A DNA stretch of 64,000 nt from Clostridia bacterium (lineage in GTDB: Bacteria > Bacillota > Clostridia > Christensenellales > CAG-1252). This document shows, piece after piece, positions 1 to 64,000 of this stretch. The notes below the pieces were generated by a model. That model had not been told where the DNA came from, did no database searches, and saw nothing but the letters and a program-made list of their open reading frames with translations. A program made the position numbers and the translations under genes. Position 1 is the first letter of the stretch. Each line of letters opens with the position of its first letter. The stretch lies in assembly GCA_017444385.1 (NCBI GenBank), contig JAFSWQ010000002.1:1-64000 (forward strand). The letters are read 5' to 3'.

Positions 1-110
1 TCTTCATCTTCTTCATCTTCTTCATCTTCGTCATCGTCGGCGTCATCATCGTCGGCGTCATCGTCGTTATCTTCGTCATCATCGTAGGCGTCATCGTCGT
101 CGAATATATC
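1..110 (-). repeat. Low-complexity Asp/Glu codon repeat
   Basis: This is a run of GAA/GAT/GAC/GCC-type triplets on the minus strand encoding DDDAD and EEDEED units, in frame with the FtsK-gamma-like gene. It is a trinucleotide-like coding repeat and could vary in length by slippage. It continues off the left edge, so its full size is unknown. Confidence 0.8.
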
Positions 111-1040
111 CTTTCTCATTCCGGGCAGATCGGCTCCGATCAGCATCAAATTGGGATCGACGTTTTTTTCTTTAGGCGCTTTCGAGATGTTAATTGCCAA
201 ATCGACAATATAGGAAAGCGTTTTATCAAAGATCTCTTTGAAAAGATCCTTATCGTTTTCAAGAATTTCGAAAATACCTTGCGCTTTCTCTTCGAATTGT
301 TTTTGGGTATTCGATAATTCAGCCGCCTTTTTCGGCAATAACTTTTCGATATTGGAAAAGAACGAGTCGAAGAATTCGAACGTAGCTTTTAAGAATTCCT
401 TACGCGAGTCGTCGTTTTTCATAAGGAAATCTTCGAGATCCCTGACGTGTAATTGCGATATGCTTCTCGGCGTAAAATGCTTTATCGCCACTAAACGCTG
501 TTCGACGTATCCGCCGATACACTCTTTAAAGAAAGTCCTGAACTCATTTACACGTTCAATCATGAACCCGTCTTCCTTATAGTATGTCGACTCGACGTTT
601 TGAGCTATCGTACCGATAATATCCTTTACGCACTCCACCGTTTCGGTCGTATCCTTGAAATCGACGTACTTTTGAAACAGTTGTTTCAGCTTTTCGTAAA
701 AATCAGCGTACGGACTTTGTTTAGGTTCGTCATCGTCGCTGAAAAACGAATATCTTCTTTTACGCGCGGATTTTTCGGGTTTTTCGGACAACTCTTTGAT
801 CTTCTTCATCACCTCGTCGTTGAAGCATTGTTCAAAGGTCAATTCGTCAACGCTTTTCACTGCGCCGAGTTCCGCCAACATAGTAACGTAGTCTCTCGCC
901 ACTACGTAGGATAACCCGAACTTTTCTTGAAGAGAAGGAACGGTGAAACCTTTCGCGTTATAAACGAAATCTATCACCTTCTCGGTCTCTTCGGTATATT
1001 CGTGCGCTTTTTTAACGTTATAGTATTTGAATTCTGCCAT
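1..1040 (-). CDS. FtsK-gamma-like winged-helix protein with acidic tail (3' end outside window)
   Basis: The reading frame opens at 1040 and stays open to the window edge, giving 346 codons without a stop. An AGGTG ribosome binding site lies just upstream and the start is 13 bases past the stop of the VirD4-like gene, so it belongs to that operon. Residues about 15-60 read as a winged helix close to the FtsK gamma DNA-binding domain, with the core LQEKFGLSYVVARDYVTML followed by AELGAV. A lysine/arginine stretch (KKIKELSEKPEKSARKRR) follows, then a long charged, mainly helical middle region. From about residue 310 the chain becomes almost pure Asp/Glu. I see no motor domain, P-loop or membrane segment. 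By family analogy the winged helix may bind DNA. The role of the rest is unknown, and the gamma assignment rests on pattern only. Confidence 0.6.
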   Translation of the reverse strand, partial: MAEFKYYNVKKAHEYTEETEKVIDFVYNAKGFTVPSLQEKFGLSYVVARDYVTMLAELGAVKSVDELTFEQCFNDEVMKKIKELSEKPEKSARKRRYSFFSDDDEPKQSPYADFYEKLKQLFQKYVDFKDTTETVECVKDIIGTIAQNVESTYYKEDGFMIERVNEFRTFFKECIGGYVEQRLVAIKHFTPRSISQLHVRDLEDFLMKNDDSRKEFLKATFEFFDSFFSNIEKLLPKKAAELSNTQKQFEEKAQGIFEILENDKDLFKEIFDKTLSYIVDLAINISKAPKEKNVDPNLMLIGADLPGMRKDIFDDDDAYDDDEDNDDDADDDDADDDEDEEDEEDE

Positions 1041-1053
1041 TTGTTTCACCTCG

Positions 1054-2715
1054 TTAATCTCTATTTGTGAAATAGTGATACTTTCTATCGAGAGGATTTA
1101 CGCCTGATACATAATCCTTCTCATTTGCGAGTTCGGGTTCGTTTAATTCGTCGCATTTGTAATAACGTTCCAATTTAGACAGCATAACGTATCCGCAATT
1201 CGCTTCGGTAACGATACATTCGCCCTCTTTGAGAGAGGATAATCTGCTCTTGGGCATAAGTCTTATGGTTTCGAGCTGGAACCTGTCGATATTTTCTTTT
1301 TCGCCCGTTATAGCGCTTATAGGGGATATACGGGTGTATTCGCCGCATTCCTTGCTGAACTCTTCCAAGGTGGAAGGGTTATTGCTTCCGATAAAGACGT
1401 GAACGTTGAGGTTATCTCTTATAATTACCGCGATATCGTTGCCGTAAACGTTGTTCAGTTGTGCGTAAGATTGAAGCACTAGGACGAAGAAAATGTTTCT
1501 TCCGCCGGCGGCGCTGATTACCACCTCGAAATCCTTAATAGGCGGGAAGTTGCCGAATTCGTCGAGAACGAAATAGAAAGGATTGTCGAGTTTACCCGTT
1601 TTGCTTTCGTTCGCATATTCGATAAGATATCCGTACGCCTGCTGGATAAAGGTGCTGATAACGCTGTAATGCTCTTTTATCTCGTCTCTATATACGATAA
1701 AAACGGCAACGGGTTTTTCGCCTACGAGGTCACTCATATGCAGGCTCGTAGTCGAAGTCAGCAATCTTATGGCGCTGGTCTTATATATAGCCATTTTCGT
1801 ATTGAAAACGTTCAATATACTCGTACGGGTGGCTCTTGCTGTGTCGAGCAAACAGGATTTCGCGAGCAAAAACGCTTTTGAGGTTTCCTTTCTCGACGTG
1901 AAAAAGCCGTTGTCGGTAAAGTCGTCGTTCCTCTCGTACATGTTTTCCATTATGCCCAAACAGGACGCGATGGAAAAGTTATCCTTGGTGACTTTCTCTC
2001 TTGTCTCGCATTCTACGCTGTCTTCGAGCAAACCGATAATGAGCGCTTCGAGAACGAGACGAGCGGTGTCTTCCCAGTGAGGATCTTTTTGAGACTCGGT
2101 GGTTATCATCATGATACAAACGCGGTGGATTTCCGAATAAACTTGTTCGAGCATTACCGCGCCATATTGACGGATAGCCTCGTCGAGCTCGGCTTGATTT
2201 TCGTAGATCTTGCCCAAAAACTCGTTACGCGGACCTTTTTCGGTATTAATCCACTTCACCTCTTGCGTCAAATTAGCGTAAGCTTGATAGTGATCGTAAA
2301 TATCGCCCAAAGGATTCCAGAATTCCGAATGCAAGTAGTCTCTGAAATTGAGAAGTTTTACGTCGTAGCCCTGCTTTTTGAGTTCTTTCGAAGTGAGCTT
2401 ATACAACTCGCCTTTAGGGTCGGAAATAATCATACTGCGCTTGTTTTTGAAGTGCGAGTACGAATAAATAGTAGGAATGACGTATTGAGTGGTCTTCCCA
2501 AGACGAGTCGCCGCGATAACGCCCACGTGGTTTTCTCTTTCCGAGTAGAGTTGTTGAAGTTTGCCGTCCACCAAATAGTTGGCTTTCAGTACGCCCGACA
2601 CCTCGGTTTCGGGAAGATCTTCGTAGCGAATGACGTTTCCGTCTTTCGCCACTTTGTCGTAGTCTATAAGTACGGTATTTTCGTAACCGTTAAGTAAGGA
2701 ATTATTGATCTTCAT
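1054..2715 (-). CDS. VirD4/TraG-like ATPase lacking N-terminal membrane segments
   Basis: This 553-residue protein resembles type IV coupling proteins (VirD4/TraG, T4SS_DNA_transf family). A P-loop variant AATRLGKTT is at residues 68-76. IISDPKGELY (96-105) is the conserved strand after the P-loop. The Walker B segment FVLDEFGNFP is at about 382-391 and is followed by AAGGRN and VLQSYAQL, which are typical of the family. Known coupling proteins hydrolyse ATP to move DNA or protein into a secretion channel and usually begin with two transmembrane helices. Here the P-loop sits only 67 residues from the start and no hydrophobic helix precedes it, so the protein looks cytoplasmic. Its GGAGGT ribosome binding site lies inside the 3' end of the upstream gene, and the two frames overlap by 14 bases. 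No relaxase, VirB4 or mating-channel gene is visible, so a role in conjugation is not shown. Confidence 0.85.
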   Translation of the reverse strand: MKINNSLLNGYENTVLIDYDKVAKDGNVIRYEDLPETEVSGVLKANYLVDGKLQQLYSERENHVGVIAATRLGKTTQYVIPTIYSYSHFKNKRSMIISDPKGELYKLTSKELKKQGYDVKLLNFRDYLHSEFWNPLGDIYDHYQAYANLTQEVKWINTEKGPRNEFLGKIYENQAELDEAIRQYGAVMLEQVYSEIHRVCIMMITTESQKDPHWEDTARLVLEALIIGLLEDSVECETREKVTKDNFSIASCLGIMENMYERNDDFTDNGFFTSRKETSKAFLLAKSCLLDTARATRTSILNVFNTKMAIYKTSAIRLLTSTTSLHMSDLVGEKPVAVFIVYRDEIKEHYSVISTFIQQAYGYLIEYANESKTGKLDNPFYFVLDEFGNFPPIKDFEVVISAAGGRNIFFVLVLQSYAQLNNVYGNDIAVIIRDNLNVHVFIGSNNPSTLEEFSKECGEYTRISPISAITGEKENIDRFQLETIRLMPKSRLSSLKEGECIVTEANCGYVMLSKLERYYKCDELNEPELANEKDYVSGVNPLDRKYHYFTNRD

Positions 2716-4285
2716 CTATTTTACCTCCGAAACCATAGCGTTTCTTGTGCGAGCCTGCGTCGGCAAAGAATTTCGCCATGTTTTCCATAGTTAAGTTTAC
2801 GTCGCCTACTCTCAACTCTTTGATAGCTGCGTCGAGAATGGTTTCCGCTTTATCAATGCCCATTCCAACGAGTTTTTGAATGACGTCGTCCGAAAGGCTC
2901 GAACGCGCGACCAACGCTTTCTTGCACTTTTGATTAAAGATATCTTTAATCGCAAAGGGCAATTCTTTCTCGCTCAATTCGCGTACTTTTACCTGCTCGG
3001 TATAGGGCGCGTAGGTTTCCGCGTTCTCTTTGTCGCAGATAACGACGGGGTACACTGCGGACAAATTGATAGCCACGGCGGGATTCTTCAAACGGAACTT
3101 ACGTCTTATAGAGTTTTGAACGAATTCCAATATCTTGGCGTTAACTACGGGGGATACCTCGCCTCTTACCACGAAGATCAAAACGTTGGAAGCGTCCTCG
3201 TCGATGGAACGAATTACCGCGTTATCCGACGAGTCGTCGAGATCGGATTCGGTGAGTTCGCGAGCGTAGATATTTTCGGTATGCGCGCCTTGGAACGCAT
3301 TCTTTATCGCTCTTACGTAAACCGAAGAGACGTATTTATCGTCCGAGACAATGCATAAGGGACGGTAGAAAGATTTGCCGCGCAACTCGTTATTACGGAG
3401 TACTACGTCGATTTTGCTTTGTTCTTCCTCTCTGTCGAAAACCATCTTAACGGATTTATACGCCATTTTGGAAAATTCCAACTTCAAAGGTAGATCGCAA
3501 GCCGCCGCGACGAGCCCTTTATTCTCGGATAAAATCAATTTGTATTTATCAGACAAAGAGATAAGGTCGCTTTGCAATACTCTTTCGTAAGCGGGATTAA
3601 AGGTGTCGGGTTCGGCTTTTTGTTGACTGAAAGCGTCTCTTACGAGCAAAACTTTTTCGTCTTTTAAATCGCTCTTTACACCGTACTTCTCCGCCGCCGA
3701 ACGAGTCAAGTATTCGAAGGGGGTATTAAGAGTAGCCGCGTTCAAGATAGCGACCGAAGCCGTCTTGTCTTCTTTGCGGAATTTCAAGAGCGCGAGTGCA
3801 GCGTTCACGTCGCCCCAATCCGCCGCCTTTTTGATAAAGTCGATACCGCTCAGTTCGTTTTTATCGAAGATGAGACCGACGCATTGAAGAACGCCCAAAC
3901 AACGCATGGCGGCGATCTTTCCGCTCAAAGCGTTATTCATAAGATTCTTCTTAATAGTCAACGCGGTCATACCCTCTTTTGCGATCAATTCAAACTTCGC
4001 GGCGTAGGAGAGGGCTTGTCCTTTTGCGGCGATGAGTTGATGCTCGTCATCGAGGTTGGAAACGCCCAAATACTCGTTTACTCTTAAATAACGGTTGTAA
4101 TCTTCCAAGGTTCTTATTTCCGCTACTTCCTCGTTAAGCGTAAGAGCGTAAAGCGCCTCGGCTTCTTTTTTTCCAAGCATAGAAACGTCGGCAACCGCGT
4201 TGAAAACGTCTTTATTCGCAAGATTGCCGAGCATACTTTCAAAAAGGAAGTATTCGCTTAAACAGTTTTCGTATTTTTCTAACAT
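2702..4285 (-). CDS. Pseudo-AAA+ protein: helical-repeat N-terminus, Clp-like degenerate ATPase C-terminus
   Basis: I do not recognise this 527-residue protein as a named family. Residues about 80-200 contain short helical hairpins of Sel1/TPR type (AADWGDVNAALALLKF at about 154-169). From about 280 the pattern follows a Clp/HslU-type AAA+ module. PLCIVSDDKYVSSVYVRAI (309-327) sits where a P-loop should be but has no GxxxxGK[ST]. NVLIFVVRGEV (367-377) sits at Walker B without the acidic pair. Residues about 430-492 (VRELSEKELPFAIKDIF, then SDDVIQKLVGMGID) resemble the C-terminal lid of ClpB/ClpX. It is probably ATPase-dead. A GGAGGG ribosome binding site overlaps the end of clpP, which makes an adaptor or regulatory partner of ClpP an attractive inference. 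The AAA+ assignment is by pattern only and needs a structure-based search. Confidence 0.5.
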   Translation of the reverse strand: MLEKYENCLSEYFLFESMLGNLANKDVFNAVADVSMLGKKEAEALYALTLNEEVAEIRTLEDYNRYLRVNEYLGVSNLDDEHQLIAAKGQALSYAAKFELIAKEGMTALTIKKNLMNNALSGKIAAMRCLGVLQCVGLIFDKNELSGIDFIKKAADWGDVNAALALLKFRKEDKTASVAILNAATLNTPFEYLTRSAAEKYGVKSDLKDEKVLLVRDAFSQQKAEPDTFNPAYERVLQSDLISLSDKYKLILSENKGLVAAACDLPLKLEFSKMAYKSVKMVFDREEEQSKIDVVLRNNELRGKSFYRPLCIVSDDKYVSSVYVRAIKNAFQGAHTENIYARELTESDLDDSSDNAVIRSIDEDASNVLIFVVRGEVSPVVNAKILEFVQNSIRRKFRLKNPAVAINLSAVYPVVICDKENAETYAPYTEQVKVRELSEKELPFAIKDIFNQKCKKALVARSSLSDDVIQKLVGMGIDKAETILDAAIKELRVGDVNLTMENMAKFFADAGSHKKRYGFGGKIDEDQ

Positions 4286-4290
4286 ATCGT

Positions 4291-4845
4291 TTAACCCTCC
4301 TTTGCTTTGTTTCTCGAAGGAATGACCATATCGATAAGCCCGTATTTGAGAGCCTCGTCAGCGGTCATCGTGTAATCGCGATCGGTGTCTTTCGCGATAG
4401 TTTTAACGGTTTTACCGGTGTTTTCGGCAAGAATTGTATTCAAACGCAATCTTGTCGCTTCGATCTCTTTCGCCGCGATTATGATGTCGCTCGCTTGTCC
4501 GCTTGCGCCGCCCAAGGGTTGGTGAATGAGTATCTGACAATTCTTGGTGGCTCGTCTGTAACCTTTAGAGCCCGCGGATAAAAGGAAAGCGCCCATGCTT
4601 GCGGCAAGACCAACGCCTACGGTGACGATCCTCGCCTTAATATAGTTCATCGTATCGTAAATCGCGAGGCCTGCGGTGACCATACCGCCGGGGGAATTGA
4701 TCTGAATGGTTATCTCTTCGACGCCGAGACTATCCAAATACTGAAGCTGCGAAATAACGCGCTCCGCCGATTGAAAATTGATCTCGCCGAAGATATTTAC
4801 GGTGTTGTTCTTAAGAGAATAGTTTTCAGAGAATTCTTCTTTCAT
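4291..4845 (-). CDS. clpP: ATP-dependent Clp protease proteolytic subunit
   Basis: This 184-residue serine protease of the ClpP family forms the barrel that degrades substrates fed in by Clp ATPases in the cytoplasm. The triad is complete: Ser83 in GLAASMGAF, His108 in ILIHQPLGG and Asp157 in DTDRDYTMTADEAL, with the oxyanion-loop motif INSPGGMVTAG. The start at 4845 is chosen because GGAGG (about 4855-4859) lies just upstream and the N-terminus then matches normal ClpP length. An in-frame start at 4977 would add 44 basic residues without homology and without a good ribosome binding site. It is first in an operon with a Clp-like pseudo-ATPase, a VirD4-like ATPase and an FtsK-gamma-like protein, not with clpX or tig as in the usual housekeeping arrangement. 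It may therefore be a second, specialised ClpP. Confidence 0.95.
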   Translation of the reverse strand: MKEEFSENYSLKNNTVNIFGEINFQSAERVISQLQYLDSLGVEEITIQINSPGGMVTAGLAIYDTMNYIKARIVTVGVGLAASMGAFLLSAGSKGYRRATKNCQILIHQPLGGASGQASDIIIAAKEIEATRLRLNTILAENTGKTVKTIAKDTDRDYTMTADEALKYGLIDMVIPSRNKAKEG

Positions 4846-5040
4846 TTTTATGGTCCTCCATATATGCGTTTGACGGAACATCCGCCCAGTTAGTTTCACG
4901 TGATAGTTTAGTAGGCGATAAACGCGAAAAAAGTCTAAAAACTTTTTCGCTTTTTTCGACTTGGTTGCCCTGCCCATATTAAGTACGGGGAAAACGTAAA
5001 TTTCGACTTAATTTTTTTCAATTTTTCTTTTTACGATTTG

Positions 5041-5049
5041 ATTATATCA
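5041..5049 (-). promoter_or_regulatory. Probable extended -10 promoter for the clpP operon
   Basis: Reading the minus strand, TATAAT (5046-5041) is preceded by TGA, giving an extended -10. A weak TTTACA at 5072-5067 is 20 bases upstream, longer than ideal. The implied leader to the ClpP start is about 190 bases. No other sigma-A-like match in this gap points towards clpP as well. Confidence 0.5.
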
Positions 5050-5065
5050 TTAATATACGCCGCCG

Positions 5066-5126
5066 TTGTAAATTACAAAATTACAATATAAGGAATATCT
5101 TTTACAATATACACGATTACAGTATA
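5066..5126. promoter_or_regulatory. Operator-like palindrome and TTACAATATA repeats between divergent promoters
   Basis: TTGTAA-A-TTACAA (5066-5078) is a perfect inverted repeat around one central base. TTACAATATA occurs at 5081-5090 and again at 5102-5111, 21 bases apart or two helical turns. A one-mismatch copy, TTACAGTATA, is at 5117-5126. The block lies between the two divergent promoters, where a shared repressor or activator would act. I cannot name the regulator. AT-rich chance similarity is possible for the single repeats, less so for the set. Confidence 0.4.
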
Positions 5127-5136
5127 TAAAAAACTA

Positions 5137-5166
5137 TTGCTTAAATGAGAAAATTTATATTATAAT
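5137..5166 (+). promoter_or_regulatory. Sigma-A-type promoter for the DUF3737-patB operon
   Basis: TTGCTT (5137-5142) and a perfect TATAAT (5161-5166) are separated by 18 bases. Transcription would begin near 5173 and give a short leader of about 22 bases carrying AAGGATG before the start at 5195. Confidence 0.65.
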
Positions 5167-5194
5167 GGTTATAAGAACGAAGGATGGTGTTATA

Positions 5195-6067
5195 ATGAAA
5201 TACTTTGACCAAACGACTTTTAAAGGCGAGCGCGCCTGCTTCGCGACGGACGGCGCGACGTTTACCAACTGCATTTTTTCAGACGGCGAATCCCCGTTAA
5301 AAGAAAGCAAGAACGTGATTTTGAAAGGCGGAGCTTTCAAATGGAAATACCCTCTTTGGTACGCGGAAAACGTGGAAGCCGACGGTTGTCTATTTGAGGA
5401 TAACGCAAGAGCGGGGGTTTGGTACTCCAAAAACGTGGTTGTCGCAAACACCGTCGTGCAAGCGCCCAAGAATTTCAGACGTTGCGAGGATCTCACGTTA
5501 AAGAAGGTTTTCTTCCCTAACGCGGAAGAAACTCTTTGGTCGTGTAAAAAGGTGGTTTTAGATAGCGTTACCGTAAGAGGCGACTATTTCGCTATGAATT
5601 CGGAAGATATAGAGGTAAGGGATCTTACTTTAAACGGCAAGTATTCCTTCGACGGCGTTAAAAACGTAACGGTGAGGAATTCCCGCATCGTCACGAAAGA
5701 CGCTTTTTGGAACAGCGAAAACGTTACCGTTTACGACAGCTATATTCAAAGCGAATATTTGGGTTGGAATTCCAAGAACGTCACCTTCATAAACTGCACT
5801 ATCGAGAGTTTACAGGGGTTGTGCTACATTGAAAACCTCGTAATGAGGGATTGCAAACTGATAAACACGAATTTAGCGTTCGAGTATTCGGATATCGACG
5901 CGGTTATAAATTCAAAAATAGACAGCGTATTCAACCCACGTTCGGGATATCTTAAAGCCAATTCGATAGGCGAATTGATAATGGAAAAGGATCTCGTCGA
6001 CGAGGGAAAGACCTTCGTAGAATGTTACGACGTCGATAAAAAATCGACTAAACCTGAATGGAAATGA
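5195..6067 (+). CDS. DUF3737 family beta-helix protein
   Basis: This 290-residue protein matches the DUF3737 pattern. A short motif of the type S-K/E-N-V followed by a beta strand recurs about every 20 residues (SKNVILKGG, AENVEADGC, SKNVVVANT, SENVTVYDS, SKNVTFINC, IENLVMRDC), which predicts a right-handed parallel beta-helix. There is no signal peptide or membrane segment, so it should be cytoplasmic. The start at 5195 is preferred over the in-frame ATG at 5165: AAGGATG lies 8 bases upstream of 5195, while 5165 overlaps the -10 box. The last codons overlap the PatB start as ATGA, so the two are translationally coupled. DUF3737 genes often sit beside PLP enzymes. The biochemical activity is unknown. 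Confidence 0.85.
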   Translation: MKYFDQTTFKGERACFATDGATFTNCIFSDGESPLKESKNVILKGGAFKWKYPLWYAENVEADGCLFEDNARAGVWYSKNVVVANTVVQAPKNFRRCEDLTLKKVFFPNAEETLWSCKKVVLDSVTVRGDYFAMNSEDIEVRDLTLNGKYSFDGVKNVTVRNSRIVTKDAFWNSENVTVYDSYIQSEYLGWNSKNVTFINCTIESLQGLCYIENLVMRDCKLINTNLAFEYSDIDAVINSKIDSVFNPRSGYLKANSIGELIMEKDLVDEGKTFVECYDVDKKSTKPEWK

Positions 6068-7224
6068 GTTACGATTTTTCTTGCCCCGATAGACGCGGGA
6101 AATCTTTGAAATGGGACGTTAATGAAGACGAATTGCCTATGTGGGTGGCGGATATGGATTTCAAGACTGCCCCCGAGGTAATATCCGCTTTGCGCGAAAG
6201 GGTGGAGCACGGCGTATTCGGTTATATTGACGTTCCGGACGAGTGGTATGCCGCTTATATCGACTGGTGGAAACGCCGCCACGGCTTGACTATCGAAAAA
6301 GAGTGGCTCGCCTTTTGTACGGGCGTTATACCGGCTATATCCTCTCTCGTGCGTAAATTCACCACGCCTAACGAACGAGTGGTGATACTGACGCCCGTTT
6401 ATAACATCTTTTTTAATAGTATCGTCAACAACGGACGGAAGCCGCTGGAATGCCCTCTCGCTTATTCGAACGGCGAGTACGATATCGATTTCGACTTGCT
6501 GGAAAAAGCCTTGCAACAGCCGCAAACAACGATGATGATACTATGCAATCCGCATAATCCCGTCGGTAAGATCTGGGACAAAGAAACTCTCGCAAAGATA
6601 GGCGAATTATGTTATGCAAACGGCGTTACCGTAATTTCAGACGAAATACATTGCGACCTTACCGCGCCTAATGAAGAATACGTTCCTTTCGCGCTCGCTT
6701 CCGAAATATGCAAGAATATTTCGATAACCTGCGTTTCACCCACCAAGACCTTTAATTTGGCGGGAATTCAAACGTCGGCGATATTCATCCCCAACGTCCA
6801 TTTGAGAAACAGAGCGATACGCGCGATAAATACCGACGAAGTAGCGGAACCCAACGTTTTCGCGTGTTTAGCCGCCACCGCCGCTTTTAACGAAGGTGAG
6901 AAATGGCTCGACGAATTACGCGCTTACCTTTGGAAAAATCGAGTCTACGCCGAAGAGTTTATCAACGAAAACATACCTCCTCTTAAAGCGATAGTAGGCA
7001 AAGCGACGTACTTGCTTTGGATAGACCTTAACGGCTTAAAAAACCAACCTCACGCCTCGGAAATAATACGAAAGGAAGGCAAACTCGTTCTGAACGAAGG
7101 CTCGTCCTACGGCAAAGCGGGCGAAGGCTTTTTACGTTTGAACCTTGCAACGAGTTTCGAAAACCTTAAAGAAGGTCTTGTTCGTTTAAAAAAATCCGTA
7201 GACCTTATAAAATCCAACCGCTAA
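6064..7224 (+). CDS. patB: MalY/PatB-type pyridoxal-phosphate C-S lyase (cystathionine beta-lyase)
   Basis: This fold-type I aminotransferase-family protein of 386 residues belongs to the MalY/PatB group. These are cytoplasmic enzymes that cleave cystathionine or other cysteine S-conjugates to pyruvate, ammonia and a thiol. Visible marks are the N-terminal DRRGKSLKWD, the MWVADMDF motif that typifies PatB, NPHNPVGKIW, SDEIHCD, and the cofactor lysine in SPTKTFNLAG (Lys228). The C-terminal motif FLRLNLATS contains the carboxylate-binding arginine. I chose the ATG at 6064, which forms an ATGA overlap with the previous stop. An ATG at 6058 adds only two residues. Exact substrate preference (MalY, PatB or general C-S lyase) cannot be decided from sequence alone. 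Confidence 0.9.
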   Translation: MSYDFSCPDRRGKSLKWDVNEDELPMWVADMDFKTAPEVISALRERVEHGVFGYIDVPDEWYAAYIDWWKRRHGLTIEKEWLAFCTGVIPAISSLVRKFTTPNERVVILTPVYNIFFNSIVNNGRKPLECPLAYSNGEYDIDFDLLEKALQQPQTTMMILCNPHNPVGKIWDKETLAKIGELCYANGVTVISDEIHCDLTAPNEEYVPFALASEICKNISITCVSPTKTFNLAGIQTSAIFIPNVHLRNRAIRAINTDEVAEPNVFACLAATAAFNEGEKWLDELRAYLWKNRVYAEEFINENIPPLKAIVGKATYLLWIDLNGLKNQPHASEIIRKEGKLVLNEGSSYGKAGEGFLRLNLATSFENLKEGLVRLKKSVDLIKSNR

Positions 7225-7592
7225 TATACCTTCCCCGTCGATTGATCTACTTATCGTACATATTCTCTTTGTATAACCTTGAAATCGGTTAAACTTTCCC
7301 TGTCTTTTATTCCTTTAGTCGTAAAAAGCAAATCATTATTTATTTGTTGCTTATACGATTACGAAGTTTTATTGATTTCTTTAGTTATGCTTGTGCTGTT
7401 TGTTTTGAAAACAATTGGCTTAATGTAATCTATGCTCGAGATTAACTATGCTGTAGATGAAAATTAACAAAATCGGAAGCATTTTCTTTTTTGATTTGAA
7501 TATTGAAAAACAAATATTTAAGCAAGTTTTTCGATGACAGCGAGAAATGTTTTTAAAAAGCGAAAAATTTTTCAAAAAAATAATCAAAACGA
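7225..7592. other. Non-coding intergenic stretch
   Basis: This AT-rich stretch has no credible reading frame, no clear tRNA or riboswitch pattern and no convincing terminator hairpin with a T-tract after patB. It ends at the promoter of the ABC transporter operon. Confidence 0.6.
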
Positions 7593-7623
7593 TTGTAACG
7601 TTCTCGAAATATTATGGTATAAT
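7593..7623 (+). promoter_or_regulatory. Extended -10 promoter for the ABC transporter operon
   Basis: TATAAT (7618-7623) is preceded by TGG, giving an extended -10. TTGTAA (7593-7598) lies 19 bases upstream, slightly long. An AGGGAGA ribosome binding site (7641-7647) follows before the ATG at 7657. Confidence 0.55.
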
Positions 7624-7656
7624 AATTATTGAAATAATTTAGGGAGATAGTCGGGT

Positions 7657-10146
7657 ATGCTTGAACTGAAAAACATAGTGAAATATTACGGACAAGGCGA
7701 TAATAGAGTGCTTGCTTTGAACGGGGTGAGTCTTTCTTTCCGCAAAAGCGAGTTTGTCTCGATTTTAGGTCCTTCGGGTTGCGGAAAGACCACACTTCTC
7801 AATATTATTGGCGGTCTTGATAGATATACCGACGGCGATATTCGTATCGACGGAGTTTCCACTAAAAGATTTAAAGACAAAGACTGGGACGTTTATCGTA
7901 ATCACAGCATAGGTTTCGTTTTTCAGAGCTATAATCTTATTCCTCATTTAAGCGTTGTCGAAAACGTAGAAATGGCGTTGAATATCGGTGGCGAAGACGT
8001 AAAAACGCGTAGAGAAAAGGCTATGACGGCGCTTGAAAAGGTTGGGCTTAAAGAACAAGCCAAGAAAAAGCCTAATCAACTTTCGGGCGGTCAAATGCAA
8101 AGGGTTGCTATCGCTCGCGCGATTATAACCGATCCCGATATTATTTTGGCGGACGAACCGACGGGGGCGCTTGACAGCGTAACGGGTATTCAGGTTATGG
8201 ATATTTTGAAAGAGCTATCCAAAGAACGTCTTATCATAATGGTTACGCACAACCCCGAACTTGCCGCGCTTTACAGCACGCGAACGATAGAACTTAAAGA
8301 TGGTAAAGTCGTAGGCGATTCTAACGAATATATTCCCGAAGAAAAAGAAGAAAACAAAGTAGTTAGCGGTAAAACGGCGATGTCTTTCTTTACCGCAGTC
8401 AAATCCAGCTTATTGAACCTTGCGTCTAAGCGGGCGCGTACGCTACTTACTTGTGTGGCGAGCAGTATCGGAATAATAGGTATCGCTTTGATATTATCGG
8501 TATCAAACGGTATGAAGGGTTATATGTCTTCTATGCAGCAGGACAGTTTGGGCGAATATCCCATCTCGGTCAGCGCGATATCTTTTGACTTTGCGACGAT
8601 GTTCAGCGGTTTCGGCGGAGGCAATACGCCGTCTGGTACGGACAACACACAAATAAGGAATTACCCGAAGTATCCCACCGACCAGTCCATAATACCTTAT
8701 AAAAACGAGATGACCGACATTTTGAAGTCGATGATAACTCACAGCGCGATAGACGAGCACTTCTTGGATTATATCAGTAAAATAGATCCCGAGATGTTGA
8801 CCGCAATACAGTTTTATAGGGATATAAAGGCGCACGTCGTGGTCTATGAAAAAAGCCAGCAAGGTGATGAGATAGGCAACTTACTTGATATAGAGGCGGC
8901 TAAATGGCAGGAAATCCTCGACAACCTCGAATACATGAAAACGCAATACGACGTTATAAACGAGGGTGGGCGTTTCCCGGAAAAAGCCGATGAGATTGCG
9001 ATAGTGGTGGATAAATACAACCGATTGAACGTGGAAATCCTCGACGCTTTAGGGATACCTTATATTCCTGCCGAAGACGGTCTCGGCTACGTTGACGTGC
9101 CGTTTTCCGAATTTCTGAACGTAAATATGGGCGTCGTTTTCAACGACGACTATTACGAATACGACGAAGGCAAGGGTATTTTTCTCGAATCCGATAAGGT
9201 AGGCGCGCCCGCCGAACTCTACGAAGGCAGTTATAAACTAAAAGTCACCGCGATACTTCGAAGCAATAAAAACACGTCTATGGGTTGGCTTTCTTCGGGC
9301 GTCGCATATACTCCCGCTTTGACTAAATTAATCATAGAAAACGGCAAACAATCCAAGATAGCGAAGGCGCAGACGGCGGCTTACGAAAAGTATCTAGAAG
9401 ACGTTAAAACCGACGATAATGCGTATATGGTAGACGTAAGAACGGGCAAGAAAGCAACCAACCAGTGGGCGATGATAATAAATCTTGCGAGTTCCATGGG
9501 GTTTGCGGACTTCAAAGAAGTTTTCAATATGGATGGGAAGATAATGTATGAAGAAACTATGCGTAATTTAGGCGCAACCGATATTCCCGCGATAGTTTAT
9601 TTCTATCCTTCCGACTTCCAAAACAAGGAAAAACTCGTTTCCTATCTTGAAGCCTACAACGACGGAAAAGAGGAAAACGAAAAGGTCTACGTTACCGACA
9701 GTACGGCTGCGATGATAGGTATGGTTCAGAATATGATAAACGCCATTACCTACGTCCTTATAGCGTTTTCCGCTATATCTTTGGTCGTAAGTTCGGTAAT
9801 GATAGCGATAATAACGTATATTTCGGTAATGGAGCGCACGAAAGAAATCGGCGTTTTGAGAGCGATGGGGGCGAGAAAAATAGACGTTTCGCGCATATTT
9901 AACGCTGAAACGTTGATTATAGGGCTTGCAAGCGGTATTTTCGCTATAATCGTGACTTATCTTTTGGACTTGATTCTATCGCTCGTATTGCTTAAACTGA
10001 CAGGCATAGCATCGCTTGCGGTGCTCTCGCCTTTGAACGCTTTGATCCTCGTTGCGATAAGCGTGTTTTTAACGGTGATCGCCGGGCTAATACCCGCGTT
10101 TTCGGCAAGTCGTAAAGATCCCGTAAACGCTTTGAGGTCGGAATAA
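7657..10146 (+). CDS. MacB/FtsX-type ABC transporter, ATPase-permease fusion
   Basis: This 829-residue protein has an N-terminal LolD/MacB-type ATPase: Walker A GPSGCGKTT (38-46), Q-loop Gln90, signature LSGGQMQ (142-148), Walker B ILADEP (163-168) and H-loop His198. One transmembrane helix follows (about 262-284), then an extracytoplasmic domain of about 400 residues, then three helices (about 697-722, 750-780, 797-816). The end RKDPVNALRSE is typical of FtsX-like permeases. Such type VII ABC proteins act mechanically on envelope substrates, export peptides, or work with two-component sensors in peptide-antibiotic resistance. No MacA, TolC or BceRS-like partner is next to it, so the substrate is unknown. 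It is the first gene of a two-gene operon and overlaps the PP-loop gene by one base. Confidence 0.9.
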   Translation: MLELKNIVKYYGQGDNRVLALNGVSLSFRKSEFVSILGPSGCGKTTLLNIIGGLDRYTDGDIRIDGVSTKRFKDKDWDVYRNHSIGFVFQSYNLIPHLSVVENVEMALNIGGEDVKTRREKAMTALEKVGLKEQAKKKPNQLSGGQMQRVAIARAIITDPDIILADEPTGALDSVTGIQVMDILKELSKERLIIMVTHNPELAALYSTRTIELKDGKVVGDSNEYIPEEKEENKVVSGKTAMSFFTAVKSSLLNLASKRARTLLTCVASSIGIIGIALILSVSNGMKGYMSSMQQDSLGEYPISVSAISFDFATMFSGFGGGNTPSGTDNTQIRNYPKYPTDQSIIPYKNEMTDILKSMITHSAIDEHFLDYISKIDPEMLTAIQFYRDIKAHVVVYEKSQQGDEIGNLLDIEAAKWQEILDNLEYMKTQYDVINEGGRFPEKADEIAIVVDKYNRLNVEILDALGIPYIPAEDGLGYVDVPFSEFLNVNMGVVFNDDYYEYDEGKGIFLESDKVGAPAELYEGSYKLKVTAILRSNKNTSMGWLSSGVAYTPALTKLIIENGKQSKIAKAQTAAYEKYLEDVKTDDNAYMVDVRTGKKATNQWAMIINLASSMGFADFKEVFNMDGKIMYEETMRNLGATDIPAIVYFYPSDFQNKEKLVSYLEAYNDGKEENEKVYVTDSTAAMIGMVQNMINAITYVLIAFSAISLVVSSVMIAIITYISVMERTKEIGVLRAMGARKIDVSRIFNAETLIIGLASGIFAIIVTYLLDLILSLVLLKLTGIASLAVLSPLNALILVAISVFLTVIAGLIPAFSASRKDPVNALRSE

Positions 10147-10919
10147 TGCAGTATGTTTTAGGCGCGCTGCGAAGGGCGGTTCAAGACTTCGATATGATAA
10201 AAGAGGGCGATAAAATCGCCGTAGGTCTTTCGGGCGGGAAAGACAGCCTTTTGCTGTTGGACGCGTTGGAACGTTACCGTAAATTTTCCCCCGTGAACTT
10301 CACTTTATGCGCTATACATATAGATATGGGATTCAAATCGGACGATACGGACAGGCTTCGCCCGCTTATCGAACACGTGGAGTCTCAAGATGTGGAATTA
10401 CATATTGTAAAGACAGATCTTGCCGAGATAATCTTCGATATAAGAAAAGAGCCTAATCCTTGCAGTTTATGCTCTAAAATGCGCCGCGGCGCGCTATGCA
10501 ACGCCGCGAAAGAATTCGGCGCGAATAAAGTTGCGTTGGGGCATCACGCCGACGACGTTTTGGAAACTTTTATGCTTTCTTTAGCGTACGAAGGCAGATT
10601 TTCCACTTTCCAACCGACGAGTTACATGAGTCGATCGGAAATAACGGTCATAAGACCTTTTATTTACCTCGAAGAGAGCGAGGTAAAACGAGCGATAAGA
10701 AAGCTCGATCTTCCCGTTATTCCAAACCTTTGCCCTGCCGATAAGCATACTCAACGACAGGCGGTAAAAGAGTATGCCGCCGAACTTAATTCTCGTATTC
10801 CCGGCGTAAAGCAAAGGATGCTGTCCGCTATTTATCATCCCGAACGCAACTCTTTATGGCAAGAGCCCGCTAAACCTCGCGGGAGAAAAACCCCAACCAA
10901 AAAAAGCGATCAAACGTAA
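10146..10919 (+). CDS. TtcA-like PP-loop tRNA thiolation ATPase
   Basis: This 257-residue protein carries the adenylating PP-loop SGGKDS (29-34) and the TtcA-type cysteine pair CSLC (Cys106 and Cys109). A third cysteine is in NLCPAD (Cys196), and LGHHADDVLETF is conserved downstream of the pair. In TtcA these three cysteines bind a [4Fe-4S] cluster and the enzyme makes 2-thiocytidine at position 32 of tRNA in the cytoplasm. Clostridial relatives of this subgroup are less well characterised, so the exact modified base is not certain. The C-terminal tail is short and basic. The stop-start overlap TAATG with the ABC gene indicates coupled translation, although no functional link between the two is obvious. 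Confidence 0.85.
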   Translation: MQYVLGALRRAVQDFDMIKEGDKIAVGLSGGKDSLLLLDALERYRKFSPVNFTLCAIHIDMGFKSDDTDRLRPLIEHVESQDVELHIVKTDLAEIIFDIRKEPNPCSLCSKMRRGALCNAAKEFGANKVALGHHADDVLETFMLSLAYEGRFSTFQPTSYMSRSEITVIRPFIYLEESEVKRAIRKLDLPVIPNLCPADKHTQRQAVKEYAAELNSRIPGVKQRMLSAIYHPERNSLWQEPAKPRGRKTPTKKSDQT

Positions 10920-10935
10920 ATCTACGCTTATTATC

Positions 10936-10969
10936 CGTTATTCTCGCTCGGTATAACGCTCTTTTTTTT
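10936..10969 (+). terminator. Possible intrinsic terminator of the ABC-ttcA-like operon
   Basis: CGTTAT (10936-10941) can pair with ATAACG (10953-10958) around an 11-base loop, and a run of eight T follows. The stem is short, so the call is moderate. The position just past the stop at 10919 fits. Confidence 0.45.
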
Positions 10970-11111
10970 GATATTGCTATCGAGGAACCGGAAATCTCGG
11001 TTTACTAGATTACGTTTTTCGTTTTCTTTATTCACCTTGATACACTCGAAAAAAATACGTTTCGTGATTGTAGTCGAATACGCCCTCGCACGCGATGATC
11101 GCATTATTCCT

Positions 11112-11366
11112 TTAACTATTCTTTGTCGCGTACTTTTTGCGAGTGCTTTCCCCGCCTCTTATATGCCTTTCGTCGAGGTTTGTTTCCAATACTTTAACCG
11201 TGTTAGCGTAAAGCGTTTCGTCTATTTTCGGTAAACGTTTACGCACGTCGGTGTGCACCGTTGATTTTCCAATCCCGAACTTTTTCGCCGTTTCTCTTAC
11301 CGTCGCCTTATATTCTACTATGTACTCCGCGCACTTTACCGTTCTTTCGACAATTTCCGATTTCAT
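11112..11366 (-). CDS. spoIIID: Stage III sporulation protein D, mother-cell transcription regulator
   Basis: This 84-residue protein aligns along its length with SpoIIID. It has the ERTVKCAEYIVEYKATVRE start, the helix-turn-helix AKKFGIGKSTVHTDVRKRL (about 27-45), and the C-terminal HIRGGESTRKKY that corresponds to the second DNA-contacting basic region of the Bacillus protein (93 residues). In known sporulators it is made under sigma-E and activates or represses mother-cell genes before sigma-K. Its presence indicates an endospore-forming lineage. It stands alone and divergent from the giant-gene locus; the common spoIIID neighbours (mbl, spoIIQ/M23 peptidase) are not here. The ribosome binding site upstream is weak, and I could not identify a confident sigma-E promoter. 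Confidence 0.92.
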   Translation of the reverse strand: MKSEIVERTVKCAEYIVEYKATVRETAKKFGIGKSTVHTDVRKRLPKIDETLYANTVKVLETNLDERHIRGGESTRKKYATKNS

Positions 11367-11557
11367 AATAAAATCTATGCTCTTTCGTTTATCGCTATGC
11401 CGAATAAACGGGATATCCGCCGAACAAAGAAAAAAGTGTTTAGAATTTATGATATCAAGATATAAGTTTTCTTTATATCACTGGCGATATATTGGCGTTT
11501 TCGTGGCTTTTCAACCCAATTATTAAATGTTTTTAATAACTTAAATTAGATACCCTA
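11367..11557. other. Divergent intergenic region between spoIIID and the giant gene
   Basis: No gene is seen. The stretch is AT-rich and contains an imperfect hairpin (GATATAA 11459-11465 with TTATATC 11473-11479). Expression signals for spoIIID must lie here, but no clear match to a sigma-E promoter was found by eye. Confidence 0.5.
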
Positions 11558-11586
11558 TTGACTTTTATGCGCGGATATTATAAAAT
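11558..11586 (+). promoter_or_regulatory. Sigma-A promoter of the giant-gene locus
   Basis: TTGACT (11558-11563) and TAAAAT (11581-11586) are spaced by exactly 17 bases, close to consensus. The predicted start near 11593 gives a leader of about 53 bases. Confidence 0.7.
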
Positions 11587-11607
11587 ATTTTGTAGATTAT
11601 GTTCACC

Positions 11608-11627
11608 CGTATGCGTATACGCGTACG
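11608..11627. promoter_or_regulatory. Near-perfect 20-base palindrome in the leader of giant gene 1
   Basis: CGTATGCGTATACGCGTACG reads the same on both strands except for one base pair, with the exact core GCGTATACGC (11613-11622). It lies between the promoter and the ribosome binding site. In RNA it would form an 8-pair stem with a UAUA loop ending 8 bases before GGAGG. It could be a DNA operator or a leader hairpin. Confidence 0.45.
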
Positions 11628-11645
11628 TGTGTGACGGAGGTAAAT

Positions 11646-14600
11646 ATGAAAACTCAACGCTTAAGCATCATTGTTTTGCTACTTGTCATAATGACGACGG
11701 CTTTCTGTCTCGTCTTTACGGCTTGCGCGAAAGACAAAGAATTCCGAGTCTCACCCGTAGACGGCGGTAATCAGACCGTTGTCGACGGCAAAGAAGTGAC
11801 CGACGTGGAAAAGTTGGATACCACCGACTTCTTCGCGGTCTTGGGCGAATTCGTTAATTTCTACAAAGCCGCTTCGGTCTCGACGGACGATAAAGACTAT
11901 TTCGTTTTCGATCTTAAGACCGATAAATTGACGATGGTCAACGACGGTGTAACGACCGAGTATTACGGCGAATTCAAGTTCCGCTATTTTTGCGCGGACG
12001 GCGCTACCGAGCAACAAGTCAATCGCAACAGCGTAGGTTCTTTGGAATTACGCAAAGTTCAAGGCGATCTGTTGTTCGCGATCTTCTACGAAGAGGGCGT
12101 TTTCTATATCGATCTTGCTAACGGCGCGAGAATGTACGTCAATGAACTCAACCTTGCTCAACTTGCCAAATTGACCGGCTCTTTGGGCGGAGCGGTGGAC
12201 GATATCGCATCTTTGGGTTCCAAACTCGACGCGCTGGATCTTGGTTTTATCAACTTGGCGCCTATCATAAGCTCGTTGCTTGAAAACCTCATAAAGAGAG
12301 CGGATATAACGACCTTGACTTCGGTAGTCAACGATAAGGTTACCGAGTATCAAACCTTCGACCTCGAATTCGACGTCACTTCCTTCGTGAAGGGTATGTT
12401 CTTGCAGATCTCGAATTTCTGGGGCATTGTCAAAGCGACCGTGGGCGATCTCGATTCTGTTCTCACCGCGTTGCCTATGGGTATGACATTCGCGCAGCTT
12501 GCGGCTTATCCTCTTGAAAACATTACCTTTAAGATTGGTATCGAAACTATCAACGGTACGTTCGACCGCTTTACCTCCGAGGTCGGATATTCCGAAGATA
12601 TTTTCCGTTTGGGCGTAGCCATCGGCGCGGAGTACTTGGGCGACGACATTTCCGCCGTTTCCTTCGAGACTCCCGATATCAACGAATACGAAGAGTTTTC
12701 TATCTTGAATTTGGATTTCAGCACCTCCGTTTTGATTTCCAACGAATCTCAAAAGACTTTCAACGTCGGTGAAGTTGCCGGCGAATTTCTTACCAACGTT
12801 TTGGGCTTGCAGACCATAGGCTCGTTGGCGGATAGCGAAGTATCCTTGGGTATAGGTTCTCTCGGTATTAACTTGAGAGTACAGGCGTCTTTGGATCTCG
12901 CGAGGAACGAACGCAATAAAATACAAATTTTAATGGGCGTTAACGGATCCGAGGATAACGTCGCGAAGATTAAATATCAAGGCGATACCGAAAAGCTTAT
13001 TATAGATCTTTCCGCTCTCGGACTTCCTTCCTTCTCTTATACGTTTAACCTTAATAACGTTTTGGTGCCCTTGCTCGGCGAGACTATCGTATCTTCTTTG
13101 AGCGGTACCGCCGCAGCGGAAGACGTAGAGGACGCTTTGATAAGCCTTTACGGCGGCGACGACCTCTATTCCGCTTTGGTTAATTACTTTGCGGTCAATC
13201 CCATCTATTTGGCTCCCGCAGGCGAGACCAATCCCAATATTTTGGGACTTTTGAAAAACAATATCGTTCCTTTGTTGGCTCAAATACTCCGCGCTCTCGA
13301 ACTTGACAAACCCGGTAAGAAATTGACGCTCACCTTTACGCGCGATATGCTTTGCGGCGCTTTGAACACCGTCTCGGGTTTGGTTACAAAAGATTCTTCC
13401 GATCCCAAAGATATCGGTAACGTTCTCAAGGCGTTGGCGAATATGATAGATAACAGAGTATTCTCCGAGAAAGACGTCGCTTTCCGTTCTATGGTTTTGG
13501 AGCTCGGTCTTATAGCCGAAGCTCATAGATTCGGCGTAAGCGTTGACGTTAGCGTAGATCTTGCGCAGGATACCACTATGAAAGTAGGCTTACCTCTCGT
13601 TGGTCTTGGCTTCGCTCCCGAATTCGTCGATGCTGTATATACTACCGATCTCACCGATCTCGACGAGATATCCAACGTTTCTTTCGGCGGCGAAATAGAT
13701 ATAGACTTTACGACTGGCGAAGTCGGCGCGAACGGATTGTCTATCGACCTTAACGACGCGATAGGCGGTTTGCGCGACTATATCGGCGAGATGGCTGCGC
13801 TCTTGAACTTTACCGACAAGATAGAGGCTGGCGTAAACGTTAAATTGCAAGGCAACGTTGGGCTCGACGGCGTCAGCGCTTCCGCTTTGTTGCGCGGTGA
13901 ATCCTTGAATCCCAAATTGGAAAACGTTCAACTCGCTATGGTTATAACCGCGAAAGGCGAGACCGATCCTCTTATCGCCGTGTATTACACTCATTACGGC
14001 GCGGACGGCAACGAATCCGCCGTATTCGTAGATCTCCATAATCTCGGCATCGAGGGTATGACGATACCTCGTATAAAATACGATATCGATTTGGAAACCC
14101 TCGTTAACAATAAGTTGAACGCCTTGACGATCACCGATCCTTCTCAAACCGAAGAAGAGGATGAACCCGAAGAAATCGTGGAAGAAGAACCGACTCAAGA
14201 TGCTGCGGCGATTTCTCTCGATCAAATAGTCGGGCTTATCGGTTCGGTCATCGGTAGAATAGACGTAAGACAGGATAGACTCGGCGTTTACGTAGCGACC
14301 GACGTTTTAGAAAACGTCGCGTCCATCCTTTTGGGCGAGGATATCGAGAATATGCTCAAACTCGACAGCGAAAGTAAAATACAAATATCCGTCGAGGACG
14401 GTTTGAAAGTCGAGGCGAGAGTGGGCATCGATACCAAGGGCGACGTAAACGACAACGTTTCTCTCAATGTGGTGTTGAAGAACTTGTACCTCAAAATGGG
14501 ACGCAGCGAATTCCCCGAGGTCGATCCTTCGTTGTATAAGAATTTACAGGACATTACCGCTATTTCGGTTTCCGCTTCCGCATACGTCAATTACGATCTC

Positions 14601-17600
14601 GACACCAATACTTACGACCTCAGCGATATAGTTCCTTTGGCGGGCAATTTCGTAGAAGGCGGCATCGCCGAATTGTTGAGCGATCTCTTGTTGAATGTTC
14701 AAGTTATAGGCGACGATGATAACGCCGTTAAGGGCTCTATCCTCGTTAAACTCGACGTGAACCTCAACTTCGAGGACGGCTTTGACGTTTCAAAATTGTT
14801 GAATACGTTGGAAGCTAAGGTCGAATTGCTATCGGACGGTCAATCCTTGTTGAAACTGTACTTTGACGGCATCTATCTCTACGTCGACGCTAACGCCGGC
14901 GTTTTGGAAGGTTCCGCGGTCAGCGGTTTCGATATCGACAGCTTTAAGATAAGAGTAGGCAAATTGCCTTGCGGTTGTACTTGTTCCGAATGTATTCAAA
15001 GAGGCGGTTGTTATCTCGGCTCCAACGTGGTTTGTAAAGACGACGACTGCGAGTGCGATTGCTGTATGATAGTTTCCGAGGCGGACGAAGAAGAGTCCGG
15101 CGGAATTCTCGACGTTATACTCGCCAACGTAGGCGTGCTTTCTTCCATAGATATAGGCAGCAAAGGTATCGCCGTCAATTTGGCTTCCAATACGTTTAGA
15201 AGAGTTTTGAATATCGTGGGTAGCGAAGCGCTCGGCATAGACAATTTCTATCAAGGCGTGGCTCTCGACGGTTTGACTCCTCGTATCTACGCTGAATTCG
15301 GTTCGAGCGGCATAGGTTTAGGCTTGACGTTGTTCCTTAACGACGGCGCTGACGAAGAGTACGGTTACATCAACGTAGGCTTGGGCGATTTGACCGTCGC
15401 TCTCGAGAATAACGATTCCCTCATTCCCGCGGACGTTTTGGCGTTCTCGGAATTGAATATTTCCGATCTCAGTGAAATGAGCGCCGCGATAACGGGTTCC
15501 ATTACCCTCGATATCGCAAAATTCGATAAAGGCGAACAAGGAAGCAACCTCGGCACCTTGCTCAAATCCATAGTTCCCGCTCTCGACTTGGGCGTGGCTG
15601 TGGTAGGCGACGACTATAACCTCGAACTTGCTTTCGATCTTAACGCGAACGTCGACCTCTCTTCGTTGGATCTTAACGATCTTTCCCGCGCGGCTGAAAT
15701 ACTTCAAGACGCTCAACTATTGTTGAAAGTTTACGTTGTAAACGGCGGCGTAAGAAGTAAAGAAGTAATAATGCTCTTCTACGACGGACTCACCGATACC
15801 GTTTATGCGAAAGCCGACCTCTTCGGTATAGGCGCGGTTTCTTATAAGGGACTTGACGTCTACGAAATGATATCCGCTCTCACCGCTACCGAAGAAGAGG
15901 AATCCGAATCCGCCGACGTAGACGGTAAAGCGAAACTCGTCGCGCTTAAATTCAATAAAAACGGCATAGCCGTTTCCGCAACCGGCGCTTTGGTTGCCGG
16001 CGCTCTCGCTCAATTCGGTATTTCGTTGGGCGGAATCGATATAGGCGAATATCTCGACACTATCGGCGTCGGCCTCACCACTGACGGCGGCATTTCGGTA
16101 TCCTTGGGCGTCGCGGGCGTTAACGCCGCGGTAGCGATCAACGGATTGCATATGGGTATGGGCTACATAGATATCGAAAAATCGGCGTTCGACGGTTGTA
16201 AGAAGTCCGACTTCGTTGTCGTAAGCGACGAGAATGGTAAGCCCGCTTTGCACGAAATATACTTCGCGCTTTCCGCGGATTTCGATCTTTCCGGTACTTT
16301 AACCGGCGCGTCTACGGGCGTAGGCGTGGATCTTGCGCCCACCGCTTATAAACTTTTGGATAATTTGAATATCGTCGGCGACGTAAGCGACTTCCTAAAA
16401 CAAATAGCCGTTTACCTCGAATACGATCTTGACGCTCGCTTTACGTTGAACCTCAAAGGCTTCGCGAATATCTACGACCTTTCCGAGATAGTTTTATCGA
16501 TAGAAGTCACCGATAGCGAAGGCGTCACTTTAATAGGCTTGTACTACGACAGTAACACCGATAGAGTTTACGCGACCATACCTTCGCTTAATCTAAAAGA
16601 CTTCTACGTCGAACTTCCCGTGATCAGGGATACTTTGCAAGGTTCCATAGGAACTTCCGTGATAGAAGCGCTCGCGATAGTCAGCGGCGCGGACGTCAAC
16701 GCTTCCGAAGCGGCGGCTCTTGAACTCGGCGATCTCGACGTTCTTTCTCTCGTCAGCGAAATCATAGATAAGGTTGAGATAGACGGCAGTAAGGGATTGC
16801 TGAAAATATCCACCGTTACGAATATGATAGGCGTGGCGACCGCTTTGTTGTCTCTCGACGTGTTGGACGACGTGGTATTACCCGACCTCGGCGCGTCGGT
16901 AACTTTGGGCGTGGACAACGACGAAGGCGTATCCATCGGCGTAGGCGTTTCCGCTTATAGAAATGCGGAAGAATGTTTCGCGATGAACTTGGGCGTAAAC
17001 GGTTTCAAACTCGACTTCAAGAAACCCGCGAATATGCTTCCCGACCTTTCCGGTTACGTCGAATGGACGAAGATAAATCTCGGCTTCTCTACTAAGGCTC
17101 AAGTTTCTTTGACTCTCGATGGTGAATACGCTTCCATCGTGAACGAAGTCATCGCTTCAAGTATCACGGGTAGCGCATTTGAATTCGTAGTCGATTCCGA
17201 GAGCGGCAAGGTTACCGCGGATCTCGGCGTAGATATGGCTTTGAACGTTAAACTCAACGACTTCAAAGACGTAGGCGTGGAAATGTGGTTGAGCTTGTAT
17301 TACAACGCGAAAGATTCCTTAACGTTCAGCGACGACGATAGGCTTTTGGCGATCTACTTCAACTCTCTCGACAGATACGTCGACGGTAAACCCGTTGAAT
17401 CCGTCTACTTCCAATTGGGCGGTAATAAACAAGGTAACAGCGCGATAAGAGTGGACGATCTCGGCATCACTGCGACCGTGCTTGATCTTATCAAGGATTA
17501 TCTACCTAAGTCCGATGTTGCGGAAGCGGCAGATAGTTCCTTCGTTCAACTTTCCTTGTCTGACGGCGCTGCTATCCGCGTGAACGGCGGATTTATCGGC

Positions 17601-20600
17601 GCACTGCTCGACTTCCTTAAAGTCAGCAACCTCATTCCTATTCCCGACATCGGCAAATTGATAGACGGAGCGTCCATTTCCGCAAACGCGGACGAAATTG
17701 GGCTTTCCATCAACTTCGGCGGCGAAAGCGCGCTTGCCCTTTCGGTGTTGGATTATAAAGTATTCTTCGTAAACGATAGCGAGAACTTGTCCGCTGTAGA
17801 AGGATTTACGACATCTGTAGACGCTTTGAGAAACAAGGCCGTATCGTTGAAGGAACTCGATCAGATCTACTTCGCCTCTTCGTTCACGGTAGCGGGCTCT
17901 TTCGGTAAGACTCTCGACGAATACGGCAACGTCGTTTCCGACGAATTGGTAAGTTATAACGACGTTTTGAAACTTTTCCTCACTTCCGACGCTTCCGGCG
18001 AAGTTTACTATGGAGTAGACGTCGAGATGGGTGTTAGCGGATTGGATCTCAGTAATATGACCGTTGCGATGTTTACCGAAAACGCGTCTATAGCCGACGT
18101 AGTATCGAACATTATTGCCAACGTCGACGTTGAGCTGATGGTTATTATTAAGGATAAGAACAACGTTACAAACTATGCGGACGGCGAACCCGTTATCGGC
18201 GTTTACTATCATAGCAACGTCACCGACGTAGTTTACGTCAACTTCCCCGCGTTGAATTTGCAACTTGCTTTGCGCGACGCGTTCGATCTATCCGAAATCC
18301 TCACCAACCTGTTGAAGTCCATAGGAAATTCTTCTTCCGCCGAAGCGACCGACTACGTTACAATTTTGAAATTGCTTGATAAGATACTCGTATCCCCCGA
18401 GGGAATAGCGTTATCCGCCAGCGCGCAGATCTTGTCAAGAGCGATGACTTTAGCGGGAATTGACCTCTCGTTGCCCGAGGTCATCAGTTTCATCGGTATC
18501 GGCGAACTCAACGATCTCGCTATCGACACCGAGAGCGGTTCGGTAGGCGTTAATACCGATATAAAGAACGGTTTGGGTATTCGTCTTTCGGCTGTATCCA
18601 ACCCCGATTATTCGCTCGATATCGCCATAGGCGATCCCGTCCTTGAATTCCGTTCGGAAAAGAAAGAGATTTACGCATATACCGAAAATGGCGGAATGAA
18701 GAGCGACTTCTTCGGTCAATTAAGTAAATACATAAGCGCGGACGCCGTTCACGCTCACGTCTCGTTCGACGTGGAATTAGACTTCACCGTCGGCGCTACT
18801 GCGGATTCCGAAGAGAGCAATCTTATCAACTTCAAAACCATCTTGGCGGAATTCGTAAACACCAACTTCTCGATTGATATAGTCGACTACTTGCACGGCA
18901 AATACGTGCTTTCGGTAGACGCCGCTATCAACTTGGCGGAAGGCGTAAACAATATGTACGGTCTCACATTCTATATCGTGTTGACCGAGATGGATCCCGA
19001 GAACACAAAATTGATGTCGTTGTACTACACCCGTACCGAAAAGAGCGGTATTTTGGGTATCGATTTACAAGGACTGCTCGGTATCGAGCCTTTCCAACTC
19101 GAAATGAACCTCGCCGAGATAGTGGGCGGCGTGTTCGACCTTGAAAAGCTCAGCTTCGCCGAAGACGGCGAGATTGAGAACGAGGACAGCTCGTTTATGG
19201 GCTTGCTCAATTCGTTGAGAGGCGTTTTGGGCGTATATCTTGCGACCGACGAAGTCAAGATCAAGGTCAGCGGCGAGATACTTCAAAGCGTATTGTCCTT
19301 TATCGGCTACGACAAGTATCTGCCCGCCTTGGAACAAGGCTTCACCCTTAAAAACAACGATAAAGTTATGGCTCTTAAAGACGGCGATTACGTCGCTACC
19401 GTAAAAGGTACGAGAGCGGGCGAAGCGGTAGAGGATTCCTTCAACTTCAAGAAAGCGATGAAGGAAAACGTCTACGTCCTTAATATTGGATATAAGAGTA
19501 TCCAACGTATTTCGGTGTATCGTAATAGGGATTTGAGAGCGGAACTCACTTCCACTGCGCAAATCAACTCTTACTTCGCTATCGACAGAAACGCGGGAAC
19601 CATTCGTTTCAGCAACGGCGCGGGCGCCAATTCTTTGTCGGTAGGTACGTACGAGATACGTATCGATTATTCGGACGGCTCCAAGTCTACCTTCGAAATG
19701 GTCAAGGAAGTCGTTATCACCACCGTCAACGTCATCGACTTGAACGATTTTGATATCGACGAGATAGTCCTCTCGGGCGAAAGCGACGTTACGTTGGTAT
19801 CCGATCCCGACGACGCGCTTTGGTACGGCAATTACTTCGCCGTCAACGCGGTAGGCGCTTCGGTGAACTTAACCGTCGGTAACGGCGGACTCACGGCGCA
19901 AATCGTATTGAAAGACAATACCCAAGTTGCGTTGAGCGTCAAGAATATCAAGATCGACGCGGGCGAGTATCAAATCGATACTCCTCAATCCTATAAAGAA
20001 AACGTCGAATTCCTGACGATAAGCACCGAGATAGAATTCAACCTGCACGCCGAGGAAGGCGTTTCGGCGTCCATATCCAATCTTTTGGGCAACACTTTGG
20101 ATAAGTATTTACCCAAAGGCGACCTGCCCTTCGATTATTCGGATATTCCCATCGGTATGTGGTTGGAAAACGACGTCGATCAACATTATTTGTTGACGTT
20201 ACAAATGAATATCCACTTTGATCAATATGCGGATACTCCTTTGGATCTCGGCGGTTCGGAATTCGTAATCCAAATTTACAGTCTTAGCGATAACGCTGGC
20301 AAGCAAGTTATCGGCGACCTCAAACTCGGTATCGCCTATATCGGCACCGAGGGCGAAAACGGCGCGATCTACTTGAACGTTCCTTACTTCGATTTGCTTT
20401 TGAAGATAAACGAAGCGAACTTCAAAGCGTACGTCAATACGTTGGTTAACAGCTTCTTCTCTAAGAACAATACAGACGACGATCTTGCCGAGGCGAGCGA
20501 GAGCGCTATCACTATCGAAAGCGTTATCAACCTCTTCTTAGGTCTATCCATCGGCGAGAACTTTATGAGAGTCAATTTCGTCAGCGATATCCTCAACCTT

Positions 20601-23600
20601 GCGGTAAGACTCGCGGGACTTGAATTGGACTTCTCTCAAGTTAACGAAGAAAAGAGCTACGTCGCGATTTATAACTACTTATTGTACGACGACGTTCCCA
20701 AGACCACTTTCGTTGAGATCGACCTCGACGAAGTAACTTACGATAAATTCCTCGAAGCGCGTTTGGAAGCGTATATGAACGATAACAACGCGAACTATTT
20801 GTCCGACCTTATCGACGAACTCAACGCGCTATCCATCACCGACGCGGCTTCTCTCGACAAACGCGCCGAGATCGTAGACGATTTAGAGGGCTTCGATCCC
20901 GATAAGAACACGCAGGAGGAATTCAACGTTATCAAAGCGAAAGTCCTTGATCTCGTCGTAGACGGCGATCAGACCGCTTACGAAGCTTTGAAGGACGACT
21001 TCGACGCGTTCAAGATAAAAGACGAGTATCTCGATATCATAATCTACGCTTTGAATATCGGCTTCGACGGCGATCTCTATCACGAAGTACCTTTGGGGCA
21101 ATATACCACCATCACTCAAGCGAAGGCTTTGTACTTCGATTTGAGCGGTTCCATCGATATCGAATCCGAAGGTAGCGTTATCAATATCGGTTCGCTTATA
21201 GATTCTGAAGAAGACGACAATATCTTCAACGACTTCCTTAACGAAATCGCGGGCAGTTCCACCAACTTGGTATTCCAGGAATCCAAACAATCCATAGATT
21301 TCAGTTTGGAAGCGAATATCGGTATGGGCTCGGATAAACTCAATATGATAGTGGACGGCGATTATACTTTCCGTGATCTCATGCTCGCTATGGTCGACGA
21401 CATCTACCTCTGCTTCGAGATAAGCAGAAGAGTTGGCGATACCAAGGAAGTTTTGATAGACCTTAAATATCAAAACGAATACGTTTATCTCGATATGTCC
21501 GCTTTGGGCTTGCCCAAAGTCGGTATGGGCTTGACCGTTAAAGACGTATTACAACTCTTGGTCACCGACGATTCCGAAACCGCCGCGGCGGGTGAAATCG
21601 ATCACGGCAACGCGTTCGAGGTTCTCTTCTATTCGGATAAACTAATGCTTAGAGGAAGCGTCAAGTTTATAGACTTGATACTCGATCTCTTCGGCTATAA
21701 GCTTAATCAAGCGAATATCTCTTTGGAAGCGAGCGTCGCCAAAGACCAACTCTTGCAGGCTTCTTTGGTAGCAGTAGACGACGCAAATCACGTAACTTCC
21801 ATCGCGATAAGCATCAACAAACCCGTACTTACCTTGGGCGGTTTCTATAACAAGCAAATCGAGGACGCCACCGATTACGCAATGATCGACAACCTCGAAT
21901 ACATCTATTTGGCGACCACTCTCGAAATAGGTTATAGATTGAATAAGACCGAAAACGAAGACGATTACGTTTTGACCGACTTCTTCGCAGAGGAAATTGG
22001 GCTTAATCCCATTCCCGTCATAGTTACCGAGTCTACCGAAATGATAATGGTTATGGACTTCGCTTTGAACTTCTGCGTAAGCGACGTTACCAAGAGCGAA
22101 CTCTATATCCACATGACCAACAACGATCCCAATAATAACGGCGAGTTGATGACCATATACTACGACGGAAACGGTTATCTCTATACTTCCGCGCCTATGT
22201 TCGGCAGCGACCTCAATATCAAGGTGGAATTCGATATAAGAAACATTCTTTCCATCTTCGGTAAAGAGGAACTCTTGGAAATGTTCAAGATCGACCAAAA
22301 GATAAAAGACGCTTTGTCCATCTTGAACTTCGGCGACAAAGAGGAAGAGGAAACCGCCGCCGCGGAAGGAGATCAAGAGAACACTATCGTTCAAATGATA
22401 ACCCGTTTGATTAGCGAGGTCAGCCTTGCTTCGGACGGCGCGATAGGCGTTATCCTTAAAAACAATATCCTCGATTCTCTACCTTTGAGTTTCTTCAACA
22501 ACGAGAGAGTCGCGAGAGAACTCAAAGAACTCAGCGTTTCCGTTGACTTCTTCAATAGAAGATTTGCCGCAAACGTCAAATTGAATTCCAAACTTGCGGG
22601 CGAGGCCGATCCCTATTTTAATATTGTTATTAGAGATTATAATATTAGAGGTTATAATAAGGGCGCTAAACAGGATATCGAATTCGACGGATCCCGTTAT
22701 AACACCACCGAGGATTATAAGCACCTCTACTTCGACTTGGAAGGCACCATCGATTACTACTTTGCCGACGGCGAATATAACTTCGGCGGACTTATCACTA
22801 ATTGGATAAGAGGCGCGGCCATTAACGTAGGTATCGAGGGTATAAACGGACAACTCTCTTACAAGCTTTCCGCTAAGATAGGTATCGGCGCGGACGTTTT
22901 GGAAAGATTGATGGATAGCGAAATAGTTCTCGAAATCTACTATGCGGGTATAGGCGATCCTAAACCTCAACACCTGCTGTTATCCATTTACTTCGACGTT
23001 CTCAAAGGCGAGATATACGTCGATCTGCCTTGGTTCGAAGTACCTCAATTGCTTATTACGGGCGTTGACGTTTCCAAGTATCTCAACGATTTCTTGAATG
23101 GCTCTAACGTAGCCGCCGCCGCGGACGAACCTTCTTGGTACGCTACCGCGAGGATGGTAGGCTCTATGATTGACCGCATCATCATTTCGGACGGCTCGGA
23201 AGGCAACTTACCCGAAGGCTTGAACGTCGTGTTCAAAGACACTTTAATACAGTCCTTGCTCGATAACCTTGCGAAAGACCTCAACATGAGCTTGCCTTTC
23301 ACCTTGCAAGAAACCGACAAGGCTTACAGTTACGTAGGTTTAAGTATCAAGGAAAGACGTTTGACCATAGACCTCGAATTACAAAAGACCGATACTTCGG
23401 AAAGCGGTTACGTAAGGCTTAACGCCAAGATAAACGACGTTTATCTCGACGATACGAGTATTCGTCCCGATAGAACGCAAGACGTTACCGCATACACGGT
23501 ATTGCTCGATCTAAGCAACCCCGTAGACGATATGCTCGTCCTTGAAACCATCTACTTCGAAGCTAATATGTCCTTCGACGTGGATATGATCGCGTCCGAA

Positions 23601-26600
23601 GTTAATTTGCAAAAAGTTCTTCGCTATTTGGTAAACGACAAACTCGTTATGAGTTTCGTCGACCATATAGATATGACCATTGACGTTTCTTTGGCGGCGA
23701 ATATCAATTTGCGCCACCTCGGCTGGTCTGAATTGCTTTTGAAGATAAGCACTTCCCAAACCATTGAAGGAGTTACCAGCGAAGCGATGTTTATCCGCGT
23801 TTACTTCGTCGGTTTGGAAAACGCTTTCTATATCGACGCGCCTATGGTCGGTTTGTATGATATCAAGTACGAATTCGATCTCGGCTCGTTGCTTGACGGC
23901 TTATTGAAGAATCAACCCGTAGAGGAAGAAGTTACGCCCGTTATAACCGAGCTTGACTGCGGTTGCACCGATCTCGCTTGTATCCTTAACGGTTCGTGCT
24001 TCGATAAGAACGGCGATAAACTGTGTAAAGACGGTTGCGAGTGTACTTGCGCAAACTTCTCTTGCGGTTGTAATTGCGACGTTTGCAAGGCAAACGGATC
24101 GTGCGTAGACGCCGAAGGTAATAAATTATGCGAAGCCGGTTGTACCTGCGATCATTGTAAACTCGATTGCGGTTGTCAATGTATGGATTGTGTGATCAAC
24201 GGCTCCTGCTTTGACGATGAAGGCAACAGACTTTGCTCTGAGTCTTGCGTTTGTAGCGACTGCGAACTTCCTTGCGGTTGTAGAGACGAATACTGCTTGG
24301 CGATAGCGAGACAAACGGGCGATTACGAAAACGCTTGCGGTCTCTACGGTATGTATTGTCATGGAAGAGACGGCGACTGCTGTAAGTGCCACAAAGCGTT
24401 GGGCTGTCGTTGTACCAATCCTAAGTGTATCGAAGAGGGACGTTGTATTTACGGTTGGGATCTCGGCGATCTTGCCGATCCTACCGACGACAAACCTCTT
24501 ACGTACTGCGACGACGGTACGGGCGCTTGCTTGAACCATGAAAAATCTTGCATATGCCATAGAGACGTCCTGCTTTGCCATTGCGTCAATCCCAATCACG
24601 TGGAAGATTATAGCTGTCCCGTTCGCGCGTCTGAAGACGATCCTTGTATGTTCGTGCCTTTCGGCGAAGGCAAGATAACCGCTATAGTCGAAGGCGTAAG
24701 GGTTGAAGTTTCCGAAGAGACCTATTACCAATACTACGTAAGACCGGACAGCGAGACCGTATGTAACGGTAGTTGTTTGACGCACTATATGGGACTCGTT
24801 ACCGATATCTTCGAAGAATTCACCATCACCAAAGATCATATGAAGGTAGTTACCAATAAATATTTGGTCGCTAACCTCTTTGAATTGATCGCAGGCGAAA
24901 AGTTGGCAGTCGAAGACACTCCCGGAGGTAGCATCGAGATAGTAATGAATTACTTGAAGCGTAATTCGGAAGGTCGTATCGAAGACGAGTCCTTCTTCAA
25001 GAACCTGCTCATTTCCGCAGCTATCAAGTATTACGGAAAAGATCAGATCGAGCCTTCTACGATAGGCGTTGAAGTCAAGAACTTCGTATTCAAGACGGGC
25101 GACCACGATATCGCGTTCTTGAAGATAGACGAATCCACTCGTAAGGAAACCGTTCAACTTGCCGATACGAACGAGTATCAACTTATTTCCGAGCCCGGTT
25201 CTACAGACTTGAGTTTGGCGAATATCAACAAGATATCCTTCAACCTCACCATAGAAATCAACGAAACCGCGGGTTACGTCAAATATAAGAACGGCGACAT
25301 CGGCGATTACGAGACGGAATTCTCGGATATCTTGAGAAAGATAATTCCCGGTTTGGGCACCGTGTTCGGCTTGAAGACCACTCCTTATTCGCCTTCTATG
25401 GTATTTACTCTCGACGTATCGGGTTGTATAGACTTGAATAACGTCAACGCTTCGCAAGTGTTCATCACCTTGCATGAAGGCGGCGAAAGCAACGGAACGG
25501 TAGAACGTCGTTTGGGTTACATTTTCTACGACGGCGAAGCCCCCGAGGGAACCACGCTCTATTTGGATATCCCCGCTTTCAATATCAACCAGATCAAATA
25601 CGTTGGAATAGATATCGACGGATTGCTTAATAAAGAAAAGCTCGAGTGCGGCTGTACCGACGTTCGTTGCAACGCGAACGGCTCTTGCTACAATGCGGAC
25701 GGCGTGCGTATTTGCGCCGAAGGCTCTTGTACTTGTTCTTACTTCGAATGCGGTTGCAACTGCGATTCCTGTATTGCCGCGGGCGTTTGCGATTCTTGCC
25801 CCATCACTTGCAAGTGCGCTCACTGCGCGGTAGCCGCTCCTTCGGGAGACTCTTACCTAATATGCGGTTGCTCTAATGCCGAGTGCTTGGCGAGAGGTAG
25901 CTGTTACTACGGTTGTCCCACTTGCGCTTATACATTAAATCCCATTCCCGAAAATAACTGCCACGTCAATGCGTCCGGCAAGACTTTGAAGTGCGGTTGT
26001 TCGGATCCTCTCTGCGTAGGCAGAGGTTGCTGTTACGCTCTCTGTCCATACTGCGACGCGGATAGAGGTTGCGCCAAGAAGTACGACGCGAAGAATATGT
26101 TCTCGGATACGAGCGTAATGATCGCCACGCTTCTCGACTCCTTGCTCACCATCGACGTTTCTCTCGCTGCGGGCGTTCAAATCGGTATTGCTCCTTCGCT
26201 TTTAGCGTCGTTGCTCAACGCGATAGACGTTGATATCGACTTGGACGAATTGACCGACTTGGGTTACCTGAAAGGCGGTTTCAGACTCAGTCCCGAAGAC
26301 GGCTTGGGTATCAACTTCGAATTCGGTACCAAAGCGGGCGAACTTCCCAACGACGTGGAAGAAATAGGCGTTCCTTCCATTCGTATATCGCTGGGTAACG
26401 TAGGTTTGAAGTTGAGAAAGGTAGACGTAAGAGCTCTTTTGGACGACGATATCAAATCCCGTCTCGATCACTTCACCGAATTGACCTTCAACGATAACGT
26501 TGCGATATCCGCAAGCGGTCGCTTGAATATTAAGGGAACCGAGGGCGATATCTCGCTCGACTCCTTGATAAGTAACCTCTTGAAGCAAAACGTAAGCCTC

Positions 26601-29600
26601 GGATTAGACTTTGATACTTACGATTACAATATCGAATATAACTTGCTCGCCAACATTAACTTGGATAGCATAATCAACTTCGATATCAATAAAGTTCTCA
26701 CCGAAAACGAAATTCTCTTGGAATTGATAGACCTTTCGGATGAGAATAATCCCGAATTGATCGTTTCGCTCTATCTCGAAGACGGTTGGGCGTACGTTGA
26801 CTTCGGTATCTTTGCGGATACTCCTTCCATTAAGGTCGACGTACTTAACCTGCTCGGCGAAAAGAGACTTGTTTCCGAAGCGGCTGAACCTACTACTTAC
26901 TTGTCCTATAACGCTAATTCCGCTAAACCCGAAGTGGTATCTACGGGCAAGATGTACTTCTATCTCGACGACAACGCCAACGAACCTTATATGCTCGCCT
27001 TGAAGGGCAAAGACCTCGTTTCCGTGACCATCGAGAATATGAACGTCAACCATATCGCCGCCGAGAAGACCAAGGTAGTTCTTACGCCCGAAAATATTTC
27101 CGATTACTTCGAATTATCCGTCGACGGTAATTTGAGCGGATTCCTCTTCGCGAAGAACGACAACGTCGCGACGCTTGCCGACGACGTACAAGGCAACTAC
27201 TACAATATCACCGTAACGACCACGGGTGGCAAAGTGACCTTCGCGTCCAAGATCGCTACGAGAAACCTCATCGGTTTCAGCGATATATTCGCGCAAGGCG
27301 GCATCGAAAAAGTCATCGCGACCGTACTTTCATTCGTGGAATACTTCACCGCGGGTAAAGACTACTTCTCGATGCGCGTAGGCGGCGATATCCTCTTCAT
27401 CGTCGAAGAGCTTCTCGACCTCGACGGCGTCGTCCTCGATCTTCCCGAGATCGGAGGAATAGGCGTTAAAGTGCCTATGAAGTCCACGCTTACCGCGATA
27501 GACAAGGACGAATACGACGCCAACGTTTACAATTCCGATAAGTTCGGTATGAAGACGGTAAGTTCGGACGTTGAATTGGGCGAAATATCTTTGGCTTCGG
27601 TCGCTAAGATGGTATTGACCGTCAACGGCGAAACCTTTACGATAACCGAAGACCTTAATAAATACCTGAAAGAAGTTGACGGTAAGCTCTACTTGCGTTC
27701 TGATAATAGTTCCAAGACCATCGACCTCAACACCGGTTGTTACGAGCTTAAACTCTTCAACAGCGGTGAGGAATCGTTGACCGTTAAGTATTTCCACAAA
27801 GGCGCGTTCGTCGCTCCCGAGCTCGAACTTGACCTCAAGAACATAGTCGTTAAACTCGAAGTCGGCAATTACTTCTTCGTCGTATTGAAGAACGAAGGCG
27901 AGGAGTACACCGACGGCGACGGTAAGTATTGCTTGCTGAACTACGTTTCCAAAACATATTTGAAAAACGCGGACGGCGATTTCGTCGAAAAGAAATCCAA
28001 GCAAGTTATTAACGACGGCAAACGTAATCATATCGACTCGGATAAGTATAAAGACGTTCTTTCCGGCTTGGACGAATTGTACTTGGCTTTGTCCGCCGAT
28101 ATGACTATCGACATAAGCAACAATAATATAACCAATATAAACGATCCGTACAATTCGCAAGGCTCCATCTTCGGTTTAGGCGACAATCTTGCGAATTACA
28201 TCGGCGCGGTTCTTCTCAACCTCGGTATGAGCGCGCACGAGATCAACGGCGATTATAGATTGATCGTAAGAGTACACTTGATGAGCCTTGACTTCACGAA
28301 CTTCGATTACGACGATATCAAGGTTTACGTCAAAGTGCAAAAGAAGTGTCACGACGTTTGGTTCGGCGGCGAATACATAGACGAGAATGGCGACTACGTT
28401 GACGTCTTCTCGGTTTACTACGACGCGCAGAACCTCTATATCAACGCTAATCCCGACCTCTTCTCGCTCTTGCACGCTCCCGCTACCTATATATCCTTCA
28501 AAGACGCTTTCGACTTCTGGGAGACTTCTGCGGCAGCCGATTTGGAACGTTATACGCCTTACTCGATCTATGACAGCTATGCCGAAGCGGGTACGGGCTT
28601 CTCTGTTCCCGGTATCATCGAACTCTTCAATGGTATAAGAATAGGAAGAGGTAAGATAGGTATCGAGCTCGCGAACGGCTTCATCTCTTCGCTTATAAGA
28701 ATGTTCACCGATTACGACTTCGAAGTGGATCTCGGCGTCTTCGGACTCGAAGTCAACTACATGGACGGTCAATTGATAATCGACTACGCGAAGAGCGACG
28801 TTTACACGCCTTCTCTCGCGCTTGACGCAGAAGGCAATCAACTTTACGAAGACGCGGTCGACTACGCGGGCGTCGTGATTAACGATCAAAACAAGACCTT
28901 ATCGTTGACCGACGTAGCGTTAAATAACCTGCCCGACGGCGTATGGACGATCAACGTTTCTTATACTAACGGTTCGATGCAGTCCTTCACTGCGACTATT
29001 TCAGACGACGTTACCTACGCGATAGGCGGCGTGGCGAAGACCGTAGAAGAACTCTATACCGCTCTCGTCGAAGGAAAGACCATTAAGGAATTCGTACTCG
29101 TCGCGAACGAGATAACCGTTGATAAATACGAGGACGAAAACGACGGCGTTTACACCTACTTCCTTGCGGAAGAAAACGGTGAGACTCTCGTATTGGTCAA
29201 TAGAAAGGTAATGTACTCTTTCGCAGCCGATACGGTTACTATAACCTTAACTCCTACCGAAGGCGCTCAGGACGTTCAAACCTTGAATATCCAAGCGGGT
29301 TGTTCGACCATCGTCAACGCTTCGGGTAAGAAGACCGTTGAATTTATCGGCGACTACTTCGTAATTCATTCTACTGCCGCCAAGAAGTTGAGCAAACTCA
29401 CCTTTGCAGCGCCCGAACTCATTTGCATCGAGTTGAATGAAAAGGGTTACGATAAGCAAGATATGAGCCTGCTTATCAACGGCGGTAAAGTTGAAATAGG
29501 CTTCGAATTGCCCGAGAAATACAAGACCACCTCTTTGGGCGGTACGGGCGGTCCGTACAACGAACTCGAAGAATACAAGTTCAACACGATGGGCTTCAAC

Positions 29601-32600
29601 GCAAGCACAAAGGGATTGAAACTCACCGATTATTCAAGTTGGAACCATAACGAATACTACGTCGGCGCGACTATGGAACTCACGTTGGACTACAAGAACT
29701 ACGATATCGATCTCTTGTCCCTCTTCTATTCCAACCCCGGCGACGTACTCGACTTCACTACTTTGAAGAACGCGCTTTCCGCTACTATCCTCTTGGAAAC
29801 TCAACGCGCGATCAACTTGAAGATCGACTTGAAGAGCAAGATCAACACGACCGACTGGAATTATACCGAGATAAGAATAGATATCTATCTCGACAACTAT
29901 TACAAGATGGAAGGCGGAGTTAAGAAACTCGTTACCGATCCTATCATTCTTTACTTCGACGGCGCCGGCGCGGAAGAAGACGCCACCGTTTACGTCGACC
30001 TGTCTGCGTTCGGCCTCGACAAGATTTACTTCAAGTTCGACTTGATGACAATATTTAGAAATCTCGTTATCGGTATGATAGGTACTGCCGAGTACACGAG
30101 TTCCAATACCGACAACAACGTTATCGTAGACGGCGGTTTGGACTGCGGTTGTACCTGCGCTACCTGTTTGGCAAACGGCAAGTGTATTTCTTACGACCAA
30201 AGAACCTGCGATGAGAATTGTAATTGTAAACATTGCAGACTCGAATGCGGTTGTACAAACCAAGGCTGTATAGATATGGGCACTTGTTACGACTCCAACG
30301 GTATCCGCACTTGCGACGGTGAAAGCTGCGGTTGTAACTGCACCAAGCTTTCCTGCGGTTGTACTCACAAGGCTTGCGAACAAAACAACGGCTGTTATAC
30401 CATCGATCTTGAAACGGGCGATGTTGTCAAGCTTTGCGGAAACAGCTGTAAGTGTTCGCACTGTATGCTCGAATGCGGTTGTAATTGTTCCTCTTGCCTG
30501 TCGGCGGGCGGCTGTATTGCCGATCCTGCGACCGGTTTAACGAGGTGCGACGAGAACTGTATGTGCAAGTGTCACGAGAACGAGCCTCAAGACAACAAGC
30601 AAATGCTTGATAAGATATTGGACGTTGCTAAATATGCGGATAAGATCATCGAATCCATCACCATTGGTAATTCGAGAATGTTTATCGCGCTCAATCCCAA
30701 TATCCTAAATAACGTCTTCGCGGCTTTGGCAATACGCACTCTCTTCTCGGAAGATTGTAAGATCTACCTTGAAGGCAAGATATACGAAGACTTCGCCAAC
30801 AGTTACTTACAACTCAACGTCGACCTACAACGCGGAGAACAAATCTACAAGACTCAAGTAAGATTCGGTAATCTCACGCTTTACGGCTACAACAACGAGA
30901 GCTTCTCCCGCGACTATCTTGCGAGCGAAGTGCCCGATCCGACCGGCGTACTCGAAGCGTTGAGCGCGAAGTGGAAGAAGTATCAAAAGAACGCCTTCTC
31001 GGATTACGTCATCAAGAAGAAAGTCGGCACCTCTTACGTCGCTTTCGACGGTACTATCACCGCAAGAACGGACGAACTCGCAGTATTCTACAAAGAAACC
31101 GACGAGGATCCTATCGCCATATTCAAGGCGGACGACTCCTTCTCGCCCGATATCAGACCTTCCGATATTACCGACGTGGTGAACGATTGGACGAGCGTTA
31201 AAGATTTACAAATCAAATTCTCTACTTCGTTGTACATAGATATCAACGGCGGAGAAGCGAATACCGACGTTATAAAGAATCTCACCGAGAACTTAAAAGA
31301 TATCTTGCACGTTTCGCCTTCCGCGAACGACATAATACAAGCGATCTTCCGTAACGACGACTTCACCGATCAACCCGACTTCCGTTTGAGAATAGATATA
31401 GGTATGTTCCTCGATATGGGCAACCATTCTTCTACCGAATTGAAACTCGAGATTTCGAAAGAATATATGGTAGGCGACGAGGCGGTAGACTACTTATTGA
31501 TAGGTTTGTATTACACCAATTCGGTGGATAACGGTACCTTGTACTTATCCTTGCCCGTATTGCAAATAAGCGGTTTGAAAGTCAAAGGACTCGACTTGTC
31601 CTCTATCCTCGATACTTTGAAAGTATTCGACGTATTCGATAAGGTAGCGGGCGCGGGCGACGAACCCGAGGATTTCTTCGGATTGATACTCCGCACTTTC
31701 GATCTTAAACTCGACTTTATACAAGACCTCTTGGATAAGATAGGCAACGCCAGCGAAAACGCGGAAATAGAAGACGCCGCTCTCGCACTTGCGATAAGCG
31801 ATACGAGAATAGGCTTTGCTATCAATCTCGCTTTGGTTAAACTCATCATTGAAGTTGCCGACTTGCGCGAGACCGTAGGCGGCGTTATGGATACCGTAAT
31901 GAGTTTGGTCGACCTCGACGTACTCGAAGTTATCCTCGACCGTGGCGACGGCGTTATCGACGAAGGCGAGAGCATCCTCAACGAATTAAGCTTAACGATC
32001 GGTTTGTACTTCAACAAGAACACGACCAAGAGATTCGGCGACGTTGGCGTCGACGACTACAAGTGGAGCGGATTGAACCTTACCATTTGTAACATTGCCG
32101 TCAAAGTATCTAACGATTTCGCTAAATACGACGCCGACCATTATCTCGACTTCCCCGTAGGTAACAGCTATCAAGGCGGAAGGTTCGTTAACTACGAAAA
32201 ATTCAAGAACGTACAAGAATACAGCGACTTACTCAACTTGACCAACTTCAAGATCAATTTGAGCGGTAGCATAACCCTCGACCTCCTTGACGATCAAGCG
32301 GGATACGAGAATCCTCTTATGAAGTTCATCGCTTCCAAACTCTCGGGCATCTCGTTCGAGGTTCTCGGCGCGGAAGTCATCCTCACCGAGGATACTTTGA
32401 AACTTAATAAGAACCTCGCGGAAAAATACACCATCGGCTTCGATATCGCCGCCAATATCAACTTCGAGCATTGGAGCAATACCGAATTAAAGATCGAATT
32501 TACCTACGACAGAGCGTCCGACGCGGTAGATAAGAAAGTTTTGATGGGTATTTACTACTGGGGCGGCAATACCGTCGCGGACGACGGCGAAGTGAACGAC

Positions 32601-35600
32601 AAGTTGTACACGGGTAACCTGTATATCGATCTTGAAGGGCTCGGACTCTTCAAGACGAAGATAGAGGGTACTAACCTCTTGGCTATCCTCAACAAACTTA
32701 CCGGCGTCGATTTGTCTAAGGGCGAATTGAAAGTGGGACAAGAACTCTTGGATTCTCTCTTCAATACGAGCAACCTTACCGAAATCGTCAAGAAGTTCGT
32801 CGATCGTATAGAAGAGGAACAACTTGAACGCAGCGCGGTGGAAAACGGCGAAGTCCAGGAAGAACAAGAGGAAGAAGAAACCGTTGAAAAGCTCAGTTGC
32901 GGTTGTACCAACCCCGAATGTTTGGAAAGAGGTACCTGTTATAACGACGACGGACTCTTATCCGAAGGCGAACACAAGTGCGCTTGCAGCGTGAACGACG
33001 CTTCTTTGACCTTCTCTTTGGATACTTATATCAGCGATCGTAGCGGCGTACTCGGAAGAGACTTCAATATCGACGTAAACAGCAATATGCTCCAAAAATT
33101 GCTGTATATGTTCGGCGTTGATTTCGAGATGCCCAAAGATACCGACGTAAATATCGATCTCAAAGCGGCTAACGGATTTGAAGGTCTCACTATTACCGTG
33201 ACCACCTTCGACGTTAATGAAGAAGGCGAGGCATTCACGAACGCGAGCGGTGAAAAGCAAGGAAGTAAGTTGATCCTTGCGGTCGACGACTTCGGCGTCG
33301 AATACACCAAGACCAGCAACCTTTTGAATAATGTGGTCTACGATATTGAAACCAAGACGATAGATGGGCAATCCCGCAAAGTCAAGGCCGAAAAATCTAC
33401 ATTCTCGGGAGTCAACCTCGGCGGTAAACTCGGCGACGCAAACCACTATAAAGGCAACTTGATAACCGCTATAATCAGCAACGTTATCGACGCGTTGAAT
33501 ACCGAAGTAGGTTTGCAATGGTACTCCAATTCGAGTTACGTCGACGCTTCGGGTTCTTCCGTGGTTACCAACAAGGAACGTAATTTGACGGTTTCTTTGA
33601 ATAGAATACTTCAAACCGATCCCGATAAGCCTAACACCGGCAACTATATACACGGTCAGGACTTCTACCTTAACGTCTTGTTCGAGAAAGTGCCTATTAT
33701 CAAGAACTATTTGAAAGGTCTTTATTATTACGAACACAAGGTCTATATAGACTTAGATTTGTACATTACGTTGTTCGGTAATAAGATAACCGTCTACGAT
33801 AAGCCTTTCGTTTGGGACTTCGATCTTAATCAGTTCTTCAACAAAGAACCCGCTTTGGGCGACGTTGACAGTCCTACCGATATTTCGAGAGAAGAAGATA
33901 TCAACACGAGAGCGATTACGATGAAAGACCTCGAAGAAGGTTTGAAGAATCCTTTGAAGAACATCACCATTAACTTAGGTCGCGGCGAAGTAGGTCACTA
34001 CGGCGAGATACTCGACTACAATCAAGACGATTGCGTATCCAATATAAGAATTGATCTTAATCCTCTCTTCGTAGGCGGCTTGCTCTCTTCGCTTACCTCT
34101 TCTTTGGGCGATATGATAAACGGAGCGCTTGGCGGCGGATTCAACGTTAAAGACCTTGAAAACAAGTACGTCATTTATGCATTCTACTCTGCGATGAAGA
34201 ACAAGCTCATTTCGACAAACAACGGTTACATTCGCACCCTCTTGAATACTATCGCCGACAACGTATTAGGTGATTTAGTTTTCACCATCGTAAGTAACAT
34301 ACTCTTACCTTTCCCGACCATTACGAGAGGTTCCGAGTGCTACATCTTGGTAGAATTGCACGATAAACCCAAACCCGACGCTTCGGGCGAGTTGTCTATG
34401 ATTCGTAAGTTATTCGTCAGTATTAACACCAAGGCCACAGGCGAATTTTGGAACGTTGAACTCACCTTGGATAAGGCGTTGAAGATAGTCAAAGTCAACC
34501 TGTCTGCGAGTAACCCCGTTACCGTAAGGGACGAGGCTCACGAAGGATCGGGTAACCTTGACGATCGTACCGTAGTGGACGTATTCGATCTTGACTACGA
34601 TAAAGACGGCGTATTCGATTATATGGAAGACCTTCCCAAGAAGGCTCAGGTCAATCACTTCGAATCCTCGAGCGTCGATAATTCTTCCGAGGCGCAAGAC
34701 AGAAAGCAAAATATGTACGATATGAGCTGGTCTGACGCGGTATTCACTATCAACCCGCAAGAACCCGGCGACTATTACGTGGAAGGCTACGTTCTCAACT
34801 ACGTACAGAAAGTTAAAGTTCACGTTCCCGCTTCCGCGGTTCGTAAGATTAAATACGATAACCTTACCGTTACCGTAGACGGCGAGCCCTATCATATTCC
34901 TATGATAACAGGTAAGGGACTTAACTATCCTATCGTTTTGGATGCGACCGAAGTCGATTCATTCGTGAAGAACCTGCCCAGCGTTATCTACGTTACGATG
35001 ACCGACGGTAATGACGAAAACGAATTCGTCAAAGCGTTCGACGGCACCAAGGGCGTAGGTTCGGGTATAGTTAAGTGGGATACATCCGCTATTTCCAAGT
35101 CCTACAACGGCGGAACTTATATCCTCGGTCTTACCTTCGGCGACGGTATCGTAGGCAACTATCACGTGGATATCCCCGTTACCGTCAACAAGAACGACCT
35201 CAACGGTATTATCTTTGCGGACGAAAACGGCGGCTACGAAAACGGATCGAGTACTTTGGTATTCAATCCTTACGAAGAGATCGTACTTCCCAACAAAGTA
35301 TGGGCTACCTTCGGCAACGCGCTTCCCGCGCTCTACAATATCAAGTGGAACGTGACCGTGAACGATATAGTCCCCGTTTACACCGGTTACACTTATAGAG
35401 TAAGCGCGCGTATCGGTAACGCCGACGTAGGTTATTACGATTACAACAATATCACCATCACCGTCAAATCCTACGTGATGGCGGATTACAAGTTATTATT
35501 GCCGAGCGGCGAATACGTCGATCTCGACCTTGAATTCGATCCTTACCATACCAACGACGACGGCTTGGTAGACGCTTTGAACGTTGACAACTATCCGAGG

Positions 35601-38600
35601 TATTTGTGGATAAGATACGAGGGCAGCAGCGACTACGTCAAAGAGCGCGTCGAATGGGCTCTTATGAACGTCAAGAATAACTATGCGGGCGGTATCACCC
35701 ATGCGACGTTCAGAATCACTAGCGACGATAGCGATAAACTCGCGCGTATCCAACTTGCGGGCTATCAAACCAAAGACGTAGCTATCAAGATCAAAGACGC
35801 CACCATCGCGAGTTACGTCATAGAAGGTTTGGCTGATAGAATAGACCCGTTGTATATGATCTACGTAAGAAGAGATCAAAACGGCAATATGATAGACTAT
35901 ATCGAATACAACGGTAAGTCGGAATTCTACAGTAATGGAGTTAACAACAATTCGCCCGTACACTTCAACCTCGTAAGCGGCGATAACGTACAACTTCTCA
36001 ACCTCTATAAACCCGAGTTGGTAATCTTCGACACGGTTAACAAGAAGATAGTTGATCCTACCGACGCTTTGGACGAAGATTGCTATCCTCATACCGTTAC
36101 CATAATCTACAAGGACGGCACCACCGCTACCTTCAAGGCGGAGATGGGTATAGACGGTAACTTCGACAAAGAAGCGGGCGTCATTTGGGAAACCGGCAAC
36201 CTCAAACTCGACTACAAGGGCGGCAAGTACAACGCGAGCTTAACCGTAGGTAGCGTAGCGGGCGGCTATCAAACCATAGACGTACCCATCTACATTGCGG
36301 ACAGAACGGTGGCGCATATCAACTTGAAAGCTGTACGCGATTCCTACGTATTCCATCCGTACGTTTACACCGACTACGCTTTGGACGAAGCGTTGTATCC
36401 TTCTAATGGTATGAACCTCGGCGAATTGATCGACGCTATGAATACGGCGCCCAACACGTTGAGCAACGTTATATTCACGTCACAAACCGCCGACTACTAT
36501 CCTATCAAGTGGGACCTCACGAGTATCAACACCTCTTACGAGGGCGGCACCTTCAACGCGAAAGCGAAGATAGGTTCGGACGAAGCCGGTTATCAAACCG
36601 TTAACTTTGAAATAGTTATTAAGCCTAAGGTCATCAAGACCTTACTCCTTGACGACTTCGTATTCGATCCTTACGACGAATCCGTCAATCCTTTGGAAAA
36701 GAGCACCTATCCCGAGGACGTCACCGTTCGTTTCGAGGACGATACCAACTTCGAATTCCATAACGTCAAGTGGGAGTTGGACGGCTTAACGCCCAAGTGG
36801 AACACCACGGGCGGCAACGCGACCATCAAAGCCAAGATAGGTAACGCGTTGGGCGGCTATCAGATCTACGACGTCAACGTTTACGTTGAAAACAGAGAGA
36901 TCAATAGATTCCAATTGAATGCCGATAACGTCATCGTATTCGACCCGTACGGCATAGATCCCGACGCGTTGTCGAGCGATCCTCGTTTGACCGCAAGTTA
37001 TCCTGACGAACTCTCCGTCATCTTCGTAGGTAGGGACGGCATAGCGGATACCGAAGACGATACCGCGGGTACCGTTAAGGTCATTTGGGATATCAACAAC
37101 ATAATCAACGATTATCACGGCTACAAGAGTAAAGAAGCGGATAAGTATTACAAGACTTACGAAGTCTACGTCAAGGTAGGTAACAACCTCGTAGGTTATA
37201 CCGATAAGGCGATATCCGTTAAGATACTCAACCGTGAGATCGAAAGCCTCAAACCCAGTAAGTTGACTATCGATCCGTTCAGTAACGACAGCTTGACTTC
37301 TACCGTTACCGTTGAATTCAAAGACGGTTCGGTCGGTTCTATGCCCGTCGAATGGACAGATAAGAATTACGACTTGTACGTATTGGGTAGAGAGGTCGAT
37401 AACACCGACGCTTATGTTTACGCGAGAGTGGGTAACTACATAGGCGGCTATCAAACCAAGAAGGTCGGCGTCGACGTAATAGACAAGACCATCGGCAAGA
37501 TATACGCCGGCAACGAGATCATAGCCAAGAGAGTAGCGGGCGAATTGAAGATAAGCGGTTTCGAGTATGAAGTCGGCGACGATATCTACGTACGCGACGC
37601 TTGTTACTACGAAATCGATCCTTTGGAAGATACCGCGCGTATCGTTACCGTATCCAAACTGAAAGGATCTAACGAGTACGTTTACAACTATCTAAAGATT
37701 TCTTCCGGTCTCGACGCGTACTTCGAAGAAGACGGCACTTCCCGTAACCTCAGCGCAACTTGGGATATGTCGGGTATCGTAGACGTTGACTACAACGGAA
37801 AGACCTTCTACTCGCTTGAGAATTCCTCTACCAAGGGCGTCGTATTGAGCCTCGGTACCGCGAGAGTGGGTTATATCGAACTCGAGTACAAGGCTAAGGT
37901 TCTCAACCGTAAAGTAGCCGAAGATGAGAACAACAGACCGTTCATCTACACGTCTTACGACGCGTCCACCGGTATCGGCGAACGCTTGAACTACATCGTG
38001 GACGACGACTTCGATTCCGCAAGTTATCCCAACGTCCTCTACTTCCGCTTCGCTAATTCGGACGGCGTGGAAGGCGACGTTATCCAAAAGGTCGTTACCT
38101 GGAACAAGAAGACCGATTACGCTACCGTAGTTATCGGTAAAGAGAAATACGGAACGCAATCCTTCGATATACAGGTCTACCACGTAAGAAGAGAAGTAAC
38201 TTACGATAGCTTTACTGCTAACGATTTAGACGACGAACTCGACGCTCTTGCAGCCTCGATCTCCGAAATTACCTTCGAAAGCGAAGTCGGTATGACCAAA
38301 GCGGAGGCTATCGCCAAAGTAGCGGAATACAAACTCGCCGCAAGAGTCGCGGGCACCGAAGCGGGATATCTCGCTATCATTGACTTCCTCGCTTCCTCAA
38401 AGGCAGCGGAAGGCTATGAAGACGCTCTTAACGACGCAAGAACGCTTGCAGACGAGATTAAGTATGAATTGATTAATATAGTATTCGTAGATCCTTACGA
38501 TATACAAATGCCCGATTCGTTGAACGTAACGATAGGTAGAGCGCAACTTGTAGGCGGCGGTATCATCACTACCGATTTGTGTGGCTGCGAAGCTTGCCAC

Positions 38601-41600
38601 GGTCTTACCTACTGCGCGGACGACTGCGGTTGCTGGTGTAACGCCAAGAATTACGTTATGATAGCCGACTGGTCGAAAGCGGTCATCAATTATTTGTACT
38701 CCACCGCGGGTGTAACTCAAGAGATCAAGAACGTCACCGTGGGCGACGAGGCGATAGGCTACTACGCCGTCACCGCGTTCGTTGAGATCGAAGGCAGATA
38801 TATAGTCGCGGTCGAGAAAGACGAGTTCGAGATAGATCCTTACGATTACACCACCTTACCTTCTCGTATCGAAGTTCTCTTCAAGGACGAGAACGAAGGT
38901 AAACACCTTGCCGGTACTTTGGACGTAATCGCTAATATCAGCAACGCCCAAAGAGTTACCGAAGCGATGGTAAACGATCCCGCTTCCATCGTATACGGCC
39001 ACAGCGAATATATCAACGGCAACGTTCAATTCTACGAAGGCGGATATTACGTCCTCACCGCTAAAGTCGGTACGAGATTAGGCGGATATCAAGACGTCGA
39101 TATGCTTTTGAACGTATCTCGCCGTGTGGTTATGAAAGTCGCGGATAAGTACGTCGAAGACGGTGAATTTACCATTCACGTAACGCCTTACACGGGTCTC
39201 GGTCGCTCGACCAATACTCCCGACAATACCATCGAAGTCGTTTACGACGTCGTGGATACCGACGGCAATTACGTACAAGGCAAGTTGAGCGCGCTCTGGT
39301 CGTACGCAAATATCAATTATCACTATTCGGGTAGCGTCGCGGACTCCTACGTATTGTTGGGCAACGTCCAAGGCGGTTATCAGATCCTTCCCGTCAAAGT
39401 CATCGTCGAAGAAATGACGGTCGACAAAGATAGAATGGCAAGCGAGAACGTCGCGGTCAACTCGGACGGTAGCGCGTACGTTTACAATCCCTACGACGGC
39501 GGCAAGGCGATACCTTACGCGGTACGCGCTTACTTCGTCGGTCAGGAATATCCTCTCGAATTCGTAGTCGATCAAGAAAACGGTTACAGAATACGTTCCT
39601 TCGATATGAACTCGAGCGAGATCGAGGTAATGGTAAGATTGGGTAACGAGCGTAGCGGTTATCAATGGACTCAAATCAGCATACCCGTAGCCAATACCGC
39701 TATCGAGAGTTGCGAAGACGTCTATCTCGACGGTGAAACTCACAACGGCGTAACGAGAGCGTCCGTCAAACCTTACACCAATCCTTTGACCGTAAACGAA
39801 AAAGGATTGATAACCGTAGGCGGCAAACTTCTCGAGATCACCTGTAAGAACGTCGACTACGCGGCTTCCGTCAAGTTGAACGCTAAACTCGAAGGCGAGT
39901 TCAAGTACGACTACAACGGTACCGACGGATTGGTCGCGTTGAAGGTCGCGCTCGGTAACGAGATAGGCGGATATAAGTCCGCTTCCGTGAACGGAACGCC
40001 ATTCTATATCTACGTCAAGGTTACGCCCGAAATAATCACGGGTATCCAAAAGGTATTCTACGAAGACGGCAAGTTGAGAGAAACCGATATGTACAAGTCC
40101 TACTTCGAGGGCGTGACTATCGATCCTTACGACCTACCCGACCTCACCGCAGATTCCGTAAAAGTAATGTTATCCGACGGCAGAGTCATCGAAGCGAGTT
40201 ACGGATTATCCGTCAAGGGTATCGGCTTCGCTACCGAAGACGGAGTTATCCAATCGCCTATCGGTTACGGAGGATACGTAGGTCGTATCGTAGTTTACGT
40301 AGGTAACGACTTCGCGGGTTATCAACCCGTATTCCTCAAAGCGACCGACGGAACCTATCGTACGGCGGAAATCAAGAACGTAACCGTAGACGTTACTTCG
40401 AATGAGTTCAAGGCTTACTTCCCGACTTGGGTACAACCTTACTCCTACGTCTTACCTACCGAGATAACCGTGGGCGGTATAACCTATAAAGTCGCTTTGT
40501 ACAGTAACGGTAAACGCCTTACCGATAGAGACGTAAACTACGCGGGCGGTTCCTATCCCGTAGTCGTATACGTCGGCACCGAAGAAGGCGGATATCAATA
40601 CTACGAATATACTTTGAACGTATATTCCAAATTAATAGATTCCATAGAAGGTCTCGACCTTATCACGATCGATCAATTCTCCGGCGAAGTGGTATTGCCT
40701 AGCGGCACGTTCAAAGTCTACTTCACCGACGGTTCGAGCGCGAACTTCGACGTCAAGACCATCAAGGAATATATGAACGATCGCAACTACGTCCTCAAAC
40801 TTCTTTCGGACGACGAAGGATATTACTTCTCTACTTCTATTGTCAACGCTTCGGGCGCGGCGGCATTGGGTAGAACGGGCGGTTGGGATCTCTCCAACGT
40901 CAAACTCGCATTCGACGGCGGCAACTACTTCGCTACCTTGTATATCGGTAACGATTTGGGCGGTTATCAACCCGTCGACATCCCCGTAGCGATAGCGGAT
41001 AAGAAGATAGACGCAAGCGCGGGTCTCAAGTACGTCGTTTCGAGAAACGGCAACAAAGTCACCGTCAAGTCCCTCGATACCATTTATGCCGGCTGGGGCG
41101 AATACTTCTTATTGCCTTACGATTTGTGGCTTACCTATACCGACGGTACCAGCCTTAACGTAAGCGTGGTATGGAACGAATTGCGTTGGGAAGAAAACGG
41201 CGAGATCGTTTCCAAGTTCGGTTGGAGCGCGGAAGACCTCTATCAGACCGACGAGAACGGCAGAATCTATCGTACTTATAAGGTTTGCGCGGACGTTTAC
41301 GGCTCGACCGTTACTCTCGACGTAGTCATTACTCGCGATAGAATGGTCGAAGGCGACTCCTTCGCGGATTATTACAGTGTAAGAAGAGGTAGCAAATCGC
41401 CTCTCGGCAACGTCATCAAACAAAACGTTTACGACGTATCCGGCGGTGCGGCGATACTCCTCGACACCAACGTATTCGACGTGGTATGGACTTACGTACC
41501 TTCCTTCGTCATCGAAGACGATTACTTGCTTGAAGCCAAGGTAGACGGCCTTGCGATCAACTGGTCGAGATTCGTCAACCTGACCGTGTATAGCGGCTAC

Positions 41601-43022
41601 ATCGTCAAAGTCCTGTCGGTAGATCAAGATAATGAAGAGGTCGTCGTCGGTTCCTTGCTCACTCCTTCCACCTTGCCTACGTTGACGGTCAACGTCATCT
41701 ACGGCAGAACGGTATCCACGAAGTCTTTGAAGGTCGGTTGGATTTACTACAAGAACGTCAAGAACGGCGTAGAGACCATAGTAAACGGCGAGGTCAACGA
41801 CTTTGCGGTATTCGCTAACGAGCTTGACGTAGAATACTACTTCAAAGCGGTTGTCTACGGCAAGGACGGCACGTTGCTCGATATGGACGGCGAAGACATC
41901 CTCGTTCGTAAAGTCGTGGTCGATACAGACGACATTTCGGATAAGATAGAACTCAACGTCAACGCGGACGTCGGAACCGATCACGCGTACATAAGACGCG
42001 AGTATCGCGACGCGGAAAGCCCGATATTCACGTTGAAAGACGTCGACTTCGAAGTTATCAAAGTGCTGTTCACCGAGCGCAACGGAACGGCTGTCGTCAG
42101 CGAACTCATTTACGATAACGGCGTATTGGTTAGCGGCGCGGCTCCCGTCAACGCGGGCGAATATCACGTGGAAGTCTTTATCCGCTACAAGGGTAGCGAA
42201 TCCGCGGAAGTCAAGAGCGTAGAGTGCGATTACGTGATCGAAAAGAAGGATATATCCAACGCGATTATCGTATATTCGACCAACAACACTTACGATGGCA
42301 GCGCTAAACCCATCACCGCTTACGTCAGCGGACAACTCGCTTCGCTCACTGTAGAGTATTTCGTATATGGCGAATACGTTTCGGAAGCTCCTTCCGACGT
42401 CGGTTCGTACGAAGTAAGACTTACCATCGTTTCGGATAACTACGTAGGCAGTAGAACGATAACGATGAGTATAGTACAAACCATTCAGGTCTACTTCTAC
42501 AAGACTTTGGATGCGGCGTTGCCTATAGACGTCAACGCGGTGCTTATCGGCGACGGCAGATATCTCGAAGCAACGATGCCTTCGGATAACCAGATCATCG
42601 ACGGCGCGGACGGCGTATCCACCGTTAAGTGGTTCTACGTAGATCCCGACACGGGCGCGCACGTAGCGTTCAAGTCCAACAACAAGATCACTACCTCTAT
42701 GTGTCAGGTGATAGACGATAACTACGTCCTCAACCTCTACGCTGCGGTATTGACCGTTAAAGTAAATAACGGAGTGATCGAATTCAACGATTACGACGGC
42801 GAGATCTATAAGACTCTCACCGCCGAGATCAGATCGATCACCGAAAACAAACAAGCGGGTAGTTTGACTATCACCTACGCAAACCACGACTTCCATACCA
42901 CGAAGAAAGGCGATTGGAGCGCGGCGGGCGAATATCAAATGACTCTTACGATGAGCGTAGGCGGTATCGTCAGCGTTCTCAAAAACGGAACTTCCGATTA
43001 TATCGACTTCATCGTCGAATAA
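11646..43022 (+). CDS. Giant modular exported protein, probable lipoprotein (10,458 aa)
   Basis: The gene is one uninterrupted frame. I chose the ATG at 11646 because GGAGG lies 5 bases upstream; a GTG at 11631 has no such site. The N-terminus has a hydrophobic signal (residues 6-26) ending FTAC, a lipobox-like cleavage site with Cys27, so lipid anchoring is likely. Order of parts: about twenty related beta-rich modules (to about residue 7640) with five cysteine-rich cassettes; one EF-hand loop (7650-7661); about eighteen Ig-like repeats with a GGYQ signature (to about 9900); and MBG-like domains near the end. There is no LPXTG, SLH domain or C-terminal membrane helix. The predicted mass exceeds 1 MDa. 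It probably lies outside the membrane as a surface fibre, adhesin or scaffold, but no catalytic motif is seen and the function is unknown. Acidic and Ala-rich linkers separate modules. Confidence 0.9.
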   Translation: MKTQRLSIIVLLLVIMTTAFCLVFTACAKDKEFRVSPVDGGNQTVVDGKEVTDVEKLDTTDFFAVLGEFVNFYKAASVSTDDKDYFVFDLKTDKLTMVNDGVTTEYYGEFKFRYFCADGATEQQVNRNSVGSLELRKVQGDLLFAIFYEEGVFYIDLANGARMYVNELNLAQLAKLTGSLGGAVDDIASLGSKLDALDLGFINLAPIISSLLENLIKRADITTLTSVVNDKVTEYQTFDLEFDVTSFVKGMFLQISNFWGIVKATVGDLDSVLTALPMGMTFAQLAAYPLENITFKIGIETINGTFDRFTSEVGYSEDIFRLGVAIGAEYLGDDISAVSFETPDINEYEEFSILNLDFSTSVLISNESQKTFNVGEVAGEFLTNVLGLQTIGSLADSEVSLGIGSLGINLRVQASLDLARNERNKIQILMGVNGSEDNVAKIKYQGDTEKLIIDLSALGLPSFSYTFNLNNVLVPLLGETIVSSLSGTAAAEDVEDALISLYGGDDLYSALVNYFAVNPIYLAPAGETNPNILGLLKNNIVPLLAQILRALELDKPGKKLTLTFTRDMLCGALNTVSGLVTKDSSDPKDIGNVLKALANMIDNRVFSEKDVAFRSMVLELGLIAEAHRFGVSVDVSVDLAQDTTMKVGLPLVGLGFAPEFVDAVYTTDLTDLDEISNVSFGGEIDIDFTTGEVGANGLSIDLNDAIGGLRDYIGEMAALLNFTDKIEAGVNVKLQGNVGLDGVSASALLRGESLNPKLENVQLAMVITAKGETDPLIAVYYTHYGADGNESAVFVDLHNLGIEGMTIPRIKYDIDLETLVNNKLNALTITDPSQTEEEDEPEEIVEEEPTQDAAAISLDQIVGLIGSVIGRIDVRQDRLGVYVATDVLENVASILLGEDIENMLKLDSESKIQISVEDGLKVEARVGIDTKGDVNDNVSLNVVLKNLYLKMGRSEFPEVDPSLYKNLQDITAISVSASAYVNYDLDTNTYDLSDIVPLAGNFVEGGIAELLSDLLLNVQVIGDDDNAVKGSILVKLDVNLNFEDGFDVSKLLNTLEAKVELLSDGQSLLKLYFDGIYLYVDANAGVLEGSAVSGFDIDSFKIRVGKLPCGCTCSECIQRGGCYLGSNVVCKDDDCECDCCMIVSEADEEESGGILDVILANVGVLSSIDIGSKGIAVNLASNTFRRVLNIVGSEALGIDNFYQGVALDGLTPRIYAEFGSSGIGLGLTLFLNDGADEEYGYINVGLGDLTVALENNDSLIPADVLAFSELNISDLSEMSAAITGSITLDIAKFDKGEQGSNLGTLLKSIVPALDLGVAVVGDDYNLELAFDLNANVDLSSLDLNDLSRAAEILQDAQLLLKVYVVNGGVRSKEVIMLFYDGLTDTVYAKADLFGIGAVSYKGLDVYEMISALTATEEEESESADVDGKAKLVALKFNKNGIAVSATGALVAGALAQFGISLGGIDIGEYLDTIGVGLTTDGGISVSLGVAGVNAAVAINGLHMGMGYIDIEKSAFDGCKKSDFVVVSDENGKPALHEIYFALSADFDLSGTLTGASTGVGVDLAPTAYKLLDNLNIVGDVSDFLKQIAVYLEYDLDARFTLNLKGFANIYDLSEIVLSIEVTDSEGVTLIGLYYDSNTDRVYATIPSLNLKDFYVELPVIRDTLQGSIGTSVIEALAIVSGADVNASEAAALELGDLDVLSLVSEIIDKVEIDGSKGLLKISTVTNMIGVATALLSLDVLDDVVLPDLGASVTLGVDNDEGVSIGVGVSAYRNAEECFAMNLGVNGFKLDFKKPANMLPDLSGYVEWTKINLGFSTKAQVSLTLDGEYASIVNEVIASSITGSAFEFVVDSESGKVTADLGVDMALNVKLNDFKDVGVEMWLSLYYNAKDSLTFSDDDRLLAIYFNSLDRYVDGKPVESVYFQLGGNKQGNSAIRVDDLGITATVLDLIKDYLPKSDVAEAADSSFVQLSLSDGAAIRVNGGFIGALLDFLKVSNLIPIPDIGKLIDGASISANADEIGLSINFGGESALALSVLDYKVFFVNDSENLSAVEGFTTSVDALRNKAVSLKELDQIYFASSFTVAGSFGKTLDEYGNVVSDELVSYNDVLKLFLTSDASGEVYYGVDVEMGVSGLDLSNMTVAMFTENASIADVVSNIIANVDVELMVIIKDKNNVTNYADGEPVIGVYYHSNVTDVVYVNFPALNLQLALRDAFDLSEILTNLLKSIGNSSSAEATDYVTILKLLDKILVSPEGIALSASAQILSRAMTLAGIDLSLPEVISFIGIGELNDLAIDTESGSVGVNTDIKNGLGIRLSAVSNPDYSLDIAIGDPVLEFRSEKKEIYAYTENGGMKSDFFGQLSKYISADAVHAHVSFDVELDFTVGATADSEESNLINFKTILAEFVNTNFSIDIVDYLHGKYVLSVDAAINLAEGVNNMYGLTFYIVLTEMDPENTKLMSLYYTRTEKSGILGIDLQGLLGIEPFQLEMNLAEIVGGVFDLEKLSFAEDGEIENEDSSFMGLLNSLRGVLGVYLATDEVKIKVSGEILQSVLSFIGYDKYLPALEQGFTLKNNDKVMALKDGDYVATVKGTRAGEAVEDSFNFKKAMKENVYVLNIGYKSIQRISVYRNRDLRAELTSTAQINSYFAIDRNAGTIRFSNGAGANSLSVGTYEIRIDYSDGSKSTFEMVKEVVITTVNVIDLNDFDIDEIVLSGESDVTLVSDPDDALWYGNYFAVNAVGASVNLTVGNGGLTAQIVLKDNTQVALSVKNIKIDAGEYQIDTPQSYKENVEFLTISTEIEFNLHAEEGVSASISNLLGNTLDKYLPKGDLPFDYSDIPIGMWLENDVDQHYLLTLQMNIHFDQYADTPLDLGGSEFVIQIYSLSDNAGKQVIGDLKLGIAYIGTEGENGAIYLNVPYFDLLLKINEANFKAYVNTLVNSFFSKNNTDDDLAEASESAITIESVINLFLGLSIGENFMRVNFVSDILNLAVRLAGLELDFSQVNEEKSYVAIYNYLLYDDVPKTTFVEIDLDEVTYDKFLEARLEAYMNDNNANYLSDLIDELNALSITDAASLDKRAEIVDDLEGFDPDKNTQEEFNVIKAKVLDLVVDGDQTAYEALKDDFDAFKIKDEYLDIIIYALNIGFDGDLYHEVPLGQYTTITQAKALYFDLSGSIDIESEGSVINIGSLIDSEEDDNIFNDFLNEIAGSSTNLVFQESKQSIDFSLEANIGMGSDKLNMIVDGDYTFRDLMLAMVDDIYLCFEISRRVGDTKEVLIDLKYQNEYVYLDMSALGLPKVGMGLTVKDVLQLLVTDDSETAAAGEIDHGNAFEVLFYSDKLMLRGSVKFIDLILDLFGYKLNQANISLEASVAKDQLLQASLVAVDDANHVTSIAISINKPVLTLGGFYNKQIEDATDYAMIDNLEYIYLATTLEIGYRLNKTENEDDYVLTDFFAEEIGLNPIPVIVTESTEMIMVMDFALNFCVSDVTKSELYIHMTNNDPNNNGELMTIYYDGNGYLYTSAPMFGSDLNIKVEFDIRNILSIFGKEELLEMFKIDQKIKDALSILNFGDKEEEETAAAEGDQENTIVQMITRLISEVSLASDGAIGVILKNNILDSLPLSFFNNERVARELKELSVSVDFFNRRFAANVKLNSKLAGEADPYFNIVIRDYNIRGYNKGAKQDIEFDGSRYNTTEDYKHLYFDLEGTIDYYFADGEYNFGGLITNWIRGAAINVGIEGINGQLSYKLSAKIGIGADVLERLMDSEIVLEIYYAGIGDPKPQHLLLSIYFDVLKGEIYVDLPWFEVPQLLITGVDVSKYLNDFLNGSNVAAAADEPSWYATARMVGSMIDRIIISDGSEGNLPEGLNVVFKDTLIQSLLDNLAKDLNMSLPFTLQETDKAYSYVGLSIKERRLTIDLELQKTDTSESGYVRLNAKINDVYLDDTSIRPDRTQDVTAYTVLLDLSNPVDDMLVLETIYFEANMSFDVDMIASEVNLQKVLRYLVNDKLVMSFVDHIDMTIDVSLAANINLRHLGWSELLLKISTSQTIEGVTSEAMFIRVYFVGLENAFYIDAPMVGLYDIKYEFDLGSLLDGLLKNQPVEEEVTPVITELDCGCTDLACILNGSCFDKNGDKLCKDGCECTCANFSCGCNCDVCKANGSCVDAEGNKLCEAGCTCDHCKLDCGCQCMDCVINGSCFDDEGNRLCSESCVCSDCELPCGCRDEYCLAIARQTGDYENACGLYGMYCHGRDGDCCKCHKALGCRCTNPKCIEEGRCIYGWDLGDLADPTDDKPLTYCDDGTGACLNHEKSCICHRDVLLCHCVNPNHVEDYSCPVRASEDDPCMFVPFGEGKITAIVEGVRVEVSEETYYQYYVRPDSETVCNGSCLTHYMGLVTDIFEEFTITKDHMKVVTNKYLVANLFELIAGEKLAVEDTPGGSIEIVMNYLKRNSEGRIEDESFFKNLLISAAIKYYGKDQIEPSTIGVEVKNFVFKTGDHDIAFLKIDESTRKETVQLADTNEYQLISEPGSTDLSLANINKISFNLTIEINETAGYVKYKNGDIGDYETEFSDILRKIIPGLGTVFGLKTTPYSPSMVFTLDVSGCIDLNNVNASQVFITLHEGGESNGTVERRLGYIFYDGEAPEGTTLYLDIPAFNINQIKYVGIDIDGLLNKEKLECGCTDVRCNANGSCYNADGVRICAEGSCTCSYFECGCNCDSCIAAGVCDSCPITCKCAHCAVAAPSGDSYLICGCSNAECLARGSCYYGCPTCAYTLNPIPENNCHVNASGKTLKCGCSDPLCVGRGCCYALCPYCDADRGCAKKYDAKNMFSDTSVMIATLLDSLLTIDVSLAAGVQIGIAPSLLASLLNAIDVDIDLDELTDLGYLKGGFRLSPEDGLGINFEFGTKAGELPNDVEEIGVPSIRISLGNVGLKLRKVDVRALLDDDIKSRLDHFTELTFNDNVAISASGRLNIKGTEGDISLDSLISNLLKQNVSLGLDFDTYDYNIEYNLLANINLDSIINFDINKVLTENEILLELIDLSDENNPELIVSLYLEDGWAYVDFGIFADTPSIKVDVLNLLGEKRLVSEAAEPTTYLSYNANSAKPEVVSTGKMYFYLDDNANEPYMLALKGKDLVSVTIENMNVNHIAAEKTKVVLTPENISDYFELSVDGNLSGFLFAKNDNVATLADDVQGNYYNITVTTTGGKVTFASKIATRNLIGFSDIFAQGGIEKVIATVLSFVEYFTAGKDYFSMRVGGDILFIVEELLDLDGVVLDLPEIGGIGVKVPMKSTLTAIDKDEYDANVYNSDKFGMKTVSSDVELGEISLASVAKMVLTVNGETFTITEDLNKYLKEVDGKLYLRSDNSSKTIDLNTGCYELKLFNSGEESLTVKYFHKGAFVAPELELDLKNIVVKLEVGNYFFVVLKNEGEEYTDGDGKYCLLNYVSKTYLKNADGDFVEKKSKQVINDGKRNHIDSDKYKDVLSGLDELYLALSADMTIDISNNNITNINDPYNSQGSIFGLGDNLANYIGAVLLNLGMSAHEINGDYRLIVRVHLMSLDFTNFDYDDIKVYVKVQKKCHDVWFGGEYIDENGDYVDVFSVYYDAQNLYINANPDLFSLLHAPATYISFKDAFDFWETSAAADLERYTPYSIYDSYAEAGTGFSVPGIIELFNGIRIGRGKIGIELANGFISSLIRMFTDYDFEVDLGVFGLEVNYMDGQLIIDYAKSDVYTPSLALDAEGNQLYEDAVDYAGVVINDQNKTLSLTDVALNNLPDGVWTINVSYTNGSMQSFTATISDDVTYAIGGVAKTVEELYTALVEGKTIKEFVLVANEITVDKYEDENDGVYTYFLAEENGETLVLVNRKVMYSFAADTVTITLTPTEGAQDVQTLNIQAGCSTIVNASGKKTVEFIGDYFVIHSTAAKKLSKLTFAAPELICIELNEKGYDKQDMSLLINGGKVEIGFELPEKYKTTSLGGTGGPYNELEEYKFNTMGFNASTKGLKLTDYSSWNHNEYYVGATMELTLDYKNYDIDLLSLFYSNPGDVLDFTTLKNALSATILLETQRAINLKIDLKSKINTTDWNYTEIRIDIYLDNYYKMEGGVKKLVTDPIILYFDGAGAEEDATVYVDLSAFGLDKIYFKFDLMTIFRNLVIGMIGTAEYTSSNTDNNVIVDGGLDCGCTCATCLANGKCISYDQRTCDENCNCKHCRLECGCTNQGCIDMGTCYDSNGIRTCDGESCGCNCTKLSCGCTHKACEQNNGCYTIDLETGDVVKLCGNSCKCSHCMLECGCNCSSCLSAGGCIADPATGLTRCDENCMCKCHENEPQDNKQMLDKILDVAKYADKIIESITIGNSRMFIALNPNILNNVFAALAIRTLFSEDCKIYLEGKIYEDFANSYLQLNVDLQRGEQIYKTQVRFGNLTLYGYNNESFSRDYLASEVPDPTGVLEALSAKWKKYQKNAFSDYVIKKKVGTSYVAFDGTITARTDELAVFYKETDEDPIAIFKADDSFSPDIRPSDITDVVNDWTSVKDLQIKFSTSLYIDINGGEANTDVIKNLTENLKDILHVSPSANDIIQAIFRNDDFTDQPDFRLRIDIGMFLDMGNHSSTELKLEISKEYMVGDEAVDYLLIGLYYTNSVDNGTLYLSLPVLQISGLKVKGLDLSSILDTLKVFDVFDKVAGAGDEPEDFFGLILRTFDLKLDFIQDLLDKIGNASENAEIEDAALALAISDTRIGFAINLALVKLIIEVADLRETVGGVMDTVMSLVDLDVLEVILDRGDGVIDEGESILNELSLTIGLYFNKNTTKRFGDVGVDDYKWSGLNLTICNIAVKVSNDFAKYDADHYLDFPVGNSYQGGRFVNYEKFKNVQEYSDLLNLTNFKINLSGSITLDLLDDQAGYENPLMKFIASKLSGISFEVLGAEVILTEDTLKLNKNLAEKYTIGFDIAANINFEHWSNTELKIEFTYDRASDAVDKKVLMGIYYWGGNTVADDGEVNDKLYTGNLYIDLEGLGLFKTKIEGTNLLAILNKLTGVDLSKGELKVGQELLDSLFNTSNLTEIVKKFVDRIEEEQLERSAVENGEVQEEQEEEETVEKLSCGCTNPECLERGTCYNDDGLLSEGEHKCACSVNDASLTFSLDTYISDRSGVLGRDFNIDVNSNMLQKLLYMFGVDFEMPKDTDVNIDLKAANGFEGLTITVTTFDVNEEGEAFTNASGEKQGSKLILAVDDFGVEYTKTSNLLNNVVYDIETKTIDGQSRKVKAEKSTFSGVNLGGKLGDANHYKGNLITAIISNVIDALNTEVGLQWYSNSSYVDASGSSVVTNKERNLTVSLNRILQTDPDKPNTGNYIHGQDFYLNVLFEKVPIIKNYLKGLYYYEHKVYIDLDLYITLFGNKITVYDKPFVWDFDLNQFFNKEPALGDVDSPTDISREEDINTRAITMKDLEEGLKNPLKNITINLGRGEVGHYGEILDYNQDDCVSNIRIDLNPLFVGGLLSSLTSSLGDMINGALGGGFNVKDLENKYVIYAFYSAMKNKLISTNNGYIRTLLNTIADNVLGDLVFTIVSNILLPFPTITRGSECYILVELHDKPKPDASGELSMIRKLFVSINTKATGEFWNVELTLDKALKIVKVNLSASNPVTVRDEAHEGSGNLDDRTVVDVFDLDYDKDGVFDYMEDLPKKAQVNHFESSSVDNSSEAQDRKQNMYDMSWSDAVFTINPQEPGDYYVEGYVLNYVQKVKVHVPASAVRKIKYDNLTVTVDGEPYHIPMITGKGLNYPIVLDATEVDSFVKNLPSVIYVTMTDGNDENEFVKAFDGTKGVGSGIVKWDTSAISKSYNGGTYILGLTFGDGIVGNYHVDIPVTVNKNDLNGIIFADENGGYENGSSTLVFNPYEEIVLPNKVWATFGNALPALYNIKWNVTVNDIVPVYTGYTYRVSARIGNADVGYYDYNNITITVKSYVMADYKLLLPSGEYVDLDLEFDPYHTNDDGLVDALNVDNYPRYLWIRYEGSSDYVKERVEWALMNVKNNYAGGITHATFRITSDDSDKLARIQLAGYQTKDVAIKIKDATIASYVIEGLADRIDPLYMIYVRRDQNGNMIDYIEYNGKSEFYSNGVNNNSPVHFNLVSGDNVQLLNLYKPELVIFDTVNKKIVDPTDALDEDCYPHTVTIIYKDGTTATFKAEMGIDGNFDKEAGVIWETGNLKLDYKGGKYNASLTVGSVAGGYQTIDVPIYIADRTVAHINLKAVRDSYVFHPYVYTDYALDEALYPSNGMNLGELIDAMNTAPNTLSNVIFTSQTADYYPIKWDLTSINTSYEGGTFNAKAKIGSDEAGYQTVNFEIVIKPKVIKTLLLDDFVFDPYDESVNPLEKSTYPEDVTVRFEDDTNFEFHNVKWELDGLTPKWNTTGGNATIKAKIGNALGGYQIYDVNVYVENREINRFQLNADNVIVFDPYGIDPDALSSDPRLTASYPDELSVIFVGRDGIADTEDDTAGTVKVIWDINNIINDYHGYKSKEADKYYKTYEVYVKVGNNLVGYTDKAISVKILNREIESLKPSKLTIDPFSNDSLTSTVTVEFKDGSVGSMPVEWTDKNYDLYVLGREVDNTDAYVYARVGNYIGGYQTKKVGVDVIDKTIGKIYAGNEIIAKRVAGELKISGFEYEVGDDIYVRDACYYEIDPLEDTARIVTVSKLKGSNEYVYNYLKISSGLDAYFEEDGTSRNLSATWDMSGIVDVDYNGKTFYSLENSSTKGVVLSLGTARVGYIELEYKAKVLNRKVAEDENNRPFIYTSYDASTGIGERLNYIVDDDFDSASYPNVLYFRFANSDGVEGDVIQKVVTWNKKTDYATVVIGKEKYGTQSFDIQVYHVRREVTYDSFTANDLDDELDALAASISEITFESEVGMTKAEAIAKVAEYKLAARVAGTEAGYLAIIDFLASSKAAEGYEDALNDARTLADEIKYELINIVFVDPYDIQMPDSLNVTIGRAQLVGGGIITTDLCGCEACHGLTYCADDCGCWCNAKNYVMIADWSKAVINYLYSTAGVTQEIKNVTVGDEAIGYYAVTAFVEIEGRYIVAVEKDEFEIDPYDYTTLPSRIEVLFKDENEGKHLAGTLDVIANISNAQRVTEAMVNDPASIVYGHSEYINGNVQFYEGGYYVLTAKVGTRLGGYQDVDMLLNVSRRVVMKVADKYVEDGEFTIHVTPYTGLGRSTNTPDNTIEVVYDVVDTDGNYVQGKLSALWSYANINYHYSGSVADSYVLLGNVQGGYQILPVKVIVEEMTVDKDRMASENVAVNSDGSAYVYNPYDGGKAIPYAVRAYFVGQEYPLEFVVDQENGYRIRSFDMNSSEIEVMVRLGNERSGYQWTQISIPVANTAIESCEDVYLDGETHNGVTRASVKPYTNPLTVNEKGLITVGGKLLEITCKNVDYAASVKLNAKLEGEFKYDYNGTDGLVALKVALGNEIGGYKSASVNGTPFYIYVKVTPEIITGIQKVFYEDGKLRETDMYKSYFEGVTIDPYDLPDLTADSVKVMLSDGRVIEASYGLSVKGIGFATEDGVIQSPIGYGGYVGRIVVYVGNDFAGYQPVFLKATDGTYRTAEIKNVTVDVTSNEFKAYFPTWVQPYSYVLPTEITVGGITYKVALYSNGKRLTDRDVNYAGGSYPVVVYVGTEEGGYQYYEYTLNVYSKLIDSIEGLDLITIDQFSGEVVLPSGTFKVYFTDGSSANFDVKTIKEYMNDRNYVLKLLSDDEGYYFSTSIVNASGAAALGRTGGWDLSNVKLAFDGGNYFATLYIGNDLGGYQPVDIPVAIADKKIDASAGLKYVVSRNGNKVTVKSLDTIYAGWGEYFLLPYDLWLTYTDGTSLNVSVVWNELRWEENGEIVSKFGWSAEDLYQTDENGRIYRTYKVCADVYGSTVTLDVVITRDRMVEGDSFADYYSVRRGSKSPLGNVIKQNVYDVSGGAAILLDTNVFDVVWTYVPSFVIEDDYLLEAKVDGLAINWSRFVNLTVYSGYIVKVLSVDQDNEEVVVGSLLTPSTLPTLTVNVIYGRTVSTKSLKVGWIYYKNVKNGVETIVNGEVNDFAVFANELDVEYYFKAVVYGKDGTLLDMDGEDILVRKVVVDTDDISDKIELNVNADVGTDHAYIRREYRDAESPIFTLKDVDFEVIKVLFTERNGTAVVSELIYDNGVLVSGAAPVNAGEYHVEVFIRYKGSESAEVKSVECDYVIEKKDISNAIIVYSTNNTYDGSAKPITAYVSGQLASLTVEYFVYGEYVSEAPSDVGSYEVRLTIVSDNYVGSRTITMSIVQTIQVYFYKTLDAALPIDVNAVLIGDGRYLEATMPSDNQIIDGADGVSTVKWFYVDPDTGAHVAFKSNNKITTSMCQVIDDNYVLNLYAAVLTVKVNNGVIEFNDYDGEIYKTLTAEIRSITENKQAGSLTITYANHDFHTTKKGDWSAAGEYQMTLTMSVGGIVSVLKNGTSDYIDFIVE
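14970..15065 (+). repeat. Cysteine-rich cassette A (giant protein 1, residues 1109-1140)
   Basis: There are ten cysteines in 32 residues, with the signature CGCTCSEC, then GGC, then CECDCC. The cassette follows the strand pair of one beta-rich module and is followed by an acidic linker (EADEEESG). Confidence 0.85.
23958..24776 (+). repeat. Cysteine-rich cassette B (giant protein 1, from residue 4105)
   Basis: This is the largest cassette, with about 46 cysteines by 24647 and two more by 24776. The first three units are near-tandem, about 35 residues each, of the form CGCxCxxC, NGSC, a spacer with GNxLC, then CxCxxC. Later units are more divergent and richer in His (GRDGDCCKCHK, SCICHRD). Confidence 0.85.
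25647..26072 (+). repeat. Cysteine-rich cassette C (giant protein 1, residues 4668-4809)
   Basis: The same unit type recurs (ECGCTDVRC, NGSC, then CGCNCDSC). It is inserted directly after the module ending DIDGLLNKEKL. Several short units read CGCSxxxCxxRGxC. Confidence 0.85.
30144..30572 (+). repeat. Cysteine-rich cassette D (giant protein 1, residues 6167-6309)
   Basis: Four to five units start DCGCTCATC, ECGCTNQGC, SCGCTHKAC and ECGCNCSSC, each with a trailing CxCxxC. The cassette lies after the strand pair of a beta-rich module and before a helical segment. Confidence 0.85.
32898..32987 (+). repeat. Cysteine-rich cassette E (giant protein 1, residues 7085-7114)
   Basis: A single short unit, SCGCTNPECLERGTCYNDDG ending KCAC, directly follows a strongly acidic linker (EEQEEEETVEKL). 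Confidence 0.85.
34593..34628 (+). other. Canonical EF-hand-type calcium loop in giant protein 1 (residues 7650-7661)
   Basis: DYDKDGVFDYME has Asp at positions 1, 3, 5 and 9, Gly at 6, a hydrophobic residue at 8 and Glu at 12, which is the full 12-residue EF-hand or TSP3-like calcium loop. It lies at the junction between the beta-rich module array and the Ig-like repeats. Confidence 0.7.
34641..41345 (+). repeat. About eighteen Ig-like repeats with GGYQ signature in giant protein 1
   Basis: Units of about 90-180 residues share an order. First comes FDPY or IDPF near the start, then a proline and strands (VxVxFxDG), then VxW, then YxGGxYxA, then V/IGNxxGGYQ, then a strand ending in a short charged turn (NREI, ADRTV). 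The GGYQ-type motif occurs near 35760, 36250, 36590, 36850, 37445, 39080, 39370, 39650, 40320, 40590 and 40965, with variants (VGY, AGY, IGY, YGT) in between. The pattern resembles bacterial Ig-like repeats of surface proteins, but I cannot assign a Pfam family by eye. Confidence 0.75.
38580..38639 (+). repeat. Small cysteine-rich insert F within an Ig-like repeat (residues 8979-8998)
   Basis: CGCEACHG and DDCGCWC give seven cysteines in about 20 residues, inserted in an Ig-like repeat just after its first strands. It is a shortened relative of cassettes A-E in a different structural context. Confidence 0.75.
42030..42490 (+). other. MBG-like domains near the C-terminus of giant protein 1
   Basis: Two consecutive units end with VNAGEYHVEV and SDVGSYEVRL, and the second starts DISNAIIVYS with TYDGSAKP. 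This matches the MBG/YDG type of bacterial surface repeat, found in many Gram-positive adhesin-like proteins. About 180 further residues follow to the stop, with no anchor. Confidence 0.65.
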
Positions 43023-43049
43023 GAAGAATAACCGATAATTATCAAACTG

Positions 43050-43079
43050 GGGCGGCGTTGCAAGCGCTTCGCCGTTCCC
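43050..43079. other. GC-rich hairpin between the two giant genes
   Basis: GGGGCGGCG (43050-43058) can pair with CGCCGTTCC (43071-43079), including two G-U pairs, around a 12-base loop. An A-run, not a T-run, follows on the plus strand, so it is unlikely to be a terminator. It may act in transcript stability or processing. Confidence 0.5.
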
Positions 43080-43098
43080 AAAAAAACAAAGTAATACA

Positions 43099-43122
43099 CA
43101 TAGACTAAAATCTATGAGGAGA
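43099..43122 (+). promoter_or_regulatory. Ribosome binding site of giant gene 2 next to a small hairpin
   Basis: GAGGAGA (43116-43122) lies 7 bases before the ATG at 43130 and fixes the start. CATAGA (43099-43104) pairs with TCTATG (43111-43116) around a 6-base loop, so the stem abuts the ribosome binding site. Confidence 0.6.
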
Positions 43123-43129
43123 AAGCAAT

Positions 43130-46100
43130 ATGGAAAACACAACTAAGCGTAACGTCACGTTAATTTGTATGGCTGTTTTGGCGGCTTTTATCATCGTCTT
43201 GTTCTCGTTCGCCTTTTTAGGCGTTCAGGACGTCGCGTTTGCGGAGAGCATCGAAGTTACCGCGATGACGAGTTCGGAAGGCAATATGGACACCGTCAAC
43301 GTAGACAATATCACCTATTATATGATAAAGACGGGTGGTAATTTGAAGTACGCGCTTCGCGACACTTCCGAGAATAAGTCCTACCTTTTGATGAACGACT
43401 TCGTCATCTCAGATAGGAATTGGTGTACCGAAAACGGTTCGACTCGTACCGTAGCCAATACCATCGCGGGTTTCTACTACAACCAAGCGAACGGTCAGGC
43501 TAACTACGAAAAACGCCATCGTATAACCTTCTCGCCTTATTCGGGTTCGGAAACAATAAGCGACAGCGACGTCGTGAATTGCGGACTTTTCGCAATATTC
43601 AACGGCACGTTGAAGTATCTTGAACTCTACTATGAGGGAAGAATACAGGTTAACGCTTCTTCGGCGGTATCCACCGTTTCGGGCGCGAATACCGTTTACG
43701 TGGGCGCGATAGCGGGCGTATTCAACGGTACGATAAGCAACTGTACCATATCCGTAGCGGGTTCGGTCTTCGCGTTTTCGCAAAGCAGTAACCTTATAAT
43801 CTACGGCGGCGGTATCGCGGGCGAATTCGCGGGCACCATTCTCGACAGCGTAGTATCGATATCCGGTTCGATAAGCGTATCCAATAAGAACATTTCGGAC
43901 GAGAGTTCGAGCGATCTTACTTGTATCAAGAATACGCTTTACGCGGGAGGTATCGGCGCTCTTGCCAAGAGACGTAACGATTCCATAAACAACCAGATAA
44001 AGAACAGCACGATAAACGTTTCGGGTAGCGTCTCAACGAACGACGTTACCAAGATATCCATCGGCGAAGCGGTATATCCTCGCGACGATCCCAACCCCGA
44101 CGGCTGTGTTTTCCCCGCAGGCGGACTCTTCGCGACGGTAGCTCAAGCGATGGTTACCGATAACGAGATAACTATTTCTGGTACCATATCTTCCAACGGT
44201 TCTACGAGAGCCTCCCGTTTGGGTTCCATAGCGGGCGGTCTTTTCGGCGAACTCAGAAACAACTTCATTCTCAGTTGTAATTATAACGTCATAACTTTGA
44301 GCGGAAAGTTGATGACATCCAACCTTGCTTATACGATAAATAAGATAATATTCGGTATATCCGTAGGTAAAAACGAGTGCGGCGAAGTTTATCAAGGCGG
44401 TTTGATCGGCAAGATCAACGGCTCGGTAGGCGACGGCAGTATTTCCGACCTCGCTATCGTAAGAGAAAGCGACTTTGTGACTAGAACCGATCCGAACGAA
44501 TGTCCCGGCGGAGAGTATTACGGATTGCTTTGCGGTTACGTCGGAACGGGTAGCACCAAGTTTGGCGATTTGAATAAAGGCAACGTTTGGTTCGTAGGTT
44601 ACGTTCCTTCGAACGAAAGAATGGCGAGCGCCGTATCGGAAGACAAACCCGTCGAAGCGGTTTCTTACGGCTCGGTCAAGAGATTGAGAGTGTTCGGCGG
44701 CGGCTCTATCAAAGCGGTATTCTCGTCGAGAAAACTCAGTTTTTACGCCTTGCAACAATATTCGCCTTTCTTCAATTGGTATAATACTTCTTCGAATATG
44801 ATGTCGAATACGCCTTATACTAATTCCGCGGAAATAGGCAAAGCGACTTTCTTCGACGCTACCATCAATCAAACGTACGAAGTAAAGAGATTTACGCCAG
44901 GCGTCAATACGGCTGTAAACGAAATGTGCGCCTTGTTCCTTACGACCGAAATAAACGACGCGGGCAATATGGCTCAATTCGTGGCGGAAATGAACTACGA
45001 AGACGAGAACGAGCCCATTAAATTAAATCAAAGTTGGGTAAGCGTAAAACTCAACGCCGATATCACGTTTGAGAAAGGTATGGCTGTCGTCAAGGAATTC
45101 AAAGGTACATTCGACGGGCAAGGCCATACTATATCTTTCGCGGTAGGTACCACTATCGACGGCACCGAGAAGACCGAAGAAAACGAGAATCGTATCGCGA
45201 TGTTCGGCATTCTCGATACGGGCGCTCAATTTATCAATACGAATATAAGATTTGCGGGCACCATTTACGCGGGCGTTCAAGAGGATGATCAAGACGCGAT
45301 GGTGAACACCGTTTATACGGGTATCGTCGCGGCGGTCAACCACGGCACCATCAAAAACGTATCTTGTACGTTGCAACAAGCGGGGCTTATCACCGCGTTC
45401 GGTAAATCGGTTTACGGCGGCGGTCTCGTAGGATACAACGACGGCGGTACTATCGTTCAAATAGATATGACGATAGACGGTAAGATCACCGCCAACGGCA
45501 ATAAAGTTTATTTGGGCGGCTTGGTAGGCAGTTCGAATACCGGCAGCTCTTACAATATGATAAACGTTTACGCGAAGGGTGAGATCATAAGTTCTCTCGC
45601 CGAAAAAGCGACTTCCAAAGACGCTTGTCTCGGCGGCTTCGCGGGTATCGTTTCCGCTAAACTCGACCTAAAGAACGTAGTAGTCAACGTAAGAGAATAC
45701 AGTAACTACAATAACGACGTTTTGCTCACTTCTTGTAAACACAACGAAGCGACCTATAACGATATGCTTGAAGACGCTGCCGAATTGGAAAACGATCTTC
45801 GTACCAAAACGGTAGGTCAGACCAAGGGCGGATATCAAGACTTCCTCGAAGATTACTTCAACTATAACGACAGCGGTACATATTTAGGCGTAGCGGCTCG
45901 TTCACAAGCGGATTACGATAAGTGTAAAAACGAGCTTATCGCGATTTACGAAAGACTTACCGCCGAGGCAGACGATACGGCAAGCGAAGATTACGCCGAC
46001 GAATTCCTTTCGGTATGTAATTCGTACTTCAATCAATTCGACTGTTCCGCCGTTTGCTCGGATTGTGTTTCCTCTTCCAAGAAGTTCGCTATCGCGGGTT

Positions 46101-49100
46101 CCATCGCCGCAAACAACTACGGTTTCAACAACGCTTGGGTACTCGGTTCTTATACTCAATATCCGGACGAAACGGGCGAAGCGGGGGTAGGTACGCGTAA
46201 GTTATACTTCACTTCCGACCTTTCTACCACGACGGCTGCAAAGGCTAAAAACCTGAATATGATCTACGTGCGTAACGGTTCCTGTTACTGCGTAATGGAT
46301 ATTTCCGAAATAAACGCGAACAATATCCTCTTTACCGTTTCCATCGATACGTCTAAGGTGTTCACTGGTTGGTACACTACGTTCAATCATACCGTAATGG
46401 CTCCTTCCGATTACATCTCGGCGGACGGCTTCCGTCCCGGTTTGAAAACGGGCGAAGTTTATTTTAGCAGCGTTATCAACTCGCTCATCACCGATTACTC
46501 GGTGTTCGACGAATTGGCTAACACTACCAACGCGGGGCAAACCTACGAGGGAGATACCTTCGTTCTCGGCGCCGACTTGGTGTTCCCTTCCGCTCACTCA
46601 TACGTTCCTATCGGCAAGATGGACGGCTCTACCGTTCGTCCTTTCAAAGGTACGCTTGACGGCAAGGGTTACTCAATAACCATTAGCGGAAGCATTTTGT
46701 CTTCCGACTATTCGGGACTCTTCGGCTATCTCGGCGAAGGCGCGACTATTAAATGTCTTACCGTTATCTACGACGGTAACAAGACTTTGAAAGAGCATTG
46801 CGTATTCGGCGGCGTAGCGGCGGTCAGCTATGGTTTCGTTGGACAAGACAGCACCTCGAACAAAGTGGGCGTTATTTATAAGAATATGATAAGCAATGCA
46901 ACCACGGCGGGCGGCGTAGTCGGTTGTAACTACGGAACGGTCAGAAACGTGGAAGTATCTTTCGCGGAGACCGCGTCCGGCAGAGGCGTTATATCCACCA
47001 AGAGCATAAACGACGACGGCGTTCGTTATTACGCGGTCTGCGGCGGCGTAGTCGCTATCAACTACGAAGGCGCGACAGTCAAAAACACCTACGTTGTCAA
47101 CGAGGTCAAGGACACCGACGAATTTGCTCAAAACCTCTACGCGAAGAGTTCCACCAAAACCGATCACGGATACGCGGGCGGCTTGGTAGGTTATAATCTC
47201 GGCAACGTTTATTCGGGCGTAGTAGAGCAATTTTTCATAACCGACGAGCAAATGATTGCGAAAGTATCGGGCGTGGGCAACGCCGGTACTCTCGTTGGAC
47301 ATAACGATCCCATCGGCGTAGTCGACGCTTTGTGGGCGTTGTATTCTCTATTAGACTTTGCGCTTCCTTACGAGGACGGAGACTTCTACGACAACCTCAT
47401 AGGCGGCGAAACCGAGAAGGGCAACCGTCTTATCAAATACGGGCACGGCTCGATTAAGACCTCGGTCTATTCCAATAACGCCGCTCAAACGAGAGGCGGA
47501 TCTATCGTATTTAGAGCGGAGCCCGACGAGGGCGTTCCCTTCTATAACTATACCGCTTCGCTTACTTCGGGCGAGGTCGTGTCCTCTGCGGAAGGCGGAT
47601 CGGGACAAAACCTCACCCCTATCGTCGCCAACGGCAATAAGGAATCTTTGGAAGGCAAGACCTTCTACGCGATATTCGTTCGTTCTGAAATAACCAACGA
47701 AAACGATTATTACGGACTTGTTAAATCGGTAAACAGCGGTTTCTCCGCTTACGTCAACTACATATTCAACTTCAAGGGCACCGTTGCGTTGAACCTCTAC
47801 GCAGATAATGAAAACTTCGACTCTATCGGCGCGAACGGAAGAAAGTTCGTCGGTAGTTTGAACGGTAACGGTTACAGTATCTATTACAGATCGAGTTCGC
47901 TTGACGAAAACGTCAAAGAGGGCAAAGCGTTGTTCGGTGTTATCGCGGAAAAATCCGTTGTACAAAACCTCACCGTGAACATTACGAGAGGTCTTTACAC
48001 CGCTACCGCATACGACGACGAGTTATCGGCATCCACCACTTACGGACTCTTCGCCGCGATAAATATGGGTACCATCACCGAAGTTGAAGTCAATCTCACG
48101 GGTAACGTAAATCCCGAGATGGACGAGTCTTACGAGGAATTGGATTACGCCGGTATATTCGTAGGTATTAACCACGGCGTGATCTCTTCCACCACCGTAA
48201 ACCTTTTGAGCGAATCCTTCCAAGGTAACAACTACGCGGCTTCAGTTAAAGCGAGATACGCGGGCGCTTTGGTCGGTTTGAATAGAGGTACGATAGGTTC
48301 CGATCGTCTCGATAGCGTTAAGGTCGTCGTTAATACCGTTACCACCCCCGTATCCGTTTACGGTACTTCCGCGGTCGGCGGCGTGGTAGGCGTCAACAGA
48401 GGCGTTATAACCAACGTCAACCTTACGATGAACGGTCGTTTGGGCGCGGCTAAGAATTGCGACGGTAAGGTCTACGTCGGAGGCGTTGCCGGTATCAACG
48501 AAAGCGATAAAGCGAATATCGGCATATTGACTCTCAACTTTAATGCGTCGGCGGAACTTGCTTCCGAAGTCGCGATGAGCGTCGACAATTTGTACTTCTT
48601 CGGCGGCGTTGCGGGCTTGAACGATTCCTCTTCCATGATAGGCGAGGAAGGCGTTAAAGGCTTGTCTAAAATTTACTACAACGCAAACTTCCCCAACATA
48701 TCCACCGCTCTCGCGTCCTTCGGCGGCGCGGTAGGCGAAAACCGCGGCTTCGTATTCTCTATCGACGTACTATTCGACCAATCGGTTGAAGGATATAAAG
48801 GCTTGGGCGCTACCAATTACGCAGGCGGCGTGGTGGGCTTCAACGCGGGTAACGTAGGTAATTGTAACGTTACGTTAAGCAAACAAAATTCCTTGACTCT
48901 TATCAAAGGCGATCATCTCACCACGGACGGTCTGAGCGAGATAGGCGTAGGCTCTATAGTGGGCGTTAACTCTATTTCCGTTAAAGCGTGTACCGCTCAC
49001 GTCTACGGCGTTTTGGGCGTTACCTATACCTCGGGCACCGAAGAGGGCAAGGTTCAAAAAGCCAACGTCGGCGGTTTGGTCGGCTTCAACAAGCAAGAGA

Positions 49101-52100
49101 TAAGAGACAGTTACGTTATCGTCGGTCAAAGTATGAAGAATACTTCGTCCAAAGGTAGAACGGGTCTCGTTGTAGGCTATTCGTCGGTCAATCAAGCGGG
49201 TAGCTTACCTAACGTTTGGGCGGTTGTATCCAACAGCGATCCTTCGCCCGCATCCTCTAATAAGGCGGGCTACAACGTTTTGAAGATAGTCGGTAACGCT
49301 ACCGTATCAGCAGAATTTATAAACGAAAACGAAGATATCAAGATAAGGTTTACCGCCGCCAACGTAGTCGGTATGCCTATCGTTTGGTACAAAGACATAA
49401 GCACTCAAGACAAGTTGTTCTCACAAGCTACGACTTTCACTGCCGAAACCGGTTTGGTGGATTGCGTATACCACGTTTGCTATTACGACTTGCAGATCAA
49501 CACCGAAGAAAAGTTCTCCGCGCTTTATCAATACGTAAACGCGTACAACCTTTTCAACGGTGTTATGTTCAGCCTTGAAAAGAGCATAACCGTAAGATCG
49601 ACCTTGCAACCCATAGGTACCAAAGAACATCCGTTCAACGGTATATTCGAAGGACATAACAACACCATTACGTTCGTTAAAGGCGGTATCGCGGGTAACG
49701 TGTATAGCGGTATCTTCGGATACGTCGACGATAACGCGGTAATCAAAAACTTTATCGTCGAATTCAACGAGGACGTTATAGTCGGTTCGGGTATGAGTAC
49801 GTCGGCAGGCGGCTTGGCGGGTAGACTCGGCGGTCTCGTTCAAAACGTTGCGTTGAATTTCATCAGCGCGCCTTACAGTTTGAAAGACGACGCGTACGTC
49901 GGCGCTTTGGCGGGAACGGTTTCCTCTACTTTGAGAGTGGAAAACGTTTGGACGGTAATATATAACAGCGCGGTTGCGACTATAGGCGCGACCGATAACG
50001 GCGGCGTTGCTTCCAATACCGGTCTCAATAACCTTGCGGTATTGGGCTCGGGTATTTTGAGAGTGTATTTCAAAGACGAGGAAAGCGACGAATTCGTGTT
50101 CGAGGTAATTGAAAATGCGGATTTCTACGACGATTGGTATTACGATATAAGCAATCACGTCACTGTCGCCGACAAGGCGAATTCCGCCATTTACGGTACC
50201 GTAGTCGCGGGCGATAGAATATACTTCGACAGCGTTGATTCTTTGCGTAACGTAAACTACACCGCAAGCTTTATCGACCTAATCATAAGGAACGCGGAAG
50301 ACTTCGTTAAATTCGCTAAGAACGTAAATCGTTACGGCGACGGCGGCGCGAAGTTTATTATGCGCCTCGGCAAAGAGGGTTATAACAATATCACCGAAAT
50401 AACCGTCGACCTCAACGAATGTCCCCCGATTGGCACGAGAGAGCATCCTTTCACCGGTGAATTCGACGGCACTATGGATCTTTCGGAAGTTTACGATAAC
50501 TCGGTTTGCTATACCATAAGAGTAAAGGGCAACCTCGGTTCGAGCGAAAACGATTATACAGGTTTATTCGGTTGCGTGGGCGAAACCGGCGTTATAAGAA
50601 ATTTGATAGTAAGAGCGGATAACGCGGACGATAACCCCGAATATGCGGGGCAAAAGTTCGGCGACAAACAAAGCGTTTATACGGGTTACTTGGCTGGTTA
50701 CTTCCAAGGAACCATGGAAAACGTTGTCGTGGTAATGGGCGACGAAACTCAACTCTACAATATCAACGCCGACTCGGTAGGCGGTATGGTGGGTATGATG
50801 GGCGTCAACTCTTCCATCAAAAACAGCTGGTTGATACTTCCCGAAAACAGCGTATATCGTACGGTAGGCGGTTATAAACTCGCCAACGGCGACATCGTAT
50901 CCTACGACAGGGCGACGTTCGAAGTCGATTATCCCGATTTGAAAGTTCCTAACCTCTTGTATAAGTGCGGCGCGGGTAAATTCGAATTGCATTTGGAAAA
51001 CGGCGTGGGCGGCGGTTACGAAACCGCGAAGGGTAGATGGAAATTCACCCTCGTTCAACTCACGGGCGGCGAACCCGCTTACGGTTTCGTTGACAACACC
51101 TTGCTCGACTCCGGCGTACCTACGAAAGAATTCACGAGTTCTTATGGCGACGGTCTCGTCGGCAGGGAATACCTCGCATTGTTCCTCGACAACAATATCA
51201 ACGAGTACGAGGATCTTTTGAAACTCGCCGCGTTGACAAACGGCGATAGACGTTACGTCGGCATTGAGTTCCAACAATCCAAAGATATCGTAATTCAAAA
51301 CGGATATACCCCCATCGGCGGTCAAGTCGCTTTGACGGGCGGCTCGGCTATCGGCGTCGAATATAAGTTGATAGACTTTATCGGCGCGTATAACGGCAAC
51401 GGACATAAGATTATAATACCCGAAAACGTTACTATCGACGCGCCTTACGCGGGCTTGTTCGGTATATTGGGTAAGACCGCGAGAGTACGCAACCTCTACG
51501 TTGAAGTAAACGGTAAGGTCGGTGTTGCGGGCGGTTACGCGGATTCCACCGTTTACGCGGCTCCTCTCGCCGCTCTCGATAACGGCGCGACTTTGGAAAA
51601 CGTTATCGTCGTAATCAATAAGAGCGCGAGCATATCTGCTACGGTAGATTCTTCTCGTATCGCGGTCAACAACGCGATTGAATTCGACGTTTTCGGTAAC
51701 GTACTTACTCCCGACGAGGATATAAAGCGCGCTACCAACGTTTGGGTATTGTCATATAACAGCAAATACAATAACGCTCAAAACGCGGTCGAACAACAAT
51801 TCTACTACGATCAAACTGGTAGATATAACGGCGGCGTCAACGTTCTCACCGTCATCGCGGCGGGCGAGATCGTCGTTGAGTTCACCGATGAGAATTACGC
51901 GATAAGAATCTACAATCGCGACAATAGCGGCAACCCCGTCAAAGAATGGTACACCAACGCAATGTCGGGTAGCGTCGAGATCAAAGTTCCTTACGACGTA
52001 ACGGGCTATCAATTTATGCCGTCTTCCGCCGTCAACAGTTTGATACTCTACGCGTCCTTCCTTAACAGCAAGATAACCGACGTCGCAGACCTTATCGATC

Positions 52101-55100
52101 TTGCCAACGATACGAACGACGGCTACGATTTGTACGGTTTGAGTTTCGAACTCAACAACGACGTGGTTATAACTGGTAGCGATTACGTGCCTATCGGCGC
52201 GGCTATGCCTTTCAACGCTCTCTTTGACGGCAGAGGTCATTCGATAACCTTGGCTGAAGGCGCGAGGATCGAAGGCGAATACGCGGGTATCTTCGGCAGC
52301 GTTGGTCAAGACGCCGTCGTCAAGAACGTAAAACTCATTATCAACGGTACTTTGGGTTGCGATAGATACACTGCCGCGGATCTCGAACTCGGCAAGGTCA
52401 ACACGATTTACGCGGGCGCTATCGCGAGAATACAAGGTAAACTCGAAAACGTCATCATTGACGGCGTAAACGCCATTGTGGATTGCAGAAGCGACTACGC
52501 GGGTATCGCCTTCGGTTACGATGTTCAAAACGTTATGAACAACGTATGGTTCATAGCGGGCGCCGATAACGGATACGCCTCTATGGGTAAGGTTTTGGAA
52601 AACGACAAGTTGGTCGAAGGTTCCGAGCAATCCACCATCAACGTAATGAAGGTTATCGGTATGGGCGAATTAAAAGCCACCCTCGTCAACGTGGGCGACG
52701 ATTGGTTCGTTAAACTTGAAAACGATTACGACGATCAAAAGGATTACGCTATCAAGGGCTGGTACAGCAACTACGCAAAGGATAATCAAATATCCGAAGC
52801 GTTAGGCGTTTGCGCCCCCGGCACCGATTTCAGAGCGGGTAACAACGGTACGATAACCTTTACGACGGGGCTCATCAACCGCCGTTACGAAGTCGTAATC
52901 ATCAATACCGTAATAACCACCGCCGAGCAGTTATTGAGTATAGTCGGCGACGTCAACGTGGGCGGTTACACCTACGAGAACACGAGCTTCTCGCTTGGCG
53001 CGGATATCACGATAGAAGGCAACGAGTTCGTATCCATCGGTACCGAAAATACTCGATTCAAAGGCACATTCTCGGGTAGTTATAACGGCGTTTATCATAC
53101 GATAACGATGGCTATGAGTTATCAAAACGAATATAGCCAAAACATAGACGGCAGTTTGCCTCTCTTCGGATATAACGAGGGCGTTATAACCGACCTCTCG
53201 GTATTCTTGAAGACCGCTATCGATCGTACCAACTCGACGGTTGGCGTAATAGCGCAATACAACTACGGCGAAATATCCAATACGCTCGTAAGGTTCAACG
53301 ACAAAGCGGGCTTCACGGTCGTAGGCGCGAACGTCGGCGGTATCGCGGGTATTAACTACGCGAGAGCGACCATCGAAAACTGTATCGTCATAATTCCCGA
53401 AAACGTAACGTTAAAGGGTAGATTTGCGGCGGGCGGCATCGTAGCCGAGAACTACGGCTCAGTCGTCGGTAGCGTCGGCGGCGCTTTGGCTGGCGACTTC
53501 TACGATTGGAAGGAATACCGCTCTAATGCTCTTGATGGCGAAGAAGACCTCGGCAACGTTCTCATCTACGGTAAAATCGAAGTGGAAAACAGCGAGACTT
53601 CGGATACCGTTTTGTACGTCGGCGGCGCAGTAGGTATCTCTCAAGGTCAAGCAACGGTTACTCGTTTGAGTATAAGAGTGTTCTCTTCGGGTAGCGTCTT
53701 TTCGGACGGTAACTCCACCGCGGTAGGCGGCGTTGTGGGAAGAAGCAGCGCGAGTTTGCGTCACTCGGTAATTCAAGCGGACGGCGAAGTTTACGCTTTG
53801 AATACCGCGCATAGCAACGTGGGTTACTTCGTAGGCTCTATACAAGGTAGCACGAACAACAGCTGGATGGTCTACTCTCTGCCGAGAGATATCAAAGCGA
53901 TTGGTTTGGGCTTCGACTCGGTCAACGTTTTACAAATTAAAGGTAACGGCGTCATCGACTTCTATATCGACGGCGACAACAACATAATCTTCGAGGACGT
54001 TACCCCCGCGGGCGGCGCGAGCATCGACGGTTGGTATATCAACAACGGCGTAGCGGTCACCGACCGTATAGGTAACGTCGACGGCTCTACCTTCAAACCC
54101 GCGACAAATATTTCGGGTAGAACGGTAAACGTAGTATTTATCAATACGACCATCAGTTCTGTCGAAGAGCTTATTATCATAGCGAACACCGTAAACAGCG
54201 GTTTGTATTCCGCTAACCTCGAATTCAGGCTTGTCAACGACTTGACTATCGACGTTGATCACGTACTCACCGCTTGTATCGGTACTTATACCGAGGACGG
54301 AGCATACGGATTCAAACACAAGTTTAACGGCGACGGTCACACAATAACCGTTATCGGCGTAGAAAACGCAGAGTCCTTCCGCGCGCAAACATATATGGGT
54401 ATATTCGGGTACGTCACCGCTTCCGCTCAGGTCTACGATCTTAACGTCGTATATCTCGGCAGCGCGTTCGGCGACGAAAGAACCCTTGCCTTCGGCGGTA
54501 TCGCGGGCGTTAACGCGGGTAGTATAACCAACTGTAAAGTGTACGTAGGCAAAGCGCCCGGGGACGATGAGTCCGCGGCTTCTCCCGCCGTATTGAAAGG
54601 CGCGAGCGTGGGAGGTATCGTCGGCGAAAACACCCGTTTGGGTAAGATAAGCGATTGCGACGTATATCTCTACGGTACTTTGTACGCGCAAAGCATAATA
54701 AAGGATAACGTCGCTCCCAACGCGTATGCGGGCGCTATCACGGGTTCCAATAACGGTACCGTGACCTTCGTCACGAGTTATTTGAAGACCATAGGCGATT
54801 ACAGCGTGCAAGCGGTTTACGTAGGCAACTCAACCGGCGCTACTTACGTCGGCGGAATCACGGGTTCCAACAGCGGCACGATTTCGGATATGGTAGTCGA
54901 ACTCGACGTCGCGCACTTGTTCGCCAACAGCCAGATCATCGCATACGCGGGCGGTTTGGCAGGTTCCAACATCGGAACGTTGGAAAACGCGTATATCAAA
55001 GTTGGCGCGGGCAGCAGTATTAGAAGCAGTAACAAAGTTGAAAACATCTCTGGCGGTATCGCAGGTATCAACAGTTACTATCTCTTGAACATCTTGATAG

Positions 55101-58100
55101 ATATCACTAATGAGAGCGTAGTGCGCGACAGCGCGGTAGGTCAATATAGAGCGACCACATCTCACGCCGAAAACGTTTGGGTAATTAATAACGATAGCGC
55201 TATCAATTCCAAGATCGGCGATATCAACAATATGACTTACGAAAGAATAAACGGTAATCCTTCCGTAAGTTACAACGACGTTAAAGGAATAATCGAATCG
55301 AGACGCGCGGGCGTGCAAAATGATTATATGGTAGAATTCTACGCCGATATCGACAAGGATAAAGGTCTCACGATGTTCGCCGACGCCCACACCTCTTTCA
55401 AGACGGTTTTGAACGACGCCCCGTATGTTTACTACGGCGTGGGTAAACTCGTTCTCGTTTCACCTCTCGACGCGAAAGACATAAGCGTCAAGGCTGTAAT
55501 GCGTAGAGAGATAGGCGATCAAACCGAACTTAAAATGTTATCTAAAGCCCTCGAAGTAGGCGGTCAAGAGATAACGGGAACGTATTCCTTGACAAACGAT
55601 ATAGTCGTAACGGGTAACTATACCGCTATCGGTCATATCGCAATATCGGAAGATGACGTTTCCCGTCCATTCGGCGCGACCTTCGACGGCAACTATTACA
55701 CGGTTTCCTTCAAGGATCCCGTCGTTTACGGCAATATCTACAACTCGGTGTTCGCCTTGAATACCGGTCTCATAAGAAAATTCGTAGTCAGTTACGATTA
55801 TTCGCTCATTGGCGATAACACCGCGGGTATATGTATCGACAACAAGGGTACTATCAAAGACAGCGTAGTCTACGCCGCTTTGGATACCACGATAAGCAAT
55901 CCTATCGCTTGCTTGAATTCCAAGAACGATAACGACTGGATTATACAACCCGTTTCGAGTAACAACGACTACATACAAGGTAAACAAGTGGAAAGCAATA
56001 GATACGGCGCTATCGCCGTCAACGGTAACGGTACTTTGGTAATCGACAAGACCGCCGCTTCCTTGACGTTTATCCCCACCGCTTTGGACGAAATGTCCGA
56101 GTTCGCGGGATTCAGCGATCAGTTGATAATCTACACCACCGATTACTTCATTCCCGTTTCCAACGTCAACGAGCGCGGCTATTCGTACAGCGCCGAGTTT
56201 ATCAGCAAGTATATCTACACGATAAACGACTTGCTCGCTTTGGTGGGCGCTCTCGATAAAGGTTACGGTAGTTTCTCGAAAAACAAGACTTATTACTTGT
56301 GCAGTAGCGATATCGAGATATCCGCTCAAGCGATAGGCGGTTTGAAGTCCTTCCTCGGCGTTTTCGAGGGTAACGACAATAGACTCGTAGTCTCGGGCAA
56401 ACCCGAAGATACCGATTTCGTTTTCGCGCCCGAGCATACCGACGATCGCGCGACCTATCAAAATTTGTCCTTCGATTTGAGAAAACTCGACGAAGAAGTT
56501 TACTTGTTCGACAGCGCGTGCAACGCGTCTCTAAAGAACGTGGCTATATTCTTCGACGAGGCGCGCGACGACGCTCGCTTGTACGACGCTTACTTCGGTT
56601 CGAGTTTAAGACTGGAAAACGTTTACGTGGTAACTTCCAACGAAACCACGATAGTCGAAGCCGATAAGTACGTCAGCGAAAACGTAGGCGCCATTCTTTC
56701 GACGGGCAAGAACGATATCGAATTCCGCACCGAAAACGGAAAATTCATCGCGACTGCAATTCCTTCCGACGAAGAAGTGTTCGTCGGTTGGTATGATACC
56801 GCGGCCGCTTGGAAGTTCGTCGGAAAGGCGAGCGTAGAATGCGAGTTGACGGCGGAAACCTACAAGACCACTTTCATATCCACCGAGATTACTACGGCGG
56901 ACGAATTCACGACCATAGCGGAAGCGGTCAAGAACGGATTTACTTTCGAGGGCGCTTCCTTCAAAGTGGCGAACGATATCACTATCGACTTCACCACTGC
57001 TCAAAACGTGGGAACCGACGACTATTTCTTCGCTGGAGAGATAGACGTTCTCGATAACGCTTTGACCGTCAAAGGTAAACCTTTGTTCAACGTATTCAAA
57101 GGGGTATTCAAGAACGCCGTAATGAATTCCAACGTTGAAAACGCCTTGGCTCTCGTCATCGCTGCGGAAGCAAAAGTTGAAAACGTCTTATTGACGAGTA
57201 CCGCTGCTAACGCGAATATCGCCGCTCAAATCAAAGGCAACGTATTCAATTGCTGGGTAATTGCCGATTCCGTCGCTTCTAACGATAAAGTCGGTTATAT
57301 AGGTAAGGACAATACCGTAAGCGTAGCGGCGACGCTCGCGGACGGCGTGATAACCGTAAAAGCCGCTTTCAACGCGGACGCAGGATTGATCGACGGTATT
57401 ATCTTCTTCAAGAACGCGGCGGGCGAAGACGTTTACAATCCCGCTTACGACACCATCGTTTCGGATGGTAGCAACGTAGCGACTTATTTCGTGACCGCGA
57501 AAGACGTTCTCGTCAGCGAATTTGAATTGAAAGTATTTGCGCTCGCAGTCGAACACGATTATTCCAATAACGTCAAACTCGACGCGGATATCGTGGTCGC
57601 CGAAAACTTCTCAATCGCGGGTTACCAAGGCGTGTTCTATGGCGCGGGCAAGACCATCACCGTTAACACGGAAAACGACTTCGCGCTCTTTACCGAATTG
57701 ACGGGTACCGTCAGAGATCTCAAACTTGTAGTCAACAGCGATAATACTATTACCGCCGCTATCAGTAAAGATCCCGACGGCATAGCATATCTTAACAGTT
57801 CGATAATGGCTGTCTCCGAAAACGTGACGCCTATTATGCAAGGCAACCTTAACAACGTATGGGTGGTTTATCAAGCCGTAGTCGACGACGCGACCTTCTT
57901 AACGGATGAAACTTCGGACGCTAACTACCTCGTCTACAATAAGGGTTCCATTACCGCTACGGTAAACGAAGAAGGCGTCGTTTCCTTTGTGGGAACGGAT
58001 ACCGCCGAATACGCGTTTATGGGTTATAGACTTAAAACGGCGAAGAGTTCTTCTTCCACCTACACGTCTTCCGCTTTGGACGCAAAGAAGATTAGAGTAA

Positions 58101-61100
58101 TGGCTTACAGCGCGGATCACTTTATCTCAGACCTTGCTTCCTGGAATTTGCTTGGTGCCGCCATCGCAAAGACAGGCAACAAGGCGACGGGTAAGACATT
58201 CACCTTGTCGGCGGATATAGTCGTCACTGCGGAATTCGCGGCGATCGAGGGATTCGACGGCACGTTGGACGGCAATTCCAACAGCCTCGTGATCGATAGC
58301 GACGCAGCGTATAACGGATTTGTGACTTTGGGCGAAAACGGTTTGATAAAGAACTTCGTCGTCGAAGTATTCAACGCTGAAGGCTTCGGCGTGGGCGTAA
58401 CCGTATTCCCCGAAGCTCAAACGGAAAACTGCTTGACGATAGATTACGTCGGCGTTTCCGCTGGCGCGGCTAAGACCATTGCCGTTGAAAATATGATGGG
58501 ATATCATTCGGCTATCACCGTAAACGGCGAAGGCGGAATATTCTTGCTCGATACCAACGATCTTCCCGAGTACAAGTTGCGTTACTGGCTGACCGACGAT
58601 TCGCAAGAATTGACTTACGAAAACGGTAAATTCTATCTGCCCGACGAAGAATACGACGGCAACGTTACCGCTATTTACTTCAGTTGTTACACCGTATCGA
58701 TCACCGTTAGAGGTTTGGATGATTCTGCGGTAAGACCTAACGTTACGCCTACCGCTACTTATTGGTCCGACCTTCCCGACATACAATCGGTAAGCGTCAA
58801 GTCCACCGCGGGTTACGTCTTCTGGGGCTTCGTCTACGACGATAATGAAGCGATAACCGCTATCAACCCCGTAAGACTTAATATCGACGTTACCAAACTC
58901 ACCTCATCCATTGAGATATTTGCGGATTACAGCCTTATCTCTACTTCGTGGCATACCGTAACTTACGGCGAATTGACGAGCGCGGAAATGTCCGATTATC
59001 TGCAAATAGATAAGGAACAACGCGATAGAATGGAAGCAAAAGGTTATACCATCGTCCGCAGTTGTTTGCCCGAAGGCGATACCTTGAACGTAGTTAGCGA
59101 CGTGCCTCGTCATGCGGGTAACTACAAGATATCCTTCAAGATAACCTACACCACCATTCCTTACGGCGAAAGTATTCCTATGGTCTACACGATGGGCGAG
59201 ACCGACTTCGGCTTCACCATCGAAGTCAGGGAACTTGCGTTCACCGATCTCACTTTGGCGGATAAGGTTTACGATACGACGATATTCGCGAGCGTATTGA
59301 GTAAGAACTTGGCAGGTTTCATCGACGATGACCTCGATTATAAGACCTTCCTCGATTTGAGCGATATCAAGTTCGCTTACTACGACCCCAAGACCAACGA
59401 TTACACTCGTAACGCGGGTAGCGGTTATTATCTTACCGTATTCTCGGGCGAGTTGCAAAACACGGGTTACGGCAACTTCGTGCATATCGACTATAAACTT
59501 CCCGACGGAATAATCTATCAATATGCGGAGAATCCCGACGGAACTCTCACCCGTCTCGCGCCTTTCGAGTTCGCGATCAATAAAGCCGACCTCACTTTGG
59601 AAATATCCACTATAACCATAGATTATTTGGATCAATTCAAATACGGCTTCGATCAAGACGGTTACTTTGAGTTCTTCGACATCGACGACTTGTTCAAAAA
59701 CTGCTACACCTTCAGTACGGGTATCAGCGGCGAAGTGGATAGCGAAACGATAAAGAACACCAAGTTGCTCGTTATAGAAGGCGACTATATCGTGGACGGA
59801 GTATATTATTACCATATCAAGAAACCCGGCGATTACCACGTCAGCACATTGACCGACGCGTTGGTCAACTACAATCCCAAGATTTTGGGCGGTAACGCTC
59901 GTTTCCGCGTCAATCCTTCCGCGGTATCGGTAGTTCTCGATCACAGCGAAGTTGAATACGGCGACGCGCTCACCGCGCCTAATTATCACTTGCACGAGGG
60001 CACTCACAAGTGCGTAGACGCTAATGGCGACGGCGTTTGCGATAATTCGGTAATAATGAGAGAACACGTGTTTATGTTCTTCTCTGACGTATTCTCGATT
60101 TATCTCTCTTACGAGCAATTCTTGAAAGAGTATCTCTCGGTGGATATGGTCGTCGAAAACGTTAAGGACGCTAACGGCGTTGTCGTGCTACCTATACCCG
60201 ACGGATATAAGTATTCGTACGGCGTGACTTACAGGTTCCTCGCTTCCAACAAGAACTTCGTGTTCGACGAAGCGTCGTATAGAACCGAAGAGGCGGGTCT
60301 TGCCGACGGCGAAAAACTTGCGTTGACTCTCGTATCCACGCCTTACGTCGATTCCGTCAAAGAATACGTATTGTTCTGCGAGAACGTTTTGACCGTAGTG
60401 CCGAGAAATATCAAAGTGCAATACACCGGGGAAACTTCAAAGGTATTCGGCTCTGCGGACGGCGATTACAGAATATCCGCCAAAGTGATAGGTAAGAAAC
60501 TCGTTTCGGGCAACAGCGTGATTGTCGGCCGTAACAAGAACGAGCAAGGCGAGAGCGAAATAGTCGGCGAATACTCGTTGTACTTCTCGGTTATAGACGC
60601 GCAAGGTAACGACGTGAGCGCGTACTATGACATCTCTTACGCGAACTACTCGGGTTACGTTTACACCATAACCAAGCGTACCGTCAAGGTCAACCACACG
60701 GGTTATAACTACTACTTCGGCGACCTTGCTTCTCTCAAGAATATGTCTTATTCGACCAACTTGTCCAAGGAGGCCGTCAATACGATTCTTGCCATCTTCG
60801 GTAAACCTAACGGCAAATCCTTGAAGGATATCGGCATAACGATAACGCTCGGTTACTTCGGCGACGAAATATTGAAAGTCGGCAAATATACCGACGTAGC
60901 GACCGTAGAGTACTCAGCGCCCGAGAAGGTGAAGAGTTGTTTGGACTTCGTTCTCGGTAACGGCGCGTTCAGCATAATACCCGCTAACCTTACAATTAAC
61001 GTTAAATCCTTCTCTCGCGATTACAACAAGTCCGCCTCCCTGTCCTTCCCAGAAGGCACGGTGACGTACACCGTCAGCGGCTTTATGAACGGCGACGAAA

Positions 61101-62281
61101 GAAGACTCGAAGTAAGGCACAAGACCAACTCTTACGATAGTAATATTTCCGCTAACGCCGGTATCTACTACTACAGACCTTCGGGTTGCGAACTCGTTTT
61201 GAAAGACGGCGTGAGCAAAGACGAATACGGTTACTTGTTGCAAAGCTACACAATAGGCGCTATCGCTTACGGTACTTATACCATCAACGCCCTTTCGGTA
61301 GACGTGGAAGTCGAGGTCGGTTACTTCGACGCCGACGGCACATTCATAAAGAACGAAGACGATATGTTGTACTACGGCGACGAAAACGCTAAATTGAGAT
61401 ATATCGTTGAAGAGTATCCCGGATACATAGCCGAATTGTACGAATCCGAGGTCGAAGGCAAGGAACTCACCGACAAAGAGATGAACGATTGGTTGATAGA
61501 CGTCTTCTCGTTCACTCATACGCCTTTGAGCTACTTCACCGCCGATTCGATGGTCAATTACGGCGAAGTTACCGATCAAGGCGAGAAGTCTATCAACTTG
61601 CACAGCAACGATTCAAATATAACCGTAAGGGCGGTTGGCGCGTTCTACGTCGAAGAAGTGTTCTACAAGATTAAAGACGTCACTATCGTTTCGGATAGCA
61701 GTCTTAAGAATCCCAAGATCAACTGTGAGATAGTCGCCATTCGTTATAACTACGATACGCGTAAATACGAAGAGATCGAAAACTACGGTTTGAACGGAAA
61801 GGTCGAAGAGTTGTCTTCGGGCGCCGCTTTGAAACTTTCGAATAACTTGGAATTGACTTATACGGTATTGACTTGCGAAGACGGTACCTGCAGTTACAGA
61901 TTGTCCGCGAGAACTTATGCGGAAGGCGTTTGGGCTATTCCCGAAGACGACGTACTGTTCGCTCAATCGGATGGCGGCAGCGTATCGAGCGTCTCTCGCG
62001 ACACCACGTTTACGAAACCCGTTGAGATCGTTTACACCGATAAGGAAAAACTCGTATCCTTCGTTAAAGAGCATCCCGCTACCATCGCGTTAATCGTAGT
62101 CGGTATAATCGCTCTCGTTGCGGGCGCGGCGATAATAGGCTCCGTCCTATATCGTAAGAACAGAATAGCGAGAAAGGCGTTCCACGAAAAAGCATACGCC
62201 GATATACTTTCGGGCGAAAACGCGACCGACGCTGCGAGTGACGAATCAAACGATGAAAATGCTTCCGAAGAGGAAGAATAA
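43130..62281 (+). CDS. Giant membrane-anchored surface protein with beta-helix modules (6,383 aa)
   Basis: An N-terminal Sec signal (residues about 9-38) ends DVAFA-ES. About fifteen modules follow, each a short strand-rich spacer and then a beta-helix. Within a module the order is FxLxxDI, PIG, FxGxFDGxGHxI, YxGxFGxVxxxAxVKNL, then GLUG-like GGLVGxNxG turns (about thirty in total), closing with NVWVV or similar. From about 58940 the chain changes to YDG/MBG-like domains (DKVYDTT, RTVKVNHTG, SRDYNKS). At the end a 25-residue transmembrane segment (62078-62152) is followed by a 42-residue tail, basic then very acidic. There is no LPXTG motif. By analogy with GLUG and MBG proteins it is a surface adhesin or scaffold, oriented outside with its C-terminus in the cytoplasm. 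No catalytic site is seen. It lies 107 bases after giant gene 1 with no clear promoter of its own. Confidence 0.9.
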   Translation: MENTTKRNVTLICMAVLAAFIIVLFSFAFLGVQDVAFAESIEVTAMTSSEGNMDTVNVDNITYYMIKTGGNLKYALRDTSENKSYLLMNDFVISDRNWCTENGSTRTVANTIAGFYYNQANGQANYEKRHRITFSPYSGSETISDSDVVNCGLFAIFNGTLKYLELYYEGRIQVNASSAVSTVSGANTVYVGAIAGVFNGTISNCTISVAGSVFAFSQSSNLIIYGGGIAGEFAGTILDSVVSISGSISVSNKNISDESSSDLTCIKNTLYAGGIGALAKRRNDSINNQIKNSTINVSGSVSTNDVTKISIGEAVYPRDDPNPDGCVFPAGGLFATVAQAMVTDNEITISGTISSNGSTRASRLGSIAGGLFGELRNNFILSCNYNVITLSGKLMTSNLAYTINKIIFGISVGKNECGEVYQGGLIGKINGSVGDGSISDLAIVRESDFVTRTDPNECPGGEYYGLLCGYVGTGSTKFGDLNKGNVWFVGYVPSNERMASAVSEDKPVEAVSYGSVKRLRVFGGGSIKAVFSSRKLSFYALQQYSPFFNWYNTSSNMMSNTPYTNSAEIGKATFFDATINQTYEVKRFTPGVNTAVNEMCALFLTTEINDAGNMAQFVAEMNYEDENEPIKLNQSWVSVKLNADITFEKGMAVVKEFKGTFDGQGHTISFAVGTTIDGTEKTEENENRIAMFGILDTGAQFINTNIRFAGTIYAGVQEDDQDAMVNTVYTGIVAAVNHGTIKNVSCTLQQAGLITAFGKSVYGGGLVGYNDGGTIVQIDMTIDGKITANGNKVYLGGLVGSSNTGSSYNMINVYAKGEIISSLAEKATSKDACLGGFAGIVSAKLDLKNVVVNVREYSNYNNDVLLTSCKHNEATYNDMLEDAAELENDLRTKTVGQTKGGYQDFLEDYFNYNDSGTYLGVAARSQADYDKCKNELIAIYERLTAEADDTASEDYADEFLSVCNSYFNQFDCSAVCSDCVSSSKKFAIAGSIAANNYGFNNAWVLGSYTQYPDETGEAGVGTRKLYFTSDLSTTTAAKAKNLNMIYVRNGSCYCVMDISEINANNILFTVSIDTSKVFTGWYTTFNHTVMAPSDYISADGFRPGLKTGEVYFSSVINSLITDYSVFDELANTTNAGQTYEGDTFVLGADLVFPSAHSYVPIGKMDGSTVRPFKGTLDGKGYSITISGSILSSDYSGLFGYLGEGATIKCLTVIYDGNKTLKEHCVFGGVAAVSYGFVGQDSTSNKVGVIYKNMISNATTAGGVVGCNYGTVRNVEVSFAETASGRGVISTKSINDDGVRYYAVCGGVVAINYEGATVKNTYVVNEVKDTDEFAQNLYAKSSTKTDHGYAGGLVGYNLGNVYSGVVEQFFITDEQMIAKVSGVGNAGTLVGHNDPIGVVDALWALYSLLDFALPYEDGDFYDNLIGGETEKGNRLIKYGHGSIKTSVYSNNAAQTRGGSIVFRAEPDEGVPFYNYTASLTSGEVVSSAEGGSGQNLTPIVANGNKESLEGKTFYAIFVRSEITNENDYYGLVKSVNSGFSAYVNYIFNFKGTVALNLYADNENFDSIGANGRKFVGSLNGNGYSIYYRSSSLDENVKEGKALFGVIAEKSVVQNLTVNITRGLYTATAYDDELSASTTYGLFAAINMGTITEVEVNLTGNVNPEMDESYEELDYAGIFVGINHGVISSTTVNLLSESFQGNNYAASVKARYAGALVGLNRGTIGSDRLDSVKVVVNTVTTPVSVYGTSAVGGVVGVNRGVITNVNLTMNGRLGAAKNCDGKVYVGGVAGINESDKANIGILTLNFNASAELASEVAMSVDNLYFFGGVAGLNDSSSMIGEEGVKGLSKIYYNANFPNISTALASFGGAVGENRGFVFSIDVLFDQSVEGYKGLGATNYAGGVVGFNAGNVGNCNVTLSKQNSLTLIKGDHLTTDGLSEIGVGSIVGVNSISVKACTAHVYGVLGVTYTSGTEEGKVQKANVGGLVGFNKQEIRDSYVIVGQSMKNTSSKGRTGLVVGYSSVNQAGSLPNVWAVVSNSDPSPASSNKAGYNVLKIVGNATVSAEFINENEDIKIRFTAANVVGMPIVWYKDISTQDKLFSQATTFTAETGLVDCVYHVCYYDLQINTEEKFSALYQYVNAYNLFNGVMFSLEKSITVRSTLQPIGTKEHPFNGIFEGHNNTITFVKGGIAGNVYSGIFGYVDDNAVIKNFIVEFNEDVIVGSGMSTSAGGLAGRLGGLVQNVALNFISAPYSLKDDAYVGALAGTVSSTLRVENVWTVIYNSAVATIGATDNGGVASNTGLNNLAVLGSGILRVYFKDEESDEFVFEVIENADFYDDWYYDISNHVTVADKANSAIYGTVVAGDRIYFDSVDSLRNVNYTASFIDLIIRNAEDFVKFAKNVNRYGDGGAKFIMRLGKEGYNNITEITVDLNECPPIGTREHPFTGEFDGTMDLSEVYDNSVCYTIRVKGNLGSSENDYTGLFGCVGETGVIRNLIVRADNADDNPEYAGQKFGDKQSVYTGYLAGYFQGTMENVVVVMGDETQLYNINADSVGGMVGMMGVNSSIKNSWLILPENSVYRTVGGYKLANGDIVSYDRATFEVDYPDLKVPNLLYKCGAGKFELHLENGVGGGYETAKGRWKFTLVQLTGGEPAYGFVDNTLLDSGVPTKEFTSSYGDGLVGREYLALFLDNNINEYEDLLKLAALTNGDRRYVGIEFQQSKDIVIQNGYTPIGGQVALTGGSAIGVEYKLIDFIGAYNGNGHKIIIPENVTIDAPYAGLFGILGKTARVRNLYVEVNGKVGVAGGYADSTVYAAPLAALDNGATLENVIVVINKSASISATVDSSRIAVNNAIEFDVFGNVLTPDEDIKRATNVWVLSYNSKYNNAQNAVEQQFYYDQTGRYNGGVNVLTVIAAGEIVVEFTDENYAIRIYNRDNSGNPVKEWYTNAMSGSVEIKVPYDVTGYQFMPSSAVNSLILYASFLNSKITDVADLIDLANDTNDGYDLYGLSFELNNDVVITGSDYVPIGAAMPFNALFDGRGHSITLAEGARIEGEYAGIFGSVGQDAVVKNVKLIINGTLGCDRYTAADLELGKVNTIYAGAIARIQGKLENVIIDGVNAIVDCRSDYAGIAFGYDVQNVMNNVWFIAGADNGYASMGKVLENDKLVEGSEQSTINVMKVIGMGELKATLVNVGDDWFVKLENDYDDQKDYAIKGWYSNYAKDNQISEALGVCAPGTDFRAGNNGTITFTTGLINRRYEVVIINTVITTAEQLLSIVGDVNVGGYTYENTSFSLGADITIEGNEFVSIGTENTRFKGTFSGSYNGVYHTITMAMSYQNEYSQNIDGSLPLFGYNEGVITDLSVFLKTAIDRTNSTVGVIAQYNYGEISNTLVRFNDKAGFTVVGANVGGIAGINYARATIENCIVIIPENVTLKGRFAAGGIVAENYGSVVGSVGGALAGDFYDWKEYRSNALDGEEDLGNVLIYGKIEVENSETSDTVLYVGGAVGISQGQATVTRLSIRVFSSGSVFSDGNSTAVGGVVGRSSASLRHSVIQADGEVYALNTAHSNVGYFVGSIQGSTNNSWMVYSLPRDIKAIGLGFDSVNVLQIKGNGVIDFYIDGDNNIIFEDVTPAGGASIDGWYINNGVAVTDRIGNVDGSTFKPATNISGRTVNVVFINTTISSVEELIIIANTVNSGLYSANLEFRLVNDLTIDVDHVLTACIGTYTEDGAYGFKHKFNGDGHTITVIGVENAESFRAQTYMGIFGYVTASAQVYDLNVVYLGSAFGDERTLAFGGIAGVNAGSITNCKVYVGKAPGDDESAASPAVLKGASVGGIVGENTRLGKISDCDVYLYGTLYAQSIIKDNVAPNAYAGAITGSNNGTVTFVTSYLKTIGDYSVQAVYVGNSTGATYVGGITGSNSGTISDMVVELDVAHLFANSQIIAYAGGLAGSNIGTLENAYIKVGAGSSIRSSNKVENISGGIAGINSYYLLNILIDITNESVVRDSAVGQYRATTSHAENVWVINNDSAINSKIGDINNMTYERINGNPSVSYNDVKGIIESRRAGVQNDYMVEFYADIDKDKGLTMFADAHTSFKTVLNDAPYVYYGVGKLVLVSPLDAKDISVKAVMRREIGDQTELKMLSKALEVGGQEITGTYSLTNDIVVTGNYTAIGHIAISEDDVSRPFGATFDGNYYTVSFKDPVVYGNIYNSVFALNTGLIRKFVVSYDYSLIGDNTAGICIDNKGTIKDSVVYAALDTTISNPIACLNSKNDNDWIIQPVSSNNDYIQGKQVESNRYGAIAVNGNGTLVIDKTAASLTFIPTALDEMSEFAGFSDQLIIYTTDYFIPVSNVNERGYSYSAEFISKYIYTINDLLALVGALDKGYGSFSKNKTYYLCSSDIEISAQAIGGLKSFLGVFEGNDNRLVVSGKPEDTDFVFAPEHTDDRATYQNLSFDLRKLDEEVYLFDSACNASLKNVAIFFDEARDDARLYDAYFGSSLRLENVYVVTSNETTIVEADKYVSENVGAILSTGKNDIEFRTENGKFIATAIPSDEEVFVGWYDTAAAWKFVGKASVECELTAETYKTTFISTEITTADEFTTIAEAVKNGFTFEGASFKVANDITIDFTTAQNVGTDDYFFAGEIDVLDNALTVKGKPLFNVFKGVFKNAVMNSNVENALALVIAAEAKVENVLLTSTAANANIAAQIKGNVFNCWVIADSVASNDKVGYIGKDNTVSVAATLADGVITVKAAFNADAGLIDGIIFFKNAAGEDVYNPAYDTIVSDGSNVATYFVTAKDVLVSEFELKVFALAVEHDYSNNVKLDADIVVAENFSIAGYQGVFYGAGKTITVNTENDFALFTELTGTVRDLKLVVNSDNTITAAISKDPDGIAYLNSSIMAVSENVTPIMQGNLNNVWVVYQAVVDDATFLTDETSDANYLVYNKGSITATVNEEGVVSFVGTDTAEYAFMGYRLKTAKSSSSTYTSSALDAKKIRVMAYSADHFISDLASWNLLGAAIAKTGNKATGKTFTLSADIVVTAEFAAIEGFDGTLDGNSNSLVIDSDAAYNGFVTLGENGLIKNFVVEVFNAEGFGVGVTVFPEAQTENCLTIDYVGVSAGAAKTIAVENMMGYHSAITVNGEGGIFLLDTNDLPEYKLRYWLTDDSQELTYENGKFYLPDEEYDGNVTAIYFSCYTVSITVRGLDDSAVRPNVTPTATYWSDLPDIQSVSVKSTAGYVFWGFVYDDNEAITAINPVRLNIDVTKLTSSIEIFADYSLISTSWHTVTYGELTSAEMSDYLQIDKEQRDRMEAKGYTIVRSCLPEGDTLNVVSDVPRHAGNYKISFKITYTTIPYGESIPMVYTMGETDFGFTIEVRELAFTDLTLADKVYDTTIFASVLSKNLAGFIDDDLDYKTFLDLSDIKFAYYDPKTNDYTRNAGSGYYLTVFSGELQNTGYGNFVHIDYKLPDGIIYQYAENPDGTLTRLAPFEFAINKADLTLEISTITIDYLDQFKYGFDQDGYFEFFDIDDLFKNCYTFSTGISGEVDSETIKNTKLLVIEGDYIVDGVYYYHIKKPGDYHVSTLTDALVNYNPKILGGNARFRVNPSAVSVVLDHSEVEYGDALTAPNYHLHEGTHKCVDANGDGVCDNSVIMREHVFMFFSDVFSIYLSYEQFLKEYLSVDMVVENVKDANGVVVLPIPDGYKYSYGVTYRFLASNKNFVFDEASYRTEEAGLADGEKLALTLVSTPYVDSVKEYVLFCENVLTVVPRNIKVQYTGETSKVFGSADGDYRISAKVIGKKLVSGNSVIVGRNKNEQGESEIVGEYSLYFSVIDAQGNDVSAYYDISYANYSGYVYTITKRTVKVNHTGYNYYFGDLASLKNMSYSTNLSKEAVNTILAIFGKPNGKSLKDIGITITLGYFGDEILKVGKYTDVATVEYSAPEKVKSCLDFVLGNGAFSIIPANLTINVKSFSRDYNKSASLSFPEGTVTYTVSGFMNGDERRLEVRHKTNSYDSNISANAGIYYYRPSGCELVLKDGVSKDEYGYLLQSYTIGAIAYGTYTINALSVDVEVEVGYFDADGTFIKNEDDMLYYGDENAKLRYIVEEYPGYIAELYESEVEGKELTDKEMNDWLIDVFSFTHTPLSYFTADSMVNYGEVTDQGEKSINLHSNDSNITVRAVGAFYVEEVFYKIKDVTIVSDSSLKNPKINCEIVAIRYNYDTRKYEEIENYGLNGKVEELSSGAALKLSNNLELTYTVLTCEDGTCSYRLSARTYAEGVWAIPEDDVLFAQSDGGSVSSVSRDTTFTKPVEIVYTDKEKLVSFVKEHPATIALIVVGIIALVAGAAIIGSVLYRKNRIARKAFHEKAYADILSGENATDAASDESNDENASEEEE
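43310..58680 (+). repeat. Beta-helix module array with GLUG-like motifs in giant protein 2
   Basis: About fifteen modules, recognised by the FDGxGH/FxGxF marker, begin near 43350, 45030, 46560, 47760, 49570, 50390, 51270, 52140, 52980, 54230, 55580, 56290, 56960, 57570 and 58200. GLUG-like turns (GGLVGYNDGG, GGVVGCNYG, GGVAGINES, GGITGSNSG, GGLAGSNIG) are dense up to about 55080. The last four modules lack most of them and are shorter, suggesting decay or a different helix end. Confidence 0.8.
58940..61980 (+). other. YDG/MBG-like domain stack in giant protein 2
   Basis: Several units begin with strands such as ELAFTDLTLADKVYDTT, INKADLTLEIS, VVPRNIKVQYTG, ITKRTVKVNHTG and IIPANLTINVKSF, the hallmark of YDG/MBG surface repeats. 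One unit contains a calcium-loop-like DANGDGVCD at 60017-60043. The stack links the beta-helix array to the membrane anchor. Confidence 0.7.
62078..62281 (+). other. C-terminal membrane anchor and cytoplasmic tail of giant protein 2
   Basis: Twenty-five hydrophobic residues (ATIALIVVGIIALVAGAAII and onward) are followed by RKNRIARK and a tail ending in Glu/Asp. The positive-inside pattern puts the tail in the cytoplasm. No sortase motif precedes the helix. Confidence 0.85.
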
Positions 62282-62307
62282 TAAAAACAACTAATAAAGA
62301 GGATTTT

Positions 62308-63282
62308 ATGAGCAAAAAGAAGAAAATCGCTATCATTGTAATTTCAATAATTCTGGTATTGATCATCGCCGCCGCGACGGTGATGATCTACCTCTTCTTC
62401 GGTAAGGGTAAAACCGAGAAAACCGAAATAGACAGAAGCAACTTGAAAGGCGTAGAGACCGACGAAAGTATCGTCGCTTGGATGACTTACGATGAAAACT
62501 CTACCCAACAGGAACTTATAACCCTTGCAGTCAAAGCGTATGAAAACGCTTGTAAACTCGACCAAAATTGCGATTACCGTCGCTACGACGTCGATTGCAG
62601 CGTAACGACTATGGGTACGGTCAGGCAGTATATCACGCAAATAAAAAACGGCGAAGAGTTTTATAGAGGCGAAGTGCAAATTCCGGACGACGAGCAGGAA
62701 CCTATCTTTAAGATCATTCTCAAAGCGTTAAAAGACCAAACCTTCTTTAACGGGCAATACGCTAATATGACGGAAGACAAGATGGTTCAAATAAAGACGC
62801 TCGAAGGTATATCCCGCTCGGAAAGCGGCGAGATCTCTGCCGACCTCGACAAGGGGACGGTAGAATACAAAGATAAACCCTACTTTAACCCTGCGCAAGA
62901 GCAAAAATATACTCAAACCGATTTCATCATAAGAGTTGATACCATAAAGAACGTTTCAATTACTCACGACGACGAGAAAGGTTTTTATACGCTCGTTTTC
63001 GATATCGACGTTGAAAACAAAGAAGCAATTGCGAAGCCTTACGAGAATTTGAGTGCGAACGTTGAAAACGCCAAATATACGGCGGTACACGAAACCATCG
63101 AACTTTGGGATAGCGGTTACTTCAGGTACTTCCGTTCGGAAGATCAATGGACGGGGCACGTTGTCGTCGACGTCGCAGCCGAAATAGACTATCAAACCGT
63201 CTTTATTTATGAAGAGGATAAATGCAATATCGACGAGTGCTTCGGCATCGAGAAGTTGAGAGAGGAGATTGCCAAACAATGA
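62308..63282 (+). CDS. Membrane-anchored exported protein of unknown function
   Basis: This 324-residue protein starts MSKKKK and has one long hydrophobic helix (about 7-30), so it is a signal-anchor protein with its body outside. The body mixes helices (ITLAVKAYENACKLD) and strands and contains a few cysteines (CKLDQNC, NIDECFG). I do not recognise a family. A clear AAAGAGGA ribosome binding site (about 62296-62303) lies 27 bases or less after giant gene 2. Its stop overlaps the next start as ATGA. The position suggests a partner in the same system, for instance a surface assembly or stabilising factor, but this is inference from context only. Confidence 0.85.
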   Translation: MSKKKKIAIIVISIILVLIIAAATVMIYLFFGKGKTEKTEIDRSNLKGVETDESIVAWMTYDENSTQQELITLAVKAYENACKLDQNCDYRRYDVDCSVTTMGTVRQYITQIKNGEEFYRGEVQIPDDEQEPIFKIILKALKDQTFFNGQYANMTEDKMVQIKTLEGISRSESGEISADLDKGTVEYKDKPYFNPAQEQKYTQTDFIIRVDTIKNVSITHDDEKGFYTLVFDIDVENKEAIAKPYENLSANVENAKYTAVHETIELWDSGYFRYFRSEDQWTGHVVVDVAAEIDYQTVFIYEEDKCNIDECFGIEKLREEIAKQ

Positions 63283-64000
63283 AAATAAGAGATCTTGCGG
63301 TCGCAGGCGTTTTACTTGCTTTGATTTTGGTGTTCTTGTTAGTTCCCGTTTACATCGGACCGTTGAGCCTTGCCGTAGTTGCGATTTTAGCGGTCATCGT
63401 CGCTTGCGAATTCGAAGGACTTAAAATGGGTTTGTTTACCGGTCTTGCTTTCGGTGTGACTTCCCTTATCGCGTCCTTTACAACGGGCGCGGGTAGTCCC
63501 ACCTCGCCTATATTCCATAATCCTTTGGTTTCCGTCTTGCCGCGAGTAATCGTTCCCATTACTTGCTATTTTGCGTATAGGGGTATGAGAAAGGCGTTCA
63601 AAATAGCCTATTCGAAGAAAGTTGCCTTTAACGCCAAAGCGGCGAACAGATTGTCGCTTTCGGTTTCCGCGGTAGTCGGAGCCATAGTAGGCGTAGTTAC
63701 GAATACCACTCTCGTTATGGGCATGATGTTCGCGTTCAACGCCGGTAAAACCTTCGGCAATACGACGATAGGGACGGGGCTTTTGGTGTTGACTTTAAGC
63801 ACCAACTTCCCGCTTGAACTCGGTGTTTGCGCCGCCGTTGCGGCGCCCTTGTTGCTCGCCCTTGCCGCTACGTTCAAAACGGGTAATCGCGACGGGCTTG
63901 CGCCGATACTTAAACCCGTCGAAACGCTTGAAAGCGATATTCCCGTTGAGGAAACTGTCGATAACGATATCTTAACTCAAACTGCCGACGATGAATCCGA
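63279..64000 (+). CDS. ECF-type transporter S component-like membrane protein (3' end outside window)
   Basis: The start at 63279 overlaps the previous stop (ATGA), and the frame is open to the window edge for 240 codons. The protein has about five to six hydrophobic helices and the motif IFHNPLVSVLPRVIVPIT, which recalls S components of energy-coupling factor transporters (the group that includes pantothenate, thiamine-precursor and related vitamin binders). The C-terminal part becomes acidic (VEETVDNDILTQTADDES). S components bind the substrate in the membrane and borrow a shared EcfAT module. None is present here. The substrate cannot be told from sequence. Confidence 0.7.
   Translation, partial: MKIRDLAVAGVLLALILVFLLVPVYIGPLSLAVVAILAVIVACEFEGLKMGLFTGLAFGVTSLIASFTTGAGSPTSPIFHNPLVSVLPRVIVPITCYFAYRGMRKAFKIAYSKKVAFNAKAANRLSLSVSAVVGAIVGVVTNTTLVMGMMFAFNAGKTFGNTTIGTGLLVLTLSTNFPLELGVCAAVAAPLLLALAATFKTGNRDGLAPILKPVETLESDIPVEETVDNDILTQTADDES

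Follow-up and report, generated by a model that had tools for sequence, protein, structure and literature searches.

Giant proteins of bacteria are often regarded as repeat-variable adhesins. The known ones are mainly NRPS/PKS and attachment proteins (PMC11573180), and giant genes are strain-specific according to Reva and Tummler 2008, in the form in which that work is cited in PMC11573180. The nearest parallel in genomic setting to the locus described here is provided by Giant1-5 of Apilactobacillus kunkeei, proteins of 3,000-8,000 aa that diversify by intragenic recombination, Giant1-4 having N-terminal beta-solenoids (PMC12863079). Common to both are adjacent giant genes, a host-associated genome (~1.5 Mb in A. 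kunkeei) and extended, beta-rich proteins predicted to be extracellular, whereas the giant of this report has a predicted lipid anchor, a different domain and a domain order frozen between genera. With Ig-like Big/MBG repeat adhesins it shares a Big_4-like array and an MBG domain at the distal end but, unlike them, it has no sorting signal or sortase, and its membrane-proximal array of 7,500 residues is new. Bridge-like lipid transfer proteins are built as a continuous groove of repeated five-strand units. Together with TamB/AsmA they are also long, membrane-anchored and beta-rich, and may span the envelope (PMC12066543, PMC11014939); the giant, by contrast, probably consists of separate domains of ~280 aa with no continuous repeating beta-groove, in a cell with no second membrane, since Omp85 is absent. 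The LolA/LolB/RseB-N/LppX-LprG superfamily, extracytoplasmic and including some lipoproteins, is defined by an 11-strand incomplete beta-barrel with lid helices and by binding of acyl chains; the repeated unit of the giant may resemble it in a predicted beta-plus-helix half-barrel of about 11 strands per domain. The giant differs in carrying 21 tandem copies per chain, in lacking detectable sequence similarity and in its single-membrane host. No literature on giant proteins of the order Christensenellales was found.

The window, that is, the whole stretch of 64,000 nucleotides analyzed here, belongs to a contig (C9) of a 54%-complete, 0.92-Mb MAG. Positions 11646..43022 of its forward strand form one uninterrupted frame of ~31 kb, with 10,458 codons from ATG to stop, preceded by a Shine-Dalgarno sequence, GGAGG (11636..11640, +). 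The remaining two forward frames contain 651 and 510 stops across the same interval, and a coding pattern (GC1 > GC2, GC3 raised) extends along the entire frame. Only two tiny tandem DNA arrays were found in the 31 kb by Tandem Repeats Finder, implying that the repeats of the protein are old and that DNA repeats do not endanger the assembly. Relatives of the giant are present in 19 of 20 genomes of its family, including all eight near-complete ones, and full-length orthologues have 10,535 (G017), 10,531 (G014), 10,372 (G003), 10,290 (G005), 10,277 (G002) and 10,276 aa (G012). Carriers are recorded as 'Clostridia bacterium' and 'Christensenella sp. UBA1252/3217/3798/4247' MAGs of the NCBI order Christensenellales, one of them from roe-deer caecum. 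Selection on the gene was assessed in two pairs of genomes. For G026 and G055, which are 94% identical and belong to another family of the order, dN/dS was 0.13 overall, indicating that the protein is functional, and did not exceed 0.19 in eight of nine segments of 1,000 codons; in the segment of residues 7000-8000, just past the module array, it was 0.50. For G005 and G001 it was 0.18, with dS near saturation. Frames of similar size in independent MAGs, their collinearity, the dN/dS of 0.13 and the absence of tandem DNA repeats exclude in practice an assembly artefact, and rule out a decayed frame. The 31-kb frame is genuine. Far from being a one-off, it represents a gene conserved in its family and across much of its order, and in the family it is paired with a second giant wherever the contig reaches.

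Collinear giants are found in the two main genera of the family, with 29% identity over about 9,000 aligned positions. When domain-specific HMMs of one genus were compared with the other, domains 1-21 followed the same order in both. For domain 6 there was only a weak match or one to other profiles, and an additional Cys-cassette block followed domain 14 in the second genus. The giant of G026, from another family, gave a domain-order rho of 0.95, a value reached in none of 4,000 permutations. In f3 and f24 giants the first domains are in place and the later ones partly scrambled (rho 0.13-0.80); a genome of f6 gave no positive correlation. Collinearity was partial or absent in the f3/f24/f6 giants G106, G074 and G024. 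By these comparisons, genera do not differ in the order or number of domains, and two families differ little. A variable-copy adhesin was rejected within the family, where module order and number are constant. A real gene with 21 modules in fixed order and ~19 Ig-like domains looks like an old surface structure of fixed length, rather than a sequencing artefact or a variable adhesin.

The architecture of the protein was expected to comprise, in this order, beta-rich modules, cysteine cassettes, an EF-hand, an Ig-like array and MBG, and to match no known family. The order was supported, and Pfam matches to Big_4 and MBG_3 identified the distal part. What had been described as a beta-rich module array is an array of 21 copies of one domain, spanning residues 93-7640 (11922..34562, +; the boundaries of the last module were set by hand), possibly LolA/RseB-like half-barrels. 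Profile-profile comparison of tiles, covering about half of all pairs, resolved residues ~200-7,200 into a single repeated module, and an iterated HMM recovered it as a unit of ~280 aa; modules measure ~245-320 aa plus inserts, and their number was derived from the motif YY-x-G...LYVD together with collinear matches. More than 1,000 copies were gathered. Runs of 60 and 70 modules against Pfam, and comparison with NCBIfam, gave no match, and module profiles found no relative among PDB sequences, where the single match was a chance one (E 0.72). By sequence, then, the module is a previously uncatalogued domain.

The predicted cysteine cassettes do exist, as a repeat of ~42 aa with the consensus ECGCTNPECVANGSCYDEDGVRLCDEGCTCSCCVL of which 14 were found, but they are insertions within module domains. 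On the forward strand, single cassettes are inserted in domains 4 (14967..15080) and 20 (32895..33002), and blocks of them in domains 14 (23955..24593), 15 (25644..26087) and 18 (30141..30587). There are 12-14 copies in the genus of the window and 22-24 in the other genus, so that the decorations vary and the core does not.

Covariation was used to define the phase of the module. Mean-field DCA of 902 copies (Neff 829) produced clear antiparallel ladders over six successive strands. In a concatenated alignment of A_i, B_i and A_(i+1) (878 pairs), the top cross-block ladder joined B_i to A_(i+1), with a score of 13.7, and the others were weaker (A_i-B_i 8.1, A-A' 8.7); these unshuffled values are the fair background for the 13.7, because the shuffle control also strips relatedness. 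B_i + A_(i+1) is thus the probable structural domain. In agreement with this phase, the N-terminal copy opens with a B half, and domains so defined cover residues 93-7224 one after another, most gaps being 4-20 residues long, and contain the Cys cassettes. The ladders are compatible with a meander closing on itself, and in the strands of the conserved core hydrophobic residues alternate with polar ones. An AlphaFold model of residues 565-1510 (mean pLDDT 61, from an alignment of 14 rows) matched RseB (408-704, Z 7.9), LolA (714-946, Z 7.4) and LprG (409-704, Z 5.6), and these matches, as well as that to LolB, fall largely in the phase supported by covariation (408-704, 713-946). However, FimD ushers and porins score similar Z in the same match list, and Z 5.6-7.9 is the range where models without true relatives also land, which makes the likeness to LolA a lead of moderate strength. 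A single module modeled in the phase of the HMM reached pLDDT 81 and matched only open-sheet, porin, ORP and CPAP structures; we assume that this module was cut out of phase, and its folds remain candidates. LolA-superfamily membership found no support at sequence level in the searches of modules against Pfam and PDB sequences. The model is thus suggestive only of LolA/RseB/LprG-type half-barrels, and the module phase and the half-barrel fold are supported but not proven. Chorein or TamB domains had no Pfam match in the giant, and covariation supports discrete domains.

If the modules were half-barrels, the giant could act as a relay in which 21 of them hand acyl-bearing molecules from one to the next between membrane and surface, single carriers such as LolA, LolB or LprG representing one step; lipoteichoic-acid-like glycolipids, lipoproteins and dietary lipids would be candidate cargo. 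This role, which we consider unlikely, would agree with the position of the LolA/LolB/LprG/RseB matches in the covariation-supported phase, with the alternating strands of the core, and with a frozen order in which every domain has its own identity, unlike a plain spacer. An FtsX/MacB-type ABC transporter also speaks for it, being located two genes upstream of the giant both in the window and in a second species of the genus, but in the other genus the transporter is not adjacent to the giant. The fold call is weak, no pocket residue is conserved, and the Ig-like and MBG tails point to binding outside rather than to delivery. It is distinctly improbable that 21 LolA-like carriers form a path of ~80-100 nm along which a single-membrane cell passes hydrophobic or lipid-linked molecules through its wall. 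To our knowledge, lipid transport of such a relay kind is restricted to diderm and eukaryotic systems.

Anchoring of the giant was examined at both ends. As originally proposed, the N-terminus MKTQRLSIIVLLLVIMTTAFCLVFTAC closes with an FTAC lipobox, which together with the signal peptide occupies 11646..11726 (+), contains the sole hydrophobic h-region and predicts lipidation of Cys27. A signal peptide followed by a lipobox Cys kept in relatives is the mark of bacterial lipoproteins: the lipobox was found in giants of the family and of four other families, and among the f3, f6, f8 and f24 giants inspected it stands at the N-terminus wherever the start is present. Past the signal peptide no hydrophobic segment has the strength of a membrane helix, and a C-terminal anchor is absent, again as foreseen. 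Sortase was detected in none of 20 family genomes and Omp85 (PF01103) likewise in 0/20, control genomes being positive for both; peptidoglycan transpeptidases were found in 16/20, including 8/8 near-complete ones. The simplest reading of this gene content is that members of the family have a wall, a single membrane and no sortase anchoring. A single membrane and a wall without sortase fit anchoring by lipid and by membrane helix. A diderm envelope was ruled out by the absence of Omp85 from all 20 family genomes, and so the outer-membrane partner of TamB/AsmA bridges is missing too; a sortase-anchored adhesin agrees neither with the lack of sortase in the 20 genomes nor with the lack of a C-terminal hydrophobic segment.

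The predicted EF-hand was located at residues 7650-7661 (34593..34628, +), at the junction of the two arrays. This EF-hand-like Ca2+ loop, DYDKDGVFDYME, is of canonical form, and its D-x-D/N-x-D-G core is kept in aligned orthologues. It is followed by 19 Ig-like, Big_4-related domains (residues 7720-9852; 34803..41201, +), with a Cys cluster, CGCEACHGLTYCADDCGCWC, inside the array (38580..38639, +), and by an MBG_3 domain and a weaker MBG match (42273..42959, +). Big_4 was matched above the curated cut-off at 1.4e-6 (28.1 versus 22.1 bits) and at 7.4e-8, and MBG_3 at 1.9e-10 (41.1 versus 25).

Ig-like, MBG and GLUG-like domains are known from surface adhesins, and together with the gut and rumen origin of the MAGs they would suit a fibre that attaches the cell to host or dietary glycans, or gathers them, for degradation, analogous to a scaffold made of a single polypeptide. 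In several f3 and f24 genomes the giant has a GH20 beta-hexosaminidase gene, a PIG-L de-N-acetylase gene or both at its side, a hint of glycan ligands. Nevertheless, Pfam scans revealed no carbohydrate-binding or dockerin/cohesin family, and f1 giants have no adjacent GH20 cluster, which leaves glycan capture rather unlikely as the function; as a statement of the ligand it is compatible with a surface fibre. PIG-L-like, GH20-like or aldose-epimerase-like neighbors occur in varying combinations at L165/L166, L142/L143, L151/L152, L168 and L149 (f3, f24), and at L149 two long lipoproteins near the giant have transglutaminase-like C-termini as judged by eye.

A second giant of 6,383 aa is encoded 108 bp downstream (43130..62281, +). 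It has a weak match to the GLUG motif, similar GLUG-resembling repeats and an MBG-like tail recognized by eye, and a C-terminal membrane helix that is also found in other second giants. The gap between the giants contains no promoter-like site, and one weak terminator-like site sits inside the second gene. Wherever the contig of a family genome extends far enough, the first giant is followed by a second one of 6,243-6,395 aa, 27-29% identical between genera, and in f6 and f8 genomes, too, another long frame lies immediately downstream. An ECF S-component-like membrane protein, so assigned by eye and without Pfam match (63222..64000, continuing to 64064, +), adjoins the giant pair in both genera. 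Between it and the second giant lies a 324-aa single-pass protein with a weakly FliL-like N-terminus (62308-63282). Elsewhere in the window, a DUF3737 right-handed beta-helix protein (7e-121) is encoded at 5165-6067, and a VirD4/TraG-like coupling protein and a ClpP-like protease, both recognized by eye, at 1054-4977 on the reverse strand, possibly the edge of a mobile element.

Two giants side by side with opposite anchoring might also build a coat resembling an S-layer, or fix the distance from membrane to wall. Such a scaffold would explain the constant lengths and the conserved, 1:1 domain order; on the other hand, no SLH or wall-binding domain was found in Pfam scans, and giants of other families of the order differ in length, so that we hold this role to be very improbable.

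The distribution of the module was surveyed in the order and beyond. Within the order, its HMM gave matches in 106 of 396 genomes sampled, which belong to 28 of 142 genera and to families f1, f3, f6, f8, f14 and f24, with a prevalence of 33/43 in f3 and 35/40 in f24; the patchiness in f3 shows that the giant is not essential everywhere. In a class-wide sample of 391 genomes the module appeared in just two, both from the order and one of them the window's own genome. The longest module-bearing frames have 12,531 and 13,589 aa, the latter being the longest found (L224, G251:C2 ~118133-119695) and containing the same modules. At L178 (G026:C1 ~113052-117933), adjacent lipoproteins of 743 and 760 aa contain one or two of these modules, and could serve as small experimental models.

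Combined, we favor, with a probability of about 60%, the reading of the conserved giant lipoprotein as a membrane-anchored surface fibre of fixed length that crosses the wall of single-membrane, sortase-less gut Clostridia. Cys27 would be lipidated and sit in the outer leaflet of the cytoplasmic membrane; the 21 tandem beta-domains, possibly LolA/RseB-like half-barrels, would form a membrane-proximal rod with Cys-rich knots as inserted loops; the Ca2+ loop would be the junction between this rod and the distal ~19 Ig-like domains and MBG; and the distal end would meet glycans, cells or particles outside. The lipid-anchored giant would be made beside, and probably work with, the second giant held by its C-terminal membrane helix. 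Surface exposure, crossing of the wall, a role in binding and the partnership of the giants are what we infer from these features. A wall-crossing, lipid-anchored fibre accounts for the lipobox, the constant length and order, the Cys knots and the distal domains. The length of hundreds of nanometres originally suggested for it is generous: with about 4 nm per domain, ~21 half-barrels and ~20 Ig-like domains would reach at most ~170-200 nm when fully stretched. A mere spacer would not be expected to show frozen order and purifying selection domain by domain; these features give room for domain-specific roles, including ligand carriage.

These results describe a lipoprotein of more than 1 MDa in which, by sequence comparison, 21 domains of individual character have retained their order from one genus to the other and, for the most part, between two families. 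The uncatalogued domain that it defines was confined, in the sample, to a single order of gut bacteria, most of them uncultured. With its neighbor, the giant takes about 50 kb of small gut genomes of 1.1-2.2 Mb. Should the half-barrel fold and lipid binding prove true, one would also have to ask whether lipid relays exist in single-membrane bacteria. The giant offers a concrete test case of how walled, sortase-less, single-membrane bacteria may hold very long surface proteins.

Follow-up and report, generated by a model that had tools for sequence, protein, structure and literature searches.

The cysteine clusters of a giant protein encoded in the window (the whole 64,000-nucleotide stretch of clostridial DNA analyzed here) represent a small repeat, rich in Cys and His, that is found at fixed joints between modules, often as tandem copies (Table 1). 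We propose, with a probability of roughly 0.4, that these repeats belong to an undescribed family of extracellular metal-clamped repeats, which would replace disulfides as the staple at conserved joints of a protein of about 10,000 residues in a lineage without known disulfide machinery.

The giant gene, located in a bacterial assembly of 0.92 Mb that is 54% complete, comprises 10,463 codons and encodes an N-terminal lipobox-like signal, about 20 modules, and then Ig-like repeats (Big_4; E value, 8e-7) in the C-terminal part. The N terminus, MTTAFCLVFTAC, reads by eye as a lipoprotein signal, and clearer lipoboxes were seen, also by eye, at the N termini of two orthologs (LTLTAC in G004 and LVLTAC in G001). 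As its signal sequence closes with a lipobox Cys, the product is predicted to be a lipid-anchored surface lipoprotein, its extracellular exposure being likewise deduced from the lipobox. A profile built iteratively from a single module gave 21 matches within the N-terminal 7,400 residues, of which 20 had an E value of <1e-5, in agreement with the initial annotation, which had counted about twenty modules. A lipid-anchored chain of this kind, with clamps at conserved joints, suggests a role as an adhesin, spacer, or fiber in the gut. A large frame also lies downstream of the first giant gene in six orthologous loci.

Table 1. Positions of the giant genes, the cysteine-rich cassettes, and the modeled module in the window
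Feature	Position	Strand	Description
Giant gene	11631..43022	+	Lipobox-like signal CLVFTAC, about 20 modules of about 245 aa, Ig-like repeats
Cassette A	14970..15065	+	One unit, 10 Cys; same start column in 9/9 orthologs; present in 14 genomes
Cassette B	23958..24647	+	46 Cys; three standard and three degenerate units; same start column in 9/9 orthologs
CNGSC	24762..24776	+	Two more Cys, closing the cassette B region
Cassette C	25647..26072	+	Four units, 31 Cys; no 40-aa stretch of the protein is more conserved than its first unit
Representative module (modeled)	26097..26855	+	AlphaFold2 mean pLDDT, 82.9
Cassette D	30144..30572	+	Four units, 34 Cys
Cassette E	32898..32987	+	One short unit, 6 Cys; seen only in the window's genus
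Cassette F	38580..38639	+	7 Cys, weaker; C-terminal Ig-like half; in 7/8 orthologs reaching that point
Second giant gene	43130..62281	+	6,383 aa, Sec-like signal, C-terminal membrane segment

The model of one module, built from 72 of 101 near-complete module references, is predicted to consist mostly of long strands with short helices. No significant match to this model was found by Foldseek in the PDB (best E value, 0.39) or among viral models (best E value, 0.36), VIA-align returned a best Z score of 7.6 to unrelated beta-barrels, and the best E value of the module profile against the PDB was 0.93. Resemblances of the module to lipid-binding proteins, namely, apolipoprotein B (E value, 0.46), Mmm1 (1.3), and LBP (3.1), are insignificant, and no such identity is proposed.

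The five Cys clusters that the initial annotation had listed as cassettes A to E were all recovered where it had placed them, and each begins with CGC; the sixth, cassette F, had been missed. The further claim that every cassette follows a DxxxLL motif holds for B and C and fails for the others: A follows FDIDSFKIRVGK, D follows DLMTIF, and E lies 69 aa past its module. Cys density peaks at 11 per 35 aa, compared with a maximum of 6 in 200 shuffles of the protein. The unit spans about 35 aa, with the consensus LxCGCTCxxCxxNGxCxxxxGxxxCxxxCxCxxC in an alignment of 11 units (A1) and the broader form LxCGCxxxxCxxNGxCYxxxGxxxCxxxCxCx[C/H][C/H]. Cysteine is known to be avoided in the proteins that anaerobes and Gram-positive bacteria export (PMC12453122 and PMC4628341). 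Outside the cassettes, the giant gene conforms to this avoidance, with 25 Cys in 9,861 residues; within the cassettes, it departs from it drastically, with 136 Cys in 602 residues.

Each of the five cassettes in the module half of the window protein falls between two modules, though linkers make up only 20% of that half. Among nine orthologs, in which linkers account for 20 to 31% of the length, the same is true of 62 of 62 clusters with at least 5 Cys, a count that is not one of independent events because the sequences are orthologs. Comparison across the alignment revealed the start columns of cassettes A, B, C, and D to be identical in 9/9 orthologs, so that placement of the cassettes at linkers, as initially annotated, is borne out and random placement relative to the modules is not what was found.

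The alignment comprises nine long orthologs, four from one genus (the window, G001, G003, and G004) and five from another (G008, G011, G012, G015, and G016). Orthologous frames of 9,735 to 10,553 aa were found in seven other genomes, and the frame of G015 is incomplete at its end. Amino acid identity is 27 to 30% between the two genera and 38 to 70% within a genus. Cassette E is present in 4/4 members of the first genus and 0/5 of the second, which has two further cassettes, each in 5/5. The contig edge of G001 precedes the position of cassette F, and this genome was left out of the cassette F count. Cassette A also occurs in five more, fragmentary genomes and is absent from G006, a fragment from a third genus with eight module matches and just four Cys. 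When 40-residue stretches were ranked by conservation over the whole protein, a stretch of cassette D came second to the first unit of C. In six ortholog pairs, site identity is 87 to 99% for cassette Cys, compared with 31 to 64% for other cassette residues, 5 to 52% for Cys outside cassettes, and 28 to 71% for the rest of the protein; selection therefore acts on these cysteines more than on their surroundings. Of the Cys-majority columns in the whole-protein alignment, 167/197 are invariant.

The cassette units most likely chelate a divalent metal rather than form ordinary disulfide bonds, a reading to which we give about even odds. Each unit would offer 8 to 10 Cys/His ligands to a divalent ion, most likely zinc. 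Chelation would fold the joint without any oxidation step and so could staple the chain even where the gut is reducing and anoxic, a mechanical role that we propose. Metal binding was one of several options in the initial annotation and is now favored by Cys/His exchange in the unit tail, by odd Cys counts, by the lack of DsbA, VKOR, and DsbB, and by the absence of complete EGF spacings and ferredoxin motifs from all nine orthologs. Between orthologs of one and the same unit, the last two positions vary among HC, CC, CH, and HH (groups 1391, 5989, 7660, and 7735). Across species, this tail is CC, CH, or HC in cassette A, HC, CH, or HH in the second unit of C, and HC or CC in the first unit of D. 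Such interchange of Cys and His at putative ligand positions is zinc finger-like. A first regular-expression parse gave 183 candidate unit starts, of which 96 with a tail were kept; in the table used here, which takes 122 tailed units from 145 units found, His occupies one or both tail positions in 53, while it makes up 0.97% of the residues of these proteins. Of the 14 genomes with the single-unit cassette A, nine have 9 Cys in it, three have 10, and two have 8; in seven of the nine genomes with 9 Cys, the tail contains His.

Other results speak against metal. Many units carry 8 Cys, an even number that would suit disulfides. Among the 79 replacements at Cys-majority columns, 5 are His, no excess over its frequency inside the cassettes (P = 0.14), and Cys/His exchange is therefore confined to the tail. 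The Cys at position 7 is strongly linked to Cys/His at position 34 when counted per unit (P = 1.6e-6) but not when counted per orthologous group (P = 0.074). Known zinc-site spacings are scarce, with one RING-like and three LIM-like patterns across the nine orthologs together.

A serious rival to metal is that each unit forms a disulfide knot of an EGF-like or knottin-like type; such knots would stiffen the joints and be made by an unrecognized oxidase or by gut oxidants such as cystine. The initial annotation had called the spacings unlike those of EGF, and this stands only in part. The core of the unit (C-x4-C-x5-C-x8-C, with NGxCYD..G) has the C1-to-C4 spacing of EGF and shares C-x4/5-C-x5-C-x8-C, NGxC..D..G..C, and a predicted hairpin with the EGF-like domains of P-selectin, factor XII, and Notch2. 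The spacing of x4-5, x5, and x8 is present in the unit alignments, and the exact core with Cys-free gaps occurs 3 to 5 times per ortholog. At an E value of <=1, profile searches of the PDB returned nothing but EGF domains, those of factor XII (E value, 0.33), P-selectin (0.62), and Notch2 (0.84), all of them insignificant matches. These matches were lost when the Cys were kept and the other columns shuffled, in the single permuted control searched, one of two prepared, which had no PDB match; spacing alone was thus rejected as their source, and the EGF resemblance goes slightly beyond spacing. An EGF domain has a hairpin, and one is predicted at the corresponding position in the first unit of a two-unit cassette model (67 sequences; modest pLDDT of 74.5), which also has a short helix close to C10 in each of its units and had no Foldseek match. 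Two of the 67 two-unit members gave a hit to the Pfam Cyclotide model, with a best E value of 0.0027. Against this, the EGF completion C4-x-C5-x8-C6 was not found in any of the nine orthologs, even as a relaxed pattern, and Pfam EGF models matched none of the six cassettes at an E value of <=10 and none of the 67 two-unit members at <=1. Odd Cys counts and Cys-to-His exchange also speak against such disulfides.

The initial annotation had called for a search of the genome for extracellular thiol oxidoreductases. DsbA (PF01323), VKOR (PF07884), and DsbB (PF02600) were absent from all 25 genomes examined (20 of the family and 5 of the order; 13 at least 90% complete), whereas the same models found DsbA in 8, VKOR in 3, and DsbB in 6 of 14 well-known genomes used as positive controls. 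AhpC-TSA matches were found in 10/12 genomes; those inspected are GPx/Bcp-like without a signal peptide and were rejected as exported oxidases. Functional DsbA and VKOR do occur in some Clostridia, according to the portion cited of PMC12453122. Metal is given no better than about even odds, and disulfide knots appreciably longer ones, because there are results on both sides, because some Clostridia have functional Dsb enzymes, and because unknown oxidants may be at work.

It is improbable that the cassettes instead cross-link neighboring giant chains or belong to a disulfide-tiled spore surface of the kind found in Clostridium exosporia. Spo0A was detected in 16/18 genomes tested, and the lineage may therefore sporulate; the Cys-rich CsxA, like the giant protein a Cys-rich structural protein of anaerobes, builds disulfide-linked exosporium arrays in clostridia (PMC7333573). 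However, CsxA arrays belong to the spore, and neither a lipobox nor a giant modular chain is described for CsxA in the cited portion of that paper, whereas the lipobox N termini of the giant protein point to the cell membrane. Spo0A is also present in two relatives, G007 and G013, in which the 413-aa module segment used as the query had no match, and the cassettes occupy several internal joints rather than one assembly domain. Still less credible is the option, also raised by the initial annotation, that the cassettes carry iron-sulfur clusters, here for extracellular electron transfer. Dense CxC and CxxC motifs in an anaerobe would suit such clusters, but the ferredoxin-type motif CxxCxxCxxxC is absent from the nine orthologs, CxC outnumbers CxxC in the window protein (42 versus 17), and exported clusters would seem to have no known assembly route.

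The cassette unit represents a repeat family that is new but of a known kind, that of Cys-rich surface repeats. Neither Pfam nor NCBIfam gave a match to it, and no PDB match was significant; the six cassettes were searched against Pfam at an E value of <=10. Metallothioneins resemble the cassettes in being dense in Cys, with both CxC and CxxC motifs, but the cassette unit is a defined repeat in which G, Y/F, and hydrophobic residues are conserved, and no Pfam metallothionein model matched the cassettes. The unit differs from EGF-like domains in its leading CGC, its tail CxCx[C/H][C/H], its Cys/His exchange, and its lack of a complete EGF spacing. The variant-specific surface proteins of Giardia are Cys rich, with GGCY motifs and a documented but substoichiometric zinc binding (PMC2996952); as described in the cited portion, their zinc finger motifs are CxxC based, whereas the cassette units are CxC rich and sit at fixed joints of a 10,000-residue bacterial lipoprotein. 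The Gram-positive membrane proteins Llmg_0524 and Llmg_0526 of Lactococcus lactis bind zinc through Cys motifs in spite of "cysteine exclusion" (PMC4628341), with one CX2CX10CX2C site each, in contrast to the tandem repeats of the cassettes. In the open-license PMC literature, we found no paper on this repeat and none pairing Christensenellales with cysteine-rich proteins. If metal clamps do stand in place of disulfides, the finding would be more than a new family of a known kind: it would define a new protein domain and show that surface proteins can be cross-braced without oxidation in a reducing habitat.

On present searches the cassette unit is lineage restricted. A unit profile run against 61 genomes matched 14 at an E value of <=0.01, every one in the window's own family, and a larger profile (A2; E value, <=1e-4) matched 13 of 20 family genomes; in all, 14/20 genomes of this one family have the unit. 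At the latter threshold, A2 matched none of 376 other genomes in an order-level sample, 390 others in a class-level sample, or 397 others in a phylum-level sample, the samples overlapping. Mobile elements likewise yielded no relatives: tblastn gave no match among 72,556 plasmid records or 50,697 phage records, nor any viral contig. Patterns taken from cassette C, which reach close relatives only, were run over 84,980 species genomes and yielded nine loci. These belong to uncultured Clostridia or Clostridiales or to Christensenella sp. UBA1252, UBA4247, UBA3798, and UBA3217, and one of them comes from a roe-deer caecum.

A set of five cysteine-rich cassettes (A to E) inserted between modules of the first giant gene was reported in the initial annotation; these five stand, but a sixth cassette, located in the Ig-like C-terminal half, had been overlooked. 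The same half also contains repeats marked by GGYQ and FDPY motifs, which rank among the best-conserved stretches of this protein. A giant frame related to the first giant was found in a third genus (L079, G006:C40), and cassette A is absent from this frame despite the presence of the modules. The T4SS and protease genes upstream of the first giant suggest that a mobile element lies close by.

Features in the window
Feature	Position	Strand	Remarks
Genes for T4SS coupling protein and for ClpP-like protease	1054-4977	-	upstream of first giant
GGYQ and FDPY motif repeats	34686-41585		C-terminal half of first giant
Sixth cysteine cassette	38580-38639		C-terminal half of first giant
Second giant frame	43130-62281	+	6,383 aa
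HKCVDANGDGVCDNS	60011-60046		within second giant

The second giant has a Sec-like signal, GGxAG-type repeats, and a membrane segment at its C-terminal end; nothing in Pfam matched among residues 1-3,500. Its single cysteine motif, HKCVDANGDGVCDNS, is of the DxNxDG type and differs from the cassettes of the first giant.
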